Origin: Paenibacillus aceti
Lineage (GTDB): Bacteria > Bacillota > Bacilli > Paenibacillales > Paenibacillaceae
Length of the DNA stretch: 64,000 bases
Direction: 5' to 3'
Assembly: GCF_003614185.1 (NCBI RefSeq)
Contig: NZ_KZ987724.1
Location: 197,512 to 261,511 of the forward strand
How positions within the stretch are numbered: the first letter of the stretch is position 1; each line of letters opens with the position of its first letter. Below the pieces are notes generated by a model. It saw only the letters and a list, made by a program, of their open reading frames with translations, did not search any database and was not told where the DNA came from. This document shows positions 1-64,000 of the stretch, in pieces. Both the position numbers and the translations under genes were made by a program.

Positions 1-1
1 G

Positions 2-676
2 ATCAATTCATTGCTCTATGTTATCGTCGTGCCATTCATCCAGTTTTTCTCCATTCTGATGGCGATTCTGGTCAACAGCAATGTGAGAGGAATTAAACTG
101 TTCCGCACGGCTTATTACATCCCCGTAGTTACATCCATGGTTGCGGTCGCGCTGATTTGGGGCTGGCTGCTCAACCAGAACGGGGTCGTGAACTATATAT
201 TATCCAACGTAGGCCTGATGCAAGAGCGAATTACCTGGTTATCTAACAAAAATACAGCTTTGTGGACCCTGATGTTCATTACGATGTGGAAGGGTCTCGG
301 TTACTATATGATGATCTATTTGGCCGGACTGCAATCTATACCGAAGGATCTGGTAGAGGCGGCGATGATCGATGGCGCGAACCGGGCACAGACGATTCGA
401 AAAATTACGATCCCGCTACTCAAGCCGTACGTCTTTTTCTGCTCGCTGATTTCACTCATGGCGGCGATTCGGGTGTTCGACGAGGTATTCATCCTGACGA
501 TGGGCGGACCGGGGGATGCCACCTTGACCTCCAGCTTGTATATCTATCAGCAGGGCTTCCAGCAATTTAATTTCGGCTACTCCTCGGCACTTGGCTTAAT
601 CGTCAGCGTTATCATTGCCGCGCTTAGTATCGTCATCTTCAGATTCAACCGGAAAGGCGGTGTCAATCCATATTAA
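2..676 (+). CDS. Sugar ABC transporter permease, MalF/LacF type (5' truncated)
   Basis: The reading frame is open from base 2, so the true start lies upstream of the window; about 225 residues are visible. It is an inner-membrane permease of a binding-protein-dependent sugar importer, with five or six hydrophobic segments. The permease EAA loop is clear (VEAAMIDGANRAQTIRKI followed by PLLKP), which docks on the ATPase subunit. It is followed four bases later by the second permease, as in most CUT1 importers. The solute-binding protein gene is expected just upstream but cannot be seen, and no ATPase gene is present here; such operons often use a shared MsmX-type ATPase (family knowledge). Substrate is unknown, but the downstream nanE and ROK genes suggest an amino sugar or sialylated glycan. 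Confidence 0.93.
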   Translation: MNSLLYVIVVPFIQFFSILMAILVNSNVRGIKLFRTAYYIPVVTSMVAVALIWGWLLNQNGVVNYILSNVGLMQERITWLSNKNTALWTLMFITMWKGLGYYMMIYLAGLQSIPKDLVEAAMIDGANRAQTIRKITIPLLKPYVFFCSLISLMAAIRVFDEVFILTMGGPGDATLTSSLYIYQQGFQQFNFGYSSALGLIVSVIIAALSIVIFRFNRKGGVNPY

Positions 677-679
677 TGG

Positions 680-1519
680 ATGAATGATATGAGAAGAAAA
701 CCACTTCATTTTATCAAATTTACACTGCTGTATGTCTGTCTGCTATTATTCGCTATTTTTATGATGGGGCCGTTTCTATGGCTGTTGAGCGTGTCGCTGA
801 TGCCTGGCAAGAATGTGTTCAGCTTCCCGCCAGCGATTTTCCCGACATTTATCGATTTCGAAAATTACGTGCAAGTGTGGAATTATATGGACTTTCCTCG
901 TTATCTAACGAATACCTTGATCATAGCTATGATGGGCGTCGTGATGAATATCTTCTTCTCTTGTCTGACGGCTTATCCGCTCGCTGTATTCCGGTTCAAA
1001 GGGCGGGATCTGATCTTCACCCTATTGGTGGCGACGATGATTATCCCCGCTGCGGCCGGTATGGTAGTCAACTACCTCACGGTGAAGGCGCTTGGAGTGA
1101 TGGGCACCTATATGGCGGTCGTGCTACCTTCGGCGATTACCGTCTTCAATGTGTTCCTCATGAGACAGGCGTTCATGGGCATGCCGCATGAGCTGCGTGA
1201 TTCCGGCAAAGTAGACGGGGCCAGTGAATTTCGCATTTGGCTGCAATTGTCGCTGCCGATTGTGAAGCCGGCGGTTGCCGTAATCGGGCTATTGGAGTTT
1301 ATGGGCATGTGGAATAGCTTCCTCTGGCCGATGATCGTGCTTAATGATCCGAAGCAGTATCCGATCGCGTCTGCGCTCAGCTTTTTGAATGGTCAATTTG
1401 CTTATAATTTCGGCTGGATCGCCGCTGGAACCGTGATTTCAGTCATACCGATTATCATCGTGTTCCTGTTCACACAGCGTTATTACATGGAAGGTGTATC
1501 TGGAGCGGTTAAAGGATAG
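680..1519 (+). CDS. Sugar ABC transporter permease, MalG/AraQ type
   Basis: A 279-residue CUT1 permease with about six membrane segments, partner of the preceding MalF-type subunit. The EAA loop is seen near residues 170-195 (DSGKVDGASEFRIWLQ then LSLPIVKPA). The first ATG is used here; a second ATG three codons later is equally possible because no strong ribosome site separates them from the stop of the upstream gene. The C-terminus (QRYYMEGVSGAVKG) is typical of MalG-type proteins. It is part of a tight plus-strand operon running to 6471. Confidence 0.94.
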   Translation: MNDMRRKPLHFIKFTLLYVCLLLFAIFMMGPFLWLLSVSLMPGKNVFSFPPAIFPTFIDFENYVQVWNYMDFPRYLTNTLIIAMMGVVMNIFFSCLTAYPLAVFRFKGRDLIFTLLVATMIIPAAAGMVVNYLTVKALGVMGTYMAVVLPSAITVFNVFLMRQAFMGMPHELRDSGKVDGASEFRIWLQLSLPIVKPAVAVIGLLEFMGMWNSFLWPMIVLNDPKQYPIASALSFLNGQFAYNFGWIAAGTVISVIPIIIVFLFTQRYYMEGVSGAVKG

Positions 1520-1534
1520 GAGGGTGCTGCTCTT

Positions 1535-3070
1535 ATGAAAAAAATCATCTATATTCCCCTGGACGAACGTCCGTGTAATTATGAGTTCCCGGCGCTACTT
1601 GCGGCTGGAACCGATTATACCGTGATCCGTCCGGATATAAACTTGATGGGACTCAAGAAACGCCCTGGAGACGTAGAGAAATTATGGGCGTGGCTATTCG
1701 AGCAGGCGCGTGATGCGGACGGAGCCATCGTCGCCTTGGATACCTTACTGTACGGAGGGATTATCCCTTCACGGCTGCACGGAATGACAGAGGAACAATG
1801 TGCGGAGCGGTTGGAGAATGTCCGTAAGTTAAGACGGATCAATCCGTCCATGCAACTGTTCGCATTCCAGCTTATTATGCGCTGTCCGCAGTATTCCAGC
1901 AGTGACGAAGAGCCGGATTATTACGAGAATTGGGGCAGGGAGATTTTCCGGCGAGGTTATATTCGTCATCGGCTGGAGCTCGGTATCGCGACCGGGGAAG
2001 AGCAGAGTGAACTGCAGCAGATTGAGGCAGCTCTGCCTGAGTCGGTATGGCAGGATTATACGAAACGCCGCGCCGTCAATTTGACGGCGAATCAGCGGGC
2101 GATCGAGCTGGTGCAGGATGGGACCGTTGATTTTATGATCATCCCGCAGGATGATTCGGCTCCATACGGTCTAACGGCCATCGATCAGCAAGGGGTTCGG
2201 GAGCATGTTAAGGAATGCCGACAGCAATTATCGGTCTATATGTATCCGGGAGCAGATGAAGTAGGCTGTACACTGCTGGCGCGCATGATCCATCATTTTG
2301 AGCGTCGCAAGCCGCGGGTGCATGTTCATTTTGCCAGTGTGCAAGGACCTTACGTAATACCTCTATATGAAGATCGCGTGTTGTATGAATCGGTGAAGTA
2401 TCAGATTATGGCAGCCGGAGGGCTGATGGCGTCTTCCTTGGCGGAAGCTGATATGGCGCTATGCATCAATACGCCGGGTGAGAGCATGATGGAAGCGAAT
2501 AATCAGGGTCAGACTCATCCGGGGTATCAGGTCTATCGGAATATCGTTGAACTGGTTGAAATGGCGGATGACATCGTTCGTCGCATCACGAAGCCATGTG
2601 TTATAGCTGACGTTGCTTATGCGAACGGAGCAGATCTTGAACTACTGCAGCTGCTTCGCGACAAGAAACTACTATTTGATCTGGCTGGTTATGCTGGTTG
2701 GAATACGAGCGGGAATACGCTGGGAACCTGTATTGCGCAAGGTATGATCTATGCGATTTATGGAGATACGCCGCAGCATCGTGATTTTCTGTCGCTGCGC
2801 TATGTAGAGGACGGCGGCTATTGCGGCTATGTACGCCAGGATGTATGCGATCGCGTGCTGCCGGGCATGGGTTATGATTATTTCGCCGTTGATGGTCAGC
2901 GGGGGCAAGTCGCGGAACGGGTCAGAGCGGAACTGAACCGCTTCATCGAGACCCATCTGCAGGACGATGAGGATGAATATGAGATCGTGATTGACGATTG
3001 CTATATGCCTTGGAGCCGGATGTTTGAGGTTGGATTGAGAACGCATGTACAGGCGCGCCATAAAAATTAA
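1535..3070 (+). CDS. DUF4127 family protein
   Basis: A 511-residue cytoplasmic protein matching the DUF4127 family by length and motifs: IPLDERPCNYEFP at the N-terminus, LDTLLYGGIIPSRL near residue 70, IPQDDSAPYG near 205, and NTSGNTLGTC near 395. No signal peptide or membrane segment is seen. The family is of unknown biochemical function and tends to occur in carbohydrate-uptake operons of Gram-positive bacteria (recalled knowledge). Conserved Asp, Glu and His residues would suit a hydrolase or metal enzyme, but that is inference. The start is 15 bases after the permease stop, behind a GGAGGG ribosome site. Its place between the transporter and nanE/ROK suggests a step in handling the imported sugar. 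Confidence 0.85.
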   Translation: MKKIIYIPLDERPCNYEFPALLAAGTDYTVIRPDINLMGLKKRPGDVEKLWAWLFEQARDADGAIVALDTLLYGGIIPSRLHGMTEEQCAERLENVRKLRRINPSMQLFAFQLIMRCPQYSSSDEEPDYYENWGREIFRRGYIRHRLELGIATGEEQSELQQIEAALPESVWQDYTKRRAVNLTANQRAIELVQDGTVDFMIIPQDDSAPYGLTAIDQQGVREHVKECRQQLSVYMYPGADEVGCTLLARMIHHFERRKPRVHVHFASVQGPYVIPLYEDRVLYESVKYQIMAAGGLMASSLAEADMALCINTPGESMMEANNQGQTHPGYQVYRNIVELVEMADDIVRRITKPCVIADVAYANGADLELLQLLRDKKLLFDLAGYAGWNTSGNTLGTCIAQGMIYAIYGDTPQHRDFLSLRYVEDGGYCGYVRQDVCDRVLPGMGYDYFAVDGQRGQVAERVRAELNRFIETHLQDDEDEYEIVIDDCYMPWSRMFEVGLRTHVQARHKN

Positions 3071-3093
3071 GGAAATGGGTAGGAGAGAAAAAA

Positions 3094-3813
3094 ATGAACA
3101 ATAGAGAGGAAATGAACCAGCAGCCGCTGTTTGACCGTGTTCGAAAAGGGTTGATCGTATCCTGTCAGGCATTGGAGGATGAGCCGCTCTTCGGGGCGGA
3201 GACGATGGCCAAAATGGCGAAGTCGGCTGAAGTCGGAGGTGCCGTTGCCATCCGGGCCAACAGTACGCAGGATATCGCCGCGATTAAGAAGGCTACGAAG
3301 CTGCCGATCATCGGCATCATCAAGAGAGTCTATAACGGTAGCGACGTTTATATTACGCCAACGCTGCAGGAGGTTCGGGAGTTGATGGAGGTGGGAGTCG
3401 ATCTCATCGCGCTGGATGCGACCCGCCGTTCTAGACCGAACGGGGAGACATTCGAATCGCTCGTCGCTTATATGAAGGAGCGAGGCCAGAAGGTGATGGC
3501 CGACATCTCCACCTTGGAGGAAGGACTCTATGCGGCTTCGCTAGGCGTGGATTGCGTCTCGACGACATTATCCGGCTATACGCCTTATTCGCCACAGGAG
3601 CCTGAACCCGATTACACCTTGGTAAAGGAGGCGGCTGGGCAGCTTGAAATTCCGGTGTTTGCAGAAGGGAAGATTCATATGCCGTCGCAAGCGGTGCAGA
3701 TGCTCATGCTGGGTGCCCACGCTGTCGTTGTCGGCTCGGCCATAACACGCCCGCAATTGATCACGGAGAGGTATGCCGTTGAAATCAGGAAGGCGACGGA
3801 GCAGCGGATTTGA
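3094..3813 (+). CDS. nanE: Putative N-acetylmannosamine-6-phosphate 2-epimerase
   Basis: A 239-residue TIM-barrel protein of the NanE family, which interconverts ManNAc-6-P and GlcNAc-6-P in sialic acid and amino sugar catabolism. Diagnostic stretches are GLIVSCQALEDEPL at the N-terminus, GAVAIRAN near residue 50, GIIKRVY near 75 with the expected Lys, DLIALDATRRSRPNG near 110, FAEGKI near 188 and GAHAVVVGSAITRP near 210. The ATG follows a GGAGAG ribosome site. It is flanked by DUF4127 and a ROK kinase; nanE-ROK pairs are the classical ManNAc kinase/epimerase module. No nanA lyase or sialidase is visible in the window, so the substrate may be ManNAc or another hexosamine. Confidence 0.92.
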   Translation: MNNREEMNQQPLFDRVRKGLIVSCQALEDEPLFGAETMAKMAKSAEVGGAVAIRANSTQDIAAIKKATKLPIIGIIKRVYNGSDVYITPTLQEVRELMEVGVDLIALDATRRSRPNGETFESLVAYMKERGQKVMADISTLEEGLYAASLGVDCVSTTLSGYTPYSPQEPEPDYTLVKEAAGQLEIPVFAEGKIHMPSQAVQMLMLGAHAVVVGSAITRPQLITERYAVEIRKATEQRI

Positions 3814-3859
3814 CGGTTTCGACGGATTTGACCATTCGAGCGGGAGGAGGCGGGTTGTT

Positions 3860-4756
3860 ATGAACATCATCGGCATCGATATCGGTGGCACTTCCATTAA
3901 AGGGCTCGTCATCAATGAACGCGGGGAGGAGTTACACGAGGCGGGAGCGCCAACGGAAGCGAGCCGCGGCAAAGACCATATCATACTTCAAATGGAAAAG
4001 GTAGTTCGGCAATTGCTCGACCGCTATCCGGACGCAGCGGGGATCGGTATCGGCACGGCGGGCCGGGTGGACGTCGATACTGGGCGAATCGTATACGCGA
4101 CCGATAATCTGCCGGGTTGGCAAGGGTTCGAATTGCGGCAGTGGTGCGAAGCGAGGTTCAATCTGCCCGTCATTGCCGATAATGACGCCAATACAGCGTT
4201 AGCCGGGGAAGCATGGCTCGGCGCGGGCGTTGGCCTGGCTGATTTGACGATGCTGACGCTCGGTACGGGCGTCGGCGGCGCCAATATGATCGGCGGCAAG
4301 CTGTATCGGGGCGCGCATTGGAATGGCGGCGAGTGGGGACATGTCGTCTTCGTTCCGCACGGCCATCCGTGTAATTGCGGGATGCAAGGCTGTATCGAGC
4401 AATATGTCTCAGGTACGGCTCTGGTGCGGCTCGCTCGGGAGGCGGCGCAGCAGGACTACGCGTCGGGGCGTGAAGTATTCGCTGCCTATGAGCAGGGCAA
4501 TGCGGCGGTCGCCGCCGTGATCCGTCGATTTGTCGACGATTTGGCGCTCTTCATCCATAACATCCATATCGGATTGAATCCTCGCGCGATGATCCTCGGC
4601 GGAGGGGTTGTCGAAGCGAAGGCATTGTGGTGGGATATGCTGGAGCAGAGGCTCGCGGCACTGGACCCGGCACTGGACGTTCGTGCTGCATCGCTCGGTA
4701 ATCGGGCCGGGGCGATTGGCGGGGCGCGATTGGTACTGGATGAACTTCTAGAGTAG
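3860..4756 (+). CDS. ROK family sugar kinase (NanK-like)
   Basis: A 298-residue ROK protein, probably a sugar kinase. The ATP-binding motif DIGGTSIKG is at residues 6-14 and the sugar-binding ADNDANTALAGEA lies near residue 100. The ROK zinc site HPCNCGMQGCIE is near residue 170. There is no N-terminal helix-turn-helix, so it is a kinase rather than a repressor. An in-frame ATG at 3773 exists, but it lies inside nanE; the start at 3860 has a GGGAGGAGG ribosome site nine bases upstream and begins directly with the canonical ROK N-terminus. Next to nanE, ManNAc kinase activity is the likeliest role, giving ManNAc-6-P for the epimerase; glucokinase activity cannot be excluded. Confidence 0.92.
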   Translation: MNIIGIDIGGTSIKGLVINERGEELHEAGAPTEASRGKDHIILQMEKVVRQLLDRYPDAAGIGIGTAGRVDVDTGRIVYATDNLPGWQGFELRQWCEARFNLPVIADNDANTALAGEAWLGAGVGLADLTMLTLGTGVGGANMIGGKLYRGAHWNGGEWGHVVFVPHGHPCNCGMQGCIEQYVSGTALVRLAREAAQQDYASGREVFAAYEQGNAAVAAVIRRFVDDLALFIHNIHIGLNPRAMILGGGVVEAKALWWDMLEQRLAALDPALDVRAASLGNRAGAIGGARLVLDELLE

Positions 4757-4869
4757 CCATAATGAGTGAATTTTTGAGAGAAGTGAAGCAGGAAGAAGCT
4801 GATCTTGCAAAAAATAGTTGCGGCGACCCGGTGACAGCAATGCCGGGACGCCGGAAAAGGAGCTTGCGA

Positions 4870-6471
4870 ATGCATAACGATAACGAACGGATAACGGATG
4901 TCGTCGTGCTCGGCGGTGGGCTGGGCGGATGCATGGCTGCATTGGCTGCGGCCAAAATGGGCGTGCGTGTAATTATGACGGAAGAGACAGACTGGCTCGG
5001 CGGGCAATTAACGAGCCAAGCGGTTCCGCCGGATGAACATCAGTGGATCGAAAAGTTCGGCTGCACCCAAACGTATCGCGAGTTTCGCAACCGAGTACGT
5101 GCATATTATAAGCAAAACTATCCGATGACGGACGAAGCGGAAAGCAACGAGCTACTTAACCCGGGCAACGGCTGGGTAAGTCGGCTCTGTCACGAGCCGA
5201 AGGTGGCGCTGCGTGTGATTGAGGATATGCTGGCCCCTTACGTGAGCAGCGGCCGTATCACGATACTATATCATTACCGACCAAGCGCAGCTGCTGTAAA
5301 TGAAGATCGGGTGGAGAGCGTGACGGTTACGCATACAGGCACAGGCCAGGAAATGCTGCTAACAGGGGCGTATTTCCTCGACGCAACCGAATGCGGGGAT
5401 GTGCTGCCGTTAGCGGGCGCCGAATATGTGATCGGTGCGGAATCCAGACATGACACAGGTGAGCCGCATGCGCTGGAAGAGGCGAATCCGCTCGATATGC
5501 AGTCGATTACGCATGTATTTGCGCTCGACTATGTAGAAGGCGGCGATTTCACGATCGCGAAGCCGGAGCAATATGATTTCTGGCGCCAATTCGTACCGAA
5601 GCATTCGCGCTTTCCGCTATTAAGCTGGTATGCGAACGATGCGGATGATACGACGCAGATGAAGGAATATGGCCTGTTTCCCGACGGGCGCAAAGACGCT
5701 GCCGGGCGTGAGATCATGCCGCTGTGGACGTATCGGCGCATCATCGACCCGGCATTATTCGAGCCGGGCTTGTACGACGGTGATATCACATTGATCAACT
5801 GGCCACAGAATGATTATTTCCTCGGCCCGATCATCGATGTCTCCGCGGCGGAGCGGCAGGAGCATCTGGAGAATGCCAAGCAGTTGAGCCTCTCACTTGT
5901 CTACTGGCTCCAGACCGAGACGCCTCGTCCGGACGGGGGATGCGGATATCCGGGCATACGGCTGCGGACAGATGTGCTGGGAACAGAGGATGGATTGGCC
6001 AAATACCCGTATATCCGCGAATCACGGCGCATCAAATCGGTATATACGATCACCGAGCAGGATGTGAGCAAAGAGATCCGCGGAGCGCAGGGGATATGCC
6101 GTTACGACGACAGCGTCGGGGTCGGCAGCTATCATTTGGACGTTCACTTGACGACCGTCACGAACCGGACGTTCTATATTCCGAACTATCCGTATGAGAT
6201 TCCGCTCGGGGCGCTGCTGCCGGTTCGGATGAAGAATCTGCTTCCAGCCTGCAAAAATATCGGCACCACTCAAATTACGAACGGCTGCTATCGACTTCAC
6301 CCGACGGAATGGAATATCGGCGAGTCGGTGGGCTATTTGGCCGCCTATGCCCTGCAGAACAAGGTGACGCCGCATGAAGTGCGCGCCAACCAGGAGCATC
6401 TTCACGCGTATCAGGCGCTGCTGCAGCGGGAGGGCGTACAGATTCATTGGCCGGAGGATCTCCCGCTTTAA
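4870..6471 (+). CDS. FAD-dependent oxidoreductase (FAD_oxidored family)
   Basis: A 533-residue flavoprotein. The dinucleotide-binding motif GGGLGG is at residues 15-20, followed by the family signature EETDWLGGQLTSQ near residue 38. A second conserved block (TNGCYRLHPTEWNIGE) is near residue 477. The reading frame is open from an ATG at 4762, but that ATG has no ribosome site. The ATG at 4870 follows AAAAGGAG with seven bases spacing and starts just before the FAD fold, so it is preferred. Family members occur in polysaccharide and sugar operons of Bacteroidetes and Paenibacilli without assigned substrates. As the last gene of the nanE-ROK operon it may oxidise the imported sugar or an aglycone (inference). 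Confidence 0.85.
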   Translation: MHNDNERITDVVVLGGGLGGCMAALAAAKMGVRVIMTEETDWLGGQLTSQAVPPDEHQWIEKFGCTQTYREFRNRVRAYYKQNYPMTDEAESNELLNPGNGWVSRLCHEPKVALRVIEDMLAPYVSSGRITILYHYRPSAAAVNEDRVESVTVTHTGTGQEMLLTGAYFLDATECGDVLPLAGAEYVIGAESRHDTGEPHALEEANPLDMQSITHVFALDYVEGGDFTIAKPEQYDFWRQFVPKHSRFPLLSWYANDADDTTQMKEYGLFPDGRKDAAGREIMPLWTYRRIIDPALFEPGLYDGDITLINWPQNDYFLGPIIDVSAAERQEHLENAKQLSLSLVYWLQTETPRPDGGCGYPGIRLRTDVLGTEDGLAKYPYIRESRRIKSVYTITEQDVSKEIRGAQGICRYDDSVGVGSYHLDVHLTTVTNRTFYIPNYPYEIPLGALLPVRMKNLLPACKNIGTTQITNGCYRLHPTEWNIGESVGYLAAYALQNKVTPHEVRANQEHLHAYQALLQREGVQIHWPEDLPL

Positions 6472-6490
6472 GCTATAATTAGAGAGACGC

Positions 6491-6522
6491 AAGGGGCGCG
6501 CCAGCAATGTGGCACGCCCCTT
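6491..6522. terminator. Hairpin terminator between convergent genes
   Basis: AAGGGGCG(C)GCC pairs with GGCACGCCCCTT across an eight-base loop, with one G-T type mismatch. It sits 20 bases after the plus-strand oxidoreductase and 26 bases before the end of the minus-strand pentapeptide gene, so it can serve both. The U-run is weak on both strands. Confidence 0.6.
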
Positions 6523-6547
6523 CTTGATGAGCAATATATGGAAGCCC

Positions 6548-7351
6548 TCAGAGCCAATGGTCAGGAATCTGCAAGTTATGGGGCAGCCTGGTATTTTTAT
6601 TGCCTTTTGCAGAGTTCACTTGGGCCTGCGTCAGGAAAATACTCCCAACAAGATCGGCATCCGATAAGTCAGCATCTCTTAAGTCAGCCCCTATAAAGTC
6701 CGCTTTCCTCAAGTCTGCATGCCTTAAATTAGCGGCGATCAGTAATGCCCCGCGCAGATTCATGCCCTGTAGATTTGCCCCCTGCAAATTCGCTCCAATG
6801 AAATCCTGGTGCTGCATGCTGTTCTTGTGGCTCTGGGAATCGCCTTTTCGAACGAGTTCACTGGTTTTTTGCAGCAGCGGATTGACGATCGCTCGATGAG
6901 CGGGCACATCCAGATTGAGAATTTCCGCCGGGCTAAGCTTAGTTAAAGCTAGAGTCCTCTCATATATAGTTTGTAGTTCGCTGCGAATGGAGCTTGTCTC
7001 TTGCAAATTCAGGGCTTGATCCAAATAGTAGAGCATCTCATGCAATTGCTGAACGATCGGGAAGATGGCGAACATTTCCTGCGATAGCTCGGGATTCTCT
7101 CGCCAGTCATTACCGTTATAGGTTTCCTGAGATATATGCTGCCCCGCCCCAAAGCACTCATAGGTAATACACCCGTGAAACCCTTTATCTCTTAAATGCG
7201 CGTGTATGCCACAGCGGTGATCTGAACATAAGTTAGGGCAGGGCACACCATCCATTTTGTCAAAAGCAAAATCAGCGGATTTCACATACGCTAAGGCCAC
7301 ACAACATAATCCAAAACATCGCTCACAATCAGACTGCAAATTTTTATTCAA
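6548..7351 (-). CDS. Cys-rich N-terminal domain plus pentapeptide-repeat protein
   Basis: A 267-residue protein. The N-terminal 75 residues carry a dense Cys pattern (CERCFGLCC, then CPNLC, C and C...C), typical of YkgJ/flagellin-methylase-like zinc or iron-sulfur clusters. Residues about 184-242 are pentapeptide repeats of A(D/N)LXX type (FIGANLQGANLQGMNL, HADLRKADF, ADLRDADLSDADL), predicted to form a right-handed beta-helix. The middle is helical. The TTG at 7351 is chosen because AGGAG lies eight bases upstream; the GTG at 7360 overlaps that ribosome site. Function is unknown. Pentapeptide proteins can mimic DNA and protect gyrase, but no evidence for that is visible. No neighbour shares its strand closely enough to be a clear operon partner. 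Confidence 0.8.
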   Translation of the reverse strand: MNKNLQSDCERCFGLCCVALAYVKSADFAFDKMDGVPCPNLCSDHRCGIHAHLRDKGFHGCITYECFGAGQHISQETYNGNDWRENPELSQEMFAIFPIVQQLHEMLYYLDQALNLQETSSIRSELQTIYERTLALTKLSPAEILNLDVPAHRAIVNPLLQKTSELVRKGDSQSHKNSMQHQDFIGANLQGANLQGMNLRGALLIAANLRHADLRKADFIGADLRDADLSDADLVGSIFLTQAQVNSAKGNKNTRLPHNLQIPDHWL

Positions 7352-7424
7352 CGAGAACACTCCTAATTTTAACTAAATACGCTATTTTAACTAAGTACGA
7401 AACTCCTCAGTACCCATTATCTTA

Positions 7425-7614
7425 GAAAAGCCTGCAAATGTGCAGGAATTTCACAAAAATTTCGACCTGCGAGAGTAAATTCCTGCGATAATGCAGGTTT
7501 TTTCTCCACATCGGCTCGTTTGTGAGGAAATATGAGGAAAAGCCTGCATATTCGCAGGCTTTTCTTAAAAACAGCTGAGTTTGGGCGAAAAAACTGCATA
7601 TTTGCAGGTTTCGA
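7425..7614. repeat. Family 2 four-unit palindrome array (copy A)
   Basis: Four imperfect 16-bp palindromes of the type CCTGCA-NNNN-TGCAGG, mostly flanked by AAAAG/CTTTT. Cores are at 7431-7446, 7482-7497, 7543-7558 and 7593-7608. Their centres are 51, 61 and 50 bp apart. A second array with the same order and spacing lies at 52937-53130. The stretch 7361-7674 holds no convincing gene; short open frames here are explained by the repeats. Confidence 0.85.
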
Positions 7615-7674
7615 GTGGTTTCGAGTCCATACGCGGTTTATACGTGTACGCATGTGTTCCGCAAACGGGCAGCA

Positions 7675-8598
7675 TTACTCCCACCAGTGCTTGTTCTCCG
7701 TTATCCCGACATCCCATAGCTTCGCATTCCCGGTCATCGTTATTTTAATCTCATGAACCTGGTCGAAGTGCATCTCTACAGGCACTACTTCATTACTATA
7801 TTCATTACTGGTCTGAAAGATGGTATTCCCATCCGCTTCAATCGAGACCTCGCCCTTGAATTCAACATCGTCAGGGATGCCATAGTTCGCGTAGAACTTA
7901 ACATCCTGCTTGTTTCCCAGACGGTAAGTATATTCTTTGCTAGATCCATCTTCACTACTATACAGGTTTAATTTCGGAGCTACTGTATGATTGGCCACAG
8001 TAAAGCTGGGAAGCTGATCTGTCTGTGCGGCGTTGCTGCCTACTTTTTCGTAATGGCTTAATGCTTGGATAGAGCTTTCTTTTTTCTGAATCGTTAAGTT
8101 AATGATCTCGGAGACAGCGATAATCCCCGCAAGGATCAGAGTCATAGATAATATGGCGGCGATAAGCTTCTTCGTAGTAATCTTGGCGGCAAACCCGATT
8201 CGATAGCCTATATATCCTGTGGTCGCGCCTAATGTATTGGAGATCACATCATCGACATCGAAGGTCCCTCGGAAGGTCAGCGACTGCATCGTCTCGGCAA
8301 TAAGTATCGCGAAGATGAAGAAGGCGATGAACCTTTTGAAGCTCATTTTAGGGAACAACCATGGGATTAATAAGCCGAAAGGAATGAATGCAGCGACGTT
8401 TCCAAAATCATAGATCCATGAGAAAGTAAGCTTGGGAAAGGTTAAAGGAACGCTACTTGGAACGAGCATAAATTCATATTCGATATAATCGACGGAATGC
8501 GCGATTCTATTAAAAGCGAAGAACTGAAAATATAATATTAATAGTGTATAAAGGATTGCTGCCAGGAGTATGAAGCGGCGTGTTGTAGTTTTTGTCAT
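7675..8598 (-). CDS. VanZ-like family membrane protein with C-terminal extracytoplasmic domain
   Basis: A 307-residue membrane protein. Residues 1-160 form a VanZ-like domain with four or five hydrophobic helices, including the conserved AFIPFGLLIPWL and the ETMQSLTFRGTFDVDDVISNT block typical of VanZ/YoaI-type proteins (the Gln-Ser-Leu and Asp-Asp-Val-Asn/Ser positions are visible). A further helix near 145-165 precedes a 140-residue hydrophilic, beta-rich C-terminal domain absent from short VanZ proteins, probably outside the membrane. GAGGT precedes the ATG at nine bases. VanZ gives low-level teicoplanin resistance in enterococci, but most homologues have no known role, and no van genes occur here. 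Confidence 0.8.
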   Translation of the reverse strand: MTKTTTRRFILLAAILYTLLILYFQFFAFNRIAHSVDYIEYEFMLVPSSVPLTFPKLTFSWIYDFGNVAAFIPFGLLIPWLFPKMSFKRFIAFFIFAILIAETMQSLTFRGTFDVDDVISNTLGATTGYIGYRIGFAAKITTKKLIAAILSMTLILAGIIAVSEIINLTIQKKESSIQALSHYEKVGSNAAQTDQLPSFTVANHTVAPKLNLYSSEDGSSKEYTYRLGNKQDVKFYANYGIPDDVEFKGEVSIEADGNTIFQTSNEYSNEVVPVEMHFDQVHEIKITMTGNAKLWDVGITENKHWWE

Positions 8599-8779
8599 TC
8601 AATGATTACCTCACATTTCAAGTAGAAAAATTGTAGTTGAAACCCTGAACTTTGCCGTTCGCGGGGATTATGTTCATAGAACGTCTCATCCTTTGAAATA
8701 GTTATACATTGAACATTTTTATATCAAATTAGAACTAATTGCATCGGGAGGTGGGGGGAGGTGTGCGCTGATTGGGTGT

Positions 8780-8817
8780 AAAAAAAAGGCGCGGAACAGT
8801 AACCACCATTCCGCACC
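8780..8817 (-). terminator. Rho-independent terminator of the GNAT gene
   Basis: On the minus strand GCGGAA pairs with TTCCGC and is followed by GCC and a run of eight T. It lies 26 bases beyond the stop of the acetyltransferase gene. The remaining 8599-8779 holds no feature I can support. Confidence 0.85.
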
Positions 8818-8842
8818 TGGTGTAAGACAGGATTAATGCCTA

Positions 8843-9331
8843 TTATGCCAAAAAATATACATAATCTATGTATTCACCAACAAAATCTTCACTATTTTGA
8901 TTCTTCCTTTGTTGATCTCTTGTAAACCCAACGCTCTCATACATTCGTTGAGCAGGGGTCAAGTCATCATTCGTAGTGACGATGATTTTTCTAACATCAT
9001 TTTGGACGATTCTATTGAACGCTTCTTGAAGCTGTACTTTGCCATAACCATTTCCTTTGTGTTTTGAGGCAACGCAATTATGGCCAATTTCCACATATTC
9101 AGGCATTTTTCTCGGGTCCCATGAAACAAATCCGATGACTTCATCGGCTAGTGTTGTTACGAACCCATATTGATCTGCAATTTGCAAATAGTCAAAGAAA
9201 AAGTCATCAAAAGCTTGCCAATCAGAATGGAAATTTTGCTCATACCTACCATCAAAAGAATACGCGTCTTTCAATAATTCAAACAGTATGCCTCGTTTAA
9301 AGTCGCTCACTTTTCTAAATTCGACATTCAT
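8843..9331 (-). CDS. GNAT family N-acetyltransferase
   Basis: A 162-residue single-domain protein with the GNAT acetyl-CoA motif (HKGNGYGKVQLQEAFNRI near residue 90, a Q/RxxGxG/A variant) and a following TTNDDLTPAQRMYESVGF block, which is the usual beta-5/alpha-4 signature. The substrate cannot be predicted. It is monocistronic on the minus strand with its own terminator, and is more AT-rich than the genes before 8.6 kb, like the island that follows. Confidence 0.85.
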   Translation of the reverse strand: MNVEFRKVSDFKRGILFELLKDAYSFDGRYEQNFHSDWQAFDDFFFDYLQIADQYGFVTTLADEVIGFVSWDPRKMPEYVEIGHNCVASKHKGNGYGKVQLQEAFNRIVQNDVRKIIVTTNDDLTPAQRMYESVGFTRDQQRKNQNSEDFVGEYIDYVYFLA

Positions 9332-9378
9332 GTACTAATCAGCACCGCCTTGGCAGCTATTTGAAGCATCTGCCCAAT

Positions 9379-9412
9379 AAAAAAACCGCCCCTTAGTAAA
9401 AGGAATGCGGTC
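9379..9412 (-). terminator. Possible terminator of the DUF4365 gene
   Basis: On the minus strand ACCGC...GCGGT with inner CCTT/AAGG pairing (a bulge is needed) is followed by seven T. It lies about 145 bases downstream of the DUF4365 stop; the stretch between holds nothing else recognisable. Confidence 0.5.
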
Positions 9413-9557
9413 ATCATATGACTTATCAGTGAATTCTGCCACGTTTGAAAACGGCTACCTGTATCATTTTTTCTCCAAACATGCTACGCACTCCACATGT
9501 GTCGAGATGACAGGGAGTATAACTAAATGATGGAATGACATTTGCTCACTTTTTATA

Positions 9558-10835
9558 TTAGATTATCTTCTCTAATTCATATTGAATAATCGCTAAATGG
9601 ACTGGAAACTTCTTGACGAATTGTGAGTATAAATAATACTCGTTTCCTTGTTCTTCTTGTGTTGCTATTGCAAGGTTATCTAAATCTATAAGGGCATCAT
9701 AAAGAACTCTGTTTAGTTTACGACATTCATAGGGTGGCAAAATGTCACTCATTAAATGGAAGTTTCTTCGATAGTATTTACTCTTCAAAATAAGATGTTC
9801 ATTAAATTCCCTTTTATCGGTTTTGTTAAAAAGTTCCGTTAAATTGGCCAACTCATACTTAGTGAATGAAAGCAATTCTCTAATTTCTTTCAAGTATTCA
9901 TTTTTGGAAGCGGAGTTTAATTTGAGGTACTCGTTCAAGGGTCTATAATTATCTTCCCATTTAATTCTTATATTATGACTTTCGATGTATTGGTCAAACT
10001 CCTTCAAGAGAATTGGCTCGTTGTTGCCATTGTTGTTGTTAGTCCATTCACTTCGGCAAATAGGTAAGCCAAATTCATGTTGGATTAAATCGTCATAAAA
10101 ATAAAGCCATATATAATCAGGATTACTTCCGTCACTACCTGTTTCTAAGACTTTTCTGAAATAATTATTGTTCTTCACTTTTTCATTTATTTTTTTAATA
10201 AGTTCAACTAAAGAATCCTTTGAACTTGCAAATGAACGTTCAACATATATTTTTGCACTAATCTTTCTTTTGGTGCCTGTTGGATTATCCTTTTCTTCCA
10301 GTATGGTAAAGTAGTATTCGCTTGTTTCTTGTTTTCTCCATTGTTGTAACTCATGTACTCCCACTTTTGAAATGCTCTCTATTGCATTATAAAATTCGAC
10401 ATCCTCTTTAACCTCATTTTGGATTGGTACTTTAATTCTTGTTGTCGATGTGTTTTTTCTCCAGTCTACACCCTTACCATCCAAATCCTGAAAAATATAT
10501 TTCTGAGCCCATATCCAGTAAGCTTTTTCCTCAGAAACACCGTAAATTACTAAGATGACTGGAAAATCACATACATCACAAAAGTTCAAAAATTTTATAG
10601 GACAATCAAAAACAATTGAGTCTTCATTATATTTCAGTTCACTTGTTGCCTTTAATTGCACCTTAATTATCTTAGCTGTAGTTTCACCTTCATTAGTAAA
10701 AACTTCAATCTCACCATCAATGTCATTGTCCTTTTCTTGTGTCCTGTATTTCCATCCATTGGAAACGATTGTTTTTTCAATAAATACTTTAGATAAATAC
10801 TCAGAAATTTGCTTTGAATCGAGCTTAGAACGCAC
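9558..10835 (-). CDS. DUF4365 domain protein (PD-(D/E)XK nuclease-like)
   Basis: A 425-residue protein whose first 150 residues match DUF4365. Visible are E12 in the first helix, DIDGEIE at 38-44, and KVQLKAT at 58-64. The E...D...QxK spacing is that of Mrr-like PD-(D/E)XK nucleases in which Gln replaces the second acidic residue. The remaining 275 residues are helical and unrecognised. GTG start behind AAAAGGAG. DUF4365 proteins are often found in or near defence islands (recalled knowledge); here the gene follows a HEPN-motif gene on the same strand in an AT-rich segment. A role in DNA cleavage or phage defence is inferred only. Confidence 0.75.
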   Translation of the reverse strand: MRSKLDSKQISEYLSKVFIEKTIVSNGWKYRTQEKDNDIDGEIEVFTNEGETTAKIIKVQLKATSELKYNEDSIVFDCPIKFLNFCDVCDFPVILVIYGVSEEKAYWIWAQKYIFQDLDGKGVDWRKNTSTTRIKVPIQNEVKEDVEFYNAIESISKVGVHELQQWRKQETSEYYFTILEEKDNPTGTKRKISAKIYVERSFASSKDSLVELIKKINEKVKNNNYFRKVLETGSDGSNPDYIWLYFYDDLIQHEFGLPICRSEWTNNNNGNNEPILLKEFDQYIESHNIRIKWEDNYRPLNEYLKLNSASKNEYLKEIRELLSFTKYELANLTELFNKTDKREFNEHLILKSKYYRRNFHLMSDILPPYECRKLNRVLYDALIDLDNLAIATQEEQGNEYYLYSQFVKKFPVHLAIIQYELEKII

Positions 10836-10895
10836 TACTTCGTCACTCCTTTTCAGGTACTAAACTTCTCTATTCAATCCATATGTTTATCAATT

Positions 10896-11074
10896 TTAAT
10901 ATGTAGGAGAATAGATTTTGTTAGTATCAGAGTCAATAACAAAATCCACTTGCACATCTGCCGAATACGGCACTATCTCAAAATTATGGAGTTTACAAAA
11001 TACTTCGGCTAGTTCCTTAATTTCTATGACTAATTTACAGTTTATTGGACTGTATCTTTTCTTTTAAGTCTCAC
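10896..11074 (-). pseudogene. Small ORF interrupted by one frameshift
   Basis: A GTG at 11074 has a good GGAGG ribosome site five bases upstream and starts a frame that stops after ten codons (VRLKRKDTVQ). Shifting one base at the A-rich CTTAAAAGAAAAG run joins it to an open stretch of about 55 codons (beginning YSPINCKLVIEIKELAEV, ending DTNKIYSPTY) that stops at 10896. The joined length, 179 bases, is not a multiple of three. It lies between the HEPN-motif gene and the DUF4365 gene on the same strand. It may be a decayed gene, a sequencing error, or chance; it matches nothing I know. Confidence 0.4.
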
Positions 11075-11125
11075 TGTAACCTCCGACTTGATTGTGTAGT
11101 AATGATGTCATCACGGAAACAATCA

Positions 11126-12097
11126 CTATACTACAGTGCTGCTCTTAAGCTTAAAGCAGCTAATAAATAAACCCAGTAGTTCTTCTGAACTCTTTACTGG
11201 AACCTTCTCGTCATTCTCATTTAATAAAAATGTACTACCATATTCAATACTGACTTCAAAACATGATGCTGCTATATCTTTTATAAGAATACATAAAGAA
11301 AGGAATACATCGAGAAACACTAGTAGTTCTCTCTGTCCCCAATCAGTATGAATATCATATCTCTGTGTTGTTGTAATCCCATGTACCAATTTATTTCTCA
11401 TTTCGAGAAATAGATCCATTGCAATTTTAATATCAGTATCAATGTCAAAAGCTTCTTGAATAGCCGAGAATAATCCTCCTAATGTTTTCTTCTCCCAGCC
11501 CTTAAAAAAATCATTAATTGTTTCATATTTTTTTTGTTGCTTTTCTGATACGGCAAATATAAAAGATTTCGAAAATAGATATTCAATTTCATGACATTGC
11601 GTCAAGGATAGCCCAATGGCACCATGGAGTTGATCGGCAATATTGATTCTAGGTTCATTTTCATAATTGTCATACTGGGGAAGTAGCTCATTTCTTTCTG
11701 AAAGAGCTCTTGCTCCAACGCTATAGGTATACCATTGGCCGTTAGTTTTTTTTGCGTAAACAACGTCCCGCAAAAGTGTCTGCTCCTCGTCATCTATAAC
11801 TCGGAACTGTGCCCCCAAATCTTCAAGCAGCCATTTATCAGCATACCAAGGCCATTGATGTAAGTCAGGTCTATTAGCTTGGTGTGGCGCATGTTCTTTT
11901 GACCAGTCTCTGAATTTCTTATCTGCTTTCTCTTCAAAAGTATCAGGTATATCCATTACACGCATAGCCGTAACATCGGACATATTAAATCCGTTCATAT
12001 TTACCTCAACACATTTTGCACTACGGCTATTTTTAGCCACCACAAAACAGTCCTCATAACCATCGGATTCAACCCAATATAATTTCCATTTCGCCAT
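11126..12097 (-). CDS. Unknown protein with a HEPN-type RNxxxH motif
   Basis: A 323-residue protein I cannot assign to a named family. The N-terminal half is mixed alpha/beta (MAKWKLYWVESDGYEDCF opens it). Residues about 155-285 are helical and contain EMRNKLVHG, so R234 and H239 form the R-x4-H motif with Asn after Arg that marks HEPN domains. HEPN proteins are commonly RNases in toxin-antitoxin and abortive-infection systems. The ATG has a GAGGTG site upstream. It heads a minus-strand cluster with the broken ORF and the DUF4365 gene, so a two-component defence unit is possible. Catalytic activity is untested, and many RNxxVHG proteins are not toxins. Confidence 0.65.
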   Translation of the reverse strand: MAKWKLYWVESDGYEDCFVVAKNSRSAKCVEVNMNGFNMSDVTAMRVMDIPDTFEEKADKKFRDWSKEHAPHQANRPDLHQWPWYADKWLLEDLGAQFRVIDDEEQTLLRDVVYAKKTNGQWYTYSVGARALSERNELLPQYDNYENEPRINIADQLHGAIGLSLTQCHEIEYLFSKSFIFAVSEKQQKKYETINDFFKGWEKKTLGGLFSAIQEAFDIDTDIKIAMDLFLEMRNKLVHGITTTQRYDIHTDWGQRELLVFLDVFLSLCILIKDIAASCFEVSIEYGSTFLLNENDEKVPVKSSEELLGLFISCFKLKSSTVV

Positions 12098-13145
12098 ATG
12101 AACACCTCTGTCCTATTATCTTCATAACAGATGTAATTGAGTAGGGTCGAAGTATTACGAGAATCTGTTATTACTGGATTATATAGAATACTAAAAAAGT
12201 CCAGTAGTATGAACTAAGACTTTTCTAAATCACATTTATGCGGAACCCTACCACACCTCATTTTCGATCTATAGTATACTAAGTTTTTGATGATTTCCTT
12301 CAAAACAAAAGCTCGAGCATAGTTATTATGCCTAAGTTTTTAACAACAACTATGCTCAATGTTGCCATTTATTTTCTCATTAAGAATTTTAATGCATAGA
12401 TATATGAGAACATTTCTATCTAAGAATGATGGGCTTGTAGGAAAAAATGGTCTATACAAGTAAGAAACTTTCAAAATAATCTACGAAACGATACCTCAGT
12501 CTCTTTGGACGTGCCACTTAAGAGTCCAGGATACTAGATCTGAAAGATTAAAATATTCTTCAGTTAAGATAACCTCTTTTAGTTGGCTTGGTAATATACT
12601 AAAACATGACTTCCGGAGTCACTTGTTTAATCATACATGTGGTATCGGGGAGACTTATCCTTATATTTGTTACTGGGTCCATAGTCAAAAGGTGCACATA
12701 CACGTTTTAACGTATGCAGATCTTCGTTGGAGAAAATGTTACGAGTATTTTCCTTTTTTCGTGGATAGCTTTAATAAAAATATCATGCATGTCAGACCCT
12801 CAATATTGGTTGGATTTTCCTGATACTATAAATCTATTTTATCACCAAAATCATTATTATGGGAGTCGTAGTCCGCTACTTTGAATGAACGATTTGGTCT
12901 ACAGAAAAAGAGAACCCAAGCACTGTCTACGCTTGAGGTCATTATTTCCAGAAATGTTATGCTATAAATTAACATTTAAACTAATATTAATAATATTCAA
13001 GAGAACAATCAGTAACCCAAACCAACGTTAAAGCTCAAGCATTTTACAGCTTGAGCCTTTTGTGGTATCAGTTAAATTTGGATTTAAATCGCTACTTCTC
13101 AACAACACATAGCAATACACAATCTTTAAGCGAACCTGCCATATC
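12098..13145. other. AT-rich stretch of about 1 kb without a supported gene
   Basis: Open frames are short and carry no recognisable motif; the longest, 66 codons from 12623, has no good ribosome site. Three hairpins are visible: GAGCATAGTT/AACTATGCTC at 12315-12357, CAAGC/GCTTG at about 12912-12935, and GCTCAAG/CTTGAGC at 13033-13056 followed by CTTTT. They may be relic terminators of lost genes. It separates the accessory island from the RlmCD gene and could hold an island boundary, but I see no direct repeat or tRNA. Confidence 0.5.
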
Positions 13146-14660
13146 TCATTTTCGAACCATCAATATTACCGTCTCCACATGACTCGTCTGCGGGAACATA
13201 TCTACCGGCTGCGCCCACTCCAAGGTGTAGCCGCCGTCCAGTAGGTCTTTGCAATCCTTGGCCAGTGTGGACGGATTGCAGGAGACATAGACGAAGCGCT
13301 CCGGCTTCGTGCGCAGCACCGCTTCGATGAAGCGGGGATCAAGGCCGGTGCGCGGCGGGTCGGCGACGATCACGTCAGGGGAGAAGCCGCTCTTGACCCA
13401 GCGCGGCAGCAGCTCCTCGGCATAGCCTTCGTAGAAGGCGGCATTGCTGCGCCCGTTGCGCTGCGCGTTGGCTTTGGCGTCCTCGACCGCCTCCGGGATC
13501 GACTCGATCCCGCGCACCTCGCGGGCGTAGGGCGCCAGCCACAGGCCTATTGTGCCGGTACCGCAATAGGCATCCACGACCGTCTCCTTGCCGGTCAGCC
13601 CGGCGGCAGCCCGTACGGTCTCGTACAGCTTCACCGTCTGCAGCGGATTCAGCTGGAAGAAGGCGCGCGGAGACAGAGTGAATTCCAGATCGCCCAACGA
13701 CTCCTGGATGCTCTCCTCACCCCACAGAATGATCGTCCGATGACCGAACACCAGCGAGGTGTTCTTCGGATTGATATTCATCGCGATGCTCGTAAGCTCC
13801 GGTATGGCGAGCCGTAACTCCTTGATTAATTGCTCCTGTTTTGGCAATTTATCGCTGCTCGTCACGAACGTAATTTGCAGTTCTTCGGATTGAAATCCCC
13901 AGCGCACCACGATGGTGCGGACGAGCCCTTGATTGCTTTTCTCCTTATATACTGGAATCTGCAGCCGTTGCAGTACCTTGCGTGCCTGATCTACGGCTTC
14001 ATTCACCTTAGGATGCTGGATTGGACAGCCTTTAATGTCGATCAGTTGATGAGAATCCGCCGCATACAATCCGGCGATCAATCCCTCGGAACCCATGCCC
14101 AGCTGGAGCTGCGCCTTGTTTCGGTAGCCCCAGGGATGATCCATGCCCAGGATCGGCTTCAGCTTGATCTTCTCAAGTCCGGTATAGCGTGAGAAGGCCT
14201 CGCGCAAGATCTCTTCCTTGGCGGCCAGTTGTCCTTCATAAGACAGATGCTGGATCTGGCAGCCGCCGCAGATGTTAAATACCGGACATGGGGCATCAAC
14301 CCGATGAGGGGAGCGCTTCTCGATTTGCTTGATCACAGCTCCAATATATCTGGCCTCTGCTTTAGTGACCTCAGCCTTGATGACTTCTCCCGGTAGAGCT
14401 CCGTTAATGAAGACCGCTTTCCGACGGTAATATCCGACGCCCTCGCCGTTGATTCCGAGCCGCTTGATCGTCACGACGATCCGGTCCCCTACGCGAAGCT
14501 CCTCCGCCGAGTCCCGGCTAGTGATGCGATCTGCTACAGGGCGCTTCTGCTTCTCCTTCTGTTTTGAACCGGGCCTGGAATAAGGCTTTGATGCTGTATG
14601 TGATGCTTTTTGTGCTGTTTTATGTGCTTTCTGTGCTTGATGATTAGGTCTGCCTTTCAT
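13146..14660 (-). CDS. rlmD: 23S rRNA (uracil-C5)-methyltransferase, RlmCD/RumA family
   Basis: A 504-residue enzyme that methylates C5 of uridines in 23S rRNA with SAM. A basic 50-residue extension (Lys, Gln and His rich) precedes a TRAM domain (GDRIVVTIKRLGINGEG, residues 57-115). The iron-sulfur cluster cysteines are in CPVFNICGGCQ near 125. The SAM site DAYCGTGTIGLWLA is near 360, the motif ADPPRTGL near 430, and the catalytic SCNPSTLAKD near 460. In Firmicutes one enzyme (RlmCD) usually does both U747 and U1939, so the RlmD label is by family only. ATG behind GGAG; monocistronic on the minus strand. Confidence 0.93.
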   Translation of the reverse strand: MKGRPNHQAQKAHKTAQKASHTASKPYSRPGSKQKEKQKRPVADRITSRDSAEELRVGDRIVVTIKRLGINGEGVGYYRRKAVFINGALPGEVIKAEVTKAEARYIGAVIKQIEKRSPHRVDAPCPVFNICGGCQIQHLSYEGQLAAKEEILREAFSRYTGLEKIKLKPILGMDHPWGYRNKAQLQLGMGSEGLIAGLYAADSHQLIDIKGCPIQHPKVNEAVDQARKVLQRLQIPVYKEKSNQGLVRTIVVRWGFQSEELQITFVTSSDKLPKQEQLIKELRLAIPELTSIAMNINPKNTSLVFGHRTIILWGEESIQESLGDLEFTLSPRAFFQLNPLQTVKLYETVRAAAGLTGKETVVDAYCGTGTIGLWLAPYAREVRGIESIPEAVEDAKANAQRNGRSNAAFYEGYAEELLPRWVKSGFSPDVIVADPPRTGLDPRFIEAVLRTKPERFVYVSCNPSTLAKDCKDLLDGGYTLEWAQPVDMFPQTSHVETVILMVRK

Positions 14661-14749
14661 GATATATCTCCATCCTGCATTCAGTTTGTTTACTGCAAAT
14701 GATACCTTGTAGCGTGTCCACGGTCAATGAACCGGCGGTGTGGTGAGAA

Positions 14750-14931
14750 TAACGAAACACCATATCGTTATTTCCGCGAAATCAGCATCCATTCAAATCT
14801 AACGAAACACCATATCGTTATTTGAGTAAAATTCCGTCGTTTAGCCCCTTTTTGCCATAATAACGATACCCTGTTTCGTATAAATTTTAAATCACTCCTT
14901 TTGGCGCAAATAGCGATACGTAGTTTCGTTA
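14750..14931. repeat. Family 1 four-unit repeat element (copy 1, reversed)
   Basis: Two forward TAACGAAAC units start at 14750 and 14800, and two reversed GTTTCGTA/GTTTCGTTA units end at 14881 and 14931. Each unit is an imperfect palindrome (TAACGA...TCGTTA). The reverse complement aligns along its length, spacers included, with the copies at 32773 and 39840. Offsets between paired units are exactly 50 bp. The rest of 14661-15097 holds no supported gene; a loose GTTNGTCATTG-like repetition runs from about 14980 to 15080. Confidence 0.9.
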
Positions 14932-15097
14932 CAACTTAGCGCATTTAAAGCAGCCTTCAAAGTAGCAACAGTAGTTTACACGCATAGTTGGTCAGTGTTG
15001 ATCATTATTGGTTATTGTTAGTCATTGTCGGGTAATCGTCGATTGTAGTTATCATGGGGTCAGTGTTGGTCATGTTGGGGTTACAAGAGGGGCAGGA

Positions 15098-15670
15098 TTA
15101 CATCGCGATGATTTGAATTTCGGACACGGGGAACCATTTTTTGGAGTCGATATCTTTAAAGTACACCTTAATCACATAATTTCCTTTCTCGCTATAGGTG
15201 TAGGTGAAATCCTCTGATCGGAACCAGAAATATTCCGTTGAATCTTTGATCTCCTGGGAGCTTATGGTGTCTGTCTTGTCCGCAGGACTCGTGATGGTGA
15301 CTTTTAAATCGGAAATCTTCGTCTTTAAATTATCCACCTGTACCAAGGTAGAGAAGGTAATGCGATTGGTGCTTTTCACTTTGCCGAACACCTTATCATT
15401 ATTATCAAGCAAAACGACGTTAACATTCGGTTTATAGATGCGAACTGTTTCTCCTGACTCGTCCCGGGAAAATAAGGCAAATAAATCCTCAGACATCTGC
15501 TCACTGGATAGTAACACGTCCCCATCCACGACTAATCCGGATCTTTTTTGCAACACATCATTTAAATAGAGAGAAATTTCCGCTTTATTTACCGCTGCAG
15601 CTAGAATGGTCCCACCCGGCAAAATCATCAAGCAAAATAAGAAGAAAAGGATCTTTTTGGCTTTTTTCAT
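15098..15670 (-). CDS. Secreted protein with copper-amine-oxidase-like N-terminal domain
   Basis: A 190-residue protein with a clear signal peptide (KKAKK, then ILFFLFCLMILPG, cleavage near AAA at 24-26). Residues about 30-85 (ISLYLNDVLQKRSGLVVDGDVLLSSEQ) resemble the stalk domain found in many Paenibacillus surface proteins as the copper amine oxidase N-terminal domain. The C-terminal 100 residues are beta-rich (possible Ig-like fold). GAGGG ribosome site just before the ATG. Probably exported and associated with the cell envelope; no specific role can be given. Confidence 0.7.
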   Translation of the reverse strand: MKKAKKILFFLFCLMILPGGTILAAAVNKAEISLYLNDVLQKRSGLVVDGDVLLSSEQMSEDLFALFSRDESGETVRIYKPNVNVVLLDNNDKVFGKVKSTNRITFSTLVQVDNLKTKISDLKVTITSPADKTDTISSQEIKDSTEYFWFRSEDFTYTYSEKGNYVIKVYFKDIDSKKWFPVSEIQIIAM

Positions 15671-15871
15671 TATTTTCCCTCCGTGGTTCGATTATTGTAT
15701 TCTTACCTTTAAAATGTTGAAAAGTTGCGTTCCGTGGGAAATAGCTGAAAATCTGCTGCGGATTTACCAGTTTCTCGATTTGCCCATTTGTGAAAAGCCC
15801 AGTAAACTTAATGAATAGAAGCTGGCCCGTCAGACAGAGCGGGCAGGAACGGTGCAATAAGGAGATATGAT

Positions 15872-17707
15872 ATGAAAACGGAGCTACATATGATGGAAGA
15901 AGCCAAGCAATTACTGCAAAAATACTACGGTTATCCCGACTTTCGCGAAGGTCAGCGCAAAATCGTAGCGAGTGTGCTGTCCGGCGCGGATACGCTGGGT
16001 ATTATGCCGACCGGGGGCGGGAAATCGATCTGCTACCAGATTCCGGCGCTGATGCTGCCGGGGCTTACCTTGGTAGTCTCACCGCTGATTTCATTAATGA
16101 AGGATCAGGTCGACGCCTTGCTGGCAGCGGGGATATCCGCCGCTTACATTAACAGCACCTTGACCGGCAAAGAGGTCAATGAACGGATTCGCGCGGCCAA
16201 GCGCGGCGAGCTTAAGCTGCTCTATGTCGCTCCCGAGCGACTGGAGCTCGACTGGTTCCGCGAGGAAATGAAGGCGCTGACCATCTCGATGCTGGCGGTG
16301 GATGAAGCGCACTGCGTATCGCAATGGGGGCATGACTTCCGCACGAGCTATCTGGCGGTCACGCCGTTCGTGGCCGAGCTGCCGCGCCGCCCGATCGTCG
16401 CCGCCTTTACCGCGACAGCCACGCCAGAGGTCATGGACGATATGATCGGATTGCTGAAGCTCCAGGAGCCAGCGGTGTTCGTCACCGGACTCGGCCGGGA
16501 CAATCTGTCCATGTCAGTGCTGCGCGGGGAGAATAAGCGGGAATTCGTGCTGAATTACGCCCATACTCACGCCAGCCAGCCGGGGATCGTCTATGCGGCG
16601 ACCCGTAAGGATGTGGATGATCTGTATGAGCGGCTGCAGGCCTCGGGAATTCCGGCCGGACGATACCATGCCGGCTTATCGGATCAGGAGCGGGATGGGA
16701 GCCAGGAGGCTTTTCTCTATGACGATATCCGCGTTATGGTGGCGACGAACGCCTTCGGTATGGGCATTGATAAATCCAATGTCCGCTATGTAATTCACTA
16801 CAATATGCCTAAGAATATGGAGGCTTACGTCCAGGAAGCTGGTCGCGCCGGGCGTGACGGTGAGCCGAGTGAATGTATTCTATTGTTCAGCGGCCAGGAC
16901 ATCATGACCCAGAAGTTCCTGATTGAACAGAATCCCCAGGATGAGACGCGCAAGCATAATGAGTATCGTAAGCTGCAGCAAATGATAGAATATTGCTACT
17001 CTACCAAATGTCTGCGTTGGGGGATGCTTGATTATTTCGGCGAGGAGCATGACCATACGCCCTGCGGCATCTGCAGCAATTGCCGAGATGAGCGCGAGCT
17101 CATGGACGCTACGACCGATGCGCAGATCATCTTCTCCTGCATCCATCGGATGAGAGAGCGATTCGGGGTGGCACTTGTATCTTCGGTCCTCAAGGGCTCA
17201 CAGAGCAAAAAAGTGCTCCAATACCGCTTCGATCAGCTATCCACCTATGGCATGATGCGGCGGCGGACGGAGAAGGAGATCTCCGAGCTGATCAATGTAT
17301 TGATCGCCGAAGGCTATTTAACGCTGTCCGAAGGCCAATATCCTGTCGTGAAGCTGGCGCCGCTGGCGATTCAAGTGCTGAAGGGCGAGCAGCAGGTGAT
17401 GCTGCGTGCGCCGGAAACACCACAGACGGCAGGCTCAGGCAGCACAAGGCGCCGAGGCCGCAATTACGACGAAGGGCCGTCAGCGGTGAACGAGACGGTG
17501 TTCGAGCAGCTGTGCTTGATCCGCCGCGATCTGGCGCAGAAGGAACGGGTTCCGTCCTATATTATTTTCAATGATGCGACCCTGCGGGAAATGAGCGTAG
17601 TCTGTCCGACTTCCGAGACGGATATGCTGAGAATAAAAGGCGTGGGCGAAGTGAAATTCCGTAAGTACGGCGCGCCTTTTCTGGAGTTTTTTCAAAATAT
17701 GGAATAG
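15872..17707 (+). CDS. recQ: ATP-dependent DNA helicase RecQ
   Basis: A 611-residue 3'-5' DNA helicase for recombination and fork repair. Motif I is MPTGGGKSICYQ near residue 50, motif II DEAHCVSQWGHDFR near 146, motif III AFTATATPEV near 178, and motifs V/VI GMGIDKSNVRYV and QEAGRAGRDG near 295-335. The RQC zinc site cysteines follow (YCYSTKC, CGICSNC). An HRDC domain ends the protein (about 530-605). The ATG has AAGGAG nine bases upstream. The radical SAM gene follows 15 bases later, suggesting co-transcription. Confidence 0.96.
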   Translation: MKTELHMMEEAKQLLQKYYGYPDFREGQRKIVASVLSGADTLGIMPTGGGKSICYQIPALMLPGLTLVVSPLISLMKDQVDALLAAGISAAYINSTLTGKEVNERIRAAKRGELKLLYVAPERLELDWFREEMKALTISMLAVDEAHCVSQWGHDFRTSYLAVTPFVAELPRRPIVAAFTATATPEVMDDMIGLLKLQEPAVFVTGLGRDNLSMSVLRGENKREFVLNYAHTHASQPGIVYAATRKDVDDLYERLQASGIPAGRYHAGLSDQERDGSQEAFLYDDIRVMVATNAFGMGIDKSNVRYVIHYNMPKNMEAYVQEAGRAGRDGEPSECILLFSGQDIMTQKFLIEQNPQDETRKHNEYRKLQQMIEYCYSTKCLRWGMLDYFGEEHDHTPCGICSNCRDERELMDATTDAQIIFSCIHRMRERFGVALVSSVLKGSQSKKVLQYRFDQLSTYGMMRRRTEKEISELINVLIAEGYLTLSEGQYPVVKLAPLAIQVLKGEQQVMLRAPETPQTAGSGSTRRRGRNYDEGPSAVNETVFEQLCLIRRDLAQKERVPSYIIFNDATLREMSVVCPTSETDMLRIKGVGEVKFRKYGAPFLEFFQNME

Positions 17708-17722
17708 GGTTGTGAACAGAGC

Positions 17723-19504
17723 ATGAAAGTCATCTTGGCTACATTAAACGCAAAATTTATTCATACTTCGCTGGCGATTCGGCTGCTCAAGGCCTATAGC
17801 GGCGGAGAATTCGATATCGATCTGGCAGAGTACACGATCAAGGACCCGACGATGAACATCGTATCGGATCTGTATCAGCGGAAGCCCGATGTGATCGGGT
17901 TCTCCTGTTATATCTGGAATATAGAAGAGACGCTTAAGATCGTGGATCTATTAAAAAAAGTGCTGCCCGATACGTTCATCGTGCTCGGCGGTCCCGAGGT
18001 GTCCTACGACACCGTGTATTGGATGGAGCGCTGTCCGAATATCGACGCGATCGTGATGGGGGACGGGGAAGAGACGTTTCATCACTTACTGCAGGAGTTG
18101 GCTGGTGAACGTAAGCTTCATTTCGTCTTCGGCGCCACCTATCGTAAAGGCGATGAGGTTATCGTCAATCCGCCCCGGCCGAAATGCGATCTCAATACGT
18201 TGCCCTCTCCGCACCGTTTTCCCGAGGATATTCCGAACATTAGTAAACGGATTATTTATTTTGAGACGAGCCGTGGCTGTCCGTTCAACTGTCAATTCTG
18301 CTTGTCCAGCATCGAGGTCGGGGTGCGGTATTATGATATCGAGCGCGTAAAGTCGGACATTCTGTACCTGATCGATCATGGCGCGAAGGTGATCAAGTTC
18401 CTGGATCGCACCTTCAATATTAATCGTAGCTATGCGATGGAGATGTTCCAGTTCCTGATCGACAATCACCGCGGCTGCGTATTCCAATTCGAGATCACCG
18501 CCGATATTATGAGGCCCGAGGTACTTGATTTCCTGGCCGAGAATGCGCCGCCGGGGATCTTCCGCTTCGAAATCGGTGTGCAGTCGACCAATGATCCGAC
18601 CAATCTGCTGGTGAAGCGGCGGCAGAACTTCACTAAGCTGACCCGTACCGTGACCAAGATCAAGCAGAGCGGCAGGATCGATCAGCATCTTGACTTGATC
18701 GCCGGTCTGCCTGAAGAAGATTATCCGACTTTCCGCAAGACCTTCAACGATGTGTTCGAGATGCGTCCGGAGGAGCTGCAGCTTGGCTTCCTGAAGATGC
18801 TACGCGGCACTGGGCTGCGCAACGAGGCGGCCAAATACGGTTATCAGTATATGGACCATGCGCCCTATGAAATATTGGGCAATGATGTGCTGCCTTTTAG
18901 TGACGTGATCCGGCTGAAGCGGCTGGAGGATGTGCTGGAGAAATATTGGAATGACCATCGTATGGATCATACGATCGAATACCTGATTACGCAGGAGTTC
19001 ACATCCCCATTCGATTTCTTCCAGCAGTTCGGTGATTATTGGGAAGAGCGGGGGTGGCAGCGGATCGGCCATCAGCTGGAGGACTTGTTCTCACGACTGC
19101 ATGAGTTCCTGATTCAGCGAGGCCTGAAGCAGCCGGAGATCGTGCTCGGCTTGATGAAGCTCGATTACTATCTGGGCCATAAGTATAAGCCGCGTAAAAT
19201 ATGGTGGGAAGACCGGATGCATAAGCATGAGCGCAATAGCTACATCAAGGCTCTGGCCTCGGGTACGCTGGAACTGCCTGACGAGCTAGCCGCCCGGAAT
19301 AGGGATGAACGTGAGCTGATGAAATACGCAGTGATCGAGGAGCTTCCGTTCTCGCTTACCGAAGTTTTAGCGGGCCAGCCAGCTACTTGTTCTGAGGTCA
19401 GGGACGGCAAAGGCTCATTGCTTGTCGTGCTGTATCAGCAGGAGGCTGATCAACATCCCGTATACTATACACTGCCGTTGACGTCGGCAGCTGTGCAGGA
19501 ATAA
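17723..19504 (+). CDS. B12-binding domain radical SAM protein (DUF4080 type)
   Basis: A 593-residue protein. The N-terminal 130 residues form a B12-binding fold (LGGPEVSYD, VMGDGEETF). The radical SAM cluster motif CPFNCQFC is near residue 192. The C-terminal 200 residues match the DUF4080 extension common to this family. Such proteins often modify RNA, lipids or natural products, but this branch has no assigned reaction. It lies 15 bases after recQ and ends before a strong bidirectional terminator. No substrate-gene context is visible. Confidence 0.88.
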   Translation: MKVILATLNAKFIHTSLAIRLLKAYSGGEFDIDLAEYTIKDPTMNIVSDLYQRKPDVIGFSCYIWNIEETLKIVDLLKKVLPDTFIVLGGPEVSYDTVYWMERCPNIDAIVMGDGEETFHHLLQELAGERKLHFVFGATYRKGDEVIVNPPRPKCDLNTLPSPHRFPEDIPNISKRIIYFETSRGCPFNCQFCLSSIEVGVRYYDIERVKSDILYLIDHGAKVIKFLDRTFNINRSYAMEMFQFLIDNHRGCVFQFEITADIMRPEVLDFLAENAPPGIFRFEIGVQSTNDPTNLLVKRRQNFTKLTRTVTKIKQSGRIDQHLDLIAGLPEEDYPTFRKTFNDVFEMRPEELQLGFLKMLRGTGLRNEAAKYGYQYMDHAPYEILGNDVLPFSDVIRLKRLEDVLEKYWNDHRMDHTIEYLITQEFTSPFDFFQQFGDYWEERGWQRIGHQLEDLFSRLHEFLIQRGLKQPEIVLGLMKLDYYLGHKYKPRKIWWEDRMHKHERNSYIKALASGTLELPDELAARNRDERELMKYAVIEELPFSLTEVLAGQPATCSEVRDGKGSLLVVLYQQEADQHPVYYTLPLTSAAVQE

Positions 19505-19561
19505 GATGACTTCAAGAGAGAGCCGAACTTGGGATTTAGCAGAGAATAATCTGATTGCGAA

Positions 19562-19597
19562 CTAGAAAAGGTCGCTTTTGGGAGCGACCTTTTCTAG
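19562..19597. terminator. Bidirectional terminator
   Basis: A perfect 15-bp inverted repeat (CTAGAAAAGGTCGCT and its complement) with a six-base loop and CTTTTCT tails on both strands. It lies between the convergent radical SAM and yjdF genes. Confidence 0.9.
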
Positions 19598-19635
19598 CAT
19601 AGTTACCTATTCATAGGAGGGAAGAGCCTTAGAAA

Positions 19636-20049
19636 TCATCTTCCACGATGTTTCTTTTTGGCTTTCTGACGTTTAAGCGAATATTTGTATTCCTTTAACT
19701 CCTCCAGACTTTCTTTGCTTTGGGTCTTCCGTTCCTTCTTTCGCGCTTCTGTCTCCAGTTTTATCGCTTCTTGAGCTAAGGTGGAGATTCCTTTCCTGTG
19801 GATCTCTCTTGCTGCTTGTCTGGCCAGCCTTTTAGGATTGATTCGCTGACGAACGACATTTGGACATGTCTCCACACCTTGTCTGTTTTCAGCGATGAGA
19901 TCCATCATTTTGTGGCATACAAAGTCCAGAACCTCATTATCTTTGGGCTCGGTACCAAATAAATGCTGACAAGCTGTTAGATTGGAACCGATTTGGTTTT
20001 CTACAACACCGACCCAAAACTGACCATTAAAAAATACGGTTAGCTTCAC
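19636..20049 (-). CDS. yjdF: YjdF family protein (DUF2992)
   Basis: A 137-residue protein of the YjdF/DUF2992 family, recognised by the N-terminal KLTVFFNGQFWVGVVE and the TACQHLFGTEPKDNEVLDFV block, followed by a highly basic C-terminal half rich in Lys, Arg and Glu. The frame extends further upstream, but the GTG at 20049 has AAAGGGGG seven bases before it and gives the usual YjdF N-terminus. The function of YjdF is not settled; its leader RNA in other Firmicutes is a riboswitch that binds azaaromatic compounds, implying a role in dealing with such toxins (literature knowledge). Confidence 0.85.
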   Translation of the reverse strand: MKLTVFFNGQFWVGVVENQIGSNLTACQHLFGTEPKDNEVLDFVCHKMMDLIAENRQGVETCPNVVRQRINPKRLARQAAREIHRKGISTLAQEAIKLETEARKKERKTQSKESLEELKEYKYSLKRQKAKKKHRGR

Positions 20050-20165
20050 GCAACCGCCCCCTTTGATTTGATTCAGAGTGGCGGACATCCCAAGGGGGAA
20101 GGTTACTGATAAGAAAAAGAATGAACTTTTCTTACGTCCGGACTACCGACCGGAGCTGTGTTTTT
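20050..20165 (-). promoter_or_regulatory. Candidate yjdF riboswitch
   Basis: The minus-strand leader of yjdF is long and structured. A CCGG...CCGG hairpin lies near 20140-20155. Closer in, CCCCCTT (20098-20092) can pair with AAGGGGG (20063-20057), which is the ribosome site, while CCGCC (20084-20080) can pair with GGCGG (58-54) overlapping it. Mutually exclusive pairing at the ribosome site fits translational control. The call rests on gene identity plus this pairing; the published consensus was not aligned, and the 5' edge is approximate. Confidence 0.6.
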
Positions 20166-20241
20166 ACACTCTATTTTCATTATTCATAAATATGTCTTTC
20201 ATTTCAAGATCATTTTCACTATTAATGAATAAGGAGACTTC

Positions 20242-20478
20242 ATGGGAAACTATCAAATATGTGACTTCTGCGGGAATCTATCCGAGAAGAGAAGCAGGAA
20301 AATGTGCGCGAGCTGTGAAGAGGACTACCGGCAAATACGCGACATTGTCGAGGCCAAACCGGATACGATGGTGATCGATATATCCCGGCAGACGGGAATT
20401 CGGGTGAGTAAGATTATTGCCTTCGCGCAAAAAGGCTTCTTCATCTTGAACGAAGGAACGATCGAAGGACTCGACTAA
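20242..20478 (+). CDS. Small zinc-ribbon protein, YvyF-like
   Basis: A 78-residue protein with a four-cysteine zinc site (CDFCG at 7-11, CASC near 22-25), followed by a short helical domain with DISRQTGIRVSKIIAFAQKGF, which looks like a degenerate winged helix. The arrangement resembles the flagellar-operon protein YvyF, but no flagellar genes are near. An AAGGAG site lies seven bases before the ATG. It ends 52 bases before the nitric oxide synthase gene on the same strand, so the two may be co-transcribed. Confidence 0.7.
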   Translation: MGNYQICDFCGNLSEKRSRKMCASCEEDYRQIRDIVEAKPDTMVIDISRQTGIRVSKIIAFAQKGFFILNEGTIEGLD

Positions 20479-20482
20479 TCTC

Positions 20483-20503
20483 TAACGAAACGCCATATCG
20501 CTA
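20483..20503. repeat. Solitary family 1 unit
   Basis: TAACGAAACGCCATATCGCT and the following bases match the terminal unit of the family 1 elements, including spacer sequence (TTTTCGC, then an A/G-rich run). No partner unit is found 50 bp away. It lies just upstream of the NOS ribosome site. Confidence 0.75.
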
Positions 20504-20530
20504 TTTTCGCAAAAAAGGGGAGGTATCATA

Positions 20531-21673
20531 TTGAGCGACACAGATGCAGAGAGCAAGCTGCGGGAGCAAGAAGGAGATCGCATCCTCTACATGAAAGCTG
20601 AGGTGTTCATCTATCAATGCTATAGCGAGTTGAATAAGTCGGAGGAAGAGGCTCAGCGGCGAATGCAGGAGATTGAAGCGGAGATAGAGCGCCTGGGAAC
20701 CTACGAGCTAAGCTATGAGGAGCTGGAGTATGGAGCCGGAATGGCCTGGAGGAACAGCAATCGTTGTATTGGCCGGCTGTTCTGGGAGTCATTGAACGTC
20801 ATCGACGCACGTCATAAGTCTACGGAAGCGGAGATTGCCGAGGCCCTGTTCCATCATATTGAGTATGCCACGAATGGCGGGAAAATCCGGCCGACTATTA
20901 CGATATTCAGCCAGAAGACGTCCGGGTGGCAGCTCCGCATCTGGAATCATCAGCTTATTCGCTATGCAGGTTATGTGACCAAGGACGAGGACGGGAACGG
21001 GGATGGAGTAATCACCGGAGATCCTCACTCCGTGAGCTTTACCGATCAATGCATGGAATTAGGCTGGCAGGGTGAGGGTACCCCCTTTGATCTTCTGCCG
21101 CTCGTTGTGCAGGTGAATGATCAGAAGCCGCAAGTCTTTTCGCTACCGGAAGGCTTGGTGCAGGAAGTGCCGATCAGACATCCCAAGTACAGTCCATTCA
21201 ACGAATTGCAGATCAAATGGTACGCCGTGCCGATTATTTCGGATATGGGTCTGGAGATCGGGGGGCAGCATTTTACGGCTGCGCCCTTCAATGGTTGGTA
21301 TATGGGGACGGAAATTGGCGCTCGCAATCTGGCGGATGAGGGAAGGTACAATTTATTGCCCAAAATGGCTGAAGCGATGGGGCTGGATACCGCGTCCAAC
21401 CGAACTCTATGGAAGGACCGCGCGCTTGTGGAGCTGAATGCGGCGGTGCTGCAATCCTTTAGACAAGCTGGAGTAAGCATCGTGGATCACCATACGGCAG
21501 CGGAGCAGTTTGCGTTATTCGAGCACAGGGAGGAGCAGCAAGGGCGAAATGTCACCGGGAACTGGACCTGGCTTATTCCTCCGGTATCTCCTGCCACAAC
21601 CCATATCTGGCATAGACAGTACGATAACACGATAGTTACCCCTAACTTTGTCAAGCAAAATAAACCCTATTAA
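20531..21673 (+). CDS. nos: Nitric oxide synthase oxygenase (bacterial NOS)
   Basis: A 380-residue bacterial NOS oxygenase domain, which makes NO from arginine using heme and a borrowed reductase. The heme ligand Cys79 is in [10 protein letters not shown]. The arginine-binding Glu261 is in [13 protein letters not shown]. The pterin-site [10 protein letters not shown] is near the C-terminus. No reductase domain is present, as usual in Firmicutes. TTG is the start: GGGGAGG lies eight bases upstream and there is no closer ATG. NO made by bNOS protects against oxidative stress and some antibiotics (family knowledge). Confidence 0.95.
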
Positions 21674-21687
21674 GCTGGGATGATGAA

Positions 21688-22884
21688 ATGCGGGAATATG
21701 TCTTATCGAATGGCGAAGTAATTCGGCTGAAGCAATACATAGAGCAGAAATATGAGAATCTTGGAGCAGAGCAGAAGCTGGCGATCTGGTCCGATGCGGC
21801 TCATCGGATTATTGAGAGCCGTCTTCCTGCTTTTCCCGATGAAGTGAAGAAGCGGATGCGCGCAGAATTGTTGTACAAGCAGAGAGAGACGCTAGTCATT
21901 CATCAGGATGATGCCTTGCGGGAGTTCATGACATTGGATTTGAATCAGGAGGAATTACTCGCTCCCTTGACAGTCTGGGTGAGCAGCCGCTCTGCTCTGC
22001 CCTTGGAGGATGAGGACGTTAGGCATACCTTGCAAAAATGGGCTCAACATACCCCAGATCATATCTCCTTGGAGGCACTAACGGAAGAAGATGCTAAGGC
22101 TGCAGAGGCCTCCCAGCCTATGCAGAAGCCCGGCTGCGCCCTTGATGAGACAGCTGCCGCTATTGAAATTACCGATATGGCGAACTTATCCGGCGCAGCT
22201 CATTCAGCCACTCCGGCTCCTCTGCCGATGCACAGGATTTGGCTTGGACACCCACGAGCGATCATGGCATCGGTCTCATTGGGGTGTCTTGCTGCTGCGG
22301 TCGTCCTTGTGTTCACGGCGAACAGCCTCCGTAATGAGCCGCCTGTGGCTAAGGCCCGCTCCTATCCGAGCGTAATGGAGATTATGCTGCGTGATATTCG
22401 CGAGCGGGAGAGCTTGCGAAGGGCGGGCGGTATCCCGGCCGAGCTCCGCTATGTAGAAGTGGATAAGACGCGGGTACGCGTATTTTTACAGGATAGAGGC
22501 TCTTTGCTGGCGGATGAACCGTATTTATCGGCGATCATCGCCTCAGCGAAGCGATATGATATTCATCCTCTGCTGTTATTCGCGATTACGGGACAGGAGC
22601 AAGGGTTCGTGCCTAAGGATCATAAGGAGGCCGAGCGGATCGCGAATAACCCGTTCAACGTATTCGGTAGCTGGGAGAGCTATAACACGTCCATCGAGGC
22701 TTCCGCGGATATCGCGGCCAAGACAGTGAGGAATATAAGCCGTCGCCGCCAGGGAAGCGAGCACCCGATTCAGTGGTTAAATCGAACCTATGCAGAGGAC
22801 CCGGAGTGGTGGACTGGCGTAACCTGGATATTCAATACGATGCAGCAACAAATTGAAGGGAAATCCTTCGAGTGGGCCAAGTAG
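21688..22884 (+). CDS. Membrane-anchored glucosaminidase/lysozyme-like protein
   Basis: A 398-residue protein starting 14 bases after nos. Residues 1-185 are hydrophilic and probably cytoplasmic. One membrane segment (ASVSLGCLAAAVVLVFTANSL) is near 193-213. The C-terminal domain has LLLFAITGQEQGF with a candidate catalytic Glu, then NNPFNVFGSW and a WLNRTYAEDPEWW end. This is the pattern of glucosaminidase or lytic transglycosylase domains. The cytoplasmic half is unrecognised, so it could couple an internal signal to wall remodelling (inference). Co-transcription with nos is likely. Confidence 0.65.
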   Translation: MREYVLSNGEVIRLKQYIEQKYENLGAEQKLAIWSDAAHRIIESRLPAFPDEVKKRMRAELLYKQRETLVIHQDDALREFMTLDLNQEELLAPLTVWVSSRSALPLEDEDVRHTLQKWAQHTPDHISLEALTEEDAKAAEASQPMQKPGCALDETAAAIEITDMANLSGAAHSATPAPLPMHRIWLGHPRAIMASVSLGCLAAAVVLVFTANSLRNEPPVAKARSYPSVMEIMLRDIRERESLRRAGGIPAELRYVEVDKTRVRVFLQDRGSLLADEPYLSAIIASAKRYDIHPLLLFAITGQEQGFVPKDHKEAERIANNPFNVFGSWESYNTSIEASADIAAKTVRNISRRRQGSEHPIQWLNRTYAEDPEWWTGVTWIFNTMQQQIEGKSFEWAK

Positions 22885-22930
22885 CCAGCTCTCGTAGAAT
22901 TTCCCTCTTCGACATTTTTAACGAAAACAT

Positions 22931-23860
22931 CTACGACACATGCCGCTCCAGCCAACCGATGACATCGCGCGTGACTTCGTCTCGATTGATCTCATTGAGC
23001 ATTTCATGTCTTCCTCCAGGATATAACTTCACCTCAAGATCCTTGATCTCTAATTGCTCATACAATTGAGCCAGCTTCTTGACTCCAGCACCGCTCAATC
23101 CAACCGGGTCCTGCTCTCCGCAGAAGATATAAACCGGCTTATCCTTCGGAATCCGGCACAGATGATCCGGGCGGTGGATCTCTCGGAGGATACCGAACAG
23201 GCCCTGAAAGAATTCCGCGCTGCACAGGAAGCCACAGTAAGGATCAGCAATGAACTTATCTACTTCGGCCTCGTCGCGGGACAGCCAGTCAAAGGCGGTT
23301 CGTACCGGACGGAATTGCCGATTGAAGCTGCCGAAGGAGAGCGCGTTCAGGAACACACTCGGATGACTGGGCCCCTGCAGCTTCATCTGCAGCCGGGCGA
23401 GCCCATCGCCGAAGGAGAGGAAGGGGCGGGGGCCGTTGGTTCCGGACAGGATAAAGCCGGTGTACAGCTCTGGAGCTGCGTACATCATCTTCTGTGCCAG
23501 GAAGGAACCCATACTATGACCGAGCAGAAACAACGGCAGCATCGGGTGCTTCTCGCGAATGAGATCGCCGAGCTTGGTTAAATCGCGAACCATGCCATTC
23601 AGACCGTCCTTGCCAGGCCAGCCGAGCTCGGATTCATCGGCTGCCGTCAGGCCGTGGCCGCGATGATCACCTGCGTAGACCAGGAAGCCTGCCCCGGTCA
23701 GGGCCTCGGCGAAGCGGGCGTAGCGCTTGGCCGTCTCCGCCATTCCATGGGCGATCTGCACTACGCCGCGCAGCGGCAGCGTGGTATCGTCAGGACACCA
23801 GTGATACACGAACACCTGCTGACCGGCATCATTTCCGAAAGTAAAGGTTTTCTCTTGCAT
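22931..23860 (-). CDS. Alpha/beta hydrolase (lysophospholipase-type)
   Basis: A 309-residue hydrolase_4/monoacylglycerol-lipase-type protein. The oxyanion HGMAE is near residue 37, the GDHRGHG strand near 60, and the nucleophile elbow GHSMGS near 115. The acid is in FCGEQDPVG near 253 and the His in YPGGRHEMLNE near 285, giving a complete catalytic triad. No signal peptide, so it is cytoplasmic. AAGGAG precedes the ATG. It may be co-transcribed with the minus-strand mnmL-mnmM genes upstream, 58 bases away. Confidence 0.88.
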   Translation of the reverse strand: MQEKTFTFGNDAGQQVFVYHWCPDDTTLPLRGVVQIAHGMAETAKRYARFAEALTGAGFLVYAGDHRGHGLTAADESELGWPGKDGLNGMVRDLTKLGDLIREKHPMLPLFLLGHSMGSFLAQKMMYAAPELYTGFILSGTNGPRPFLSFGDGLARLQMKLQGPSHPSVFLNALSFGSFNRQFRPVRTAFDWLSRDEAEVDKFIADPYCGFLCSAEFFQGLFGILREIHRPDHLCRIPKDKPVYIFCGEQDPVGLSGAGVKKLAQLYEQLEIKDLEVKLYPGGRHEMLNEINRDEVTRDVIGWLERHVS

Positions 23861-23917
23861 ATGTCAAGACACTCCTTCTCATGATTTCCCTGATACTCAT
23901 ATATTTCCAGTTTAACG

Positions 23918-24502
23918 CTATTTCTTCTCGATGGCTATGAGATAAGGCGCATGAGGACGCTGAATTTGTCGATATAGTATAGTCTGCCCGACGGAGGCAG
24001 GCAGGGCGGCGGCCCAGGCTTGAACCGCTTCAGCCTCCCGATCCCCGCCCGGATGACCGGGATAGAGGACAGCGGTCACAATTCCCCGCGGGCGCAGCAG
24101 TGAAGTCGCCGTCTCCAGCGCAGCAAGGGTAGTCTCAGCAAGCGTAATCAAGGAATGATCGGCCCCTTCCGTCGGAAGATAGCCGAGATTGAACATCACT
24201 GCGCCTAAATGGCCATGGACTGCCTGCGGGAGCAGCTCCTTCATGTCGGCATGGCTTCTCTGAAGCAGATGAACCTGTGCCAGTTCAACCTGATCCGCTT
24301 CTTTAGCCAATCTTTCCCCAGTCAACCGCAGTGCCTCAGCCTGAATATCGAACGCCCAGACTTGTCCGCGCCGTCCGCAAGCTCTAGCAAGGAACAAAGT
24401 GTCGGCTCCGGTCCCCGCGGTCGCGTCAACAGCCGCGTCTCCAGACTGTAGTCGATCAGCCGCCAATTTATGAGCATAGCTCAATACAGAAAGAAAGCCC
24501 AT
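23918..24502 (-). CDS. mnmM: tRNA (mnm5s2U34)-methyltransferase MnmM (YtqB)
   Basis: A 194-residue class I SAM methyltransferase of the YtqB family. The SAM motif DATAGTGADTLFLA is near residue 25, VWAFDIQ near 48, and the LGYLPTEGADHSLIT block near 105. YtqB was renamed MnmM for the last methylation of mnm5s2U34 in Gram-positive tRNAs (literature recalled). ATG at 24502 is chosen because GGAGGGG lies six bases upstream; a TTG at 24517 overlaps that site. The gene starts two bases after the mnmL stop, and its ribosome site lies inside the last mnmL codons, so translational coupling is likely. Confidence 0.88.
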   Translation of the reverse strand: MGFLSVLSYAHKLAADRLQSGDAAVDATAGTGADTLFLARACGRRGQVWAFDIQAEALRLTGERLAKEADQVELAQVHLLQRSHADMKELLPQAVHGHLGAVMFNLGYLPTEGADHSLITLAETTLAALETATSLLRPRGIVTAVLYPGHPGGDREAEAVQAWAAALPASVGQTILYRQIQRPHAPYLIAIEKK

Positions 24503-24504
24503 CT

Positions 24505-25455
24505 TTATCCCCTCCAATACTTACCTTGCCAGGAATCTCTGCGCTTCAATTCATCATCGAACGCATTCAGCACTTCCCATTTCTTGAGACTCCACATCGG
24601 ACCGATCAATAGATCCCGCGGCGCATCGCCGGTCAACCGATGGACGACCATCTCTGGTGGCAGGAATTCAAGGGTATCCACGATCAGTTTAATATATTCA
24701 TCCTTCTCCAGAAAACGCAACAGTCCTGCTTCATATTGCTTGACCATCGGTGTCTTGCGCATAAGATGCAGCAGATGGATCTTGATGCCCTGAACGTCCA
24801 TATTCGCAACGGCGCGCCCGGTATCGAGCATCATTTCATGGGTTTCCTGCGGCAGTCCGTAGATGATATGGGTACACACGCGGATGTTCCGCTTGCGCAG
24901 CTTCTCTACGGCATCCAGATAACACTGGGTATCATGAGCCCGGTTAATCAGCTCCGAGGTGGTATCATGGATCGTCTGCAGACCCATTTCAACCCAGAGA
25001 TAGGTCCGTTCATTCAGCTCGGCCAAATAATCGACCACATCATCCGGAAGACAATCCGGGCGCGTAGCAATCGATAAGCCGATGACTCCGGGCTGCTCGA
25101 GAATCGCTTCATAGTACTCGCGGAGTACCTCGACTGGAGCATAGGTGTTCGTATAGGCCTGGAAATAACCGATATATTTGGCATGCGGCCATTTTTGATG
25201 CTGTTTATCGCGAATTTTGTTGAACTGCGTCACAAGGTCGTCGCGGCGACTGCCAGCGAAATCCCCGGACCCCCTCGAGCTGCAGAAGGTGCAGCCGCCT
25301 TTGGCGATGGAGCCGTCCCGGTTCGGACAGGTAAATCCGGCATCGAGCATCACCTTGAACACTTTATCGCCGAATTGATGTCTCATTTCATAATTCCATG
25401 TATGGAATCTTTTGTCAGACCACAGCAAGGGGGAAGCAGATAATGGTGTATTCAT
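24505..25455 (-). CDS. mnmL: Radical SAM protein MnmL (YtqA, TIGR01212)
   Basis: A 316-residue radical SAM protein with the unusual spaced cluster motif of the YtqA family (FTCPNRDGSIAKGGCTFCS, residues 41-59: Cys, then ten residues, then CxxC). The body has YFQAYTNTYAP, GLSIATRPDCLPD and HLLHLMRKTPM, all typical. MnmL acts with MnmM in building mnm5s2U34 in tRNA. AAGGAG precedes the ATG. The pair is adjacent as in Bacillus. Confidence 0.9.
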   Translation of the reverse strand: MNTPLSASPLLWSDKRFHTWNYEMRHQFGDKVFKVMLDAGFTCPNRDGSIAKGGCTFCSSRGSGDFAGSRRDDLVTQFNKIRDKQHQKWPHAKYIGYFQAYTNTYAPVEVLREYYEAILEQPGVIGLSIATRPDCLPDDVVDYLAELNERTYLWVEMGLQTIHDTTSELINRAHDTQCYLDAVEKLRKRNIRVCTHIIYGLPQETHEMMLDTGRAVANMDVQGIKIHLLHLMRKTPMVKQYEAGLLRFLEKDEYIKLIVDTLEFLPPEMVVHRLTGDAPRDLLIGPMWSLKKWEVLNAFDDELKRRDSWQGKYWRG

Positions 25456-25794
25456 TTAAAAACTCCTTTATTTGTCACAAAAATATGCGAAATTCTCTCT
25501 GTTGCTCGTAAAGCCTGCCCTATAGCGGGCTCTCCTGACTTATTGTATCAAAGATCAATTAAAAAAGGGAATGAAGGCCTACTTCCTTCTGTTGCGATGG
25601 CCAGGCGATTATGTTATTTTGATTGTAATAACATTCGTTGGACCCCAATTCCAAAATAGATGAAGAAGGAATCTTTTCCACTGTCTCCCCGGCGGTGTGA
25701 AGGGTTCCTTTTTCTCTGCGGCTCTTTACTTTTCCGACGAACTTCGGCACAATATTTCAGTAATCGTTTTATTTTGCAATCAATTTTAGTGTGT

Positions 25795-25863
25795 GTTCAA
25801 AAAAGATCGATTTTCAGCACCGAGAAGGTTGAATGAAGCTGAGCATAAGCGGACTTTTTGAAC
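25795..25863. repeat. Inverted-repeat hairpin element before trmB
   Basis: GTTCAAAAA at the left pairs with CTTTTTGAAC at the right (one mismatch), and an inner TTCAGC/GCTGAG pair encloses CACCGAGAAGGTTGAATGAA. The whole is about 69 bp and lies 27 bases before the trmB start. It may be a mobile mini-element or an RNA hairpin. The rest of 25456-25794 holds no supported gene. Confidence 0.55.
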
Positions 25864-25889
25864 TATCTCTAAGAAAGCGGAGGAATGAC

Positions 25890-26636
25890 ATGCGTTTACG
25901 CGGTAGAAAAGGAATACGGGAAAATCTGGAGCAGCAGCCTGATCTGGTTGTGCTCGATCCCCAGCAATATAAAGGACGCTGGTCTCAGCTGTTCGGCAAT
26001 GATCGTCCTATTCATGTCGAGCTCGGCATGGGTAAAGGACAGTTTATCAGCGGCATGAGCGCGAAATATCCAGATGTGAATTTCATCGGCATGGATATGT
26101 ATGATGAGTTGATTCGTCGCGGCAGTGAGAAGGTACGGACGATCCATCGTCAGGAGGATGCAGAGGCAGCCGACGAAGCTGGTTCAACCAGCGATAGCGA
26201 TGAAGGTTCATTCAATGTCCGGCTAGCGCTCGGCAATGTGGAGCATCTGGAGGAGATTTTTGCCCCGGGTGAGGTGGAGCGGATTTACTTGAATTTCAGC
26301 GATCCTTGGCCGAAGAAGAAGCATGCGAGAAGACGTTTGACTCATCCGCGCTTTTTGAATAAATACCGCTCTATTCTGAATGAGAACGGAGAGATCCATT
26401 TCAAGACGGATTCACGCTCTTTATTTGAGTTTTCGCTGAATGCCTTCGCTGCGTCTGGCTTACAGATGAATAATATTTCGCTCAGTCTGCATGAGAATGG
26501 CATTAATGAAGAGCATGTAATGACCGAGTATGAGCAGAAATTTGTCGGTAAGGGAATGCCTATTCACCGCTGCGAGGTCATCATCGGAGAGACGGCTCTG
26601 GGTCGGTATCATGAGCGTAAGATGGATCAATTTTAA
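25890..26636 (+). CDS. trmB: tRNA (guanine-N7)-methyltransferase TrmB
   Basis: A 248-residue enzyme that makes m7G46 in tRNA. The start MRLRGRKGIRENLEQQ is the family N-terminus; GGAGGA lies six to seven bases before this ATG, while the upstream in-frame ATG at 25833 falls within the hairpin element. VELGMGKGQFI near residue 51, FIGMDMYDEL near 75 and LNFSDPWPKKKHARRRLTHP near 150 are diagnostic. A 20-residue acidic insertion (DAEAADEAGSTSDSDEG) near residues 93-110 is longer than usual. Followed by a terminator. Confidence 0.94.
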   Translation: MRLRGRKGIRENLEQQPDLVVLDPQQYKGRWSQLFGNDRPIHVELGMGKGQFISGMSAKYPDVNFIGMDMYDELIRRGSEKVRTIHRQEDAEAADEAGSTSDSDEGSFNVRLALGNVEHLEEIFAPGEVERIYLNFSDPWPKKKHARRRLTHPRFLNKYRSILNENGEIHFKTDSRSLFEFSLNAFAASGLQMNNISLSLHENGINEEHVMTEYEQKFVGKGMPIHRCEVIIGETALGRYHERKMDQF

Positions 26637-26660
26637 AATATAATAGTCTTAAAATCATAA

Positions 26661-26696
26661 AAACGCCCTTGGCTCTAAGCCAGGGGCGTTTATTGT
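26661..26696. terminator. Terminator between convergent trmB and glycosyltransferase
   Basis: AAACGCCCTTGGCT pairs with AGCCAGGGGCGTTT around a CTA loop, with one wobble. The minus strand continues as TTTTTATGATTTT, so it is strongest for the minus-strand gene. Confidence 0.85.
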
Positions 26697-26731
26697 TGGA
26701 TTATGCCGAAAACGTTTAAGTTGTTTAAAGA

Positions 26732-27871
26732 TCAATTAACCTGCTGATTGTTCGAAGCAGCCAGCATATCTAGAATCGCTTGGGCACTCTGCATTGGATG
26801 ATAGCTTGCGATATGCTCCAGCACCTTCTCGCGGTTGCGGGATACTTCCTCATAATTGTACAGCAACCGATGAATCCAGCCTTCAATATCGCCTAAGGAG
26901 TGGATCTGCGTTCCCCAGCCCTGTGATGCGAAATACTGCGAATTCTCTTCTTCCTGACCGGGAAGAGGCTTATGGAACAGCATCGGGATGCCTTTGGCCA
27001 GGCCTTCAGTACAAGTCATTCCCCCGGGCTTCGTAATTAACAGATCGGAGACCTCCATCAGCTTGTCGATCTCCCTCGTGAAGCCGAGCAGATGGATATT
27101 GGTATGGATATATCGCTCATCCTTACGCATTTTATCGAGCTGCTTGGTGTTATTGCCGAAGCAGAAGATGATCTGAATCTCATTACGATAGGACGCGAGC
27201 AGCGAATTCACCGCCTCATCCTTCATAAATCCCCAGCCGCCGCCCATGACGAGCACAGTAGGCATATTCTTCAAGGCGAATTGGGAGCGAATATCATCCT
27301 TCTGATGCCTTTCCCAGAAGTTAGGGTGTACAGGAATGCCAGTAATCTGGATCTTGGCGGCCCCGACCCCCCGTTCAAGAAGCTTCTCTTTGACCTGCTC
27401 GGTCGATACGAGATAACGGTTCACCTCACGGCTGACCCAGGCGCCATGCACATCATAATCCGTAATGACAGTGCATAGCGGTACATCGAAGCCGAGCCGC
27501 TTGATCCGCGAAATAACCACGCTTGGAATCGGATGAGTACAGACGATGACATCGGGATGTAACTGACGTATGATCTGTAAAGTCCGTGTATAGAATATCC
27601 GATGAAGAGCAAGCGTCGTGAAACGGTTCAAAGATTTATTATAATTGCTGCGATACATCATGCGAACGAGCCGAGGCTGGGAGGATACCGTCTTCTTATA
27701 GGCAGTTATAATGACTGGCGCTACCCGCGGGTTAAGAAAACTGCCCAGTTCCAGCACTCTCGTCTGAATATGCGGAGCAATTTTGCGTAAACTGCTGGAA
27801 AGTGCATATGCTGCTTGCGTATGTCCTGCTCCAAACCCCTCAGATAAAAGCAATACTCTTTGTTTTTGCAC
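26732..27871 (-). CDS. MGDG synthase-type glycosyltransferase (UgtP-like)
   Basis: A glycosyltransferase of about 379 residues with the MGDG_synth N-terminal domain (LLLSEGFGAGHTQAAYAL, GAGHT motif) and a GT28-type C-terminal domain (VLVMGGGWGFMKD, LLITKPGGMTCTEGLAKG). Homologues add sugars to diacylglycerol to make membrane glycolipids and lipoteichoic acid anchors. The frame opens with TTG at 27907; a GTG at 27871 with AAAGGTG eight bases upstream is preferred. It is followed on the same strand after 50 bases by no gene, and preceded by the PAP2 phosphatase, another lipid enzyme, so both may act in envelope lipid synthesis. Confidence 0.85.
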   Translation of the reverse strand: MQKQRVLLLSEGFGAGHTQAAYALSSSLRKIAPHIQTRVLELGSFLNPRVAPVIITAYKKTVSSQPRLVRMMYRSNYNKSLNRFTTLALHRIFYTRTLQIIRQLHPDVIVCTHPIPSVVISRIKRLGFDVPLCTVITDYDVHGAWVSREVNRYLVSTEQVKEKLLERGVGAAKIQITGIPVHPNFWERHQKDDIRSQFALKNMPTVLVMGGGWGFMKDEAVNSLLASYRNEIQIIFCFGNNTKQLDKMRKDERYIHTNIHLLGFTREIDKLMEVSDLLITKPGGMTCTEGLAKGIPMLFHKPLPGQEEENSQYFASQGWGTQIHSLGDIEGWIHRLLYNYEEVSRNREKVLEHIASYHPMQSAQAILDMLAASNNQQVN

Positions 27872-27921
27872 TTTGGTTTCACCTTTTCCTGCAAGGTTTT
27901 CTACCAACTACAATATCCCGT

Positions 27922-28449
27922 TTACGTCCATAATGCAACAGTTCCAAACGCTACGGAGGACCCGATGACTGCCCCTGCAAGCACGTCTGACGGGTAGTGC
28001 AGCCCCAGATAAATTCTGGATATTCCTACGAGCAGAGCGATTGGTCCTAGCACAAAAATAAGCGATGGCATGACGACCATGAACGGCATGGTGATAGAGA
28101 AAATCGCCGTCGTATGCCCGGAAGGAAAAGAATGGTCGGTCAGCGGATTCGGAAAAGTCTTCGTGTCCGGAAGCGCCAAATAAGGGCGGATGCGCGGGTA
28201 GATCTTCTTGGCTATAGCCACTGGTATATGGCTTAAAGACAAGGCGGTTAAGGCCTGCAGCCCCAGACGACTCCATGGATTCGCTGTGAAATACCAGACG
28301 AGCACAGTGGTTATAATTGTAAACCAGGCTCCGCCTAAATGCGTGATATAATAAAATCCGAAATTTAAGGATTTACGATGTAAACGTCCGTTAATTCCTT
28401 TAAAAATCTTTTGGTCGAGCAGAGTAAGCTTTTGAAGCAAGGAATTCAT
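27922..28449 (-). CDS. PAP2 family phosphatase
   Basis: A 175-residue membrane phosphatase with about five helices and all three PAP2 motifs: KKIYPRIRP, PSGHT, and SRIYLGLHYPSDVLAG. It probably dephosphorylates undecaprenyl pyrophosphate, phosphatidic acid or phosphatidylglycerophosphate on the outer face of the membrane. The ATG at 28449 is chosen for GGAGG eight bases upstream; the frame extends to 28488 without a better start. It ends 50 bases before the glycosyltransferase on the same strand, suggesting an operon. Confidence 0.88.
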   Translation of the reverse strand: MNSLLQKLTLLDQKIFKGINGRLHRKSLNFGFYYITHLGGAWFTIITTVLVWYFTANPWSRLGLQALTALSLSHIPVAIAKKIYPRIRPYLALPDTKTFPNPLTDHSFPSGHTTAIFSITMPFMVVMPSLIFVLGPIALLVGISRIYLGLHYPSDVLAGAVIGSSVAFGTVALWT

Positions 28450-28997
28450 AGGATACCTCCGATATAATTTGGCGAGCAGTAGTAGCATGTCATTTCCGAG
28501 TTAGACTTATCATATTTTTATTTTGTTGCCTTTTCAAGGGTTGAACGCTTTTAAGCAGCAGATTTTTGATTTCTGTTAATAAGGGCATTACAATGTTTTA
28601 ATGATAACAAATTTATGTAAACAATATTGAAGAATTAAGTAACTTTTTTGTGTTGTTTTCGTTATTAAGGATGTATTGGAAAGGCCAAAAAATTAACATT
28701 CCGATAAAAAAGGGGGTCTAAAGAAATAAAAACCGTCTAAATGGATGAAAATAAGACCAAACTGCACTGAAATAGAGTTGCGGTGGATCATGCTTGAATA
28801 GAGGGTGGCTCCGGTCGATATTTACGCCACGATGACGTTACATCGTTTTTGACAAATAGGCCGAAGTCATGGAAAATCGTAATGCAATGTAAGAAAATGT
28901 TTTTTCTCAAAAACATAATGAAGAAGAAGGGTCATTAAAAACTCCGCAAAAAACAAAAAAACAAGAGATGGAGTTTTGAAGGGGGTACAAAAACAAC
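28450..28997. other. Intergenic region between divergent envelope genes
   Basis: About 550 AT-rich bases carrying the promoters of the divergent PAP2 and family 2 glycosyltransferase genes. Purine-rich runs and a GGTCGATATTTACGCC stretch near 28815 are visible, but I find no riboswitch or operator I can name. AAGGGGG at about 28980 is the ribosome site of the next gene. Confidence 0.4.
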
Positions 28998-30236
28998 ATG
29001 TTTCAGGCTATTTTGATTGTACTGCAGGTTGTGCTCGCTGTCGTTGGGCTCTATCAATTTGGTTTGTCGTTGTTCGGCTTGTACAAGAAAAAGACAAAGG
29101 TACATTATGAGCCGAATAAATCATTTGCCGTGCTCGTCGCAGCGCATAACGAAGAGAAGGTTGTAGGGGCTCTGATGGAGAACCTCAAGCATCTCAATTA
29201 TCCAAAAGAATTGTACGATGTATTTGTTATTTGCGATAACTGTACTGACCGTACAGCTGAAATTGTACGCAGCCACGGGATGAACGCATGTGTTCGCACC
29301 AACCCGAATCTACGCGGGAAGGGCTATGCGATCGAATGGATGCTGAAGGAATTATGGAAGATGCCTCGTCAATATGACGCGATCGTTATGTTCGACGCCG
29401 ATAACTTGGCTCATCCGGATTTCCTGACCGAGATGAATAATGATCTCTGTGGTGGGGCGCGGGTTATTCAGGGCTATATCGATACGAAGAACCCGGAGGA
29501 CTCCTGGATTACCGCCGCATACGGGATCTCCTATTGGTACTGTAACCGTCTGTGGCAGCTATCTCGCCATAATCTCAACATGGCCAACTTCCTCGGTGGT
29601 ACAGGCATGTGCTTCGAGACCGATCTGCTCAAGGAAATGGGCTGGGGAGCGACCTCTCTCGTCGAGGACCTGGAATTTACGATGCGCTGTGTTAACCGCG
29701 GGGTGTACCCGGTATTTAACTATGATGCGAAGCTGTTTGACGAGAAGCCACTGACCTTCAAGGCGTCGGCCCGTCAACGTCTGCGTTGGATGCAAGGGCA
29801 CTTTACGGTGGCCCGCCGTTATTTCTTCCCGCTGCTGTGGAAGAGCATCAAGGAGCGTAATCTGGTGAAGCTGGATATGGCATTGTATGGTGTGAACGTA
29901 TATATCGTTCTGCTGACCTTCCTGCTGACCGCGCTGATATGGGTTGACCAGTCGCTGCTTAGCGGGCCGCATTTTGCGACCTTGTACAGTTACTTCCCGC
30001 TGTGGATTTCATTTCTGGCGATTGCGGCCAACGTGTTTATTTTCCTGGCGGCCATGGTGCTGGAGAAGGTCAAATCCAAGAAGGTGTATGCTTATCTGGT
30101 GCTGTTCCCGATCTACCTGATTTCCTGGTGGCCGATTACGTTCTACGCCTTTTTCACGCAGAACAACAAGCACTGGAGCCATACTCAGCACACCAGAGTG
30201 GTGCGTTTGGAAGAAGTACAGAGCAAGCAGGGGTAA
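28998..30236 (+). CDS. Family 2 glycosyltransferase, processive type, membrane
   Basis: A 412-residue membrane glycosyltransferase. An N-terminal helix (residues 5-27) precedes the GT2 domain with AAHNEEKVV near 52, the metal-binding FDADN near 135, EDLEF near 223, and the processive QRLRWMQGH near 258. Three or four membrane helices close the protein. The layout is that of BcsA/hyaluronan/NodC-like enzymes that build or export beta-linked polysaccharides. No polymer-export partner is next to it, so the product is unknown. Confidence 0.88.
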   Translation: MFQAILIVLQVVLAVVGLYQFGLSLFGLYKKKTKVHYEPNKSFAVLVAAHNEEKVVGALMENLKHLNYPKELYDVFVICDNCTDRTAEIVRSHGMNACVRTNPNLRGKGYAIEWMLKELWKMPRQYDAIVMFDADNLAHPDFLTEMNNDLCGGARVIQGYIDTKNPEDSWITAAYGISYWYCNRLWQLSRHNLNMANFLGGTGMCFETDLLKEMGWGATSLVEDLEFTMRCVNRGVYPVFNYDAKLFDEKPLTFKASARQRLRWMQGHFTVARRYFFPLLWKSIKERNLVKLDMALYGVNVYIVLLTFLLTALIWVDQSLLSGPHFATLYSYFPLWISFLAIAANVFIFLAAMVLEKVKSKKVYAYLVLFPIYLISWWPITFYAFFTQNNKHWSHTQHTRVVRLEEVQSKQG

Positions 30237-30265
30237 TATGGGGTTTATATTTTCAAAAACAATTC

Positions 30266-30294
30266 TTGACATAGTATTCAGAAGTATGATACAT
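30266..30294 (+). promoter_or_regulatory. Sigma-A promoter of the infC operon
   Basis: A perfect TTGACA at 30266-30271, followed after 16-17 bases by GATACAT. It lies just upstream of the L20 leader. Confidence 0.6.
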
Positions 30295-30296
30295 TA

Positions 30297-30502
30297 GTCT
30301 TCGGTATTAATCAGGATTGCAAGCAGAGGCCGTGGCTTCTCACCTGTCCGACTACGTGTTGGCTGGTATTGATCCGTTAATTTATGAATGTACTATTCAT
30401 GGCGAATTGACGATCAAGTGGGATGCGGGCGTGAACCTGCATCCCTTTTCTTTTGAACTATATCGGTCGTAGGATCAGAATATTTTTCGGAGGTGGAGAA
30501 CT
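30297..30502 (+). promoter_or_regulatory. L20 leader of infC-rpmI-rplT
   Basis: A 200-base structured leader before infC. It ends with an intrinsic terminator: GGGATGC (30420-30426) pairs with GCATCCC (30439-30445), followed by TTTTCTTTT. Firmicutes control this operon by L20 binding the leader to favour termination (established for Bacillus). The identification rests on position and the terminator; the L20-binding helix was not folded. Confidence 0.75.
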
Positions 30503-31015
30503 ATTAGTAAGGAACACATGATCAATGAAGAGATTCGTGCGAAGGAAGTCCGTTTGGTAGGCGCTGAAGGTGAACAGATCGGCATCAAGCCGCTGCGTGA
30601 AGCCCTGCAAATGGCCGTGGACTTGAATCTTGATCTGGTGAACGTAGCGCCAACTGCCAAGCCGCCGGTATGCCGGATTATGGACTATGGTAAATTCCGC
30701 TATGAGCAACAGAAGAAAGAGAAGGAAGCCCGCAAGAATCAAAAAGTTGTCGATGTCAAGGAAGTTTGGTTCCGTGCCAATATCGAGGAACATGATTTCC
30801 AGACCAAGCTTCGCAATGTCATCAAATTCTTGAAGGACGGCGACAAGGTGAAATGCTCGGTACGCTTCCGCGGCCGTGAAATCACCCATGCTGATATCGG
30901 TAAGAAGATCCTTGACCGTGTCAAGGAAGAGGTCGCAGAGATTTCCTCGGTGGAACGGATTCCGAAGCTGGAAGGCCGCAGTATGATTATGATTCTGGCA
31001 CCGAAAAGCAACTAA
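30503..31015 (+). CDS. infC: Translation initiation factor IF-3
   Basis: A 170-residue IF-3 that binds the 30S subunit and checks start codons. N-domain (MINEEIRAKEVRLVGAEGEQ) and C-domain (VKEVWFRANIEEHDF, CSVRFRGREITH) are both intact. The start is taken as ATT at 30503 rather than the ATG at 30518: a strong CGGAGG lies nine bases before the ATT, and the extra residues (I-S-K-E-H) match the ISK N-terminus of Bacillus IF-3, which also uses ATT. A rare start codon lets IF-3 repress its own synthesis. The ATG at 30518 would leave the ribosome site too far away. Confidence 0.95.
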   Translation: MSKEHMINEEIRAKEVRLVGAEGEQIGIKPLREALQMAVDLNLDLVNVAPTAKPPVCRIMDYGKFRYEQQKKEKEARKNQKVVDVKEVWFRANIEEHDFQTKLRNVIKFLKDGDKVKCSVRFRGREITHADIGKKILDRVKEEVAEISSVERIPKLEGRSMIMILAPKSN

Positions 31016-31102
31016 AAAAGCGCGTGCGCATTCATTAGGGTTGTCCTTAAAGCGACGACCTGTGGATGAGCACCGTATCACACAATTTGAGGGGGATATA
31101 CC

Positions 31103-31303
31103 ATGCCTAAAATGAAAACCCACAGCAGTCTGAAAGGACGCTTCAAAATTACTGGAACTGGTAAAGTAAGACGCTACAAAGCGAACCGCAACCACTTGCT
31201 GTCTCATAAGTCCAAACGCGGCAAACGCGTACTGGCTAACAGCCCAGTAGCTTATTCGGGTGACGTTAGCCGCATGAAACAGCAGCTTGCAAATTTGAAA
31301 TAA
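31103..31303 (+). CDS. rpmI: 50S ribosomal protein L35
   Basis: A 66-residue, very basic protein with the L35 signature (MPKMKTHSSLKGRFKITGTG, RYKANRNHLLSHKS). GGGGG ribosome site before the ATG. Second gene of the infC operon. Confidence 0.97.
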   Translation: MPKMKTHSSLKGRFKITGTGKVRRYKANRNHLLSHKSKRGKRVLANSPVAYSGDVSRMKQQLANLK

Positions 31304-31335
31304 TCTAACACAATTTTTCTGGGAGGTTTATTAAT

Positions 31336-31695
31336 ATGGCAAGAGTAAAAGGCGGATTCGTGGTTCGTCGTCGTCATAAAAAAGTACTGAAACTGGCTAG
31401 AGGTTATTTTGGTTCGAAGCACCGCATCTACAAAACAGCTAATGAGCAAGTTATGAAATCCATGCAATATGCATACCGTGACCGTCGTGTGAAAAAACGC
31501 GATTTCCGCAAATTGTGGATCGTGCGTATTAACGCGGCTGCACGTATGAATGGCTTGACTTACAGCAAAATGATGCACGGCCTTAAGCTGGCTGAAGTGA
31601 ACATCAACCGCAAAATGCTTGCGGATCTGGCTGTGAACGATCTTGAAGCGTTCAACTCCTTGGCTACTGTAGCTAAGCAAAAAATCAACGCTTAA
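31336..31695 (+). CDS. rplT: 50S ribosomal protein L20
   Basis: A 119-residue L20 ([59 protein letters not shown]). It is needed early in 50S assembly and represses its own operon through the leader at 30297. GGGAGG precedes the ATG. A terminator follows directly. Confidence 0.97.
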
Positions 31696-31712
31696 TTATA
31701 TATTTAAAAGAG

Positions 31713-31745
31713 ACAGGCATCCATTTTTGGATGCCTGTTTTTTTG
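31713..31745 (+). terminator. Terminator of infC-rpmI-rplT
   Basis: ACAGGCATCC pairs perfectly with GGATGCCTGT around ATTTTT and is followed by six T. Confidence 0.93.
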
Positions 31746-31873
31746 GATTAAAGGCGATGGCATATGCGGACTGAATCGCTCATGAATAAGCTGATGGAAG
31801 ATAGGGCGCATGCTTCAGGCTTGAGGAATAACGCTTTGTCAGTGGATCTTGGACGATTCTGGAAGGAGGATGG

Positions 31874-32221
31874 ATGATGGGTAGAACAGTGACCAGGAGA
31901 GAGGCTGAGAAATGGGTTGGCAAGTCCATCGTCGCTTACAAGAAGGACGGCGGATTCGTAACCGGCAAGCTGGTAAAAATCAGCGGCAACCGCTTGGTAT
32001 TGCGGCAGAATCCGGGCAAGAAGGTGAAGACTAAGGCGCTGATCCCGCTCGTATTATTCGATCTGCTCGCCATCGGCAGCGCACCCTATGGTTATGGTGC
32101 ATATGGCCCATACGGCGGCGGCTATGGTTATAGCGGCTATGGAGGGTACGGCGGTTATGGTCCCGGTAGTTATGGTTATGGCGGTTATCCGTATGGCTAC
32201 GGATACGGCCCTTTCCTCTAA
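31874..32221 (+). CDS. Small protein with beta-barrel-like N-terminus and Gly/Tyr-rich tail
   Basis: A 115-residue protein (114 if the second ATG is used; both lie behind GGAGGA). Residues 10-60 (VGKSIVAYKKDGGFVTGKLV, then KISGNRLVLRQ) look like a small Sm-like or SH3-like beta-barrel with a basic patch. Residues 70-115 are almost only Gly, Tyr, Pro and Ser (GYGAYGPYGGGYGYSG). Such tails occur in spore coat and adhesive proteins and in phase-separating RNA binders. No signal peptide. Function unknown; a spore-coat role is a guess. Confidence 0.75.
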   Translation: MMGRTVTRREAEKWVGKSIVAYKKDGGFVTGKLVKISGNRLVLRQNPGKKVKTKALIPLVLFDLLAIGSAPYGYGAYGPYGGGYGYSGYGGYGGYGPGSYGYGGYPYGYGYGPFL

Positions 32222-32226
32222 CAGAC

Positions 32227-32682
32227 TTATACCCTTACAGGTAGCTGCTTCTCCAGCTCATAGCATTCCGATTGATCGATATAGCGAATCGTTTTATACC
32301 CGAGCTTGCGGTAGAAGGTGTGGGCTCGGGGATTCCCCTGGTCCACCATCACCTTGGCCCGTCGGCATCCACGTGCTCCGGCATAGCTCTCGGCCTGGGA
32401 CATTAGCGTCTTTCCAAGCTGCTGCCGACGATGCGCCGGTGCTACGGCCATCATGTCAATATATAACAATTCTCCATGGATCATGAAGTGAATAAACGCG
32501 ACCGGATCGGCCTCATAATAGGGCGAAGCGACCAACGTGATCCCGCGGGCCAGCCGCTTGGGGATATCCTTGAAGATAGCGGTTATTTCCTCCGGAGGAA
32601 GATGGGAATAGGGGACAAGCTCCTTCTCGATCAAGTCGATAATGACAGGATCATCCTGCCTGGGCCTTCTATAGCGGATCAT
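32227..32682 (-). CDS. GNAT family N-acetyltransferase
   Basis: A 151-residue single-domain acetyltransferase. The acetyl-CoA motif AVAPAHRRQQLGKTLM is near residue 80, and the end GNPRAHTFYRKLGYKTIR is typical. Substrate unknown. It converges with the Gly/Tyr-rich gene, with only five bases between the stops. Confidence 0.87.
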   Translation of the reverse strand: MIRYRRPRQDDPVIIDLIEKELVPYSHLPPEEITAIFKDIPKRLARGITLVASPYYEADPVAFIHFMIHGELLYIDMMAVAPAHRRQQLGKTLMSQAESYAGARGCRRAKVMVDQGNPRAHTFYRKLGYKTIRYIDQSECYELEKQLPVRV

Positions 32683-32772
32683 TCGTCAGTAACCCCTCCT
32701 TTGGGTCTTAGCTTGCTGAAAATCTGATTTTTGAGGACGTGAAACAAAGGCTGCTCTAACGCCCTAAAATTT

Positions 32773-32955
32773 TAACGAAACTAGGTAACGCTATTTGCAT
32801 CAAAAGCAGCCCTTTCAAAATCTAACGAATCTGGGTATCGCTATTAGAGCCAATAGGGGACAAAATAGTGGATTTTCACCGGAATAACGCTATGGTATTT
32901 CGTTAGGTTTGGGTGGATGCTTATTTCGTGAAAATAGCGATATGGAGTTTCGTTA
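32773..32955. repeat. Family 1 four-unit repeat element (copy 2)
   Basis: Forward units start at 32773 and 32823 and reversed units end at 32905 and 32955, each pair offset by exactly 50 bp. Spacers align with copies 1 and 3. Left flank AAATTT and right flank GAGCTC are shared with copy 3. It lies between a GNAT gene and the ilv T-box. The rest of 32956-33159 holds no gene. Confidence 0.9.
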
Positions 32956-33159
32956 GAGCTCGGGAAGACTTTCCAATGCTGGTTTTATAGCCGGAAAACA
33001 GGCGTTGTTGTTTATCATATGACAGCAGGGGGGAGAAGCGTTCCAACCGGATCATGAGCTATCTGCTTTAACTAGCCTTGGAAAAAAGGGTATTGACTCT
33101 GGCTGTGAACTGATCATATAATGTTTCTAAACATTTTCATGACAAAATATTGAATCGGC

Positions 33160-33490
33160 GATGAAGAGGACGAAGGTTTAGGGGCTCTTTGCTCAGAGAG
33201 TGGATGGATTTGCTGAGACCACCACCAATATCCCTTAAATGCGAGCTCACCTCGGAGCTGTTTTCCTGAAAGGCCAGCGGACTAATCCTAGGTATAGTCC
33301 CGCCCAAGCTTATTAGGGAGAATCGTCAGGTCTGCGTTAGAGACCACAGGTAAGCACGGGTTAAGTGTGCATACCTGTTAAGGCTTGATGCTGTGAAGCG
33401 TCAGGTGAACTTGGGTGGTACCACGGAAGTAATAACCTTTCGTCCCTCGAAGTAGATATAACTATTTCGACGGATGGAAGGTTTTTTGTT
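33160..33490 (+). promoter_or_regulatory. T-box leader, leucine specifier, for ilvBNC-leuA
   Basis: A tRNA-sensing leader. AGAGAGTGGATGGATTTGCTG and GAGACC form the upper stem I. The specifier context GAG-CTC-ACC-TCGGAG gives CTC (Leu) at 33246-33248. The T-box core GGGTGGTACCACGG is at about 33413-33426 and contains the TGGT that pairs with the tRNA 3' end. The terminator pairs AACCTTTCGTCC with GGATGGAAGGTT (33433-33482), followed by TTTTTTGTTTT. Uncharged tRNA-Leu should favour read-through into ilvB. The specifier was placed by analogy with Bacillus ilv-leu. Confidence 0.88.
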
Positions 33491-33543
33491 TTATATCCCA
33501 TAACAAAAATTAGAGGATTCAAATCTTGGAAGGAGGATGACTG

Positions 33544-35292
33544 ATGAGCGCGCAAATGCCAGCAATGCGGTCTACAGAACAATTACGTGAGAAATGGATG
33601 AAACCGGAAGTCATTACAGGCTCGGAAATCTTGCTTCGCAGTTTGCTATTGGAAGGTGTCGAATGTGTCTTTGGTTATCCGGGCGGCGCAGTCCTGTACA
33701 TCTATGACGCGATGTACGGATTCGATGATTTCCACCACCTGCTGACTAGACATGAGCAGGGAGCGATTCATGCGGCAGATGGCTATGCACGCGCCAGCGG
33801 TAAAGTTGGAGTCTGCATCGCGACCTCCGGACCAGGAGCGACCAATACCGTAACAGGAATTGCCACAGCCTATATGGATTCGGTGCCGCTGGTAGTGATT
33901 ACCGGGAACGTGGCTACGAGCCTGATCGGTACCGACGCATTCCAGGAAGCGGATATTACCGGCATCACGATGCCGATTACGAAGCATAGCTATTTGGTCA
34001 GAGATGCTGCGGATCTGCCGCGGGTTATCCACGAGGCGTTCCATATCGCCAACTCTGGCCGCAAGGGACCGGTATTAATCGACATTCCGAAGGATGTCTC
34101 CGCACAGAAAGTAACCTTCGAGCCAGCTCAGTCGGTTGACCTGCGCGGCTATCATCCGACGGTAGTGCCGAATCGCCTTCAGCTTGATAAGCTGGTGGCG
34201 GCAGTCTCCAAAGCGGAGCGACCGGTGATACTGGCCGGCGGTGGTGTCATCTACTCCGGAGGCCATGAAAGCTTGTACGAATTCGTCAATCGTTCAGGCA
34301 TACCCGTGACGACGACCTTGCTAGGACTCGGTTCATTCCCAAGCGGTCATGACCTGTGGATGGGGATGCCGGGAATGCACGGTACTTATACCGCCAATCA
34401 AGCGATTCAGCAAGCGGATCTGCTGATCTGTATCGGAGCCAGATTCGATGATCGCGTGACAGGACGGCTGGACGGCTTTGCACCTTATGCCAAGATCGTT
34501 CATATCGATATCGATCCGGCGGAGATAGGCAAGAACGTCAAGACGGATATCCCGATTGTCGGTGACGTGAAGACGGTGCTGGATATGTTGAATCCGGTGG
34601 TTGGATACAGCAGCAAGGCGGATGCCTGGAGAGCACAGATCATCAGCTGGAAGCAAGAAAAGCCGTACAAGTATATAGATTCCGAAGAAGACGGTCTGAA
34701 ACCGCAATGGGTAATCGAGCTGTTGAACGATACAACCCAGGGGGAAGCGATCGTAACGACCGATGTAGGGCAGCATCAGATGTGGACGGCGCAGTATTAT
34801 AAATTCAACCATCCGCGCTCCTTCATCACCTCGGGCGGACTTGGCACGATGGGCTTCGGCTTCCCGGCTGCGATCGGCGCACAGATGGCCCACCCTGATC
34901 GTCTGGTGATCTCGATTAACGGGGACGGCGGAATGCAGATGTGTGCCCAAGAGCTTGCGATCTGTGCGATCAACAAAATCCCGGTCAAGATCGTCGTTAT
35001 TAACAACCAGGTGCTCGGGATGGTAAGACAGTGGCAGGAACTCATCTACGACAACCGCTACAGCCATATCGATCTTGCCGGCAGTCCGGACTTCGTGAAG
35101 CTCGCCGAAGCTTATGGAGTCAAGGGGCTTCGAGCCAGCAGCAAGGAGGAAGCTGAGCAGGCTTGGCAAGAAGCGCTGGATACAGACGGGCCGGTACTGG
35201 TGGAATTTGTGGTTCGCAAGGAAGAAAACGTATATCCGATGGTTCCTCAAGGTTCCACTATTGATCAAATGCTGATGGGGGACTGTGAATGA
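33544..35292 (+). CDS. ilvB: Acetolactate synthase, large (catalytic) subunit
   Basis: A 582-residue ThDP enzyme that condenses pyruvate to acetolactate, or with 2-oxobutyrate to acetohydroxybutyrate, at the head of Val/Leu/Ile synthesis. The catalytic Glu is in RHEQGAIHAADGYAR near residue 75. FAD contacts lie in GMHGTYTANQA near 280. The ThDP motif GDGGMQMCAQEL...NN is near 460-480. GGAGGA precedes the ATG. It overlaps ilvN by four bases and is the first gene behind the T-box. Confidence 0.96.
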   Translation: MSAQMPAMRSTEQLREKWMKPEVITGSEILLRSLLLEGVECVFGYPGGAVLYIYDAMYGFDDFHHLLTRHEQGAIHAADGYARASGKVGVCIATSGPGATNTVTGIATAYMDSVPLVVITGNVATSLIGTDAFQEADITGITMPITKHSYLVRDAADLPRVIHEAFHIANSGRKGPVLIDIPKDVSAQKVTFEPAQSVDLRGYHPTVVPNRLQLDKLVAAVSKAERPVILAGGGVIYSGGHESLYEFVNRSGIPVTTTLLGLGSFPSGHDLWMGMPGMHGTYTANQAIQQADLLICIGARFDDRVTGRLDGFAPYAKIVHIDIDPAEIGKNVKTDIPIVGDVKTVLDMLNPVVGYSSKADAWRAQIISWKQEKPYKYIDSEEDGLKPQWVIELLNDTTQGEAIVTTDVGQHQMWTAQYYKFNHPRSFITSGGLGTMGFGFPAAIGAQMAHPDRLVISINGDGGMQMCAQELAICAINKIPVKIVVINNQVLGMVRQWQELIYDNRYSHIDLAGSPDFVKLAEAYGVKGLRASSKEEAEQAWQEALDTDGPVLVEFVVRKEENVYPMVPQGSTIDQMLMGDCE

Positions 35293-35771
35293 TGACGAAG
35301 AGCCATGTAATCGCCGTATTAGTGAATGACCAGCCAGGTGTGCTGCAGCGTGTGTCCGGATTGTTCGGCCGTCGCGGATTCAATATCGAGAGCATTACGG
35401 TGGGTCAGTCGGAGGAACAGGGATTGTCCCGGATGGTCATCGTGACCCAAGGGGATGACACGACGCTGGAGCAGATCGAGAAGCAGCTCTACAAGCTGAT
35501 TGACGTCATCAAGGTCGTGAATTTAAGCGCCAATCCAATGGTATCCCGTGAATTAGCCTTGATCAAGGTGAAGGCGGAGCCGGCGGAGCGCCCGGAAATT
35601 ATGGGCGTCGTTGAAACATTCCGCGCCGCGGTCGTCGATATCGGCTCCGGCAGCATGGTCGTACAGGTCATCGGGGATACCGAGAAGATCGATGCGATGA
35701 TCGAACTGCTTCGCCCTTATGGTATCCGCGAGTTGTCGCGGACTGGCGTAACAGCCATGCCGCGCGGATAG
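35289..35771 (+). CDS. ilvN: Acetolactate synthase, small (regulatory) subunit
   Basis: A 160-residue regulatory subunit. The ACT domain is at residues 5-78 (HVIAVLVNDQPGVLQRVSGL, FGRRGFNIESITVG), followed by the ALS_ss_C domain. It binds valine and gives feedback inhibition. Two successive ATG codons overlap the ilvB stop; the first is used. Translational coupling with ilvB is expected. Confidence 0.95.
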   Translation: MMTKSHVIAVLVNDQPGVLQRVSGLFGRRGFNIESITVGQSEEQGLSRMVIVTQGDDTTLEQIEKQLYKLIDVIKVVNLSANPMVSRELALIKVKAEPAERPEIMGVVETFRAAVVDIGSGSMVVQVIGDTEKIDAMIELLRPYGIRELSRTGVTAMPRG

Positions 35772-35872
35772 TCAGTTACATTCCGTTACGTTTCGTTGGT
35801 ATGCAAGCATCATCCGCTCCTGTGAGCGGGGGTTTGAGAGGAGCGGTCTAGTCAACGTCTGCATTTCGTTAA

Positions 35873-36964
<1,092 letters not shown>

Positions 36965-37113
36965 TAGCTTTCTCGTTATACAATGAATCGGGCGTCATAT
37001 GTTTATGTATGTAGTGTGATGACGTAGACTGTCTCAAGTTTGAAAGTCTGAGTCATCCTTCTAAGCCCTCGCTTTAATTAATTATGGAGTTAAAGCGTTC
37101 TAGTAACCATCCC

Positions 37114-37152
37114 CCAATGCGGCCGTGCTTATGTATGTGCCGCATTGGTTTT
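37114..37152 (+). terminator. Hairpin between ilvC and leuA, possible attenuator
   Basis: CCAATGCGGC (37114-37123) pairs perfectly with GCCGCATTGG (37139-37148), followed by TTTTAT. It lies about 150 bases after ilvC and 31 bases before leuA. Placed inside the operon it would reduce leuA expression relative to ilvBNC or separate two transcripts. Confidence 0.7.
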
Positions 37153-37182
37153 ATCAGGTATTCGTACAGGAGGTGTACATAG

Positions 37183-38712
37183 GTGCGCAAAATTTATATG
37201 TTTGATACCACCCTGCGGGATGGAGAACAGTCCCCGGGAGTGAATCTGAATACCCGTGAGAAATTGGAGATTGCCTATCAATTGGAGAGGCTTGGCATCG
37301 ACCGGATTGAGGCTGGATTTCCTGCCGCCTCGCCAGGCGACCTGGCGGCTGTCAATGCAGTTGCCCGGGCGATCAAGAACTCGACCATCATCGGCCTGTC
37401 CCGCTCGCGGATCCAGGATATCGATGCGGTAAGGGAAGCGCTCAAGGGAGCGGAGGACCCTTGTATTCATATCTTCCTCGCGACGAGCCCGATCCATCGC
37501 CAGTATAAGCTGAAGATGGAGAAGGAGCAGGTGCTGGAGACAGCGCAGGCCGCGCTAAGATATGCGCGTCAATACTTCTCCAAGATCGAATTTTCCTGTG
37601 AGGATGCCGGGCGTACAGAGATCGACTTCTTGTGCGAAATGACGGCGATGGCGATCCGTGAAGGAGCGTCGGTCGTGAATATTCCGGATACGGTAGGATA
37701 TCTGTACCCTTATGAATACGGGAATATCTTCAAGACCTTGAAGGAGAGAGTTCCGGACATCGAGAAGATTCAATTGAGCGCGCACTGCCATGATGATCTG
37801 GGCATGGCGACGGCGAATTCCTTGGCCGCGATTCTCGGCGGAGCCGATCAGATCGAGGGAACCATCAATGGGATCGGTGAACGGGCTGGTAATACGGCGC
37901 TTGAGGAGGTGGCGATGGCGCTGGAGACGCGCAGTGAATTCTTCGGGGCCAAGACGACGCTTGAGCTGTCGGAGATCGCTCGCACGAGCAGTCTGATCAG
38001 CCGCTTGACAGGGATGGTCGTGCCGGGGAACAAGGCGATTGTCGGGGCCAACGCTTTTGCCCATGAGTCGGGGATTCATCAGGATGGCATGCTGAAGGAG
38101 AAGACGACTTATGAGATCATGACGCCGGAGACGATCGGCCTGAAGGAGAGCAAGCTGGTGCTTGGCAAGCACTCCGGCCGCCACGCTTTCCGCGAAAGAT
38201 TGATCGAGCTTGGCTACAGGCTGGATGATGAGCGCCTGAACGAAGCCTTCGCCAAATTCAAGGTGCTGGCTGACAAGAAGAAGGATGTTACCGATCAGGA
38301 TCTGCATGCTCTGCTGCAAGAGAAGCTGGTGGATACACCGGAAGCATATCAATTGCAGGCGATCCATGTGTCCTACGGCAATGAATCGACGCCGACGGCC
38401 AGAGTACGCATCATCACCGCGGAAGGCCAGACGCTGCAGCGAGAAGCTGAGGGCAACGGCTCGGTCGATGCAATATATAATGCGATTGACCAGGCTACGG
38501 GCGTGACCGTGACCCTATCGGATTACTCGATCAAATCGATCAGCTACGGGAAGGATGCCCAGGGCGAGGTTCATGTTGTCATGACGCAAGGTGAACATAC
38601 CGTACAGGGCCGCGGCGTAAGCACGGATATTCTGGAAGCCAGCGCCCGCGCTTATGTGGATGCGCTGAATCGGCTCAAAAGCCTTGAATTAAGTCAGTTT
38701 GAGCTACAATAA
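37183..38712 (+). CDS. leuA: 2-Isopropylmalate synthase
   Basis: A 509-residue LeuA type 1 that condenses acetyl-CoA with 2-oxoisovalerate, the first step of leucine synthesis. TTLRDGEQSPGV is near residue 9, the metal His pair in HCHDDLGMATANS near 200, GIGERAGN near 230, and HESGIHQDGMLK near 290. The C-terminal leucine-binding domain (about 385-505) is complete. GTG start behind AGGAGG. It follows ilvC on the same strand. Confidence 0.96.
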   Translation: MRKIYMFDTTLRDGEQSPGVNLNTREKLEIAYQLERLGIDRIEAGFPAASPGDLAAVNAVARAIKNSTIIGLSRSRIQDIDAVREALKGAEDPCIHIFLATSPIHRQYKLKMEKEQVLETAQAALRYARQYFSKIEFSCEDAGRTEIDFLCEMTAMAIREGASVVNIPDTVGYLYPYEYGNIFKTLKERVPDIEKIQLSAHCHDDLGMATANSLAAILGGADQIEGTINGIGERAGNTALEEVAMALETRSEFFGAKTTLELSEIARTSSLISRLTGMVVPGNKAIVGANAFAHESGIHQDGMLKEKTTYEIMTPETIGLKESKLVLGKHSGRHAFRERLIELGYRLDDERLNEAFAKFKVLADKKKDVTDQDLHALLQEKLVDTPEAYQLQAIHVSYGNESTPTARVRIITAEGQTLQREAEGNGSVDAIYNAIDQATGVTVTLSDYSIKSISYGKDAQGEVHVVMTQGEHTVQGRGVSTDILEASARAYVDALNRLKSLELSQFELQ

Positions 38713-38718
38713 ATCTTT

Positions 38719-38779
38719 CAAAAGGTCGACACTCACTGCTTCTGTAACATAGGAGAGCGCGCTGAGGTCGGCCTTTTTT
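38719..38779 (+). terminator. Terminator after leuA
   Basis: AAAGGTCGAC pairs with GTCGGCCTTT (one wobble) across a long loop and ends with a run of six T. Confidence 0.75.
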
Positions 38780-38877
38780 GCTGCGCTTAAGATCCGCTTC
38801 AGTCGTTAACTTTGACCGTTATGAAATTTTTAGCGAATGTGATAACCTAAAATTACTAGTGAAAGGAAGTGTTCATA

Positions 38878-39720
38878 TTGAGTCAGATGATTCCGGAAAT
38901 CACGTTAAATGATGGGCTTAAGCTACCGGCCATCGGTTTGGGCACCTATACACTTCGCGGCAGCGAAGGCGTGCAGTCGATCGTCAGCGCGATCCATTCG
39001 GGCTATCGTCTGATCGATTCCGCCTATAACTATGAGAACGAAGGAACGGTCGGCCAAGCGGTAAGACGCAGTGCGTTACCGAGGGAAGAGTTGATCATCG
39101 CGTCGAAATTACCGGGTCGCTATCATGAGTACGACAAAGCGGTGAAGGCGATCCAGGAGTCGCTGTATCGAGCGCAGCTGGATTATTATGATTTATACCT
39201 GATCCATTGGCCGAATCCGCTCCAGGATCATTATGTGGAGGCTTGGCAGGCGTTGATCGATGCGAAAAAGTGGGGGCTTATCCGCTCGATCGGCGTTAGC
39301 AATTTCCTGCCAGAGCATTTGGAACGGTTGGAGCGGGAGACTGGCGTGATCCCTTGCGTGAACCAAATCGAGCTGCATCCGTTCTTCAACCAAGCGGAGC
39401 AGCGGACATGGAATGAAGAGCATGGTATCGTAACGGAGTCTTGGAGCCCACTCGCTCGTGGCAACGAGGTGTTTAATGACGAAGCGGTTCGTCAAATCGC
39501 CGCACGTCATGGTAAGTCGGCATCGCAGATCATTCTGCGCTGGCATTATCAGCTGGGAGCGATACCGATCCCTAAATCGGCTTCCGCCGCACGGCAGCAG
39601 GAGAACCTCCTGATCTTCGACTTCGCCTTGGATGAGGCGGAGATGAATTTGATCTCTGGAATGTCCCGCCCAGACGGCCGCTTGAAAAATCAAGATCCGA
39701 AGGTGTACGAGGAGTTTTAA
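38878..39720 (+). CDS. Aldo/keto reductase
   Basis: A 280-residue AKR, an NADPH-dependent carbonyl reductase. The tetrad is visible: Asp and Tyr in DSAYNYENE near residue 50, Lys in IIASKLPGR near 75, and His in LYLIHWPNP near 108. IPIPKSAS near 240 binds the cofactor phosphate. TTG at 38878 is used since AAGGAAG lies eight bases before it; the GTG at 38869 touches that site. Its neighbours are leucine genes, but nothing shows a shared pathway; 2,5-diketogluconate reductase-type activity is common in this family. Confidence 0.88.
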   Translation: MSQMIPEITLNDGLKLPAIGLGTYTLRGSEGVQSIVSAIHSGYRLIDSAYNYENEGTVGQAVRRSALPREELIIASKLPGRYHEYDKAVKAIQESLYRAQLDYYDLYLIHWPNPLQDHYVEAWQALIDAKKWGLIRSIGVSNFLPEHLERLERETGVIPCVNQIELHPFFNQAEQRTWNEEHGIVTESWSPLARGNEVFNDEAVRQIAARHGKSASQIILRWHYQLGAIPIPKSASAARQQENLLIFDFALDEAEMNLISGMSRPDGRLKNQDPKVYEEF

Positions 39721-39745
39721 TACGTTATAGTGTTTGTGATGAGGA

Positions 39746-39778
39746 GAAAGCTTGCATATTTGCGGGCTTTTTCTTATT
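39746..39778 (+). terminator. Terminator made from a solitary family 2 palindrome
   Basis: AAAGCTTGCA (39747-39756) pairs with TGCGGGCTTT (39761-39770), followed by TTCTTATTTT. The core CTTGCATATTTGCGGG is a variant of the family 2 unit found in arrays at 7.4 and 52.9 kb, here acting as the end of the aldo/keto reductase gene. Confidence 0.75.
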
Positions 39779-39839
39779 TTCAAGGGAAATCAGGCCAAGG
39801 TGAAGGAACATACTGCAAATACTAGGCTGCCCCAAATTT

Positions 39840-40022
39840 TAACGAAACTACGTATCGCTATTTGCGCCAAAAGGAGCGATTTCAAAATCTAACGAAACTG
39901 GATATCGCTAATGCGTCAAAAAAGGGGTTGAATGGTAGATTTCTGCTCAGATAGCGGTATGGTGTTTCGTTAGATGGGAATAGGTGCTGATTTTGTTCGA
40001 ATAACGATATGGCGTTTCGTTA
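39840..40022. repeat. Family 1 four-unit repeat element (copy 3)
   Basis: Forward units start at 39840 and 39890; reversed units end at 39972 and 40022, each pair offset by 50 bp. TIR-like ends TAACGAAAC/GTTTCGTTA bound a 183-bp element. Its spacer GCGCCAAAAGGAG also occurs, reversed, in copy 1. It lies directly before the glycerol dehydrogenase remnant. Confidence 0.9.
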
Positions 40023-40075
40023 GAGCTCCGGCAGAAGCGTCCGGAAATTTATAATGTTGGGCAAATCTGCACAAT

Positions 40076-40567
40076 CTAAGGTTGCTAGAAGCGGGCAAGT
40101 CTATTCAGGAGGGAGGCCATAAAGCGGTATTCGAGAAATTCAATTACCAGATCACGAAGGGGGAAATTGAACGGAACCGCGAGCTGGCGCGTCAAGCCGG
40201 AGCCAATATTATCGTTGGTATCGGCGGCGGCACATGCGATCCATAACGGCATGACGGCAGTGGAATCCTTGCATAAAGCGCAGCATGGGGAGAAGGTAAC
40301 CTTCGGTCTGCTGGCCCACTGGTCCTGGAGAATGCTCCACGGGAAGAACTGGAGACGGTGATCCATCTCATCAAAGCAGTGAATCTGCCGCTGACACTGA
40401 AGGATCTTGGCATGGAGAAGTTCGTTGAGGAAGAGTGGCGCAAGGTCGCGGCCGATGCATGCGCCGAGGGAGATACGATGGGCAATATGCCGTTCCCGGT
40501 CAGCCCGGATGATGTATACCAAGCGATCGTTACCGCGAACGCCATTGCCGAAAAGTATCATGATTAA
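40076..40567 (+). pseudogene. Decayed glycerol dehydrogenase (gldA-like)
   Basis: Pieces of an iron-type glycerol dehydrogenase in order. LLEAGKSIQEGGHK through ANIIVGIGGGT (about 40082-40233) is the N-terminal nucleotide-binding part. AAHAIHNGMTAVES and HGEKVTFGLL (about 40223-40319) are the metal region, so roughly 150 residues between are deleted. A frameshift near 40320 then leads to LENAPREELETVIHLIKAV and the C-terminus with ACAEGDTMGNMPFPVSPDDVY, ending at 40567. The first 40 or so residues and the start are also missing. The gene cannot make a functional enzyme. Its 5' end abuts a family 1 repeat. Confidence 0.88.
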
Positions 40568-40734
40568 TAAGGGGGAGCACGGGAGATTTCTGGTATTCCG
40601 TGCTTTTCTTTACATCAGCTTATAGTCAAAACCTATAAGTCTAATAGATTCTATATCTTGGTCTAGTCCGGGCGGTTATGTTACAACAGAGTAAGGAGAT
40701 ATTCGTCAAATGCTTAGGAGAGGAAGATGGGATC

Positions 40735-41814
40735 ATGGCTGACGTGAAAAAGATTGCTGTTATTGCCGGAGATGGGATCGGACCCGAGGTAGTGGCGGAG
40801 ACGGAGAAGGTGTTGAAGCGTACGGAGGAGCTGTTCGGCTACCGCTTCGAGACCGAACATGCGCTATTCGGAGGGATCGCCATCGATGAGAAAGGGACGC
40901 CGCTGCCGCAAGAGACGCTCGATATTTGCCGCGATGCGGATGCGGTACTGCTCGGTGCGGTCGGCGGGCCAAAATGGGATAACAACCCGAAGGAACTCCG
41001 TCCAGAGACAGGTCTGCTCGGCATTCGCAAGGCGTTGGGGTTATTCTCCAACCTGCGTCCAGCTGTGGTCTTCGATTGTCTGAAGGACGCCTCTACGTTG
41101 AAGCCGGAGGTGCTGGAAGGTACCGATCTGATCGTGGTGCGTGAGTTAACCGGCGGTATTTACTTCGGTGAGAAATTCCGTCGCGAGACCGAGCAGGGGC
41201 AGGAAGCGGTCGATACTTGCGCTTATAATGTGAGTGAAGTAGAGCGCATCGTACGCCAAGCGTTCGAGATCGCCCAGAAGCGCCGCAAGAAGCTGGCCTC
41301 GGTGGACAAAGCGAATGTGCTGGAGACTTCCCGTCTATGGCGTGAAGTGGTGAATCGCATCGCTCCGGAATATCCGGATGTGGAGCTGGAGCATGTACTG
41401 GTAGACAACTGCGCGATGCAGCTGCTGCGCCGCCCAGCCAGCTTCGATGTCATCGTGACCGAGAATATGTTCGGCGATATTCTGAGCGATGAAGCAGCGA
41501 TGTTAACGGGTTCCATCGGCATGCTATCCTCGGCTTCGCTTGGGGAAGGAAGCTTCGGCCTGTACGAGCCGGTTCATGGATCAGCCCCGGATATCGCTGG
41601 CCAGAACCTGGCGAATCCGATCGCGACGATCCTGTCGCTCGCGCTGATGTTCAGAATGACCTTCGGCTATGCGGATGCGGCGGATTCGATTGAGAAGGCG
41701 GTGGCCGATGTTCTCAACGCGGGACATCGTACCGGAGATATCGCTGTAGATAAGAGCACGGCGGTCGGGACCCAGGAGATGGGAGATCTGATCGTCGCGG
41801 CGATGCAAGCATAA
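40735..41814 (+). CDS. leuB: 3-Isopropylmalate dehydrogenase
   Basis: A 359-residue NAD-dependent decarboxylating dehydrogenase of leucine synthesis. [15 protein letters not shown] is at the N-terminus, GAVGGPKWD near 75, [11 protein letters not shown] near 138, and [20 protein letters not shown] near 243. [15 protein letters not shown] near 280 binds NAD. The frame is open from 40678, but the ATG at 40735 gives the family start with a GAGGAAG site upstream. It is cut off from leuA by 2 kb, and no leuCD lies in the window. Confidence 0.95.
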
Positions 41815-41832
41815 TTATTAATTCATAATAAC

Positions 41833-41874
41833 AAGCCCTCTGTCTGGTTTAGGACCATACAGGGGGCTTTTTAA
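41833..41874 (+). terminator. Terminator of leuB
   Basis: AAGCCCTCTGT pairs with ACAGGGGGCTT (one wobble), with an inner TGGT/ACCA pair and a TTTTT tail. Confidence 0.9.
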
Positions 41875-42030
41875 CCCCCAAAATGCTGCAGTTTTGGATT
41901 TTTGGTAATATTTTCGTGGATCACAGAGGAATTACTAACTCCATTCTCGAATAAATTATTTGAAATCACTTATTTCGCTGGATATAATACTGTAGTGAAT
42001 TGAACAAGGATCTGGAAAGGGTGACAGGGG

Positions 42031-42435
42031 ATGAGTTTTTGCTGCGGTGCTAGTATGCTTGGAACGAAGGGGACATTGAAGCATTATCGTACCCAGGTTC
42101 ATAACGTTCCCTTGCTGTTCTGCCCGGTATGTCATCGGGTGGAGGTCCATTATAAAGTGGAGAATGAATATGAGATTTTAGCAGAGTACGCACATGGTGA
42201 CGGGGTCTCGGAGATTGACTTCCAGGATTTTGTGATGGAGGACGAAGAATCGATCTTTTGCAATTGCGTGAATTGTGAGGAAGAGGATCCGCTAGATATC
42301 GTACAGAGCCAAATCGATATGTCCCTGGACCTGCTGGCCTTTGCGAAGCATATCGGGGATGCTAAATGGGAAAAAGAACTTAAAAAACGACTTGCGGTCA
42401 TGAGCCGGCGCAGAACAAAATTGCTGCAAAAATAG
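42031..42435 (+). CDS. Conserved zinc-finger protein of unknown function
   Basis: A 134-residue cytoplasmic protein. Cys pairs (FCCG at 3-6 and FCPVCHR near 30) form a YgiT-like zinc finger, with a second possible site (FCNCVNC near 79-85). The KVENEYEILAEYAH block follows the first finger. The C-terminus is helical and basic. A GGGTGACAGGGG ribosome region precedes the ATG. Monocistronic between leuB and codB; no function known to me. Confidence 0.7.
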   Translation: MSFCCGASMLGTKGTLKHYRTQVHNVPLLFCPVCHRVEVHYKVENEYEILAEYAHGDGVSEIDFQDFVMEDEESIFCNCVNCEEEDPLDIVQSQIDMSLDLLAFAKHIGDAKWEKELKKRLAVMSRRRTKLLQK

Positions 42436-42513
42436 AGTTTTCCATTTTCTTGCAGTGACAAACGGAAGTTTTTTTGTGATAATGTTAACAACTTTATATT
42501 GATACCTTTAAAT

Positions 42514-42630
42514 CAGTCCCGTGAGACTGGCAAGGACAGCGGACTTTATGATCCGAATACAGCATAGTTGTGCTTATTTGGTCATGAGTAGAAGAGGCGT
42601 ATTGTCAGAAACGGCAATATGCCTTTTTTA
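42514..42630 (+). promoter_or_regulatory. PyrR-type transcription attenuator before codBA
   Basis: CAGTCCCGTGAGACTGGCAA followed by GGA (42514-42536) fits the PyrR binding loop pattern AGUCC-N-GNGAG-RCU-N-GCAAGG seen in Bacillus pyr leaders. A strong terminator lies 60 bases on: AGGCGTATTG (42595-42604) pairs with CAATATGCCT (42615-42624), followed by TTTTTTA. PyrR bound to UMP should stabilise the binding hairpin and favour termination. The intervening antiterminator was not folded. Confidence 0.8.
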
Positions 42631-42718
42631 TTTGCAAATCGATTGAAATTTTGCACGGTTCGGTGATCTCCAAGTATGTACTAGCATCTAACGGTATCAA
42701 TCAACATTGGAGGCTGCT

Positions 42719-43990
42719 ATGGAAAAAGTAGATTTGGAATTCTCGCTAGAACCTGTGCCGCAGGCACACCGTAACGGATTTTGGAAAATTCTCGCCGTCA
42801 TGCTGGCATTCACCTTCTTCTCCGCCAGTATGTGGTCAGGCGGTACGCTCGGCAACGGACTTAAGTTTTCCCAATTCATCTGGATTGTACTGGCCGGTAA
42901 CCTGATCCTTGGTGTATACACCGGGGCTCTGGCCTATATCGCGGCGAAGACAGGGCTGTCCACTCATCTGCTGACTAGATATGCGTTCGGGGAAAAAGGC
43001 TCTTATCTGTCCTCATTGCTGCTCGGCTTAACGCAGGTCGGCTGGTTTGGCGTCGGTGTCGCGATGTTTGCCGTTCCGGTACAGAAAATGACCGGCATGA
43101 ATGTGTACGTTCTGATCCTTATTTCCGGGATACTGATGACGGTAACGGCGATTTACGGCATAAAAGCTTTGGCAATTCTCGGAGTTGTATCTGTGCCTTC
43201 GATTGCGATCCTGGGCAGTTATTCGGTCATCGAGGCGACGGAGAAAGCGGGAGGCCTGCAAGGATTAGTGGCTTATCAACCGGCTGAAGCGATCGGGCTT
43301 GCGACAGCTCTAACGGTCTGCATCGGTTCCTTTATCAGCGGAGGGACGTTAACACCTGACTTTGCAAGATTCGCCAAGACGACCCGTTCCGCGGTGGTTT
43401 CGACGGTGCTGGCCTTTTTCCTCGGAAATTCATTAATGTTCTTATTCGGCGCAGTGGGTGCGATTGTATATGACAAATCGGATATCTCCGATGTTATGTT
43501 CCTGCAAGGCTTGATCCTGCCAGCCATCATCGTACTCGGTTTGAACATTTGGACCACGAATGAGAATGCGCTGTATGCTTCAAGTCTGGGATTCTCTAAT
43601 ATTACGAAAATATCGCGCAATAAATTCGTGATCGGAAACGGGCTTCTAGGTACGATTGCCGCGATGTGGCTCTATAACCATTTCGTCGGCTTCCTTACGG
43701 TATTAGGCTCTGTGCTGCCTTCGATCGGGGCGATTCTGTTGACCGACTTCTTCTTGCTCAAGCGCGGCAAGTATCAGAAGTTCGAAGAGATGAAATTCAG
43801 ACAAGTGAATTGGAATGCTCTGATCGCCTGGGTAGGAGGCGTGTTGATCGCCAAGTTCGTACCGGGGATTCCGCCGATCAACGGGATTTTGGGCACAGCT
43901 GTGATCTATGTGATCGCTATGAAATGCTTTCCTCTACGTGAGGGACAGACAACGACTACGAAGATAGTTAATGAGGGGGTTCATCAATGA
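42719..43990 (+). CDS. codB: Cytosine permease
   Basis: A 423-residue NCS1-family transporter with about 12 hydrophobic segments; it imports cytosine. Helix 1 contains [18 protein letters not shown], followed by GAYTG-like [19 protein letters not shown] and [11 protein letters not shown], all typical of CodB. A TTG 12 bases earlier is in frame, but GGAGG lies seven bases before the ATG at 42719. It overlaps codA by four bases (ATGA). Confidence 0.92.
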
Positions 43991-45255
43991 TTATTCAAAA
44001 TGCAAAATTAAGAGCTCAAGAGGGACTATGGAATATTGTTGTACAGGACGGGAAATTCGAAAGTGCGACAAAGTCCCCGGTGGATGCTGCGGGACATGAA
44101 GTGATCGATGTAGGCGGGGCGCTTGTGCTTCCGCCATTCATTGAGCCGCATATTCATTTGGACACGACGCTTACAGCCGGTGAACCGGAATGGAATCAGA
44201 GCGGCACGCTATTCGAAGGAATTCAGCGTTGGTCGCAGCGCAAAGAGACATTGACCCGTGAGGATGTGAAGCTTCGCTCCAAGACGGCGCTTAAATGGCA
44301 GATGGCCCAAGGGATTCAGCATGTGCGGACGCATGTCGATGTGACCGACCCCGATCTGACCGCGCTGAAGGCGCTGCTGGAGGTGAAGGAGGAGATGGCT
44401 CCGTATGTGGACATCCAGCTGGTCGCTTTTCCACAAGAGGGCATTCTGTCGTTCCCGAACGGTGTAGAACTGCTGGAGGAAGCGATGAAGTTAGGAGCGG
44501 ATGTGATCGGCGGAATTCCTCACTTTGAATTTACGCGCGAATATGGTGTCGATTCCATGAAGGTTGCCTTCGACCTGGCGGAGAAATATGACCGTCTGGT
44601 AGACATTCATTGTGATGAGATCGATGATGAGCAGTCTCGGTTCATTGAGGTTGTCGCCAAGGAAGCGCTGGAGCGCGGCCTCGGGGCGCGTACGACGGCA
44701 AGCCATACAACCGCGATGGGCTCCTATAATGATGCGTATGCGTACAAGCTGTTCCGTCTGTTGAAAATGTCAGGCATTCATTTTGTCTCCAACCCGCTCG
44801 TCAATATTCATCTTCAGGGCCGATTCGATACGTATCCGAAGCGCAGAGGCTTGACCCGTGTAAAAGAGCTGCTGGAAGCCGGGCTTAACGTATGCTTCGG
44901 GCATGATGATATCTTTGATCCATGGTATCCGCTCGGTACAGGGAAGATGCTTCAGGTTCTGCATATGGGGATTCACGCCGCTCAGTTGATGGGCTATGAA
45001 CAGATAGTCAATTCCATCGATATGATTACGACGAACAGCGCCAAGACCTTGCAAATTGAGGATCAGTATGGCATTGAAGCCGGCAAGCCGGCGAATTTCA
45101 TCGTCCTGTCGGCCGAGAATGAGTATGAGGCGATCCGCAAGCAAGCGACGGTTCGCTATTCCTTCCGTAACGGCAAGCTGATCGCCGAGACGAAGCCTAG
45201 CGAGACTACCCTCAGTTTGGGGCATGGAACGGAAAAAGTTGATTTTAATCGATAA
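43987..45255 (+). CDS. codA: Cytosine deaminase
   Basis: A 422-residue amidohydrolase that deaminates cytosine to uracil. The metal motif HIHLDTTL is near residue 59 and a further metal His in DIHCDE near 204. The catalytic Glu/His region is SHTTAMGSY near 238, and the metal Asp lies in [14 protein letters not shown] near 305. AGGGGG precedes the ATG at the codB overlap, so the two are coupled. Uracil made here feeds UMP, the PyrR co-repressor, which closes a logical loop with the leader. Confidence 0.94.
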
Positions 45256-45261
45256 TCAGAC

Positions 45262-45296
45262 AAGGGCACTCCTCATTTGGGGGTGCTCTTCAATTT
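45262..45296 (+). terminator. Terminator of codBA
   Basis: AAGGGCACTCC pairs with GGGGTGCTCTT, followed by CAATTTT. The stem is 10-11 bp. Confidence 0.8.
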
Positions 45297-45361
45297 TCAC
45301 ATATTTTTTAGAGAAAATGAGTATTTTTAATCGAAATCTCTTTTTTCGACAGTATCTCTGA

Positions 45362-45391
45362 TTGACGTTTTCTGAAAAAGTTTACTATGAT
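45362..45391 (+). promoter_or_regulatory. Sigma-A-like promoter of the histidine kinase gene
   Basis: TTGACG at 45362-45367 and TATGAT at 45386-45391, separated by 18 bases, about 50 bases before the gene. Confidence 0.6.
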
Positions 45392-45442
45392 TAAAATATG
45401 GCTTTTGTACAAGCTGATATAAGGAGTTGGTAGTAAAGATCA

Positions 45443-46651
45443 ATGCCGGAACGTGGAATGGAACTGTTGCATATAGACCGAAGTTTGACGCATGCAAGGC
45501 AGGTAGATCATTTGAAAAGGGGGATCAACTTGTTGAGTGAATTCCAGGATACATTACTTGAGTCCGTTAAAGCGTTTGAGTCGACTCAGCTTGTTATGAA
45601 CAAGTATGAAAATGTGCTCCAGCAGCTGGATAGTGGGATTATGCTATTCGATAGCGACGGAGTGCTGACCTTTATTAATGTGCAGATGGCTAAACTCCTT
45701 GAAACCCCGCGCCATGCATTGATCGGATGCAATTTACTACAAATATTACTACATCCACATCTGAACCAATTCAAGAAGAGGAAGATTCTACGGATTTATC
45801 GTGAGACTATTTTTTATCGCAAGAAAAATCATGAGGTCATCGATGAATATGGCCGCCACTGGCTCATCACGGTGAAATATGGAGATCAGATGGATGGGGA
45901 TTTTCTGCTCAGCGTCAAGGATGTGTCGGAGTTCAGGCAGATTGAACAGACCGCCTATCAGAATGACAAGCTGGCCATGCTGGGGAAGATCTCAGCGGCG
46001 ATCGCCCATGAAATCCGCAATCCGTTGACGACTATCCGCGGGTTCATCCAATTGTTGCGTCCGCATCTTGCTCAATTAGGCAAGGATGAATATGCGCGGA
46101 TTATTCTGACCGAGATTGACCGTGCCAATGATATTATCTTTGAATTCTTAAATTCTTCCAAGCCAACTACTCCACAAATGGTTGTCGTTAGTGTGTATTC
46201 TCTGTTGAAGGAAGTCGTGCTTCTGACGGAAAGTGAAGGGCATATGAAGGGCTGCGAGATTAACCTGCTCATGTCAGAGGACTGGAACATGAATGTATCG
46301 ATCGATGTGAAACAGATTAAGCAGGTGCTATTGAATATTATCAAGAATGCCATGGATGCGATTGAAGAGGTCAAAGGTGATCGCTCCGGAGTTATCAATA
46401 TTACAGCAAAACCAGAAGGAAAATATGTCAATATGTCCATTCAGGACAACGGAGATGGCATAGACAAGACCTTGCTCACCCACCTGTTCGATCCATTCTT
46501 TACGACGAAGGAGAAGGGAACAGGGCTTGGTCTGTCGGTCAGCTACCGCATCGTCAGAAACCATAAGGGGACGATTTCCGTCGATAGCATTAAAGGGGCG
46601 GGAACGATCTTTGAAATCTGGCTTCCGATGGTGGATGATCCCGATGCTTAG
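45443..46651 (+). CDS. PAS-domain sensor histidine kinase
   Basis: A soluble kinase of up to 402 residues. A PAS domain (about 50-165, QLDSGIMLFDSDGVLTFIN) is followed by HisKA with the phospho-accepting His in AHEIRNPLTTIRGFIQLL near residue 192. The ATPase domain has the N box (NIIKNAMDAIEE), G1 (DNGDGI), F box (FDPFFTTK) and G2 (GTGLGLS). No membrane segments are seen. The H-box is of the KinA/KinE class that feeds sporulation phosphorelays, and there is no adjacent response regulator, as for those kinases. The ATG lacks a close ribosome site; TTG at 45530, with GGGGG six bases upstream, is a real alternative start. Confidence 0.88.
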   Translation: MPERGMELLHIDRSLTHARQVDHLKRGINLLSEFQDTLLESVKAFESTQLVMNKYENVLQQLDSGIMLFDSDGVLTFINVQMAKLLETPRHALIGCNLLQILLHPHLNQFKKRKILRIYRETIFYRKKNHEVIDEYGRHWLITVKYGDQMDGDFLLSVKDVSEFRQIEQTAYQNDKLAMLGKISAAIAHEIRNPLTTIRGFIQLLRPHLAQLGKDEYARIILTEIDRANDIIFEFLNSSKPTTPQMVVVSVYSLLKEVVLLTESEGHMKGCEINLLMSEDWNMNVSIDVKQIKQVLLNIIKNAMDAIEEVKGDRSGVINITAKPEGKYVNMSIQDNGDGIDKTLLTHLFDPFFTTKEKGTGLGLSVSYRIVRNHKGTISVDSIKGAGTIFEIWLPMVDDPDA

Positions 46652-46695
46652 CTCAGTTACAGCGATAGAGTCGTATGGGGTCGATATGAAGAATA

Positions 46696-46740
46696 GGGGC
46701 ATCCCGGGTCAGTAGCTGACCGTGGGATGCCCCAGTTTTG
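46696..46740. terminator. Terminator between kinase and feo genes
   Basis: GGGGCATCCC (46696-46705) pairs with GGGATGCCCC (46724-46733), with an inner GGTCA/TGACC hairpin. AGTTTTG follows on the plus strand. Confidence 0.88.
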
Positions 46741-46765
46741 TTGCTGCTATTCGATACACGAGCTC

Positions 46766-46942
46766 TCAGGATTTGCTGCAGGTAGAAGCTGATGAATGGT
46801 TGCTATCATCGCTATTGCAGGCAGCACAGGAATTACGCTGGGAGCAGCCTGCGCAGGCCCCCTTCTTGCTCTTCTTGAAGCCGCGGTAGAGCGCGAATGC
46901 GGCAAATCCGAAGACGACGCCAACGATCAGGATATCGGCCAT
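46766..46942 (-). CDS. FeoB-associated Cys-rich membrane protein
   Basis: A 58-residue protein with one N-terminal membrane helix (MADILIVGVVFGFAAFALYR), a basic KKSKKG stretch, then a cytoplasmic Cys-rich tail (CAGCSQRNSCAAC). This is the pattern of the FeoB-associated family (PF12669), thought to assist ferrous iron uptake in Firmicutes. The ATG at 46942 has GGAA nine bases upstream. It is the last gene of the feoA-feoB operon, 33 bases after feoB. Confidence 0.88.
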   Translation of the reverse strand: MADILIVGVVFGFAAFALYRGFKKSKKGACAGCSQRNSCAACNSDDSNHSSASTCSKS

Positions 46943-46975
46943 GAATAACACTTCCTTTCCTTGAATCTATGGCTC

Positions 46976-48994
46976 TTATGCGAATCCGAGCAATCTGCCG
47001 CCTTGATAGATGATGAAAGACATAATGTAGGCGAGCCCTAAGGAATAGAAAATAGAGAATAAAGTCCATTTCCAGGAGGCCGTCTCTTTGCGCAGAACCC
47101 CTACGGTAGCCAGACAAGGTGTATATAACAATACGAAGACCATGAAGCTGTAGGCTTGCAATGGGGTAAAGGCCATTGCAATTTGTCCGATAAGTCCGCT
47201 CATATCCGAGGCATGATAGATAATAACCATCGTGGATACGACGACCTCTTTAGCCATAAATCCGGTAATCAGCGCGGCCCCTGACTGCCAGGTTCCGAAG
47301 CCAAGCGGCTGCAGCATCGAAGCGAACAGACCACCGATCCAGGCCAGGAAGCTGTCATCCATCGTCTCTGCTACCCCTCCAGGACCCAGATAGGTGAGCA
47401 GCCAGATCAGTACGGAGCCGCCGAGAATGAAGGTCCCTGCCTTGCGCAGGAAGCCTTTGCCTTTCTCCCAAGTGCTGCGGAACAAGGTAACGGATTGCGG
47501 CATCCGGTAAGGCGGCAGTTCGACCATGAAGAAGGACTTGGAGTCCTTGAACATGAACATGGAGAACAGCTTGGCCAATAAAAGCGCCAGAACAATGCCT
47601 AGCAAGTATAAAGAGAATACGATGAGCGCCTGGGAGCGGGCGAAGAATATTCCCGCGAACAGGGCATAAACTGGCAGTCTGGCAGAGCAGGACATCAGAG
47701 GTACGAGCAGCATCGTCAGCATCCGTTCCTTTGACTGCTCGATACTGCGCGAGGCCATGATACCGGGAACATTACAGCCGAAGCCGATAATGAACGGAAT
47801 CAGCGCTTTGCCGTTAAGGCCAGCCAGTTCCATGACTTTGTCCATCATCACTGTGATCCGTGCCATATAACCTGAATCCTCTATGAAGGAGATGATCAGG
47901 AACATAATGAAGATCTGCGGTATGAAGACGAGTACGCCACCGACCCCGCCGATGATCCCTTCGGTCAATAACGCTCGGGTGAATTCCGAGGCACCCACTG
48001 CTACAAGTCCTTGATCTACCCATGTACTGACAGGTCCGGATATGAAGCCCTCCAGTAGGTCTGAGAGCGGAGTACCGAGCCAATCGAAGGTCAGCATGAA
48101 GGTAAGGAGCATGAATAGTAGAAAGATGGGAATCCCCCAGATTGGATGGGTGACTATGGCATCTATTTTTTCAGTCAGTGTGTTAGGCTTACGGTTCGTC
48201 GCATCTACAACTCTTGCGCAGATATCGCGAATCAGCTTCGTTCTTACAGAATGGATATGCTCTTGAACGGTTGTTTCGACGCCTGATTTATGCAGTCTTT
48301 GCTCAGCCAGATCGCAAATCGATTGGATCTTGGCTTTGACCTCATCCCCAATCGCTAGTGAACGGAGAACGGCATCATTGCGCTCGAGTAACTGGAGAGC
48401 GATGAAGCGCTCCGAAGGGCTATGCTCTGGCAGCACGGAATTTAATTCCCGGGAAATGTTGCTGATCGCTGCTTCAACTGCATTTCCGTAATCGATGTGA
48501 AAATCCGGCGCCTGAATGGAATGGCTGCTGATCAAATGCAGCAGCTCCTCCGCGCCTTTTCCCGCCCGGGCTACGAGCGGCACGACAGGTACTCCGAGAC
48601 TGCTCGCTAGAGTCTCAGAGTGAATGCGTAGACCATTTGATTTGGCGACATCCATCATATTAAGTCCGATGACTAACGGCTTCCCGTATTCCAGTAATTG
48701 AAAGGTTAAATACAGGTTCCGCTCCAGTTGAGAAGCATCGACGATATTAACTAATAAGGAAGGTGAATCTGTAACCAGATATTCCGCAGCGATGCCTTCA
48801 TCGCGCGATAAAGGATGCAAGGTGTATATACCGGGGAGGTCGGTCAGTGCTCCGCTTTTATTCTTGAGCTGTCCGACTTTTTTCTCGACGGTAACGCCTG
48901 ACCAATTACCTACATATTCGTAAGAACTAGTCAGTGTATTAAAGAGGGAGGTCTTACCTGTATTCGGGTTGCCGATCAGCGCTGCACTACTCAT
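46976..48994 (-). CDS. feoB: Ferrous iron transporter FeoB
   Basis: A 672-residue membrane protein with an N-terminal G domain: G1 GNPNTGKTSLFN near residue 8, G3 DLPGIY near 53, and G4 NMMD near 111. A helical GDI-like region follows, then two Gate domains with about 8-10 helices (GFGCNVPGIMASR and MSCSARLPVYALF are the conserved Cys-containing gates). It imports Fe2+ with GTP hydrolysis. It overlaps feoA by four bases. Confidence 0.95.
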   Translation of the reverse strand: MSSAALIGNPNTGKTSLFNTLTSSYEYVGNWSGVTVEKKVGQLKNKSGALTDLPGIYTLHPLSRDEGIAAEYLVTDSPSLLVNIVDASQLERNLYLTFQLLEYGKPLVIGLNMMDVAKSNGLRIHSETLASSLGVPVVPLVARAGKGAEELLHLISSHSIQAPDFHIDYGNAVEAAISNISRELNSVLPEHSPSERFIALQLLERNDAVLRSLAIGDEVKAKIQSICDLAEQRLHKSGVETTVQEHIHSVRTKLIRDICARVVDATNRKPNTLTEKIDAIVTHPIWGIPIFLLFMLLTFMLTFDWLGTPLSDLLEGFISGPVSTWVDQGLVAVGASEFTRALLTEGIIGGVGGVLVFIPQIFIMFLIISFIEDSGYMARITVMMDKVMELAGLNGKALIPFIIGFGCNVPGIMASRSIEQSKERMLTMLLVPLMSCSARLPVYALFAGIFFARSQALIVFSLYLLGIVLALLLAKLFSMFMFKDSKSFFMVELPPYRMPQSVTLFRSTWEKGKGFLRKAGTFILGGSVLIWLLTYLGPGGVAETMDDSFLAWIGGLFASMLQPLGFGTWQSGAALITGFMAKEVVVSTMVIIYHASDMSGLIGQIAMAFTPLQAYSFMVFVLLYTPCLATVGVLRKETASWKWTLFSIFYSLGLAYIMSFIIYQGGRLLGFA

Positions 48995-49233
48995 GAGACA
49001 GCCACCTTAATTTCCGCAGCTTCCTTCTGACGAATTCCGAGCAATTGCCCGCTGCATTCCAGCATTAACGGTCCACCGCAAGGGCAGTAACGTTTAATGG
49101 TGATATTCGATCCGATCGAGATTCCCAGATCAGCAAGACGGCGCTTCAATGCAGGGTCAATTGCCCCAAAATGCGATATCTCTGCGGAAATTCCCGGTTT
49201 CAGACCAAGCAGACAGTTGTGACAGGCAGACAT
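48991..49233 (-). CDS. feoA: Ferrous iron transport protein FeoA
   Basis: An 80-residue cytoplasmic SH3-like protein. LGLKPGISAEISHF and LADLGISIGSNITI are the FeoA signature; the C-terminus (GQLLGIRQKEAAEIKV) is complete. It carries an extra Cys pair (CHNC at 4-7) as in other Firmicute FeoA. AAGGAG precedes the ATG. First gene of the Fur-controlled feoA-feoB-small membrane protein operon. Confidence 0.93.
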   Translation of the reverse strand: MSACHNCLLGLKPGISAEISHFGAIDPALKRRLADLGISIGSNITIKRYCPCGGPLMLECSGQLLGIRQKEAAEIKVAVS

Positions 49234-49301
49234 AGTAGATCGACTCCTTATTAAATTAGTTTAGAATCTTAGATATAGAATAGTCTCATAAGTAGACAAA
49301 G

Positions 49302-49328
49302 AATAATGATCTATGGGAGATCATTATT
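49302..49328. repeat. Inverted repeat in the feoA leader
   Basis: AATAATGATCT and AGATCATTATT flank ATGGG: a perfect 11-bp inverted repeat between the Fur box and feoA. It could be a second operator or an RNA hairpin. A further AT-only inverted repeat (ACTAATAT/ATATTAGT) lies at about 49338-49366. Confidence 0.6.
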
Positions 49329-49380
49329 AATGTAGGAACTAATATTAAATAACAATTTATATTAGTTAATAATATCTGAT

Positions 49381-49399
49381 ATTGAGAATCAATCTCAAT
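49381..49399. promoter_or_regulatory. Fur box
   Basis: ATTGAGAATCAATCTCAAT is a 19-bp near-perfect palindrome of the classical Fur type (TTGAGAATNNNNCTCAA class). It lies 148 bases upstream of feoA, fitting iron repression of the feo operon. The plus-strand aldolase gene starts 140 bases on the other side and might share it. Confidence 0.8.
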
Positions 49400-49538
49400 T
49401 ACTAGAATCAATATATCAAATCATAAAATAAACAACTGTGATAAGTGTCACATAAAATTATATGTTTCGCTTTACATTTTCAATTACCTTCAAGTAAGAT
49501 GGATAATAAAACATATATGATTGGAAAGGGATAGGCCG

Positions 49539-50498
49539 ATGAAAGCGAACAAATGTAAGATTGTCGATTGCACCATTCGCGATGGTGGGTTAGTGAATAA
49601 CTGGGATTTCAGCGTGGAGTTCGTTCAGAAGCTGTATGCTAGTCTGAATGAAGCGGGCGTAGATTATATGGAAATCGGATATAAGAATTCTCCCAAGCTA
49701 TTAAAGGGTGCAGATCAAGCGGGGCCTTGGCGCTTCCTGGATGACGATTTCCTGCGCAAGGTAATCCCTGAGAAGGGAAAGACCAAGCTATCTGCTCTGG
49801 TTGATATCGGGCGGGTGGATGAGAATGATATTCAGCCACGCAGTGAAAGTATGATAGATCTGATTCGTGTAGCTTGCTATATCAAGGATGTGGATAAGGC
49901 GCTGGAGCTGGTGCAATTATTCCATGACCGCGGCTATGAGACAACGATCAACATTATGGCATTGTCTAATGTAATGGAGAATGAGCTGCTCGAAGCGTTC
50001 GAGATGATTAAGGATAGCGTCGTTGACGTTGTATATATCGTCGATTCTTACGGCAGCCTTGACTATAAAGATATGGAATACCTGGTGAATAAATTCAAGA
50101 CCCATTTGCCGAATAAGCGCTTAGGTGTTCATACGCATAACAATATGCAGTTGGCCTTCTCAAACACGCTCGTCGCTGCCGATCACGGGGTTGAACTGCT
50201 TGACGCTTCCGTATACGGAATGGGACGTGCGGCAGGGAACTGTCCTACAGAATTACTAGTTACTCATCTAAAAAATACGAAATACAATCTTCGTCCATTG
50301 ATGACTGTGCTCGAAGAGTTAATGATTCCACTTCGCGAGAAGGAAGAGTGGGGATACTTGATCCCCTACATGATTACCGGCACGTTCGATGAGCATCCTC
50401 GGTCAGCGATGGCGCTTCGCGCATCGGAGGATAAGGATAAAGTCGTGGATTTTTACGATAAGCTTACGACGCCTGAAGTGAATTTCAAGACGAAGTAA
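49539..50498 (+). CDS. DRE-TIM type aldolase domain protein
   Basis: A 319-residue TIM-barrel protein of the HMGL-like/DRE-TIM metallolyase superfamily. The metal motif is DCTIRDGGLVN near residue 10 and the metal His pair is LGVHTHNN near 200. YGMGRAAGNCPTELL near 235 fits the 4-hydroxy-2-oxovalerate aldolase branch. There is no C-terminal regulatory domain as in LeuA. ATG at 49539 behind GGAAAGGGA; an in-frame TTG lies 18 bases upstream. Monocistronic, with no dehydrogenase partner, so the substrate is open. Confidence 0.8.
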   Translation: MKANKCKIVDCTIRDGGLVNNWDFSVEFVQKLYASLNEAGVDYMEIGYKNSPKLLKGADQAGPWRFLDDDFLRKVIPEKGKTKLSALVDIGRVDENDIQPRSESMIDLIRVACYIKDVDKALELVQLFHDRGYETTINIMALSNVMENELLEAFEMIKDSVVDVVYIVDSYGSLDYKDMEYLVNKFKTHLPNKRLGVHTHNNMQLAFSNTLVAADHGVELLDASVYGMGRAAGNCPTELLVTHLKNTKYNLRPLMTVLEELMIPLREKEEWGYLIPYMITGTFDEHPRSAMALRASEDKDKVVDFYDKLTTPEVNFKTK

Positions 50499-50697
50499 GC
50501 TTAGAGAGCGCCATTATTATGAAATAAAATTTTACTGAGAAAAGTCCGGTTATCTTAGGGGAGCCGGGCTTTTTGTCGTAGACAGAGGATGGAGGGGGTG
50601 CGAATTTTGTCGTCGACTGCAGGAATAAGGCAGGAAAAGAGCGGGCGATGTTGAATTGTACAACTAATGAATATACCTCCGGGGGTTGAGAGCGCAA

Positions 50698-52809
50698 ATG
50701 GGTACAAAGAGAGATAGAAGGACAGCGATGATCCAAGGAGGACTCGGCTTGGCAGGCATGTTAGGCTTATTTATAGCGTTAGCCAGGTCAGGCAGTCTGG
50801 GGATATCAGATAGTAGCTTGAGAGCACTGCTGGTTCTGGCTGGTCTCGTCTGCGGGACATTCTCCTTTGCGATTTTTGCACAGGGCTGGATTCTTTTTGC
50901 AGACAAGCTGTCGCGGCAGCGTTTGTATGCGGCGGTGCTGTTTTTCATCGTTGGGTTATTAGATATTCTACATATTTCGGCGTTTAGCGGATTAGAGCTA
51001 TTCGGTGTACAGACAGGACTACATCTATCCGACACTTTGTTAGCGATTTCTCATCTGCTGGGCGTATTGGGGATTTTGTTTATTTTCAGTACAGAGGATC
51101 GGCAGGTCTCAGGCAAGCATAAAATGATCGCCTTCACCGCAGCCGCATTGCTAAGCGTAATCGGGATCGGACTATTATATACATATCAGTGGAGTCACTC
51201 CACTTGGCTGGAATACAATGGACGCAGCACCGGGAATACGATCATTTGGGTGGGGACGCTTCCGGTCATTGTGTTGGCGGTTATATCGATGATTCATCGC
51301 TCCCAGAAGGATAGCTCATCCGCTGCGCTTACGATGGTTAGGGCGCTTATGTTCATGCTGATGGGACATGTTCTGCTGCTGACTGTTGATATGCATACCA
51401 GCTTGCTTCATGCAGCCGGAGAGTGGTATATGGTTATCGCCTATTATTTCGTCCTTAAGGGAGTGTATCGCCTTACGATTGAGGAGCCGTTCCATGATCA
51501 GCTGGCTGTTGAGGCCCGGATGAAGTATATGGTCTATCATGATGATCTGACCGGACTTCCTAATCTGAGGCGTATGAAGGAGGAGCTTGTGCACGCAGCT
51601 CGTACCGTTGGTTCTTCCTGCATCGGCGTGACGGTGATTAATATCGACCGATTTAAGGCGATTAATGATTCCCTCGGTTATAGTGCGGGTGACAAGATGC
51701 TTATGGAGGTCGGTGAGCGGCTGTCCGAGGTCTGCCAGGGAGCGGAGAGCGTGTATCGGATGGGCGAGGATGAATTCGCAGTCATCTTGCCGAAGTTGAA
51801 CGATGCGGCAGCTGCCGAAGAGCATGCGGTGAATTTGCTTCATACGGTCAATCCGTCGGTCATTCTCGATGAGACAGAGTATCATATTTCGCTCTCGATG
51901 GGCTTGGCAGTATTCCCTGTGGATAGTACCTCGGTGGAGCAGATCATTCGATACGCCGACATGGCTGTTCATCATGCCAAGGAGCAGGGGCAGGAGTTCG
52001 CACGTTATGCCGATACGATGAAGCAGGCTATTCAGGCCAGAGTCGAGCTGGAGAATGATCTGCGCAAGGCGCTGGAGGCGGAGCAATTCTTCCTCGAATT
52101 CCAGCCGCAATTCAGTTTGCATACGGATCAAATGGTGGGAATGGAGGCGCTGGTCCGCTGGAATCATCCGAAGCGGGGCGTCATTCCGCCGGGAGAGTTC
52201 ATTCCGATTGCCGAGGAGAGCGGGTTGATCGTACAGCTTGGGGAATGGGTGCTGAGGACGGCTTGCCAGTACAATAAACAGTGGCAATTAGCAGGTTATC
52301 CGCCGGTGTGCGTCTCTGTCAATCTGTCGATGCGGCAATTCCGGCAGTACAATCTCGCTGAGCGAATTGGAGCCATCCTGGAGGAGGTTGGCTTGGAAGC
52401 GAAGTATTTGGAGCTGGAAGTCACGGAGAGTATGACGTATGATATCGAGACGGCGCTGAGCCAGCTACATAGCTTGAAGCAACTGGGAATACATATTAGC
52501 ATTGATGATTTCGGAACAGGCTATAGCTCCCTCTACTATTTAAAAAGCCTGCCGATCGACCGTCTGAAGATCGATCGTTCCTTCGTCCAGGAATTGATGC
52601 TGGACGGAAATGACGCCGCCATCGTGTCCACGATTACGACGATGGCACATCACCTGCAGCTGAAGGTGACCGCTGAGGGCGTTGAGAGTCCGGAACAGCT
52701 TGAGTTCTTGAAGCGGCAGAACTGCCATGAGGGCCAGGGCTTCCTGTTCAGCAAGCCCGTGCCCGCAGCGGTGTTCGAGAATCAGTTTCTTAGCCGACTT
52801 GTCGGCTAG
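50698..52809 (+). CDS. Membrane GGDEF-EAL protein (MASE-type sensor)
   Basis: About 703 residues. The N-terminal 250 residues have seven or eight hydrophobic helices ending in YYFVLKGVYRL, as in MASE3-type sensors. The GGDEF domain (about 275-430) has RMGEDEF, so the second Gly is Glu and cyclase activity is doubtful. The EAL domain (about 450-695) is intact: MEALVRWN, NLSMRQF, ELEVTESM, DDFGTGYSSL, KIDRSFV, AEGVE. It is therefore probably a c-di-GMP phosphodiesterase. A TTG at 50686 directly abuts GGGGG, so the ATG at 50698 is preferred, though weakly. Monocistronic. Confidence 0.88.
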   Translation: MGTKRDRRTAMIQGGLGLAGMLGLFIALARSGSLGISDSSLRALLVLAGLVCGTFSFAIFAQGWILFADKLSRQRLYAAVLFFIVGLLDILHISAFSGLELFGVQTGLHLSDTLLAISHLLGVLGILFIFSTEDRQVSGKHKMIAFTAAALLSVIGIGLLYTYQWSHSTWLEYNGRSTGNTIIWVGTLPVIVLAVISMIHRSQKDSSSAALTMVRALMFMLMGHVLLLTVDMHTSLLHAAGEWYMVIAYYFVLKGVYRLTIEEPFHDQLAVEARMKYMVYHDDLTGLPNLRRMKEELVHAARTVGSSCIGVTVINIDRFKAINDSLGYSAGDKMLMEVGERLSEVCQGAESVYRMGEDEFAVILPKLNDAAAAEEHAVNLLHTVNPSVILDETEYHISLSMGLAVFPVDSTSVEQIIRYADMAVHHAKEQGQEFARYADTMKQAIQARVELENDLRKALEAEQFFLEFQPQFSLHTDQMVGMEALVRWNHPKRGVIPPGEFIPIAEESGLIVQLGEWVLRTACQYNKQWQLAGYPPVCVSVNLSMRQFRQYNLAERIGAILEEVGLEAKYLELEVTESMTYDIETALSQLHSLKQLGIHISIDDFGTGYSSLYYLKSLPIDRLKIDRSFVQELMLDGNDAAIVSTITTMAHHLQLKVTAEGVESPEQLEFLKRQNCHEGQGFLFSKPVPAAVFENQFLSRLVG

Positions 52810-52936
52810 GAAGCTGATGGGGGAGAGGGAGAGCGGGAGTTGGCGGCCTTGCTAGTCTCAAGCAGAATTGCAGTATCGCATTGTCATATTATCGCCCCCG
52901 TTCCGCCCTTCCGCCGGTATCTCGGGGCATCGCGCT

Positions 52937-53130
52937 AGAAAAGCCTACAGAAATGCAGGCTTTTAACCCTCATAAGCCTCTCAAAGAGGAAATTCCTGCG
53001 AAAATGCAGGTATTTCGGATCGTAACGCCCGAATTCACGCGAATACGAGAAAAAGCCTGCATAATCGCAGGCTTTTTGCTTGAGCTGCCCATTTTTGGGA
53101 TAAAAAGATGTATTTTTGCAGGCTTTTCTA
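52937..53130. repeat. Family 2 four-unit palindrome array (copy B)
   Basis: Palindromic cores at 52944-52959, 52995-53010, 53056-53071 and 53107-53122 (the last decayed on its left arm). Centres are 51, 61 and 51 bp apart, matching copy A unit for unit. A 91-codon open frame runs across the array, but its peptide (ACIIAGF, RCIFAGF) simply repeats the palindrome. Confidence 0.85.
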
Positions 53131-53153
53131 TTTGGGACCTTGTCGATGAGCTC

Positions 53154-53310
53154 TAACGAAACTTTAGATCGCTATTGCAGCATCAGAGGCACTAACTGAG
53201 CTCCGACGAAACCAACTATATTACTTTAACGGCGGCATACGGCACACAAGACGAATCGAACTCTAATGAAGCGCCAGTGGGACTTTAACGAAACCCCATA
53301 TTGCTATTGT
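53154..53310. repeat. Degenerate family 1 array
   Basis: TAACGAAAC at 53154, CGACGAAAC exactly 50 bp later at 53204, TAATGAAGC at 53264 and TAACGAAAC at 53286. The GAGCTC next to the first unit matches the outer flank of copies 2 and 3, suggesting a reversed, decayed and rearranged copy. It starts 32 bp after family 2 copy B. Apart from these arrays, 52810-53392 has no supported gene. Confidence 0.65.
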
Positions 53311-53392
53311 TGGTGGAAGCCTGTCTGCTCTGACCGCCTTATTTTACATAGTAGCCCGGTCGAGTTGATTGCTAAGGTGGACTTTGAAACGC

Positions 53393-53425
53393 AGAAAATC
53401 CCTTGCTCTCTGCAAGGGATTTTCT
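53393..53425 (-). terminator. Terminator after the tRNA genes
   Basis: AGAAAATCCCTTGC pairs perfectly with GCAAGGGATTTTCT. It lies just downstream of tRNA-Gly on the minus strand, with a TTTTCTGCGTTT tail. Confidence 0.88.
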
Positions 53426-53429
53426 AGGA

Positions 53430-53500
53430 AGCGGGTGATGGGAATCGAACCCACGCTACCAGCTTGGAAGGCTGGAGTTCTACCATTGAACTACACCCGC
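53430..53500 (-). tRNA. tRNA-Gly (anticodon TCC)
   Basis: A 71-nt cloverleaf: acceptor GCGGGTG/CACCCGC, D-arm GTTCAATGGTAGAAC, anticodon stem CCAGC/GCTGG with loop CTTCCAA (TCC), T-arm with GGTTCGATTCC. The CCA end is not encoded. It follows tRNA-Pro on the same strand. Confidence 0.96.
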
Positions 53501-53516
53501 ACAATATGAATGATGG

Positions 53517-53590
53517 TCGGGACGACACGATTTGAACATGCGACCCCCTGGTCCCAAACCAGGTGCTCTACCAAGCTGAGCTACGTCCCG
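53517..53590 (-). tRNA. tRNA-Pro (anticodon TGG)
   Basis: A 74-nt cloverleaf: acceptor CGGGACG/CGTCCCG, D-arm GCTCAGCTTGGTAGAGC, anticodon stem CCTGG/CCAGG with loop TTTGGGA (TGG), T-arm with GTTCAAATC. CCA is not encoded. It is transcribed before tRNA-Gly, 16 bases away. Confidence 0.96.
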
Positions 53591-53789
53591 TTGTCTTTTG
53601 TGAAGTGTTTTCTTCTTTTGAAGACAAGAAATAATATATCATTTTCGTAGACGGAATGCAAGACTTTTTTCGAAAAACTCTAACAACTCCCTCATCCTGC
53701 TCCAAGCGGCTCAGAGCTTGCCATTCGGCTGAATTTTGCATATAATAGTCGTTAAGCAACAATTAGTCAAGCTGATGTATGAATGATGT

Positions 53790-54108
53790 GTAATGCGATG
53801 ATGGAGAAGAGTAAGCAGAAGCCTTCTTACAGGGAGGGGACGCCGCGGATTGAGAGCGTCTCTACGAAACACAGACTGCTGAAGTTCACTCCGGAGCTGT
53901 TCCTTGAACACCTTGTCCTTATGGAAGGCTGAAAAGCCGAGATGAGGCGAGAGTTAAGTAGAGGATACCGGTTACGAGCCGTTATTCGTTAGAGTGAGAA
54001 TTCTGCTGTTCCAGCTGGATGCGATGAGCGTCTAATTGTAGGCTGCAGGTTCTAACAAGGGTGGTACCACGGTCTTTTCGTCCCTTTAGGGGAGAAAGGG
54101 CTTTTTTT
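53790..54108 (+). promoter_or_regulatory. T-box leader, phenylalanine specifier, for pheST
   Basis: The specifier context GAAG-TTC-ACTCCGGAG gives TTC (Phe) at 53885-53887. The T-box core AGGGTGGTACCACGG is at about 54058-54072. The terminator CCCTTT/AAAGGG with seven T follows at 54081-54108. Uncharged tRNA-Phe should allow read-through into pheS. The 5' edge is approximate. The bases from 53591 to 53789 hold the divergent promoters and no gene. Confidence 0.9.
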
Positions 54109-54216
54109 GTTTTGGTCAACTATTAACTTTAAGAGGTTGTTCCAAAAATTCCGCTTAATTAATGAGTTGTCTTATGAGCTGAAATGGATATCTAAAACAT
54201 AGGGAGGACTACGTTC

Positions 54217-55251
54217 ATGAAGGATCGTTTGGAAGCACTCAAGCAAGATGCAGTAGAGCAGCTTCGCAAAGTTGCGGATGGAAATCATCTGAATGAGCTG
54301 CGTGTCAAATATTTAGGTAAGAAAGGTGCGCTTACAGAAATTCTGCGCGGGATGGGAGCTTTAAGCGCTGAGGAGCGCCCGGTGATCGGCCAGGTGGCGA
54401 ATGAAGTTCGCGGAGCTATTGAAGCGTTGGTTGAAGAGAAGAGCAGCTATTTCCAACGTCAAGCGACCGAACTGCGTCTGGCGGCGGAACAAGTCGATGT
54501 GACCTTGCCAGGTCGTCCGCTGAAACAGGGGGCGGTTCATCCGCTGAACCAGGTTATTCAGGATATTGAAGATATTTTTATCGGGATGGGCTACCGGATC
54601 GCCGAGGGACCGGAAGTAGAGACCGATTATTATAATTTCGAAGCCTTGAACTTGCCGAAGGATCATCCGGCTCGGGATATGCAGGATTCCTTCTATTTGA
54701 CGGAAGAATTGCTGATGCGTACGCAGACCTCTCCAGTTCAAGTTCACACGATGGAAGAGATGAAGGGCGAAGTACCGATCAAGGTAATCTGCCCGGGACG
54801 TGTCTATCGCCGTGATGATGACGATGCGACGCACTCCTTCCAGTTCCATCAGATTGAAGGTCTGGTGGTTGGCAAAGGCATTCGCATGAGTGATTTGAAG
54901 GGGACCTTGCTGGAGTTCACCAAGAAGATGTTCGGACCCAATACCCAAATTCGCTTGCGTCCAAGCTTCTTCCCTTTCACAGAGCCTAGCGTTGAGGTTG
55001 ACGTGACCTGTGTGAAATGCGGCGGGCATGGCTGTCGGGTCTGTAAGCAGACCGGATGGCTGGAAATTCTGGGCAGCGGCATGGTGCACCCGCGTGTGCT
55101 TGAAATGAGCGGCTATGATCCGGAAATTTATAGCGGCTTTGCATTCGGTATGGGTGTGGAGCGGATCGCGATGCTGAAATATGGAGTAGACGATATCCGT
55201 CACTTCTTCAGCAATGATCTTCGCTTCTTGCAGCAGTTTGCCAGAATTTAA
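54217..55251 (+). CDS. pheS: Phenylalanyl-tRNA synthetase alpha subunit
   Basis: A 344-residue class II synthetase subunit. The N-terminal coiled coil (about 1-85) is followed by the catalytic core: [19 protein letters not shown] near 110, motif 2 [11 protein letters not shown] near 210, and motif 3 [17 protein letters not shown] near 305. It charges tRNA-Phe as an alpha2-beta2 complex with PheT. GGGAGGA precedes the ATG; pheT starts 20 bases later. Confidence 0.97.
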
Positions 55252-55271
55252 TAGCGGAAAGGGGAATTCAG

Positions 55272-57722
55272 ATGAAAGTATCAACCGAATGGTTATCCAA
55301 ATATGTATCGCTGGAAAATGTAGATATCCCGGAGCTTGCGGAGCAAATTACGCGCTCGGGCATTGAGATTGATTCGATCGAGAATCGTAATAAAGGCGTG
55401 ACTAAGGTCGTCGTCGGCTATGTGAAAAATAAAGAGAAACACCCCGATGCTGATAAGCTCAACATATGTACCGTAGATGCTGGCGAGGGCGAGGATCTGC
55501 AAATTGTATGCGGAGCGAAAAATGTGGATGCTGGGCAGAAGGTTCCGGTTGCGCTAGTAGGCGCTGAACTGCCAGGGGGCCTGAAGATCAAGAAGGCGAA
55601 GCTGCGCGGTGTTCCTTCCCATGGTATGATCTGCTCTGCTAAAGAGCTTGGCCTGAATGACAAGCTGCTGCCCAAGGAACAGCAAGAGGGAATTCTGGTG
55701 CTGCCGGAGCATGTAGAAATCGGCACTTCCATCTCGAAGCTGTTGGGGCTTGATGATCAGGTGCTTGACTTCGATCTGACACCGAATCGTTCGGATTGCT
55801 TAAGCATGCTGGGTGCGGCTTATGAGGTAGGAGCTATCCTGGGCAGAGACATCAAGCTGCCGACACCGGAGAAGGATCTTGTCGAAGTACAGAAGCCAGC
55901 TAGTGAATATATTTCCGTGAAAATAGATGCGCCAGCCTTATGCGACCACTACGCGGTTCGATACATTTCAGGTGTGAAGATCGCACCTTCACCGCAATGG
56001 ATGCAGAATCGCTTGATGGCGGCGGGTGTTCGGCCGATCAACAATATCGTGGACATCACGAATTATGTCATGCTGGAATATGGGCAGCCGCTGCATGCTT
56101 TTGATGCGGATAAAGTCGCTGGCGGCGTAATCGGCGTTCGTCAGGCACGATCCGATGAGGGCCTCACTACATTAGATGGTCAGAAACGCAAGCTGGATGC
56201 AGGCACGCTTCTGATTGTTGACGGAGAAGATAAGCCGGTCGGTCTGGCTGGTGTCATGGGTGGCCTCGATTCGGAAGTAACCGAGCAGACGGTGAATATC
56301 GTACTGGAATCGGCCAAATTCAGCGGTAGCTCAGTACGAGTGACATCCCGTCATCTGGGGCTACGCTCGGAGGCGTCCCAACGCTTCGAGAAAGAGGTTG
56401 ACCCGAATGCGGTAATACCGGCTTTGAATCGCGCAGCTGGCTTAATGATGAAGCATGCTGGCGGCAGCGTGCATCAAGGTGTCGTTGAAGCGGTCACTAA
56501 GCAGCCGCAAGAGAAGATCGTTTCCTTGTCTCTGGATAAGCTGAACGCCTTCCTGGGAACAGATATTTCTTCACTGGAGACCAAGACGATTCTCAGCAGA
56601 TTGCATTTCGATTGTGGCGAGATCTCTGATAATAAAATTGAAGTGCGAGTTCCGACTCGTCGCGGGGATATTACCCGTGATGTGGATCTGATCGAAGAGG
56701 TCGCACGCTTATATGGATATGACAACATCCCGACGACGGTGATTGAAGGGCCGACGACAGCAGGCGGTTATACTAAGCCGCAAGCGCTGCGTCGCTCTCT
56801 ACGCAATCTGCTGGTGCATGGTGGCTGGCAGGAGGCGATGGGATATTCCTTCGTCAAAGAAGGCAGCGGCAAGCTGTTCCCGCGTCTGGGTAACGGGGAA
56901 TATGAAGTGAAGCTAGCGATGCCGATGAGCGAGGAGCGGAGTGTGCTGCGCAGCAGTCTGCTGCCAGGTCTCGCAGATATCGCGGCATATAATCGCAATC
57001 GCAAGCTGGATAATCTGGCGCTGTTTGAAATCGGCAATGTATTCCTATCCTCTGAGGAAAAGCTGACGAAACAGCCGCAGGAACTGTCCGTGCTAGGTAT
57101 GCTGCTGACTGGAGCTCGCAGTGAGAAACGTTGGAATACTCCGGCGGAGAATGTCGATTTCTTCGATCTCAAGGGAGCGCTGGAGAGTGTATTCGAAACG
57201 CTGGGATTGAACGGACGCATCTTCTATGAAGCGGATAAGCCGAATGGATTCCATCCGGGACGCTCCGCTTCGATGTATCTGAATACGGCGGAAGGCAAGC
57301 TCTGGATCGGGACTCTTGGCCAGCTTCATCCGGAATTACAGCGTGAGATGGATCTTGATGATACGTATGTAGCCGAATTACTGCTGGAGCCTATTTACCG
57401 CTATGCGGGAGAGACAGTGGTGTATCGTGATTTACCGCGTTTCCCATCGATGCAGCGAGATATTGCTGTAGTTGTAGGAGAAGAGGCTCAGGCAGGAGAT
57501 CTGATCGGTACGATCCGTCAAACGGCAGGTGAATTGCTGGAATCCGTGGAGGTATTCGATGTGTTCACCGACAGCAAGCTGGGAGAACGCAAGAAGAGCG
57601 TTGCACTGTCACTGGTATACCGTCATAAGGAACGGACGTTAACCGATGAGGAGATCACAGCGGTGCATGGAGCTGTGGTTGGCGCACTTGAACAAACTTT
57701 TGCTGCTGAATTAAGAAAATAG
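55272..57722 (+). CDS. pheT: Phenylalanyl-tRNA synthetase beta subunit
   Basis: An 816-residue beta subunit. The tRNA-binding (EMAP-like) domain is near 40-150, the B3/4 editing domain near 210-390, B5 near 410-480, the catalytic-like fold near 490-690, and the anticodon-binding FDX-ACB domain in the last 95 residues (RDLPRFPSMQRDIAVVV). All domains are complete. GGAAAGGGG precedes the ATG. Confidence 0.97.
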   Translation: MKVSTEWLSKYVSLENVDIPELAEQITRSGIEIDSIENRNKGVTKVVVGYVKNKEKHPDADKLNICTVDAGEGEDLQIVCGAKNVDAGQKVPVALVGAELPGGLKIKKAKLRGVPSHGMICSAKELGLNDKLLPKEQQEGILVLPEHVEIGTSISKLLGLDDQVLDFDLTPNRSDCLSMLGAAYEVGAILGRDIKLPTPEKDLVEVQKPASEYISVKIDAPALCDHYAVRYISGVKIAPSPQWMQNRLMAAGVRPINNIVDITNYVMLEYGQPLHAFDADKVAGGVIGVRQARSDEGLTTLDGQKRKLDAGTLLIVDGEDKPVGLAGVMGGLDSEVTEQTVNIVLESAKFSGSSVRVTSRHLGLRSEASQRFEKEVDPNAVIPALNRAAGLMMKHAGGSVHQGVVEAVTKQPQEKIVSLSLDKLNAFLGTDISSLETKTILSRLHFDCGEISDNKIEVRVPTRRGDITRDVDLIEEVARLYGYDNIPTTVIEGPTTAGGYTKPQALRRSLRNLLVHGGWQEAMGYSFVKEGSGKLFPRLGNGEYEVKLAMPMSEERSVLRSSLLPGLADIAAYNRNRKLDNLALFEIGNVFLSSEEKLTKQPQELSVLGMLLTGARSEKRWNTPAENVDFFDLKGALESVFETLGLNGRIFYEADKPNGFHPGRSASMYLNTAEGKLWIGTLGQLHPELQREMDLDDTYVAELLLEPIYRYAGETVVYRDLPRFPSMQRDIAVVVGEEAQAGDLIGTIRQTAGELLESVEVFDVFTDSKLGERKKSVALSLVYRHKERTLTDEEITAVHGAVVGALEQTFAAELRK

Positions 57723-57736
57723 AGCAGGAATTGTAC

Positions 57737-57784
57737 AAAGTCACATCGAATCAAGTATGGGTAACCGATTCGATGTGACTTTCG
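57737..57784 (+). terminator. Long hairpin between pheT and the ZapA-fusion gene
   Basis: A perfect 16-bp inverted repeat (AAAGTCACATCGAATC and its complement) with a 14-base loop. The T-run is short (ACTTTCG), so it may terminate only partly and let some transcription continue. Confidence 0.75.
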
Positions 57785-57845
57785 TGCAAAAAAATGCAAA
57801 ATTCAGACACCCAGAATAACCGCGGATTAGAAGGAGGCACAAAGT

Positions 57846-59774
57846 TTGAATACCCCTGACCGGATTAGTGTAAACGTAGATATTTACGGTACTTCTTATA
57901 AAATTGTAGGCAGTGACGAAGTGTATATGAAGCAAATCGCTAAGCGTGTGGATGAGCAGATGCGGATGATTTCCAAGGCGTATTCTCATCTGGATACTCC
58001 TCGTTTAGCGGTATTAACCGCTGTGCGTATGACGGAAGAGGCTGCGAAGACGGAACGGCTTGAGAATGAGCTGCATAGTCTGCAGCAGGACAAGGCGGCG
58101 GTCGCTCAGGAGCTGGAGGTGTTCAGGACACTGAACGCCAAGCAAGAGGAACAGCACGCCAAGCTCCAGGAAGAGTATAGCGATTTGAAGGATCAGAAGA
58201 AGGCGCTGGCGGACAAGCTGGCAAGTGCAGAAGCGACCATCAAGCAGCGAGAGGCGGAGTATGCCAAGCTGTCCAAGGATCGGGAAGCTGAGTATGCCAA
58301 ATTGTCCAAGGAACGAGATGCCGAGCAGTTGAAGCTGGCCAATAAGGTGCAGGAACTGGAGCGTCAATTGAGTGAACAGCGGAATAGCAATTCCCAGCTG
58401 CAGAACAAGCTTCGCACATCAGAGCAGAATTTGCAGCGAGAGAAGAGTGAGCGTGATAAGCTGAATGCTCAATTAAAGGCCGCTCAACAACGGGAAGAGA
58501 CGGCCAAGACAGATGGACAACGTCTGAAGGCGGATCTTGAGAAGCTGGAGCTGCAGAAGAAGGGGATCCAGCAATCCTTGCAGGGTGCAGAGGCTGAGGC
58601 GAAGAAGCTGCAGCAGCATATGCAGGAAGCGAATGCGCGGGAGAGCAAGCTTCGTTCCGAGTTGGATAAGGTTCTGCAGAATGAGAAATCATGGCAGAAG
58701 CTGGCTGAGAAGCGCAGTGGAGAGCTGAGTAGTCTGGAAACGAAATTGTTGGAGACGATGAAGGAACTGGAGAAGAACGAGCAGCAGCTGCAATTCGCTA
58801 CGAAGGAAGCGAATGCGGCCCGTCAGAGTCTACAGGTTGAGCAGGACAAGCAACAGCAGAGCTTAGCCGAGCTTGAGGAGCTTCGCGCGAAGCTGAAGCA
58901 AGCTCTATCGGACCGGGGCACTGCGATTATGAAGGTAGAGGCGATGGAAGAGGAGAAGATCCGTCTGGAGGCGGAGATTCGAAGTCTTGGCGAGCGTATC
59001 CATGGCTTGGAAGAAGAATCGAGAGAGTATGCAGAGCTGGCGGAGTCCAGTGAGTCAGAGAACGTTCGGCTACAAGGGAAGGTTCAAGCCTTAGAAGAGC
59101 GTATCCGTGGCCTGGAGGAAGATGCGAAAGACTATGCGCAGCTGGCAGAGTCTAGTGAAGCAGAGAACCACGGCTTGTCAGAGAAGGTTCGAGGTCTGGA
59201 AGAGCAACTCCAGGGGTTGATGAGAGAGGCGAGTAGATTTGCTCAGGAAGCTGAAGCGAGTGAAGCCGAGAAGAATCGCCTGAAGGAAGAGGTTCAAAGT
59301 CTTGGCGAGCGTATCCGGGAGCTGCGGGAAGAGGCGAAGGGCTATGCCCAGCTGGCGGAAGAGCAGGAACAGGCGCGCAAGAATGCGGAGCAGCAAGAGC
59401 AGGCCTGGAGAACGCAGCTGACCTCAGCGGAGCAGGAGCTTGCTTCCTGGCGTGAGATCGAGGCGGATCTGCAGCGACAATTGAATACATGGCAGCAGGA
59501 ATGTGCGGCTAGTGCAGAGAAGGTTGACGAGCTGACCGGGGAGTATGAGACGCTGCAGCAGGAGAAGGAGAAGATGTCCGAGCAGCTTCAGCAAATTTCC
59601 GAAGGCTACGAGATCGTATCGCATGAGTATCATCTGTTAAGATCGGCTAGGGAATTGGAGCAGGAGAATGTACAGAAGATCGAGGAAGAGTATAAGCGCC
59701 TGAAAGAGGACTATGCCAAGCTGCAAAATGAGTATGATGAATGGATCGAATTGATCGAACAGGATAATAAGTAA
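57846..59774 (+). CDS. zapA: ZapA domain fused to a giant coiled coil
   Basis: A 642-residue protein. Residues 4-80 are a standard ZapA domain (RISVNVDIYGTSYKIVGSDE, AVLTAVRMTEEAAK), which crosslinks FtsZ filaments at the division site; normal ZapA is about 85-110 residues. The rest, about 560 residues, is uninterrupted charged coiled coil. From residue 381 it contains tandem 35-residue repeats (starts 381, 416, 451, 486), five heptads each, with the shared core GLEE...YAQLAESSEAEN. TTG start behind AAGGAGG. The position after pheT and before mutS2 matches the zapA site in Bacillus, supporting orthology. The tail could form a rod spanning from the Z-ring (inference). Confidence 0.85.
   Translation: MNTPDRISVNVDIYGTSYKIVGSDEVYMKQIAKRVDEQMRMISKAYSHLDTPRLAVLTAVRMTEEAAKTERLENELHSLQQDKAAVAQELEVFRTLNAKQEEQHAKLQEEYSDLKDQKKALADKLASAEATIKQREAEYAKLSKDREAEYAKLSKERDAEQLKLANKVQELERQLSEQRNSNSQLQNKLRTSEQNLQREKSERDKLNAQLKAAQQREETAKTDGQRLKADLEKLELQKKGIQQSLQGAEAEAKKLQQHMQEANARESKLRSELDKVLQNEKSWQKLAEKRSGELSSLETKLLETMKELEKNEQQLQFATKEANAARQSLQVEQDKQQQSLAELEELRAKLKQALSDRGTAIMKVEAMEEEKIRLEAEIRSLGERIHGLEEESREYAELAESSESENVRLQGKVQALEERIRGLEEDAKDYAQLAESSEAENHGLSEKVRGLEEQLQGLMREASRFAQEAEASEAEKNRLKEEVQSLGERIRELREEAKGYAQLAEEQEQARKNAEQQEQAWRTQLTSAEQELASWREIEADLQRQLNTWQQECAASAEKVDELTGEYETLQQEKEKMSEQLQQISEGYEIVSHEYHLLRSARELEQENVQKIEEEYKRLKEDYAKLQNEYDEWIELIEQDNK
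58986..59400 (+). repeat. Tandem 105-bp in-frame repeats in the zapA-fusion gene
   Basis: Units start at 58986, 59091, 59196 and 59301, exactly 105 bp apart, the last incomplete. Each encodes 35 residues. The copies differ at many bases, so the expansion is not recent. Confidence 0.85.
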
Positions 59775-59823
59775 CGCATGAGCATATGAGCTAAAGCTGA
59801 TACATGTTCGCGTTATAGAATTC

Positions 59824-59856
59824 GAGGGTCCTTAGGCGATTTGCCCAAGGACCCTT
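59824..59856. terminator. Hairpin between convergent zapA-fusion and cupredoxin genes
   Basis: AGGGTCCTTAGGC pairs with GCCCAAGGACCCT (one mismatch) around GATTT. There is little T-run on either strand. Confidence 0.65.
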
Positions 59857-59863
59857 GCTGCTG

Positions 59864-60235
59864 TTACTCCTCGACAATAATTTTCGAGATCATACTGGAA
59901 TGCCCGGTGCCGCACATAATGGAGCAGGCTACTTCGAATTCCCCGGTCTCATCAGGAATAATCGTCTTGGACTCGCTTTTGCCGCTCAGCTGGAGCTTGA
60001 GTCCAGGTACGAGCATTCCGTGATTCCCTTCGGTGCTCTTGAATGTAATCTTCACCGGGACACCCTTCTTCAAGTGATATTCGGGCTGATCGAATTGAAA
60101 ATTAGTCGCCTCGATCGTAAGCTCGGCCTCCGGTTTCACGTTGTTATTCTCTGCGCTTGTATTGGAACCGCTGCCACAAGCAGCCAGTACAAGCAATAAC
60201 ACAGATGTAGCCATGAATGCAACAGTCTTTTTCAC
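59864..60235 (-). CDS. Cupredoxin lipoprotein with CuA-like site
   Basis: A 123-residue exported lipoprotein. The signal helix VAFMATSVLLLV leads to the lipobox LAAC with Cys20. The mature part is a cupredoxin: GNHGMLVP supplies one His, and CSIMCGTGHSSM near the C-terminus has the C-x3-C-x3-H-x2-M pattern of the CuA site of cytochrome c oxidase subunit II. GTG at 60235 with AGGTGAT just upstream is preferred over the TTG at 60250. No oxidase genes are near, so it may be a copper chaperone or electron carrier. Confidence 0.85.
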   Translation of the reverse strand: MKKTVAFMATSVLLLVLAACGSGSNTSAENNNVKPEAELTIEATNFQFDQPEYHLKKGVPVKITFKSTEGNHGMLVPGLKLQLSGKSESKTIIPDETGEFEVACSIMCGTGHSSMISKIIVEE

Positions 60236-60370
60236 ACTAATCACCTGCAATATAATATTATTGTGACAAATTTAAGAATATTATAGCGCAGGTTTTTAAC
60301 GGAAAGAGGAGAATGATATGAATAATTAGTGAACTTTTACCAAAAATTTCTGGAATGTGGGATATATAAA

Positions 60371-60413
60371 GAAAACTACCCCGAACCCACCATCGCTGGA
60401 GGCACGGGGCAGT
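60371..60413 (-). terminator. Terminator of the holin-family gene
   Basis: On the minus strand ACTGCCCCG pairs with CGGGGTAGT (wobble) and is followed by TTTTC. It lies 33 bases after the stop. The remaining gap to 60250 holds nothing recognisable. Confidence 0.75.
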
Positions 60414-60445
60414 TCACGGATCTGATGGCCAAAATCGCGGGGAGC

Positions 60446-60808
60446 TTAACGGGAGCGATCGTCACGGCCTGCTTCAAACGGCGTAGAAACAGGGATGAAC
60501 AGATCGATAATCCCGATCACTAATGCTGCCAGCAAAGCGCCGATTATGGACACAGAGACTCCGGATACGACAAATTGGGCGAGCCAGATCACGAGAGCGC
60601 TGGCCAGAAACCCGACGATTCCGCGACCAAATGGAGTGACCTTCTTACCGAAGATGCCCTCAATAGCCCAACCCAATAAGGCAATTACAAGAGCGAGCAC
60701 GAGAGCGCTCCAGAACCCACCGACACTGAATTGTGGAACAAGCCATCCCACAACGAGCAGCACCAGGGCGGAGACGATAAAACGGACAACATGCCCAAGA
60801 AAATGCAT
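60446..60808 (-). CDS. Phage holin family membrane protein (PF04020 type)
   Basis: A 120-residue protein with four hydrophobic helices (FIVSALVLLVVGWLVPQF, ALVLALVIALLGWAIEG, FLASALVIWLAQFVVSG, IGALLAALVIGIIDLF), matching the small family named phage holin 4_2/YvlD. These are chromosomal membrane proteins of unclear role rather than prophage lysis genes; no phage genes occur here. AGGAGG precedes the ATG. Confidence 0.85.
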   Translation of the reverse strand: MHFLGHVVRFIVSALVLLVVGWLVPQFSVGGFWSALVLALVIALLGWAIEGIFGKKVTPFGRGIVGFLASALVIWLAQFVVSGVSVSIIGALLAALVIGIIDLFIPVSTPFEAGRDDRSR

Positions 60809-60974
60809 GGTATTTGCCTCCTTTTTTTTAAATGAAATACATCTGGCAACTCTATATTATGATGTTCATGAAAGACGGTTCTTATGTGTCTGTATTTATA
60901 ATTAGGGCGAAATAGCGAAATTTGGGCGGTTTCGATATAATGTAACCATAGCTCGAGAGAGGTTGTGAAGTTTC

Positions 60975-63338
60975 TTGGATCAGAAAATACTTCAAACAAT
61001 GGAATACCCGAAAATAATAAATCAATTAGTCAACTATGCGCAGACCTCGCTAGGCAAACAGATGGCGGAAGAGCTTCAGCCAGTGACCCAACTTGAAGAT
61101 GTGAAATTGCTGCTGCAGGGGACTGAAGAAGCCTTCACGGTTGATCGGCTCAAGGGTTATCCTTCCTTCGGGGGGATTGTAGATATATCGTCGGCTGTGC
61201 GACGCGCCCGCATCGGCGGGACGCTGAATCCCCATGAATTGTTGGGAATAGCGACGACGCTGGAAGGCTCAAGACGGCTCAAGCGGTATCTGTCGGCCAT
61301 GCATGAGGACAATCCGGTGGAAATTCTATTCACGCTGAGCGATTCCTTGAGTGAGCAGAAGCCGCTGGAGGAAGCGATCAAGCGCTGTGTGGATGATAGC
61401 GCGGAGATTATGGACTCGGCAAGCTCGGAGCTATCGCAGATTCGCCGCGAGCTGCGTGGCGGTGAAGTGCGAATTCGCGAGAAGCTCGATGCGATGATCC
61501 GTTCGTCGACGGTGTCGAAGATGCTACAGGATCAGATCGTTACGATCCGTGGAGATCGCTTCGTCATTCCGGTTAAGGCGGAATACCGCGCTCATTTCGG
61601 CGGAATTGTCCACGACCAGTCCGGTTCCGGAGCGACGCTGTTCATCGAGCCGGAGTCGATCGTAGCGATGAATAATAAGCTGCGGGAGACGAGACTGCGG
61701 GAGGAGCGGGAGATCGAGGTCATATTGCAGAAGCTGACCGCCCTCGTAGGAGATCAGGCCGAGCTGCTGCTCTATGATATCGATATTCTGGCGCAGCTTG
61801 ATTTCATGTTCGCCAAGGCACGCCTGGCGCGCGAAATGAAAGGCACGCTGCCGCGGATGAATGATCGTGGCTTCATTAAGCTGCGTCGAGGACGCCATCC
61901 GTTAATTCCGGTTGAGCAAGTCGTGCCGATTGATGTGGAGCTCGGCAATCACTTCTCAACGATTATCGTCACCGGTCCTAACACAGGCGGGAAGACGGTT
62001 ACGCTGAAGACGATCGGCCTGCTGAGCCTGATGGCGATGTCCGGTCTATTCGTTCCGGTAGAGGATGGTTGTCAACTATGTGTATTCGATGCGATCTATG
62101 CGGACATCGGCGATGAGCAGAGCATTGAGCAGAGTCTCAGTACCTTCTCTAGCCATATGACGAATATTATCTCAATTCTGAAAAATATGACGCCGAAGAG
62201 CCTGGTTCTATTGGATGAGCTGGGGGCGGGTACAGACCCGGCCGAAGGCTCGGCATTGGCGATTGCAATTCTGGAGCATATTCATTCGCTGGGCTGCAGA
62301 ATGGTCGCGACCACCCATTATAGCGAGCTTAAGGCCTATGCCTATGAACGCAAAGGTGTCATCAACGCCAGTATGGAGTTTGACGTCAATACATTAAGCC
62401 CGACCTACCGTTTGCTGGTAGGGGTACCTGGTCGAAGCAATGCATTTGCGATAGCCGAACGACTCGGACTCCCAGCCCCGATCCTTGAATTTGCCCGCGG
62501 TGAGGTCAAGGAAGAGGATCTGCGGGTAGAGAATATGATTGCCAAGCTCGAAGAGAATCGCAATATCGCCGAGCAGGAGCGCGAGAATGCCGAGAAAATA
62601 CGTAAGGAAATGGAAGATCTGCGCAGCAGGCATGCGGCCGAGCTAGAGAAGCTGGAGCAGCAGAAGGAACGCTATCTTGAGAAGGCCGAGGATGAAGCGA
62701 GAGCTGTTATCGCCAAGGCTCGCAGCGAAGCCGAGAAGATTATCGATGAGCTGCGCCTGCTAGCCATGGAAGAAGGAGCTTCGGTGAAGGAGCATAAGCT
62801 GATCGCTGCCCGCAAGCAGCTCGACGAGGCGGAGCCGGCGCAGCGCAAGAAGGCAGCCCCTCGCAAGGCGGCTAAGCCGAAGCGCTCGATCCAGCCTGGT
62901 GATGAGGTGAAGGTGCATAGCTTGAACCAGAAAGGCCATGTTGTCGAGCTGTCTGGCGACAAAGAAGCGCTTGTCCAGCTTGGTATCATGAAGATGAAGG
63001 TTACGCTCGACGATCTTGAGCTGATTGGCTCAGCTCCTGTTACGAAGCCGATTCAACGAACCGCAGCCAATGTGAAACGAACCCGGGATGAGAATGTCCG
63101 GACGGAGCTGGATCTGCGGGGAGCTAATCTGGAAGAGGCGCTGATTGAAGTGGATCGCTTCATTGATGAAGCTTACTTGAGTAATCTGGGTCAGATCTAT
63201 ATTATTCATGGTAAAGGGACAGGAATTTTGCGCAGCGGCATTTCAGATTACTTGCGCAAGCATAAGCATATCAAGAGCTACCGTCTTGGAAATTACGGAG
63301 AAGGCGGCACAGGAGTTACGGTGGCAGAGCTTAAATAA
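60975..63338 (+). CDS. mutS2: Endonuclease MutS2
   Basis: A 787-residue MutS2. The core/lever region leads to the ATPase with Walker A TGPNTGGKTVTLKT near 335 and Walker B LVLLDELGAGTDPAEG near 410. A coiled coil (about 520-620) and a KOW-like segment precede the C-terminal Smr nuclease domain (ELDLRGANLEEALIEVDRF, IHGKGTGILRSGI). The mismatch-recognition domain of MutS is absent, as expected. It acts in recombination suppression or ribosome rescue. TTG start; a GAGAGG site lies about 12 bases upstream. Confidence 0.95.
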   Translation: MDQKILQTMEYPKIINQLVNYAQTSLGKQMAEELQPVTQLEDVKLLLQGTEEAFTVDRLKGYPSFGGIVDISSAVRRARIGGTLNPHELLGIATTLEGSRRLKRYLSAMHEDNPVEILFTLSDSLSEQKPLEEAIKRCVDDSAEIMDSASSELSQIRRELRGGEVRIREKLDAMIRSSTVSKMLQDQIVTIRGDRFVIPVKAEYRAHFGGIVHDQSGSGATLFIEPESIVAMNNKLRETRLREEREIEVILQKLTALVGDQAELLLYDIDILAQLDFMFAKARLAREMKGTLPRMNDRGFIKLRRGRHPLIPVEQVVPIDVELGNHFSTIIVTGPNTGGKTVTLKTIGLLSLMAMSGLFVPVEDGCQLCVFDAIYADIGDEQSIEQSLSTFSSHMTNIISILKNMTPKSLVLLDELGAGTDPAEGSALAIAILEHIHSLGCRMVATTHYSELKAYAYERKGVINASMEFDVNTLSPTYRLLVGVPGRSNAFAIAERLGLPAPILEFARGEVKEEDLRVENMIAKLEENRNIAEQERENAEKIRKEMEDLRSRHAAELEKLEQQKERYLEKAEDEARAVIAKARSEAEKIIDELRLLAMEEGASVKEHKLIAARKQLDEAEPAQRKKAAPRKAAKPKRSIQPGDEVKVHSLNQKGHVVELSGDKEALVQLGIMKMKVTLDDLELIGSAPVTKPIQRTAANVKRTRDENVRTELDLRGANLEEALIEVDRFIDEAYLSNLGQIYIIHGKGTGILRSGISDYLRKHKHIKSYRLGNYGEGGTGVTVAELK

Positions 63339-63379
63339 TTCGTATGTAACGGATTAATCCAAGTGGGAGGAATAAGATC

Positions 63380-63463
63380 ATGCTGAAGAACCTGGCTAAG
63401 GTTTTATTCGCGGCTGCCGTATGCTTCATTATCGCGGGGATCGTCTATCTGTGTGTAGCATAA
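63380..63463 (+). CDS. 27-residue single-helix membrane peptide
   Basis: The frame MLKNLAKVLFAAAVCFIIAG ends IVYLCVA. It has a basic N-terminus and one 20-residue hydrophobic helix with two Cys. GGGAGG lies nine bases before the ATG, a strong ribosome site. It lies 41 bases after mutS2 and 44 before the next gene, on the same strand, so the three may be co-transcribed. I know of no named family. Confidence 0.65.
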   Translation: MLKNLAKVLFAAAVCFIIAGIVYLCVA

Positions 63464-63507
63464 CTATTTGACGCGAGAGCGGTCTTGAAACGGAAAGGAA
63501 GAGGACA

Positions 63508-64000
63508 ATGGAAACGACATTATGTCCATGGTGCCAGACAGAAATTGTATGGGATGAAGAGATAGGGCCTGAGGAATATTGCCCTTATTGCAATAATGAA
63601 TTGAAGGGCTACCGCACTCTGAATGTCGGAATCGGTGGGATCGAGGATGAAGCCGATGGCTACGACGACGAAGAAGATGAGGAGCAATCAGATTTCTGGG
63701 AGCATGAAGAGAGCGGACATCTCGATGCGATCCGCCGAGTCGAGACTTTCACTAAGGCGGGCGGAGATTTGCTGGCTTATGAGTCCGGTGTCGAGAAGCT
63801 GCTGGATAACCAGGAAGAGGTGCCGGAGTGCCCGCATTGCCGTGAATATATGCTGCTTGCCGGAAGCCAGCCTTTGCCGGACAGCTTCGTACCTGCGGTT
63901 CCTGCCGGATTGCAGAAGCCGTTAGTACCGAAGGCGGCCAAGCTGGATATCTACATTTGCTCCGCTTGCTTCCACGTAAGTCATTTCTTGAAGGAAGACG
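63508..64000 (+). CDS. Zinc-ribbon protein of unknown function (3' truncated by window)
   Basis: At least 164 residues, open to the end of the window. CPWC and CPYC (residues 6-9 and 25-28) form an N-terminal zinc ribbon, followed by an acidic stretch (EDEADGYDDEEDEEQ). A second ribbon is built from CPHC near 110 and CSAC near 153. GGAAAGGAAGAGG precedes the ATG. Probably a cytoplasmic metal-binding protein; role unknown. Confidence 0.8.
   Translation, partial: METTLCPWCQTEIVWDEEIGPEEYCPYCNNELKGYRTLNVGIGGIEDEADGYDDEEDEEQSDFWEHEESGHLDAIRRVETFTKAGGDLLAYESGVEKLLDNQEEVPECPHCREYMLLAGSQPLPDSFVPAVPAGLQKPLVPKAAKLDIYICSACFHVSHFLKED

Follow-up and report, generated by a model that had tools for sequence, protein, structure and literature searches.

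Palindrome tetrads on a helical lattice in the Paenibacillus order look like sequence-encoded sites for bending DNA around a putative protein

INTRODUCTION

Nucleosome-positioning DNA carries A/T-rich steps every ~10.2 bp over 150 to 190 bp, held in one rotational phase. Among the repeats of bacteria, BIMEs alternate in orientation. In the portions of the reports drawn on here, the REP, BIME, and REPIN sequences of proteobacteria are short intergenic palindromes that form regular composite sets, in many copies and with species-specific sequence (PMC2817692, PMC3116915, PMC3733652). In Bacillus, Subirana and Messeguer described tandem repeats with a constant length of 52 nt and a species-specific sequence (PMC8161180; PMC6749651; PMC8625621). 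These 52-nt repeats are reportedly abundant in Paenibacillus, and a nucleoid protein or an RNA has been offered as a possible reason for their constant length (PMC8161180).

Here, we analyze sets of four palindromes (tetrads) in a 64-kb stretch of DNA, hereafter the window, from a Paenibacillus genome that we designate G000, and in related genomes. The tetrads share with REP, BIME, and REPIN sequences the features listed above, but BIME orientation alternates, whereas the tetrads of family 1 (F1) are arranged ++--, with two units one way and two the other. With the 52-nt repeats they share a constant pitch (51 to 53 nt in the 52-nt repeats, as given in the cited portions), species-specific sequence, and the presence of several families per genome. 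The 52-nt repeats are head-to-tail arrays, mostly of 4 to 10 units (PMC8161180), whereas the tetrads are dispersed ++-- sets with a central step of 61 to 62 bp. A first-pass annotation of the window knew of no described element with such an architecture. That statement needs qualifying, as constant-length 52-nt repeats were already in print; what stands is that the four-unit inverted form does not appear in the portions of PMC8161180 consulted. Likewise, we found no description of dispersed ++-- tetrads with phased A/T tracts in the consulted parts of the literature on 52-nt repeats, and among the papers listed by our literature searches none described such tetrads. The tetrads are best seen as inverted, dispersed variants of the 52-nt constant-length repeats.

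RESULTS

Elements in the window. Unit centers were located with matrix models of the F1 and family 2 (F2) units. The window contains the following elements:

7426..7613, no strand, F2 tetrad of CCTGC...GCAGG palindromes; unit centers 7438.5, 7489.5, 7550.5, 7600.5; spacing 51/61/50; span 162
14750..14931, + strand, F1 tetrad (++--), TAACGAAAC...TATCGYTATT; unit centers 14760, 14810, 14871, 14921; spacing 50/61/50; span 161
20483..20505, + strand, lone F1 unit without a tetrad (matrix scan, score 46.7)
32773..32955, + strand, F1 tetrad (++--); unit centers 32783, 32833, 32895, 32945; spacing 50/62/50; span 162
39746..39771, no strand, lone F2 unit (matrix scan), 25 bp beyond a gene end; 91.5 bp separate its center from that of unit 1 in the F1 tetrad at 39840
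39840..40022, + strand, F1 tetrad (++--); unit centers 39850, 39900, 39962, 40012; spacing 50/62/50; span 162
52939..53127, no strand, F2 tetrad; unit centers 52951.5, 53002.5, 53063.5, 53114.5; spacing 51/61/51; span 163
53154..53308, + strand, pair of same-direction F1 units 132 bp apart and off register (matrix scan), probably a relic

The first-pass annotation had counted the spacings of the five window copies by hand. The matrix-scan centers agree exactly with those counts (spans of 161, 162, and 162 bp for F1; 162 and 163 bp for F2), which removes the concern that the geometry, 50/61-62/50 for F1 and 51/61/50-51 for F2, was a counting artifact. Elsewhere in the window there is a match to the azaaromatic (yjdF) riboswitch at 20065-20177 on the - strand; a T-box leader at 53789-54088 on the + strand, ahead of a gene (54217-55251) that resembles pheS by look; and a 107-nt repeat in three copies at 58938-59359, 66 to 73% alike and 105 and 210 bp apart.

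Geometry across the source genome. We sampled 464 kb of the 5.6-Mb genome, namely the window and the 400 kb to its right. At score 8, this sample contained 73 F1 and 52 F2 units, compared to none of either in a first-order Markov sequence of equal length; at score 6, the counts were 74 and 52, compared to 0 and 1. At score 5, 75 F1 units formed 25 groups and 55 F2 units formed 24 groups. Every complete tetrad retained the fixed geometry: the 12 complete F1 groups all lay at 50-51/61-62/50, and the nine complete F2 groups all lay at 50-51/61/50-51, so the variable spacing that would have told against a shared metric was not seen among the complete tetrads of these 464 kb. Nine F1 groups had two or three units, and all but one pair, 132 bp apart, were in register; half of the F2 groups (12 of 24) were single units.

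We then used a larger set from G000, adding loci L002-L059 to the 464 kb and allowing a tolerance of 48-53/59-64/48-53. The 44 F1 tetrads, all oriented ++--, were spaced at 50/62/50 (39 tetrads), 50/61/50 (four), or 51/62/50 (one), and the 33 F2 tetrads at 51/61/51 (20), 50/61/51 (eight), or 51/61/50 (five). F2 units are nearly symmetric, and their linkers appear inverted too, judging by inspection of the consensus. Conserved sequence stops ~13 to 20 bp outside the outer unit centers, giving an element of ~190 bp. Linkers are partly alike within F1 and within F2, and the two arms are inverted copies of each other, forming terminal inverted repeats of the kind found in MITEs. By inspection of L001-L030, the F1 arms nevertheless differ: in many copies, the unit spacers of the left and right arms carry CC on the same strand, which gives the element a polarity despite its inverted half-sites. 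Eight times in the 464-kb sample, an F1 group and an F2 group are no more than 600 bp apart, perhaps only because both families avoid genes.

One lattice, many palindromes. The first-pass annotation had claimed a common metric without common sequence and had suggested searching genus genomes for palindrome geometry blind to sequence. Our sequence-independent scan sought four mutually similar segments in ++-- arrangement, with a pitch of 30 to 75 bp and a center step of 30 to 95 bp allowed. In 1.26 Mb from seven genus genomes, it returned 49 tetrad-like loci at a score of at least 84, nine of them from G003 and in part tandem arrays. The same-direction pitch was 50 to 51 bp in 44 of the 49 loci (50 in 32 loci and 51 in 12), with 30, 42, 49, 52, and 75 bp occurring once each. 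This is a constant length as in the 52-nt repeats, F1 at 50 bp falling one below the 51 to 53 nt printed in the portions of the reports consulted. Two genomes, G009 and G018 (100 kb each), had no on-lattice locus in the scan. In Escherichia coli K-12, used as a control, the full grid gave one match (pitch 42) in 50 kb, and a pitch of 46 to 55 with a center step of 50 to 74 gave none in 150 kb. In 12 further genomes of the order (400 kb), 18 loci passed, of which nine had a pitch of 50 to 51, one a pitch of 53, and eight lay elsewhere; several of these off-lattice loci look coding or low-complexity, and two, in G253, are palindromic.

Grouped by eye, roughly eight to ten further types of palindrome sit on the F1 lattice, and the claimed common metric without common sequence is supported. 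Palindromes on the lattice include TAACG..CGYTATT in several inner versions, CCTGCA..TGCAGG, TATTGGA..TCCAATA, TTAACTG..CAGTTAA, TAAATGG.., and TGTAGCG..CGCTACA, among others; palindromes other than F1 were found in G011, G050, G054/G023, G024, G032, and G217. Automatic palindrome centers are noisy where palindromes are weak, and we trust them only for the high-scoring loci of G024, G050, and G217 and for one of G054. The step between inverted units is ~6 helical turns, or 7 turns in two families. Two arrays in G003 contain inverted units, with same-direction units 49 to 50 bp apart and opposite-direction units 58 to 62 bp apart, and in G008 there is a single +-- group, whose units include a 47-bp step, plus a weak pair at 55. 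Because the spacings are whole turns (~5 for same-direction units, 6 or 7 for inverted units), the four palindromes would face one side of the DNA.

A/T phasing. Independent evidence for the proposal of 5/6/5 helical turns, with all units on one DNA face, comes from base composition. A/T-rich stretches recur every 10.0 bp in F1 and every 10.2 bp in F2, through units and linkers alike. Measured from the dyad, the two families are in phase, with peaks in both near 0, 10, 20, 40, 50, 60, 71, and 91 bp from it. The linker A/T profiles of the two families correlate at 0.63 at zero shift and equally at a shift of -1. Because copies within one genome are homologous, the phase is independent only between families. 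For the periodicity test, we took the elements with the most frequent spacing (39 F1, 20 F2) and compared them with 3,700 overlapping intergenic windows. With the units masked, the linkers alone exceeded the 95th percentile of these controls in every element (39/39 F1, 20/20 F2); whole elements exceeded the 99th percentile in 20/20 F2 and 19/39 F1. The F1 series is interrupted at the unit centers, and a 53-bp unit-centered F1 profile peaks at 8.0 rather than 10.2.

The dyad is an A/T maximum in 50 of 52 tetrads from 12 other genomes, a set in which some tetrads overlap (arrays of G003 and G024), some are orthologous (G054/G023), and one, in G008, is doubtful. The two exceptions have a center gap of 70 in window register, or ~72 bp (7 turns) between palindrome centers by inspection; a center gap one turn longer should flip the phase at the dyad. 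In G217, where the pitch is 53, the A/T period is 10.6. Static curvature predicted from wedge parameters is high in F2 (19/20 below the 5th percentile of controls) and not in F1 (1/39). The tetrads thus have an A/T periodicity of ~10.2 bp in fixed phase, as in nucleosome-positioning DNA, and differ from it in being bacterial and in carrying four sequence-specific palindromes.

Unit symmetry. The first-pass annotation attributed the shared metric to a common machine, either a protein that binds four sites or a four-hairpin RNA. The protein fits the observations. A noncoding RNA with four hairpins would explain why the units are palindromic, and transcription of the 52-nt repeats of B. coagulans, which are related, is reported in the portions consulted of PMC8161180 and PMC8625621. 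However, within F1 and F2 units, the pairing of opposite bases is close to the frequency predicted for independent columns (the excess reaches at most 0.15, at one position in the outer flank), an A.C mismatch interrupts the stem of roughly half of the F1 units, and a folded RNA would not predict a 10-bp A/T phase. At Rfam gathering scores, the window had four matches, all of them away from the elements. At one variable position across F1 versions, the half-sites change together (51% paired compared to 25% expected); this fits a two-fold protein site and would also fit a hairpin. Overall, we consider the RNA the least probable of the explanations weighed here, with very little chance of being correct.

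Gene context. With a simple gene caller, 23/23 F1 and 18/18 F2 groups scoring >15 in the 464 kb were intergenic. Many lie shortly after gene ends, as expected if they were clusters of terminators or insulators downstream of genes; F2 units resemble two-way terminators, and one lone F2 unit is 14 to 15 bp from two convergent gene ends. Against this explanation, F1 stems are A/T-rich and often mismatched, and a lattice of 5/6/5 turns with phased linkers would be superfluous for termination, which makes it highly unlikely as an account of the tetrads. Lone F2-type palindromes 14 to 63 bp past gene ends (window 39746-39771; positions 285472 and 377426 of the 464 kb) do resemble ordinary two-way terminators. 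No recurrent neighbor gene stood out at 110 loci, most of 8 kb and all picked for F1-like sites: the largest cluster of neighbor proteins covered 13 of the 110 at a median distance of 2.0 kb. No shared gene was seen by eye in the open reading frames of seven loci from six low-copy genomes and of one G016 locus.

Distribution. Of 41 genus genomes, 27 matched a family-1-like pattern, permitting a 14- to 40-bp gap, at least once and 23 (own count) five times or more; across the order, the figures were 156 of 296 and ~105 (hand count). Matches ranged from 0 to 487 per genome, and one tetrad may yield several. Because a reversed-pattern control gave 0 to 3 matches per genome, a count of one to four is uncertain evidence for the pattern in a genome. 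The matches listed mostly have a pitch of 50 bp or an inverted step of 61 to 62 bp, with exceptions in G024 (43 to 45 letters) and G128 (48 and 56 to 57), and the pattern occurs in species-specific versions. Members of the genus can do without the F1 type, since 14 of the 41 genomes have no match. Among the 80 of 110 F1-like-pair stretches listed, all come from Paenibacillus, Cohnella, or other Paenibacillaceae. One F1 element used as a query had no match in plasmid and phage records, and the F1-like two-unit pattern was found in one viral contig.

Conservation between close species. We aligned G054 with G023 in 60 blocks of >400 bp at 96% identity and recovered seven element pairs. The five clean pairs contain 54 substitutions (36 in linkers and 18 in units) and no internal indel; the sole indel, of 2 bp, is at the margin of a fourth unit. 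For four of the clean pairs, the flanks contain 83 substitutions and 11 indels (the flank of the fifth pair was omitted, one side not being homologous), a ratio that, in this small sample, predicts ~6 to 7 indels in the elements. These counts suggest that length may be under selection, the elements accepting substitutions and almost no indels. Of the two remaining pairs, one has lost 50 bp between its first two units, turning four units into three, and the other has lost its first unit. The scarcity of indels in the five pairs tells against shared descent as a sufficient explanation, in which each family had one founder and the metric was inherited without function. Linkers that are partly alike within F1 and within F2 are what it would predict, but eight to ten palindrome types (by eye) on one metric and the same A/T phase in different families are not, and we judge it very improbable.

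Spread by copying. The nine G054 tetrads in 400 kb comprise five with intact counterparts in G023, one with a damaged counterpart, one inside an indel of 515 bp whose ends lie well beyond the element, and two without matching flanks in the G023 stretch. In the other direction, all six sites of G023 tetrads are present in G054, one there with the 50-bp deletion. Between close species, the elements mostly keep their positions. This was not so at sufB, a single locus compared across more distant species. The gene occurs in 40 of 41 genomes, and we examined 1.5 kb downstream at 30 loci: tetrads were present in G000 (two), G050, and G006 (at the cutoff score of 80), and G003 and G008, whose SufB is 99% identical, had none. 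Shared linkers and the end of conservation near the outer units imply that the elements have spread by copying.

Such copying is what one would expect of a selfish miniature mobile element whose four sites assemble a transposition complex acting in trans, so that only correct copies propagate and the geometry is thereby preserved. Copies in G032 match over 185 to 209 bp in 10/10 pairs, G003 has tandem arrays, and the missing elements at sufB in G003 and G008 also speak for it. On the other hand, no target-site duplication of the kind expected for a MITE stood out at any offset in G000, where 44 F1 and 33 F2 elements were compared (best z of 4.4 in 7,350 offset/length combinations per family), no transposase was seen beside any element inspected, and positions are kept between species 96% alike. 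In G125 (L383-L388), the repeated unit that encloses a tetrad is 369 to 504 bp, exceeding the tetrad itself, compared to ~190-bp copies elsewhere. Neither of the two transposase families profiled occurs in every element-rich genome. Matches to Y1_Tnp (RAYT/IS200) are lacking in 20 of the 41 genus genomes, including nine with at least 40 pattern matches, and we reject a RAYT/REP identity; the GTAG/CGTC end tag given in the consulted part of PMC3733652 is also lacking, F1 units starting with TAACG and F2 units with CCTGC by inspection. IS110 has no match in four genus genomes that are similarly rich in the pattern (40 or more matches) and is not needed as a mobilizer. We regard the mobile element as unlikely, though it merits more weight than the other alternatives. 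In G000 itself, there are 14 Y1_Tnp matches of equal score in 157-aa frames, which are an IS200-like element.

DISCUSSION

The phased A/T stretches and the near-random pairing within unit stems argue that the tetrads are very probably lattices of double-stranded DNA. As our main reading, we propose that each is the scaffold of a cooperative, DNA-bending, wrapped protein particle, to which we assign a probability of roughly 0.6. The ~190-bp element would hold one nucleoprotein particle, in which a sequence-specific protein, present in four copies that are probably dimers, would occupy the four palindromes, and the A/T-rich stretches every 10.0 to 10.2 bp through units and linkers would let the DNA bend easily around the protein core. 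The recognition sequences would change fast between species. Local chromosome folding or constraint of supercoils seems the most likely role of such a particle, and a role in chromosome structure is a tentative suggestion at somewhat less than even odds.

No binding protein emerged from the sizes of the neighbor-protein clusters at the 110 F1-like loci or from an AsnC/Lrp profile of the 41 genus genomes. AsnC/Lrp-type regulators occur in all 41, including those without a pattern match, and G000 and G054, which both hold several element families, have one match each; an Lrp/AsnC octamer as the binder is not supported by these counts.

More speculatively, and with rather less confidence than the scaffold itself, the tetrads could be a bacterial counterpart of the nucleosome-positioning code: order-wide intergenic wrapping sites read by fast-changing proteins that build one particle of 5/6/5 turns. 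If so, some bacteria encode chromosome structure in DNA in a manner so far tied to histones, and the metric outlives complete turnover of the recognized sequence. The unexplained 52-nt repeats of Bacillus would then gain a unit (the palindrome) and a lattice rule (whole turns, with inversion costing one turn). A palindrome taken from the printed 52-nt consensus has matches in 21 of 398 genomes of class Bacilli. Five stretches from four of those 21 genomes contain 26 units at steps of 51 to 52 bp, interrupted by a single 100-bp gap, and show an A/T period of 10.2 bp; at the palindrome center, however, their A/T phase is opposite to that of F2.
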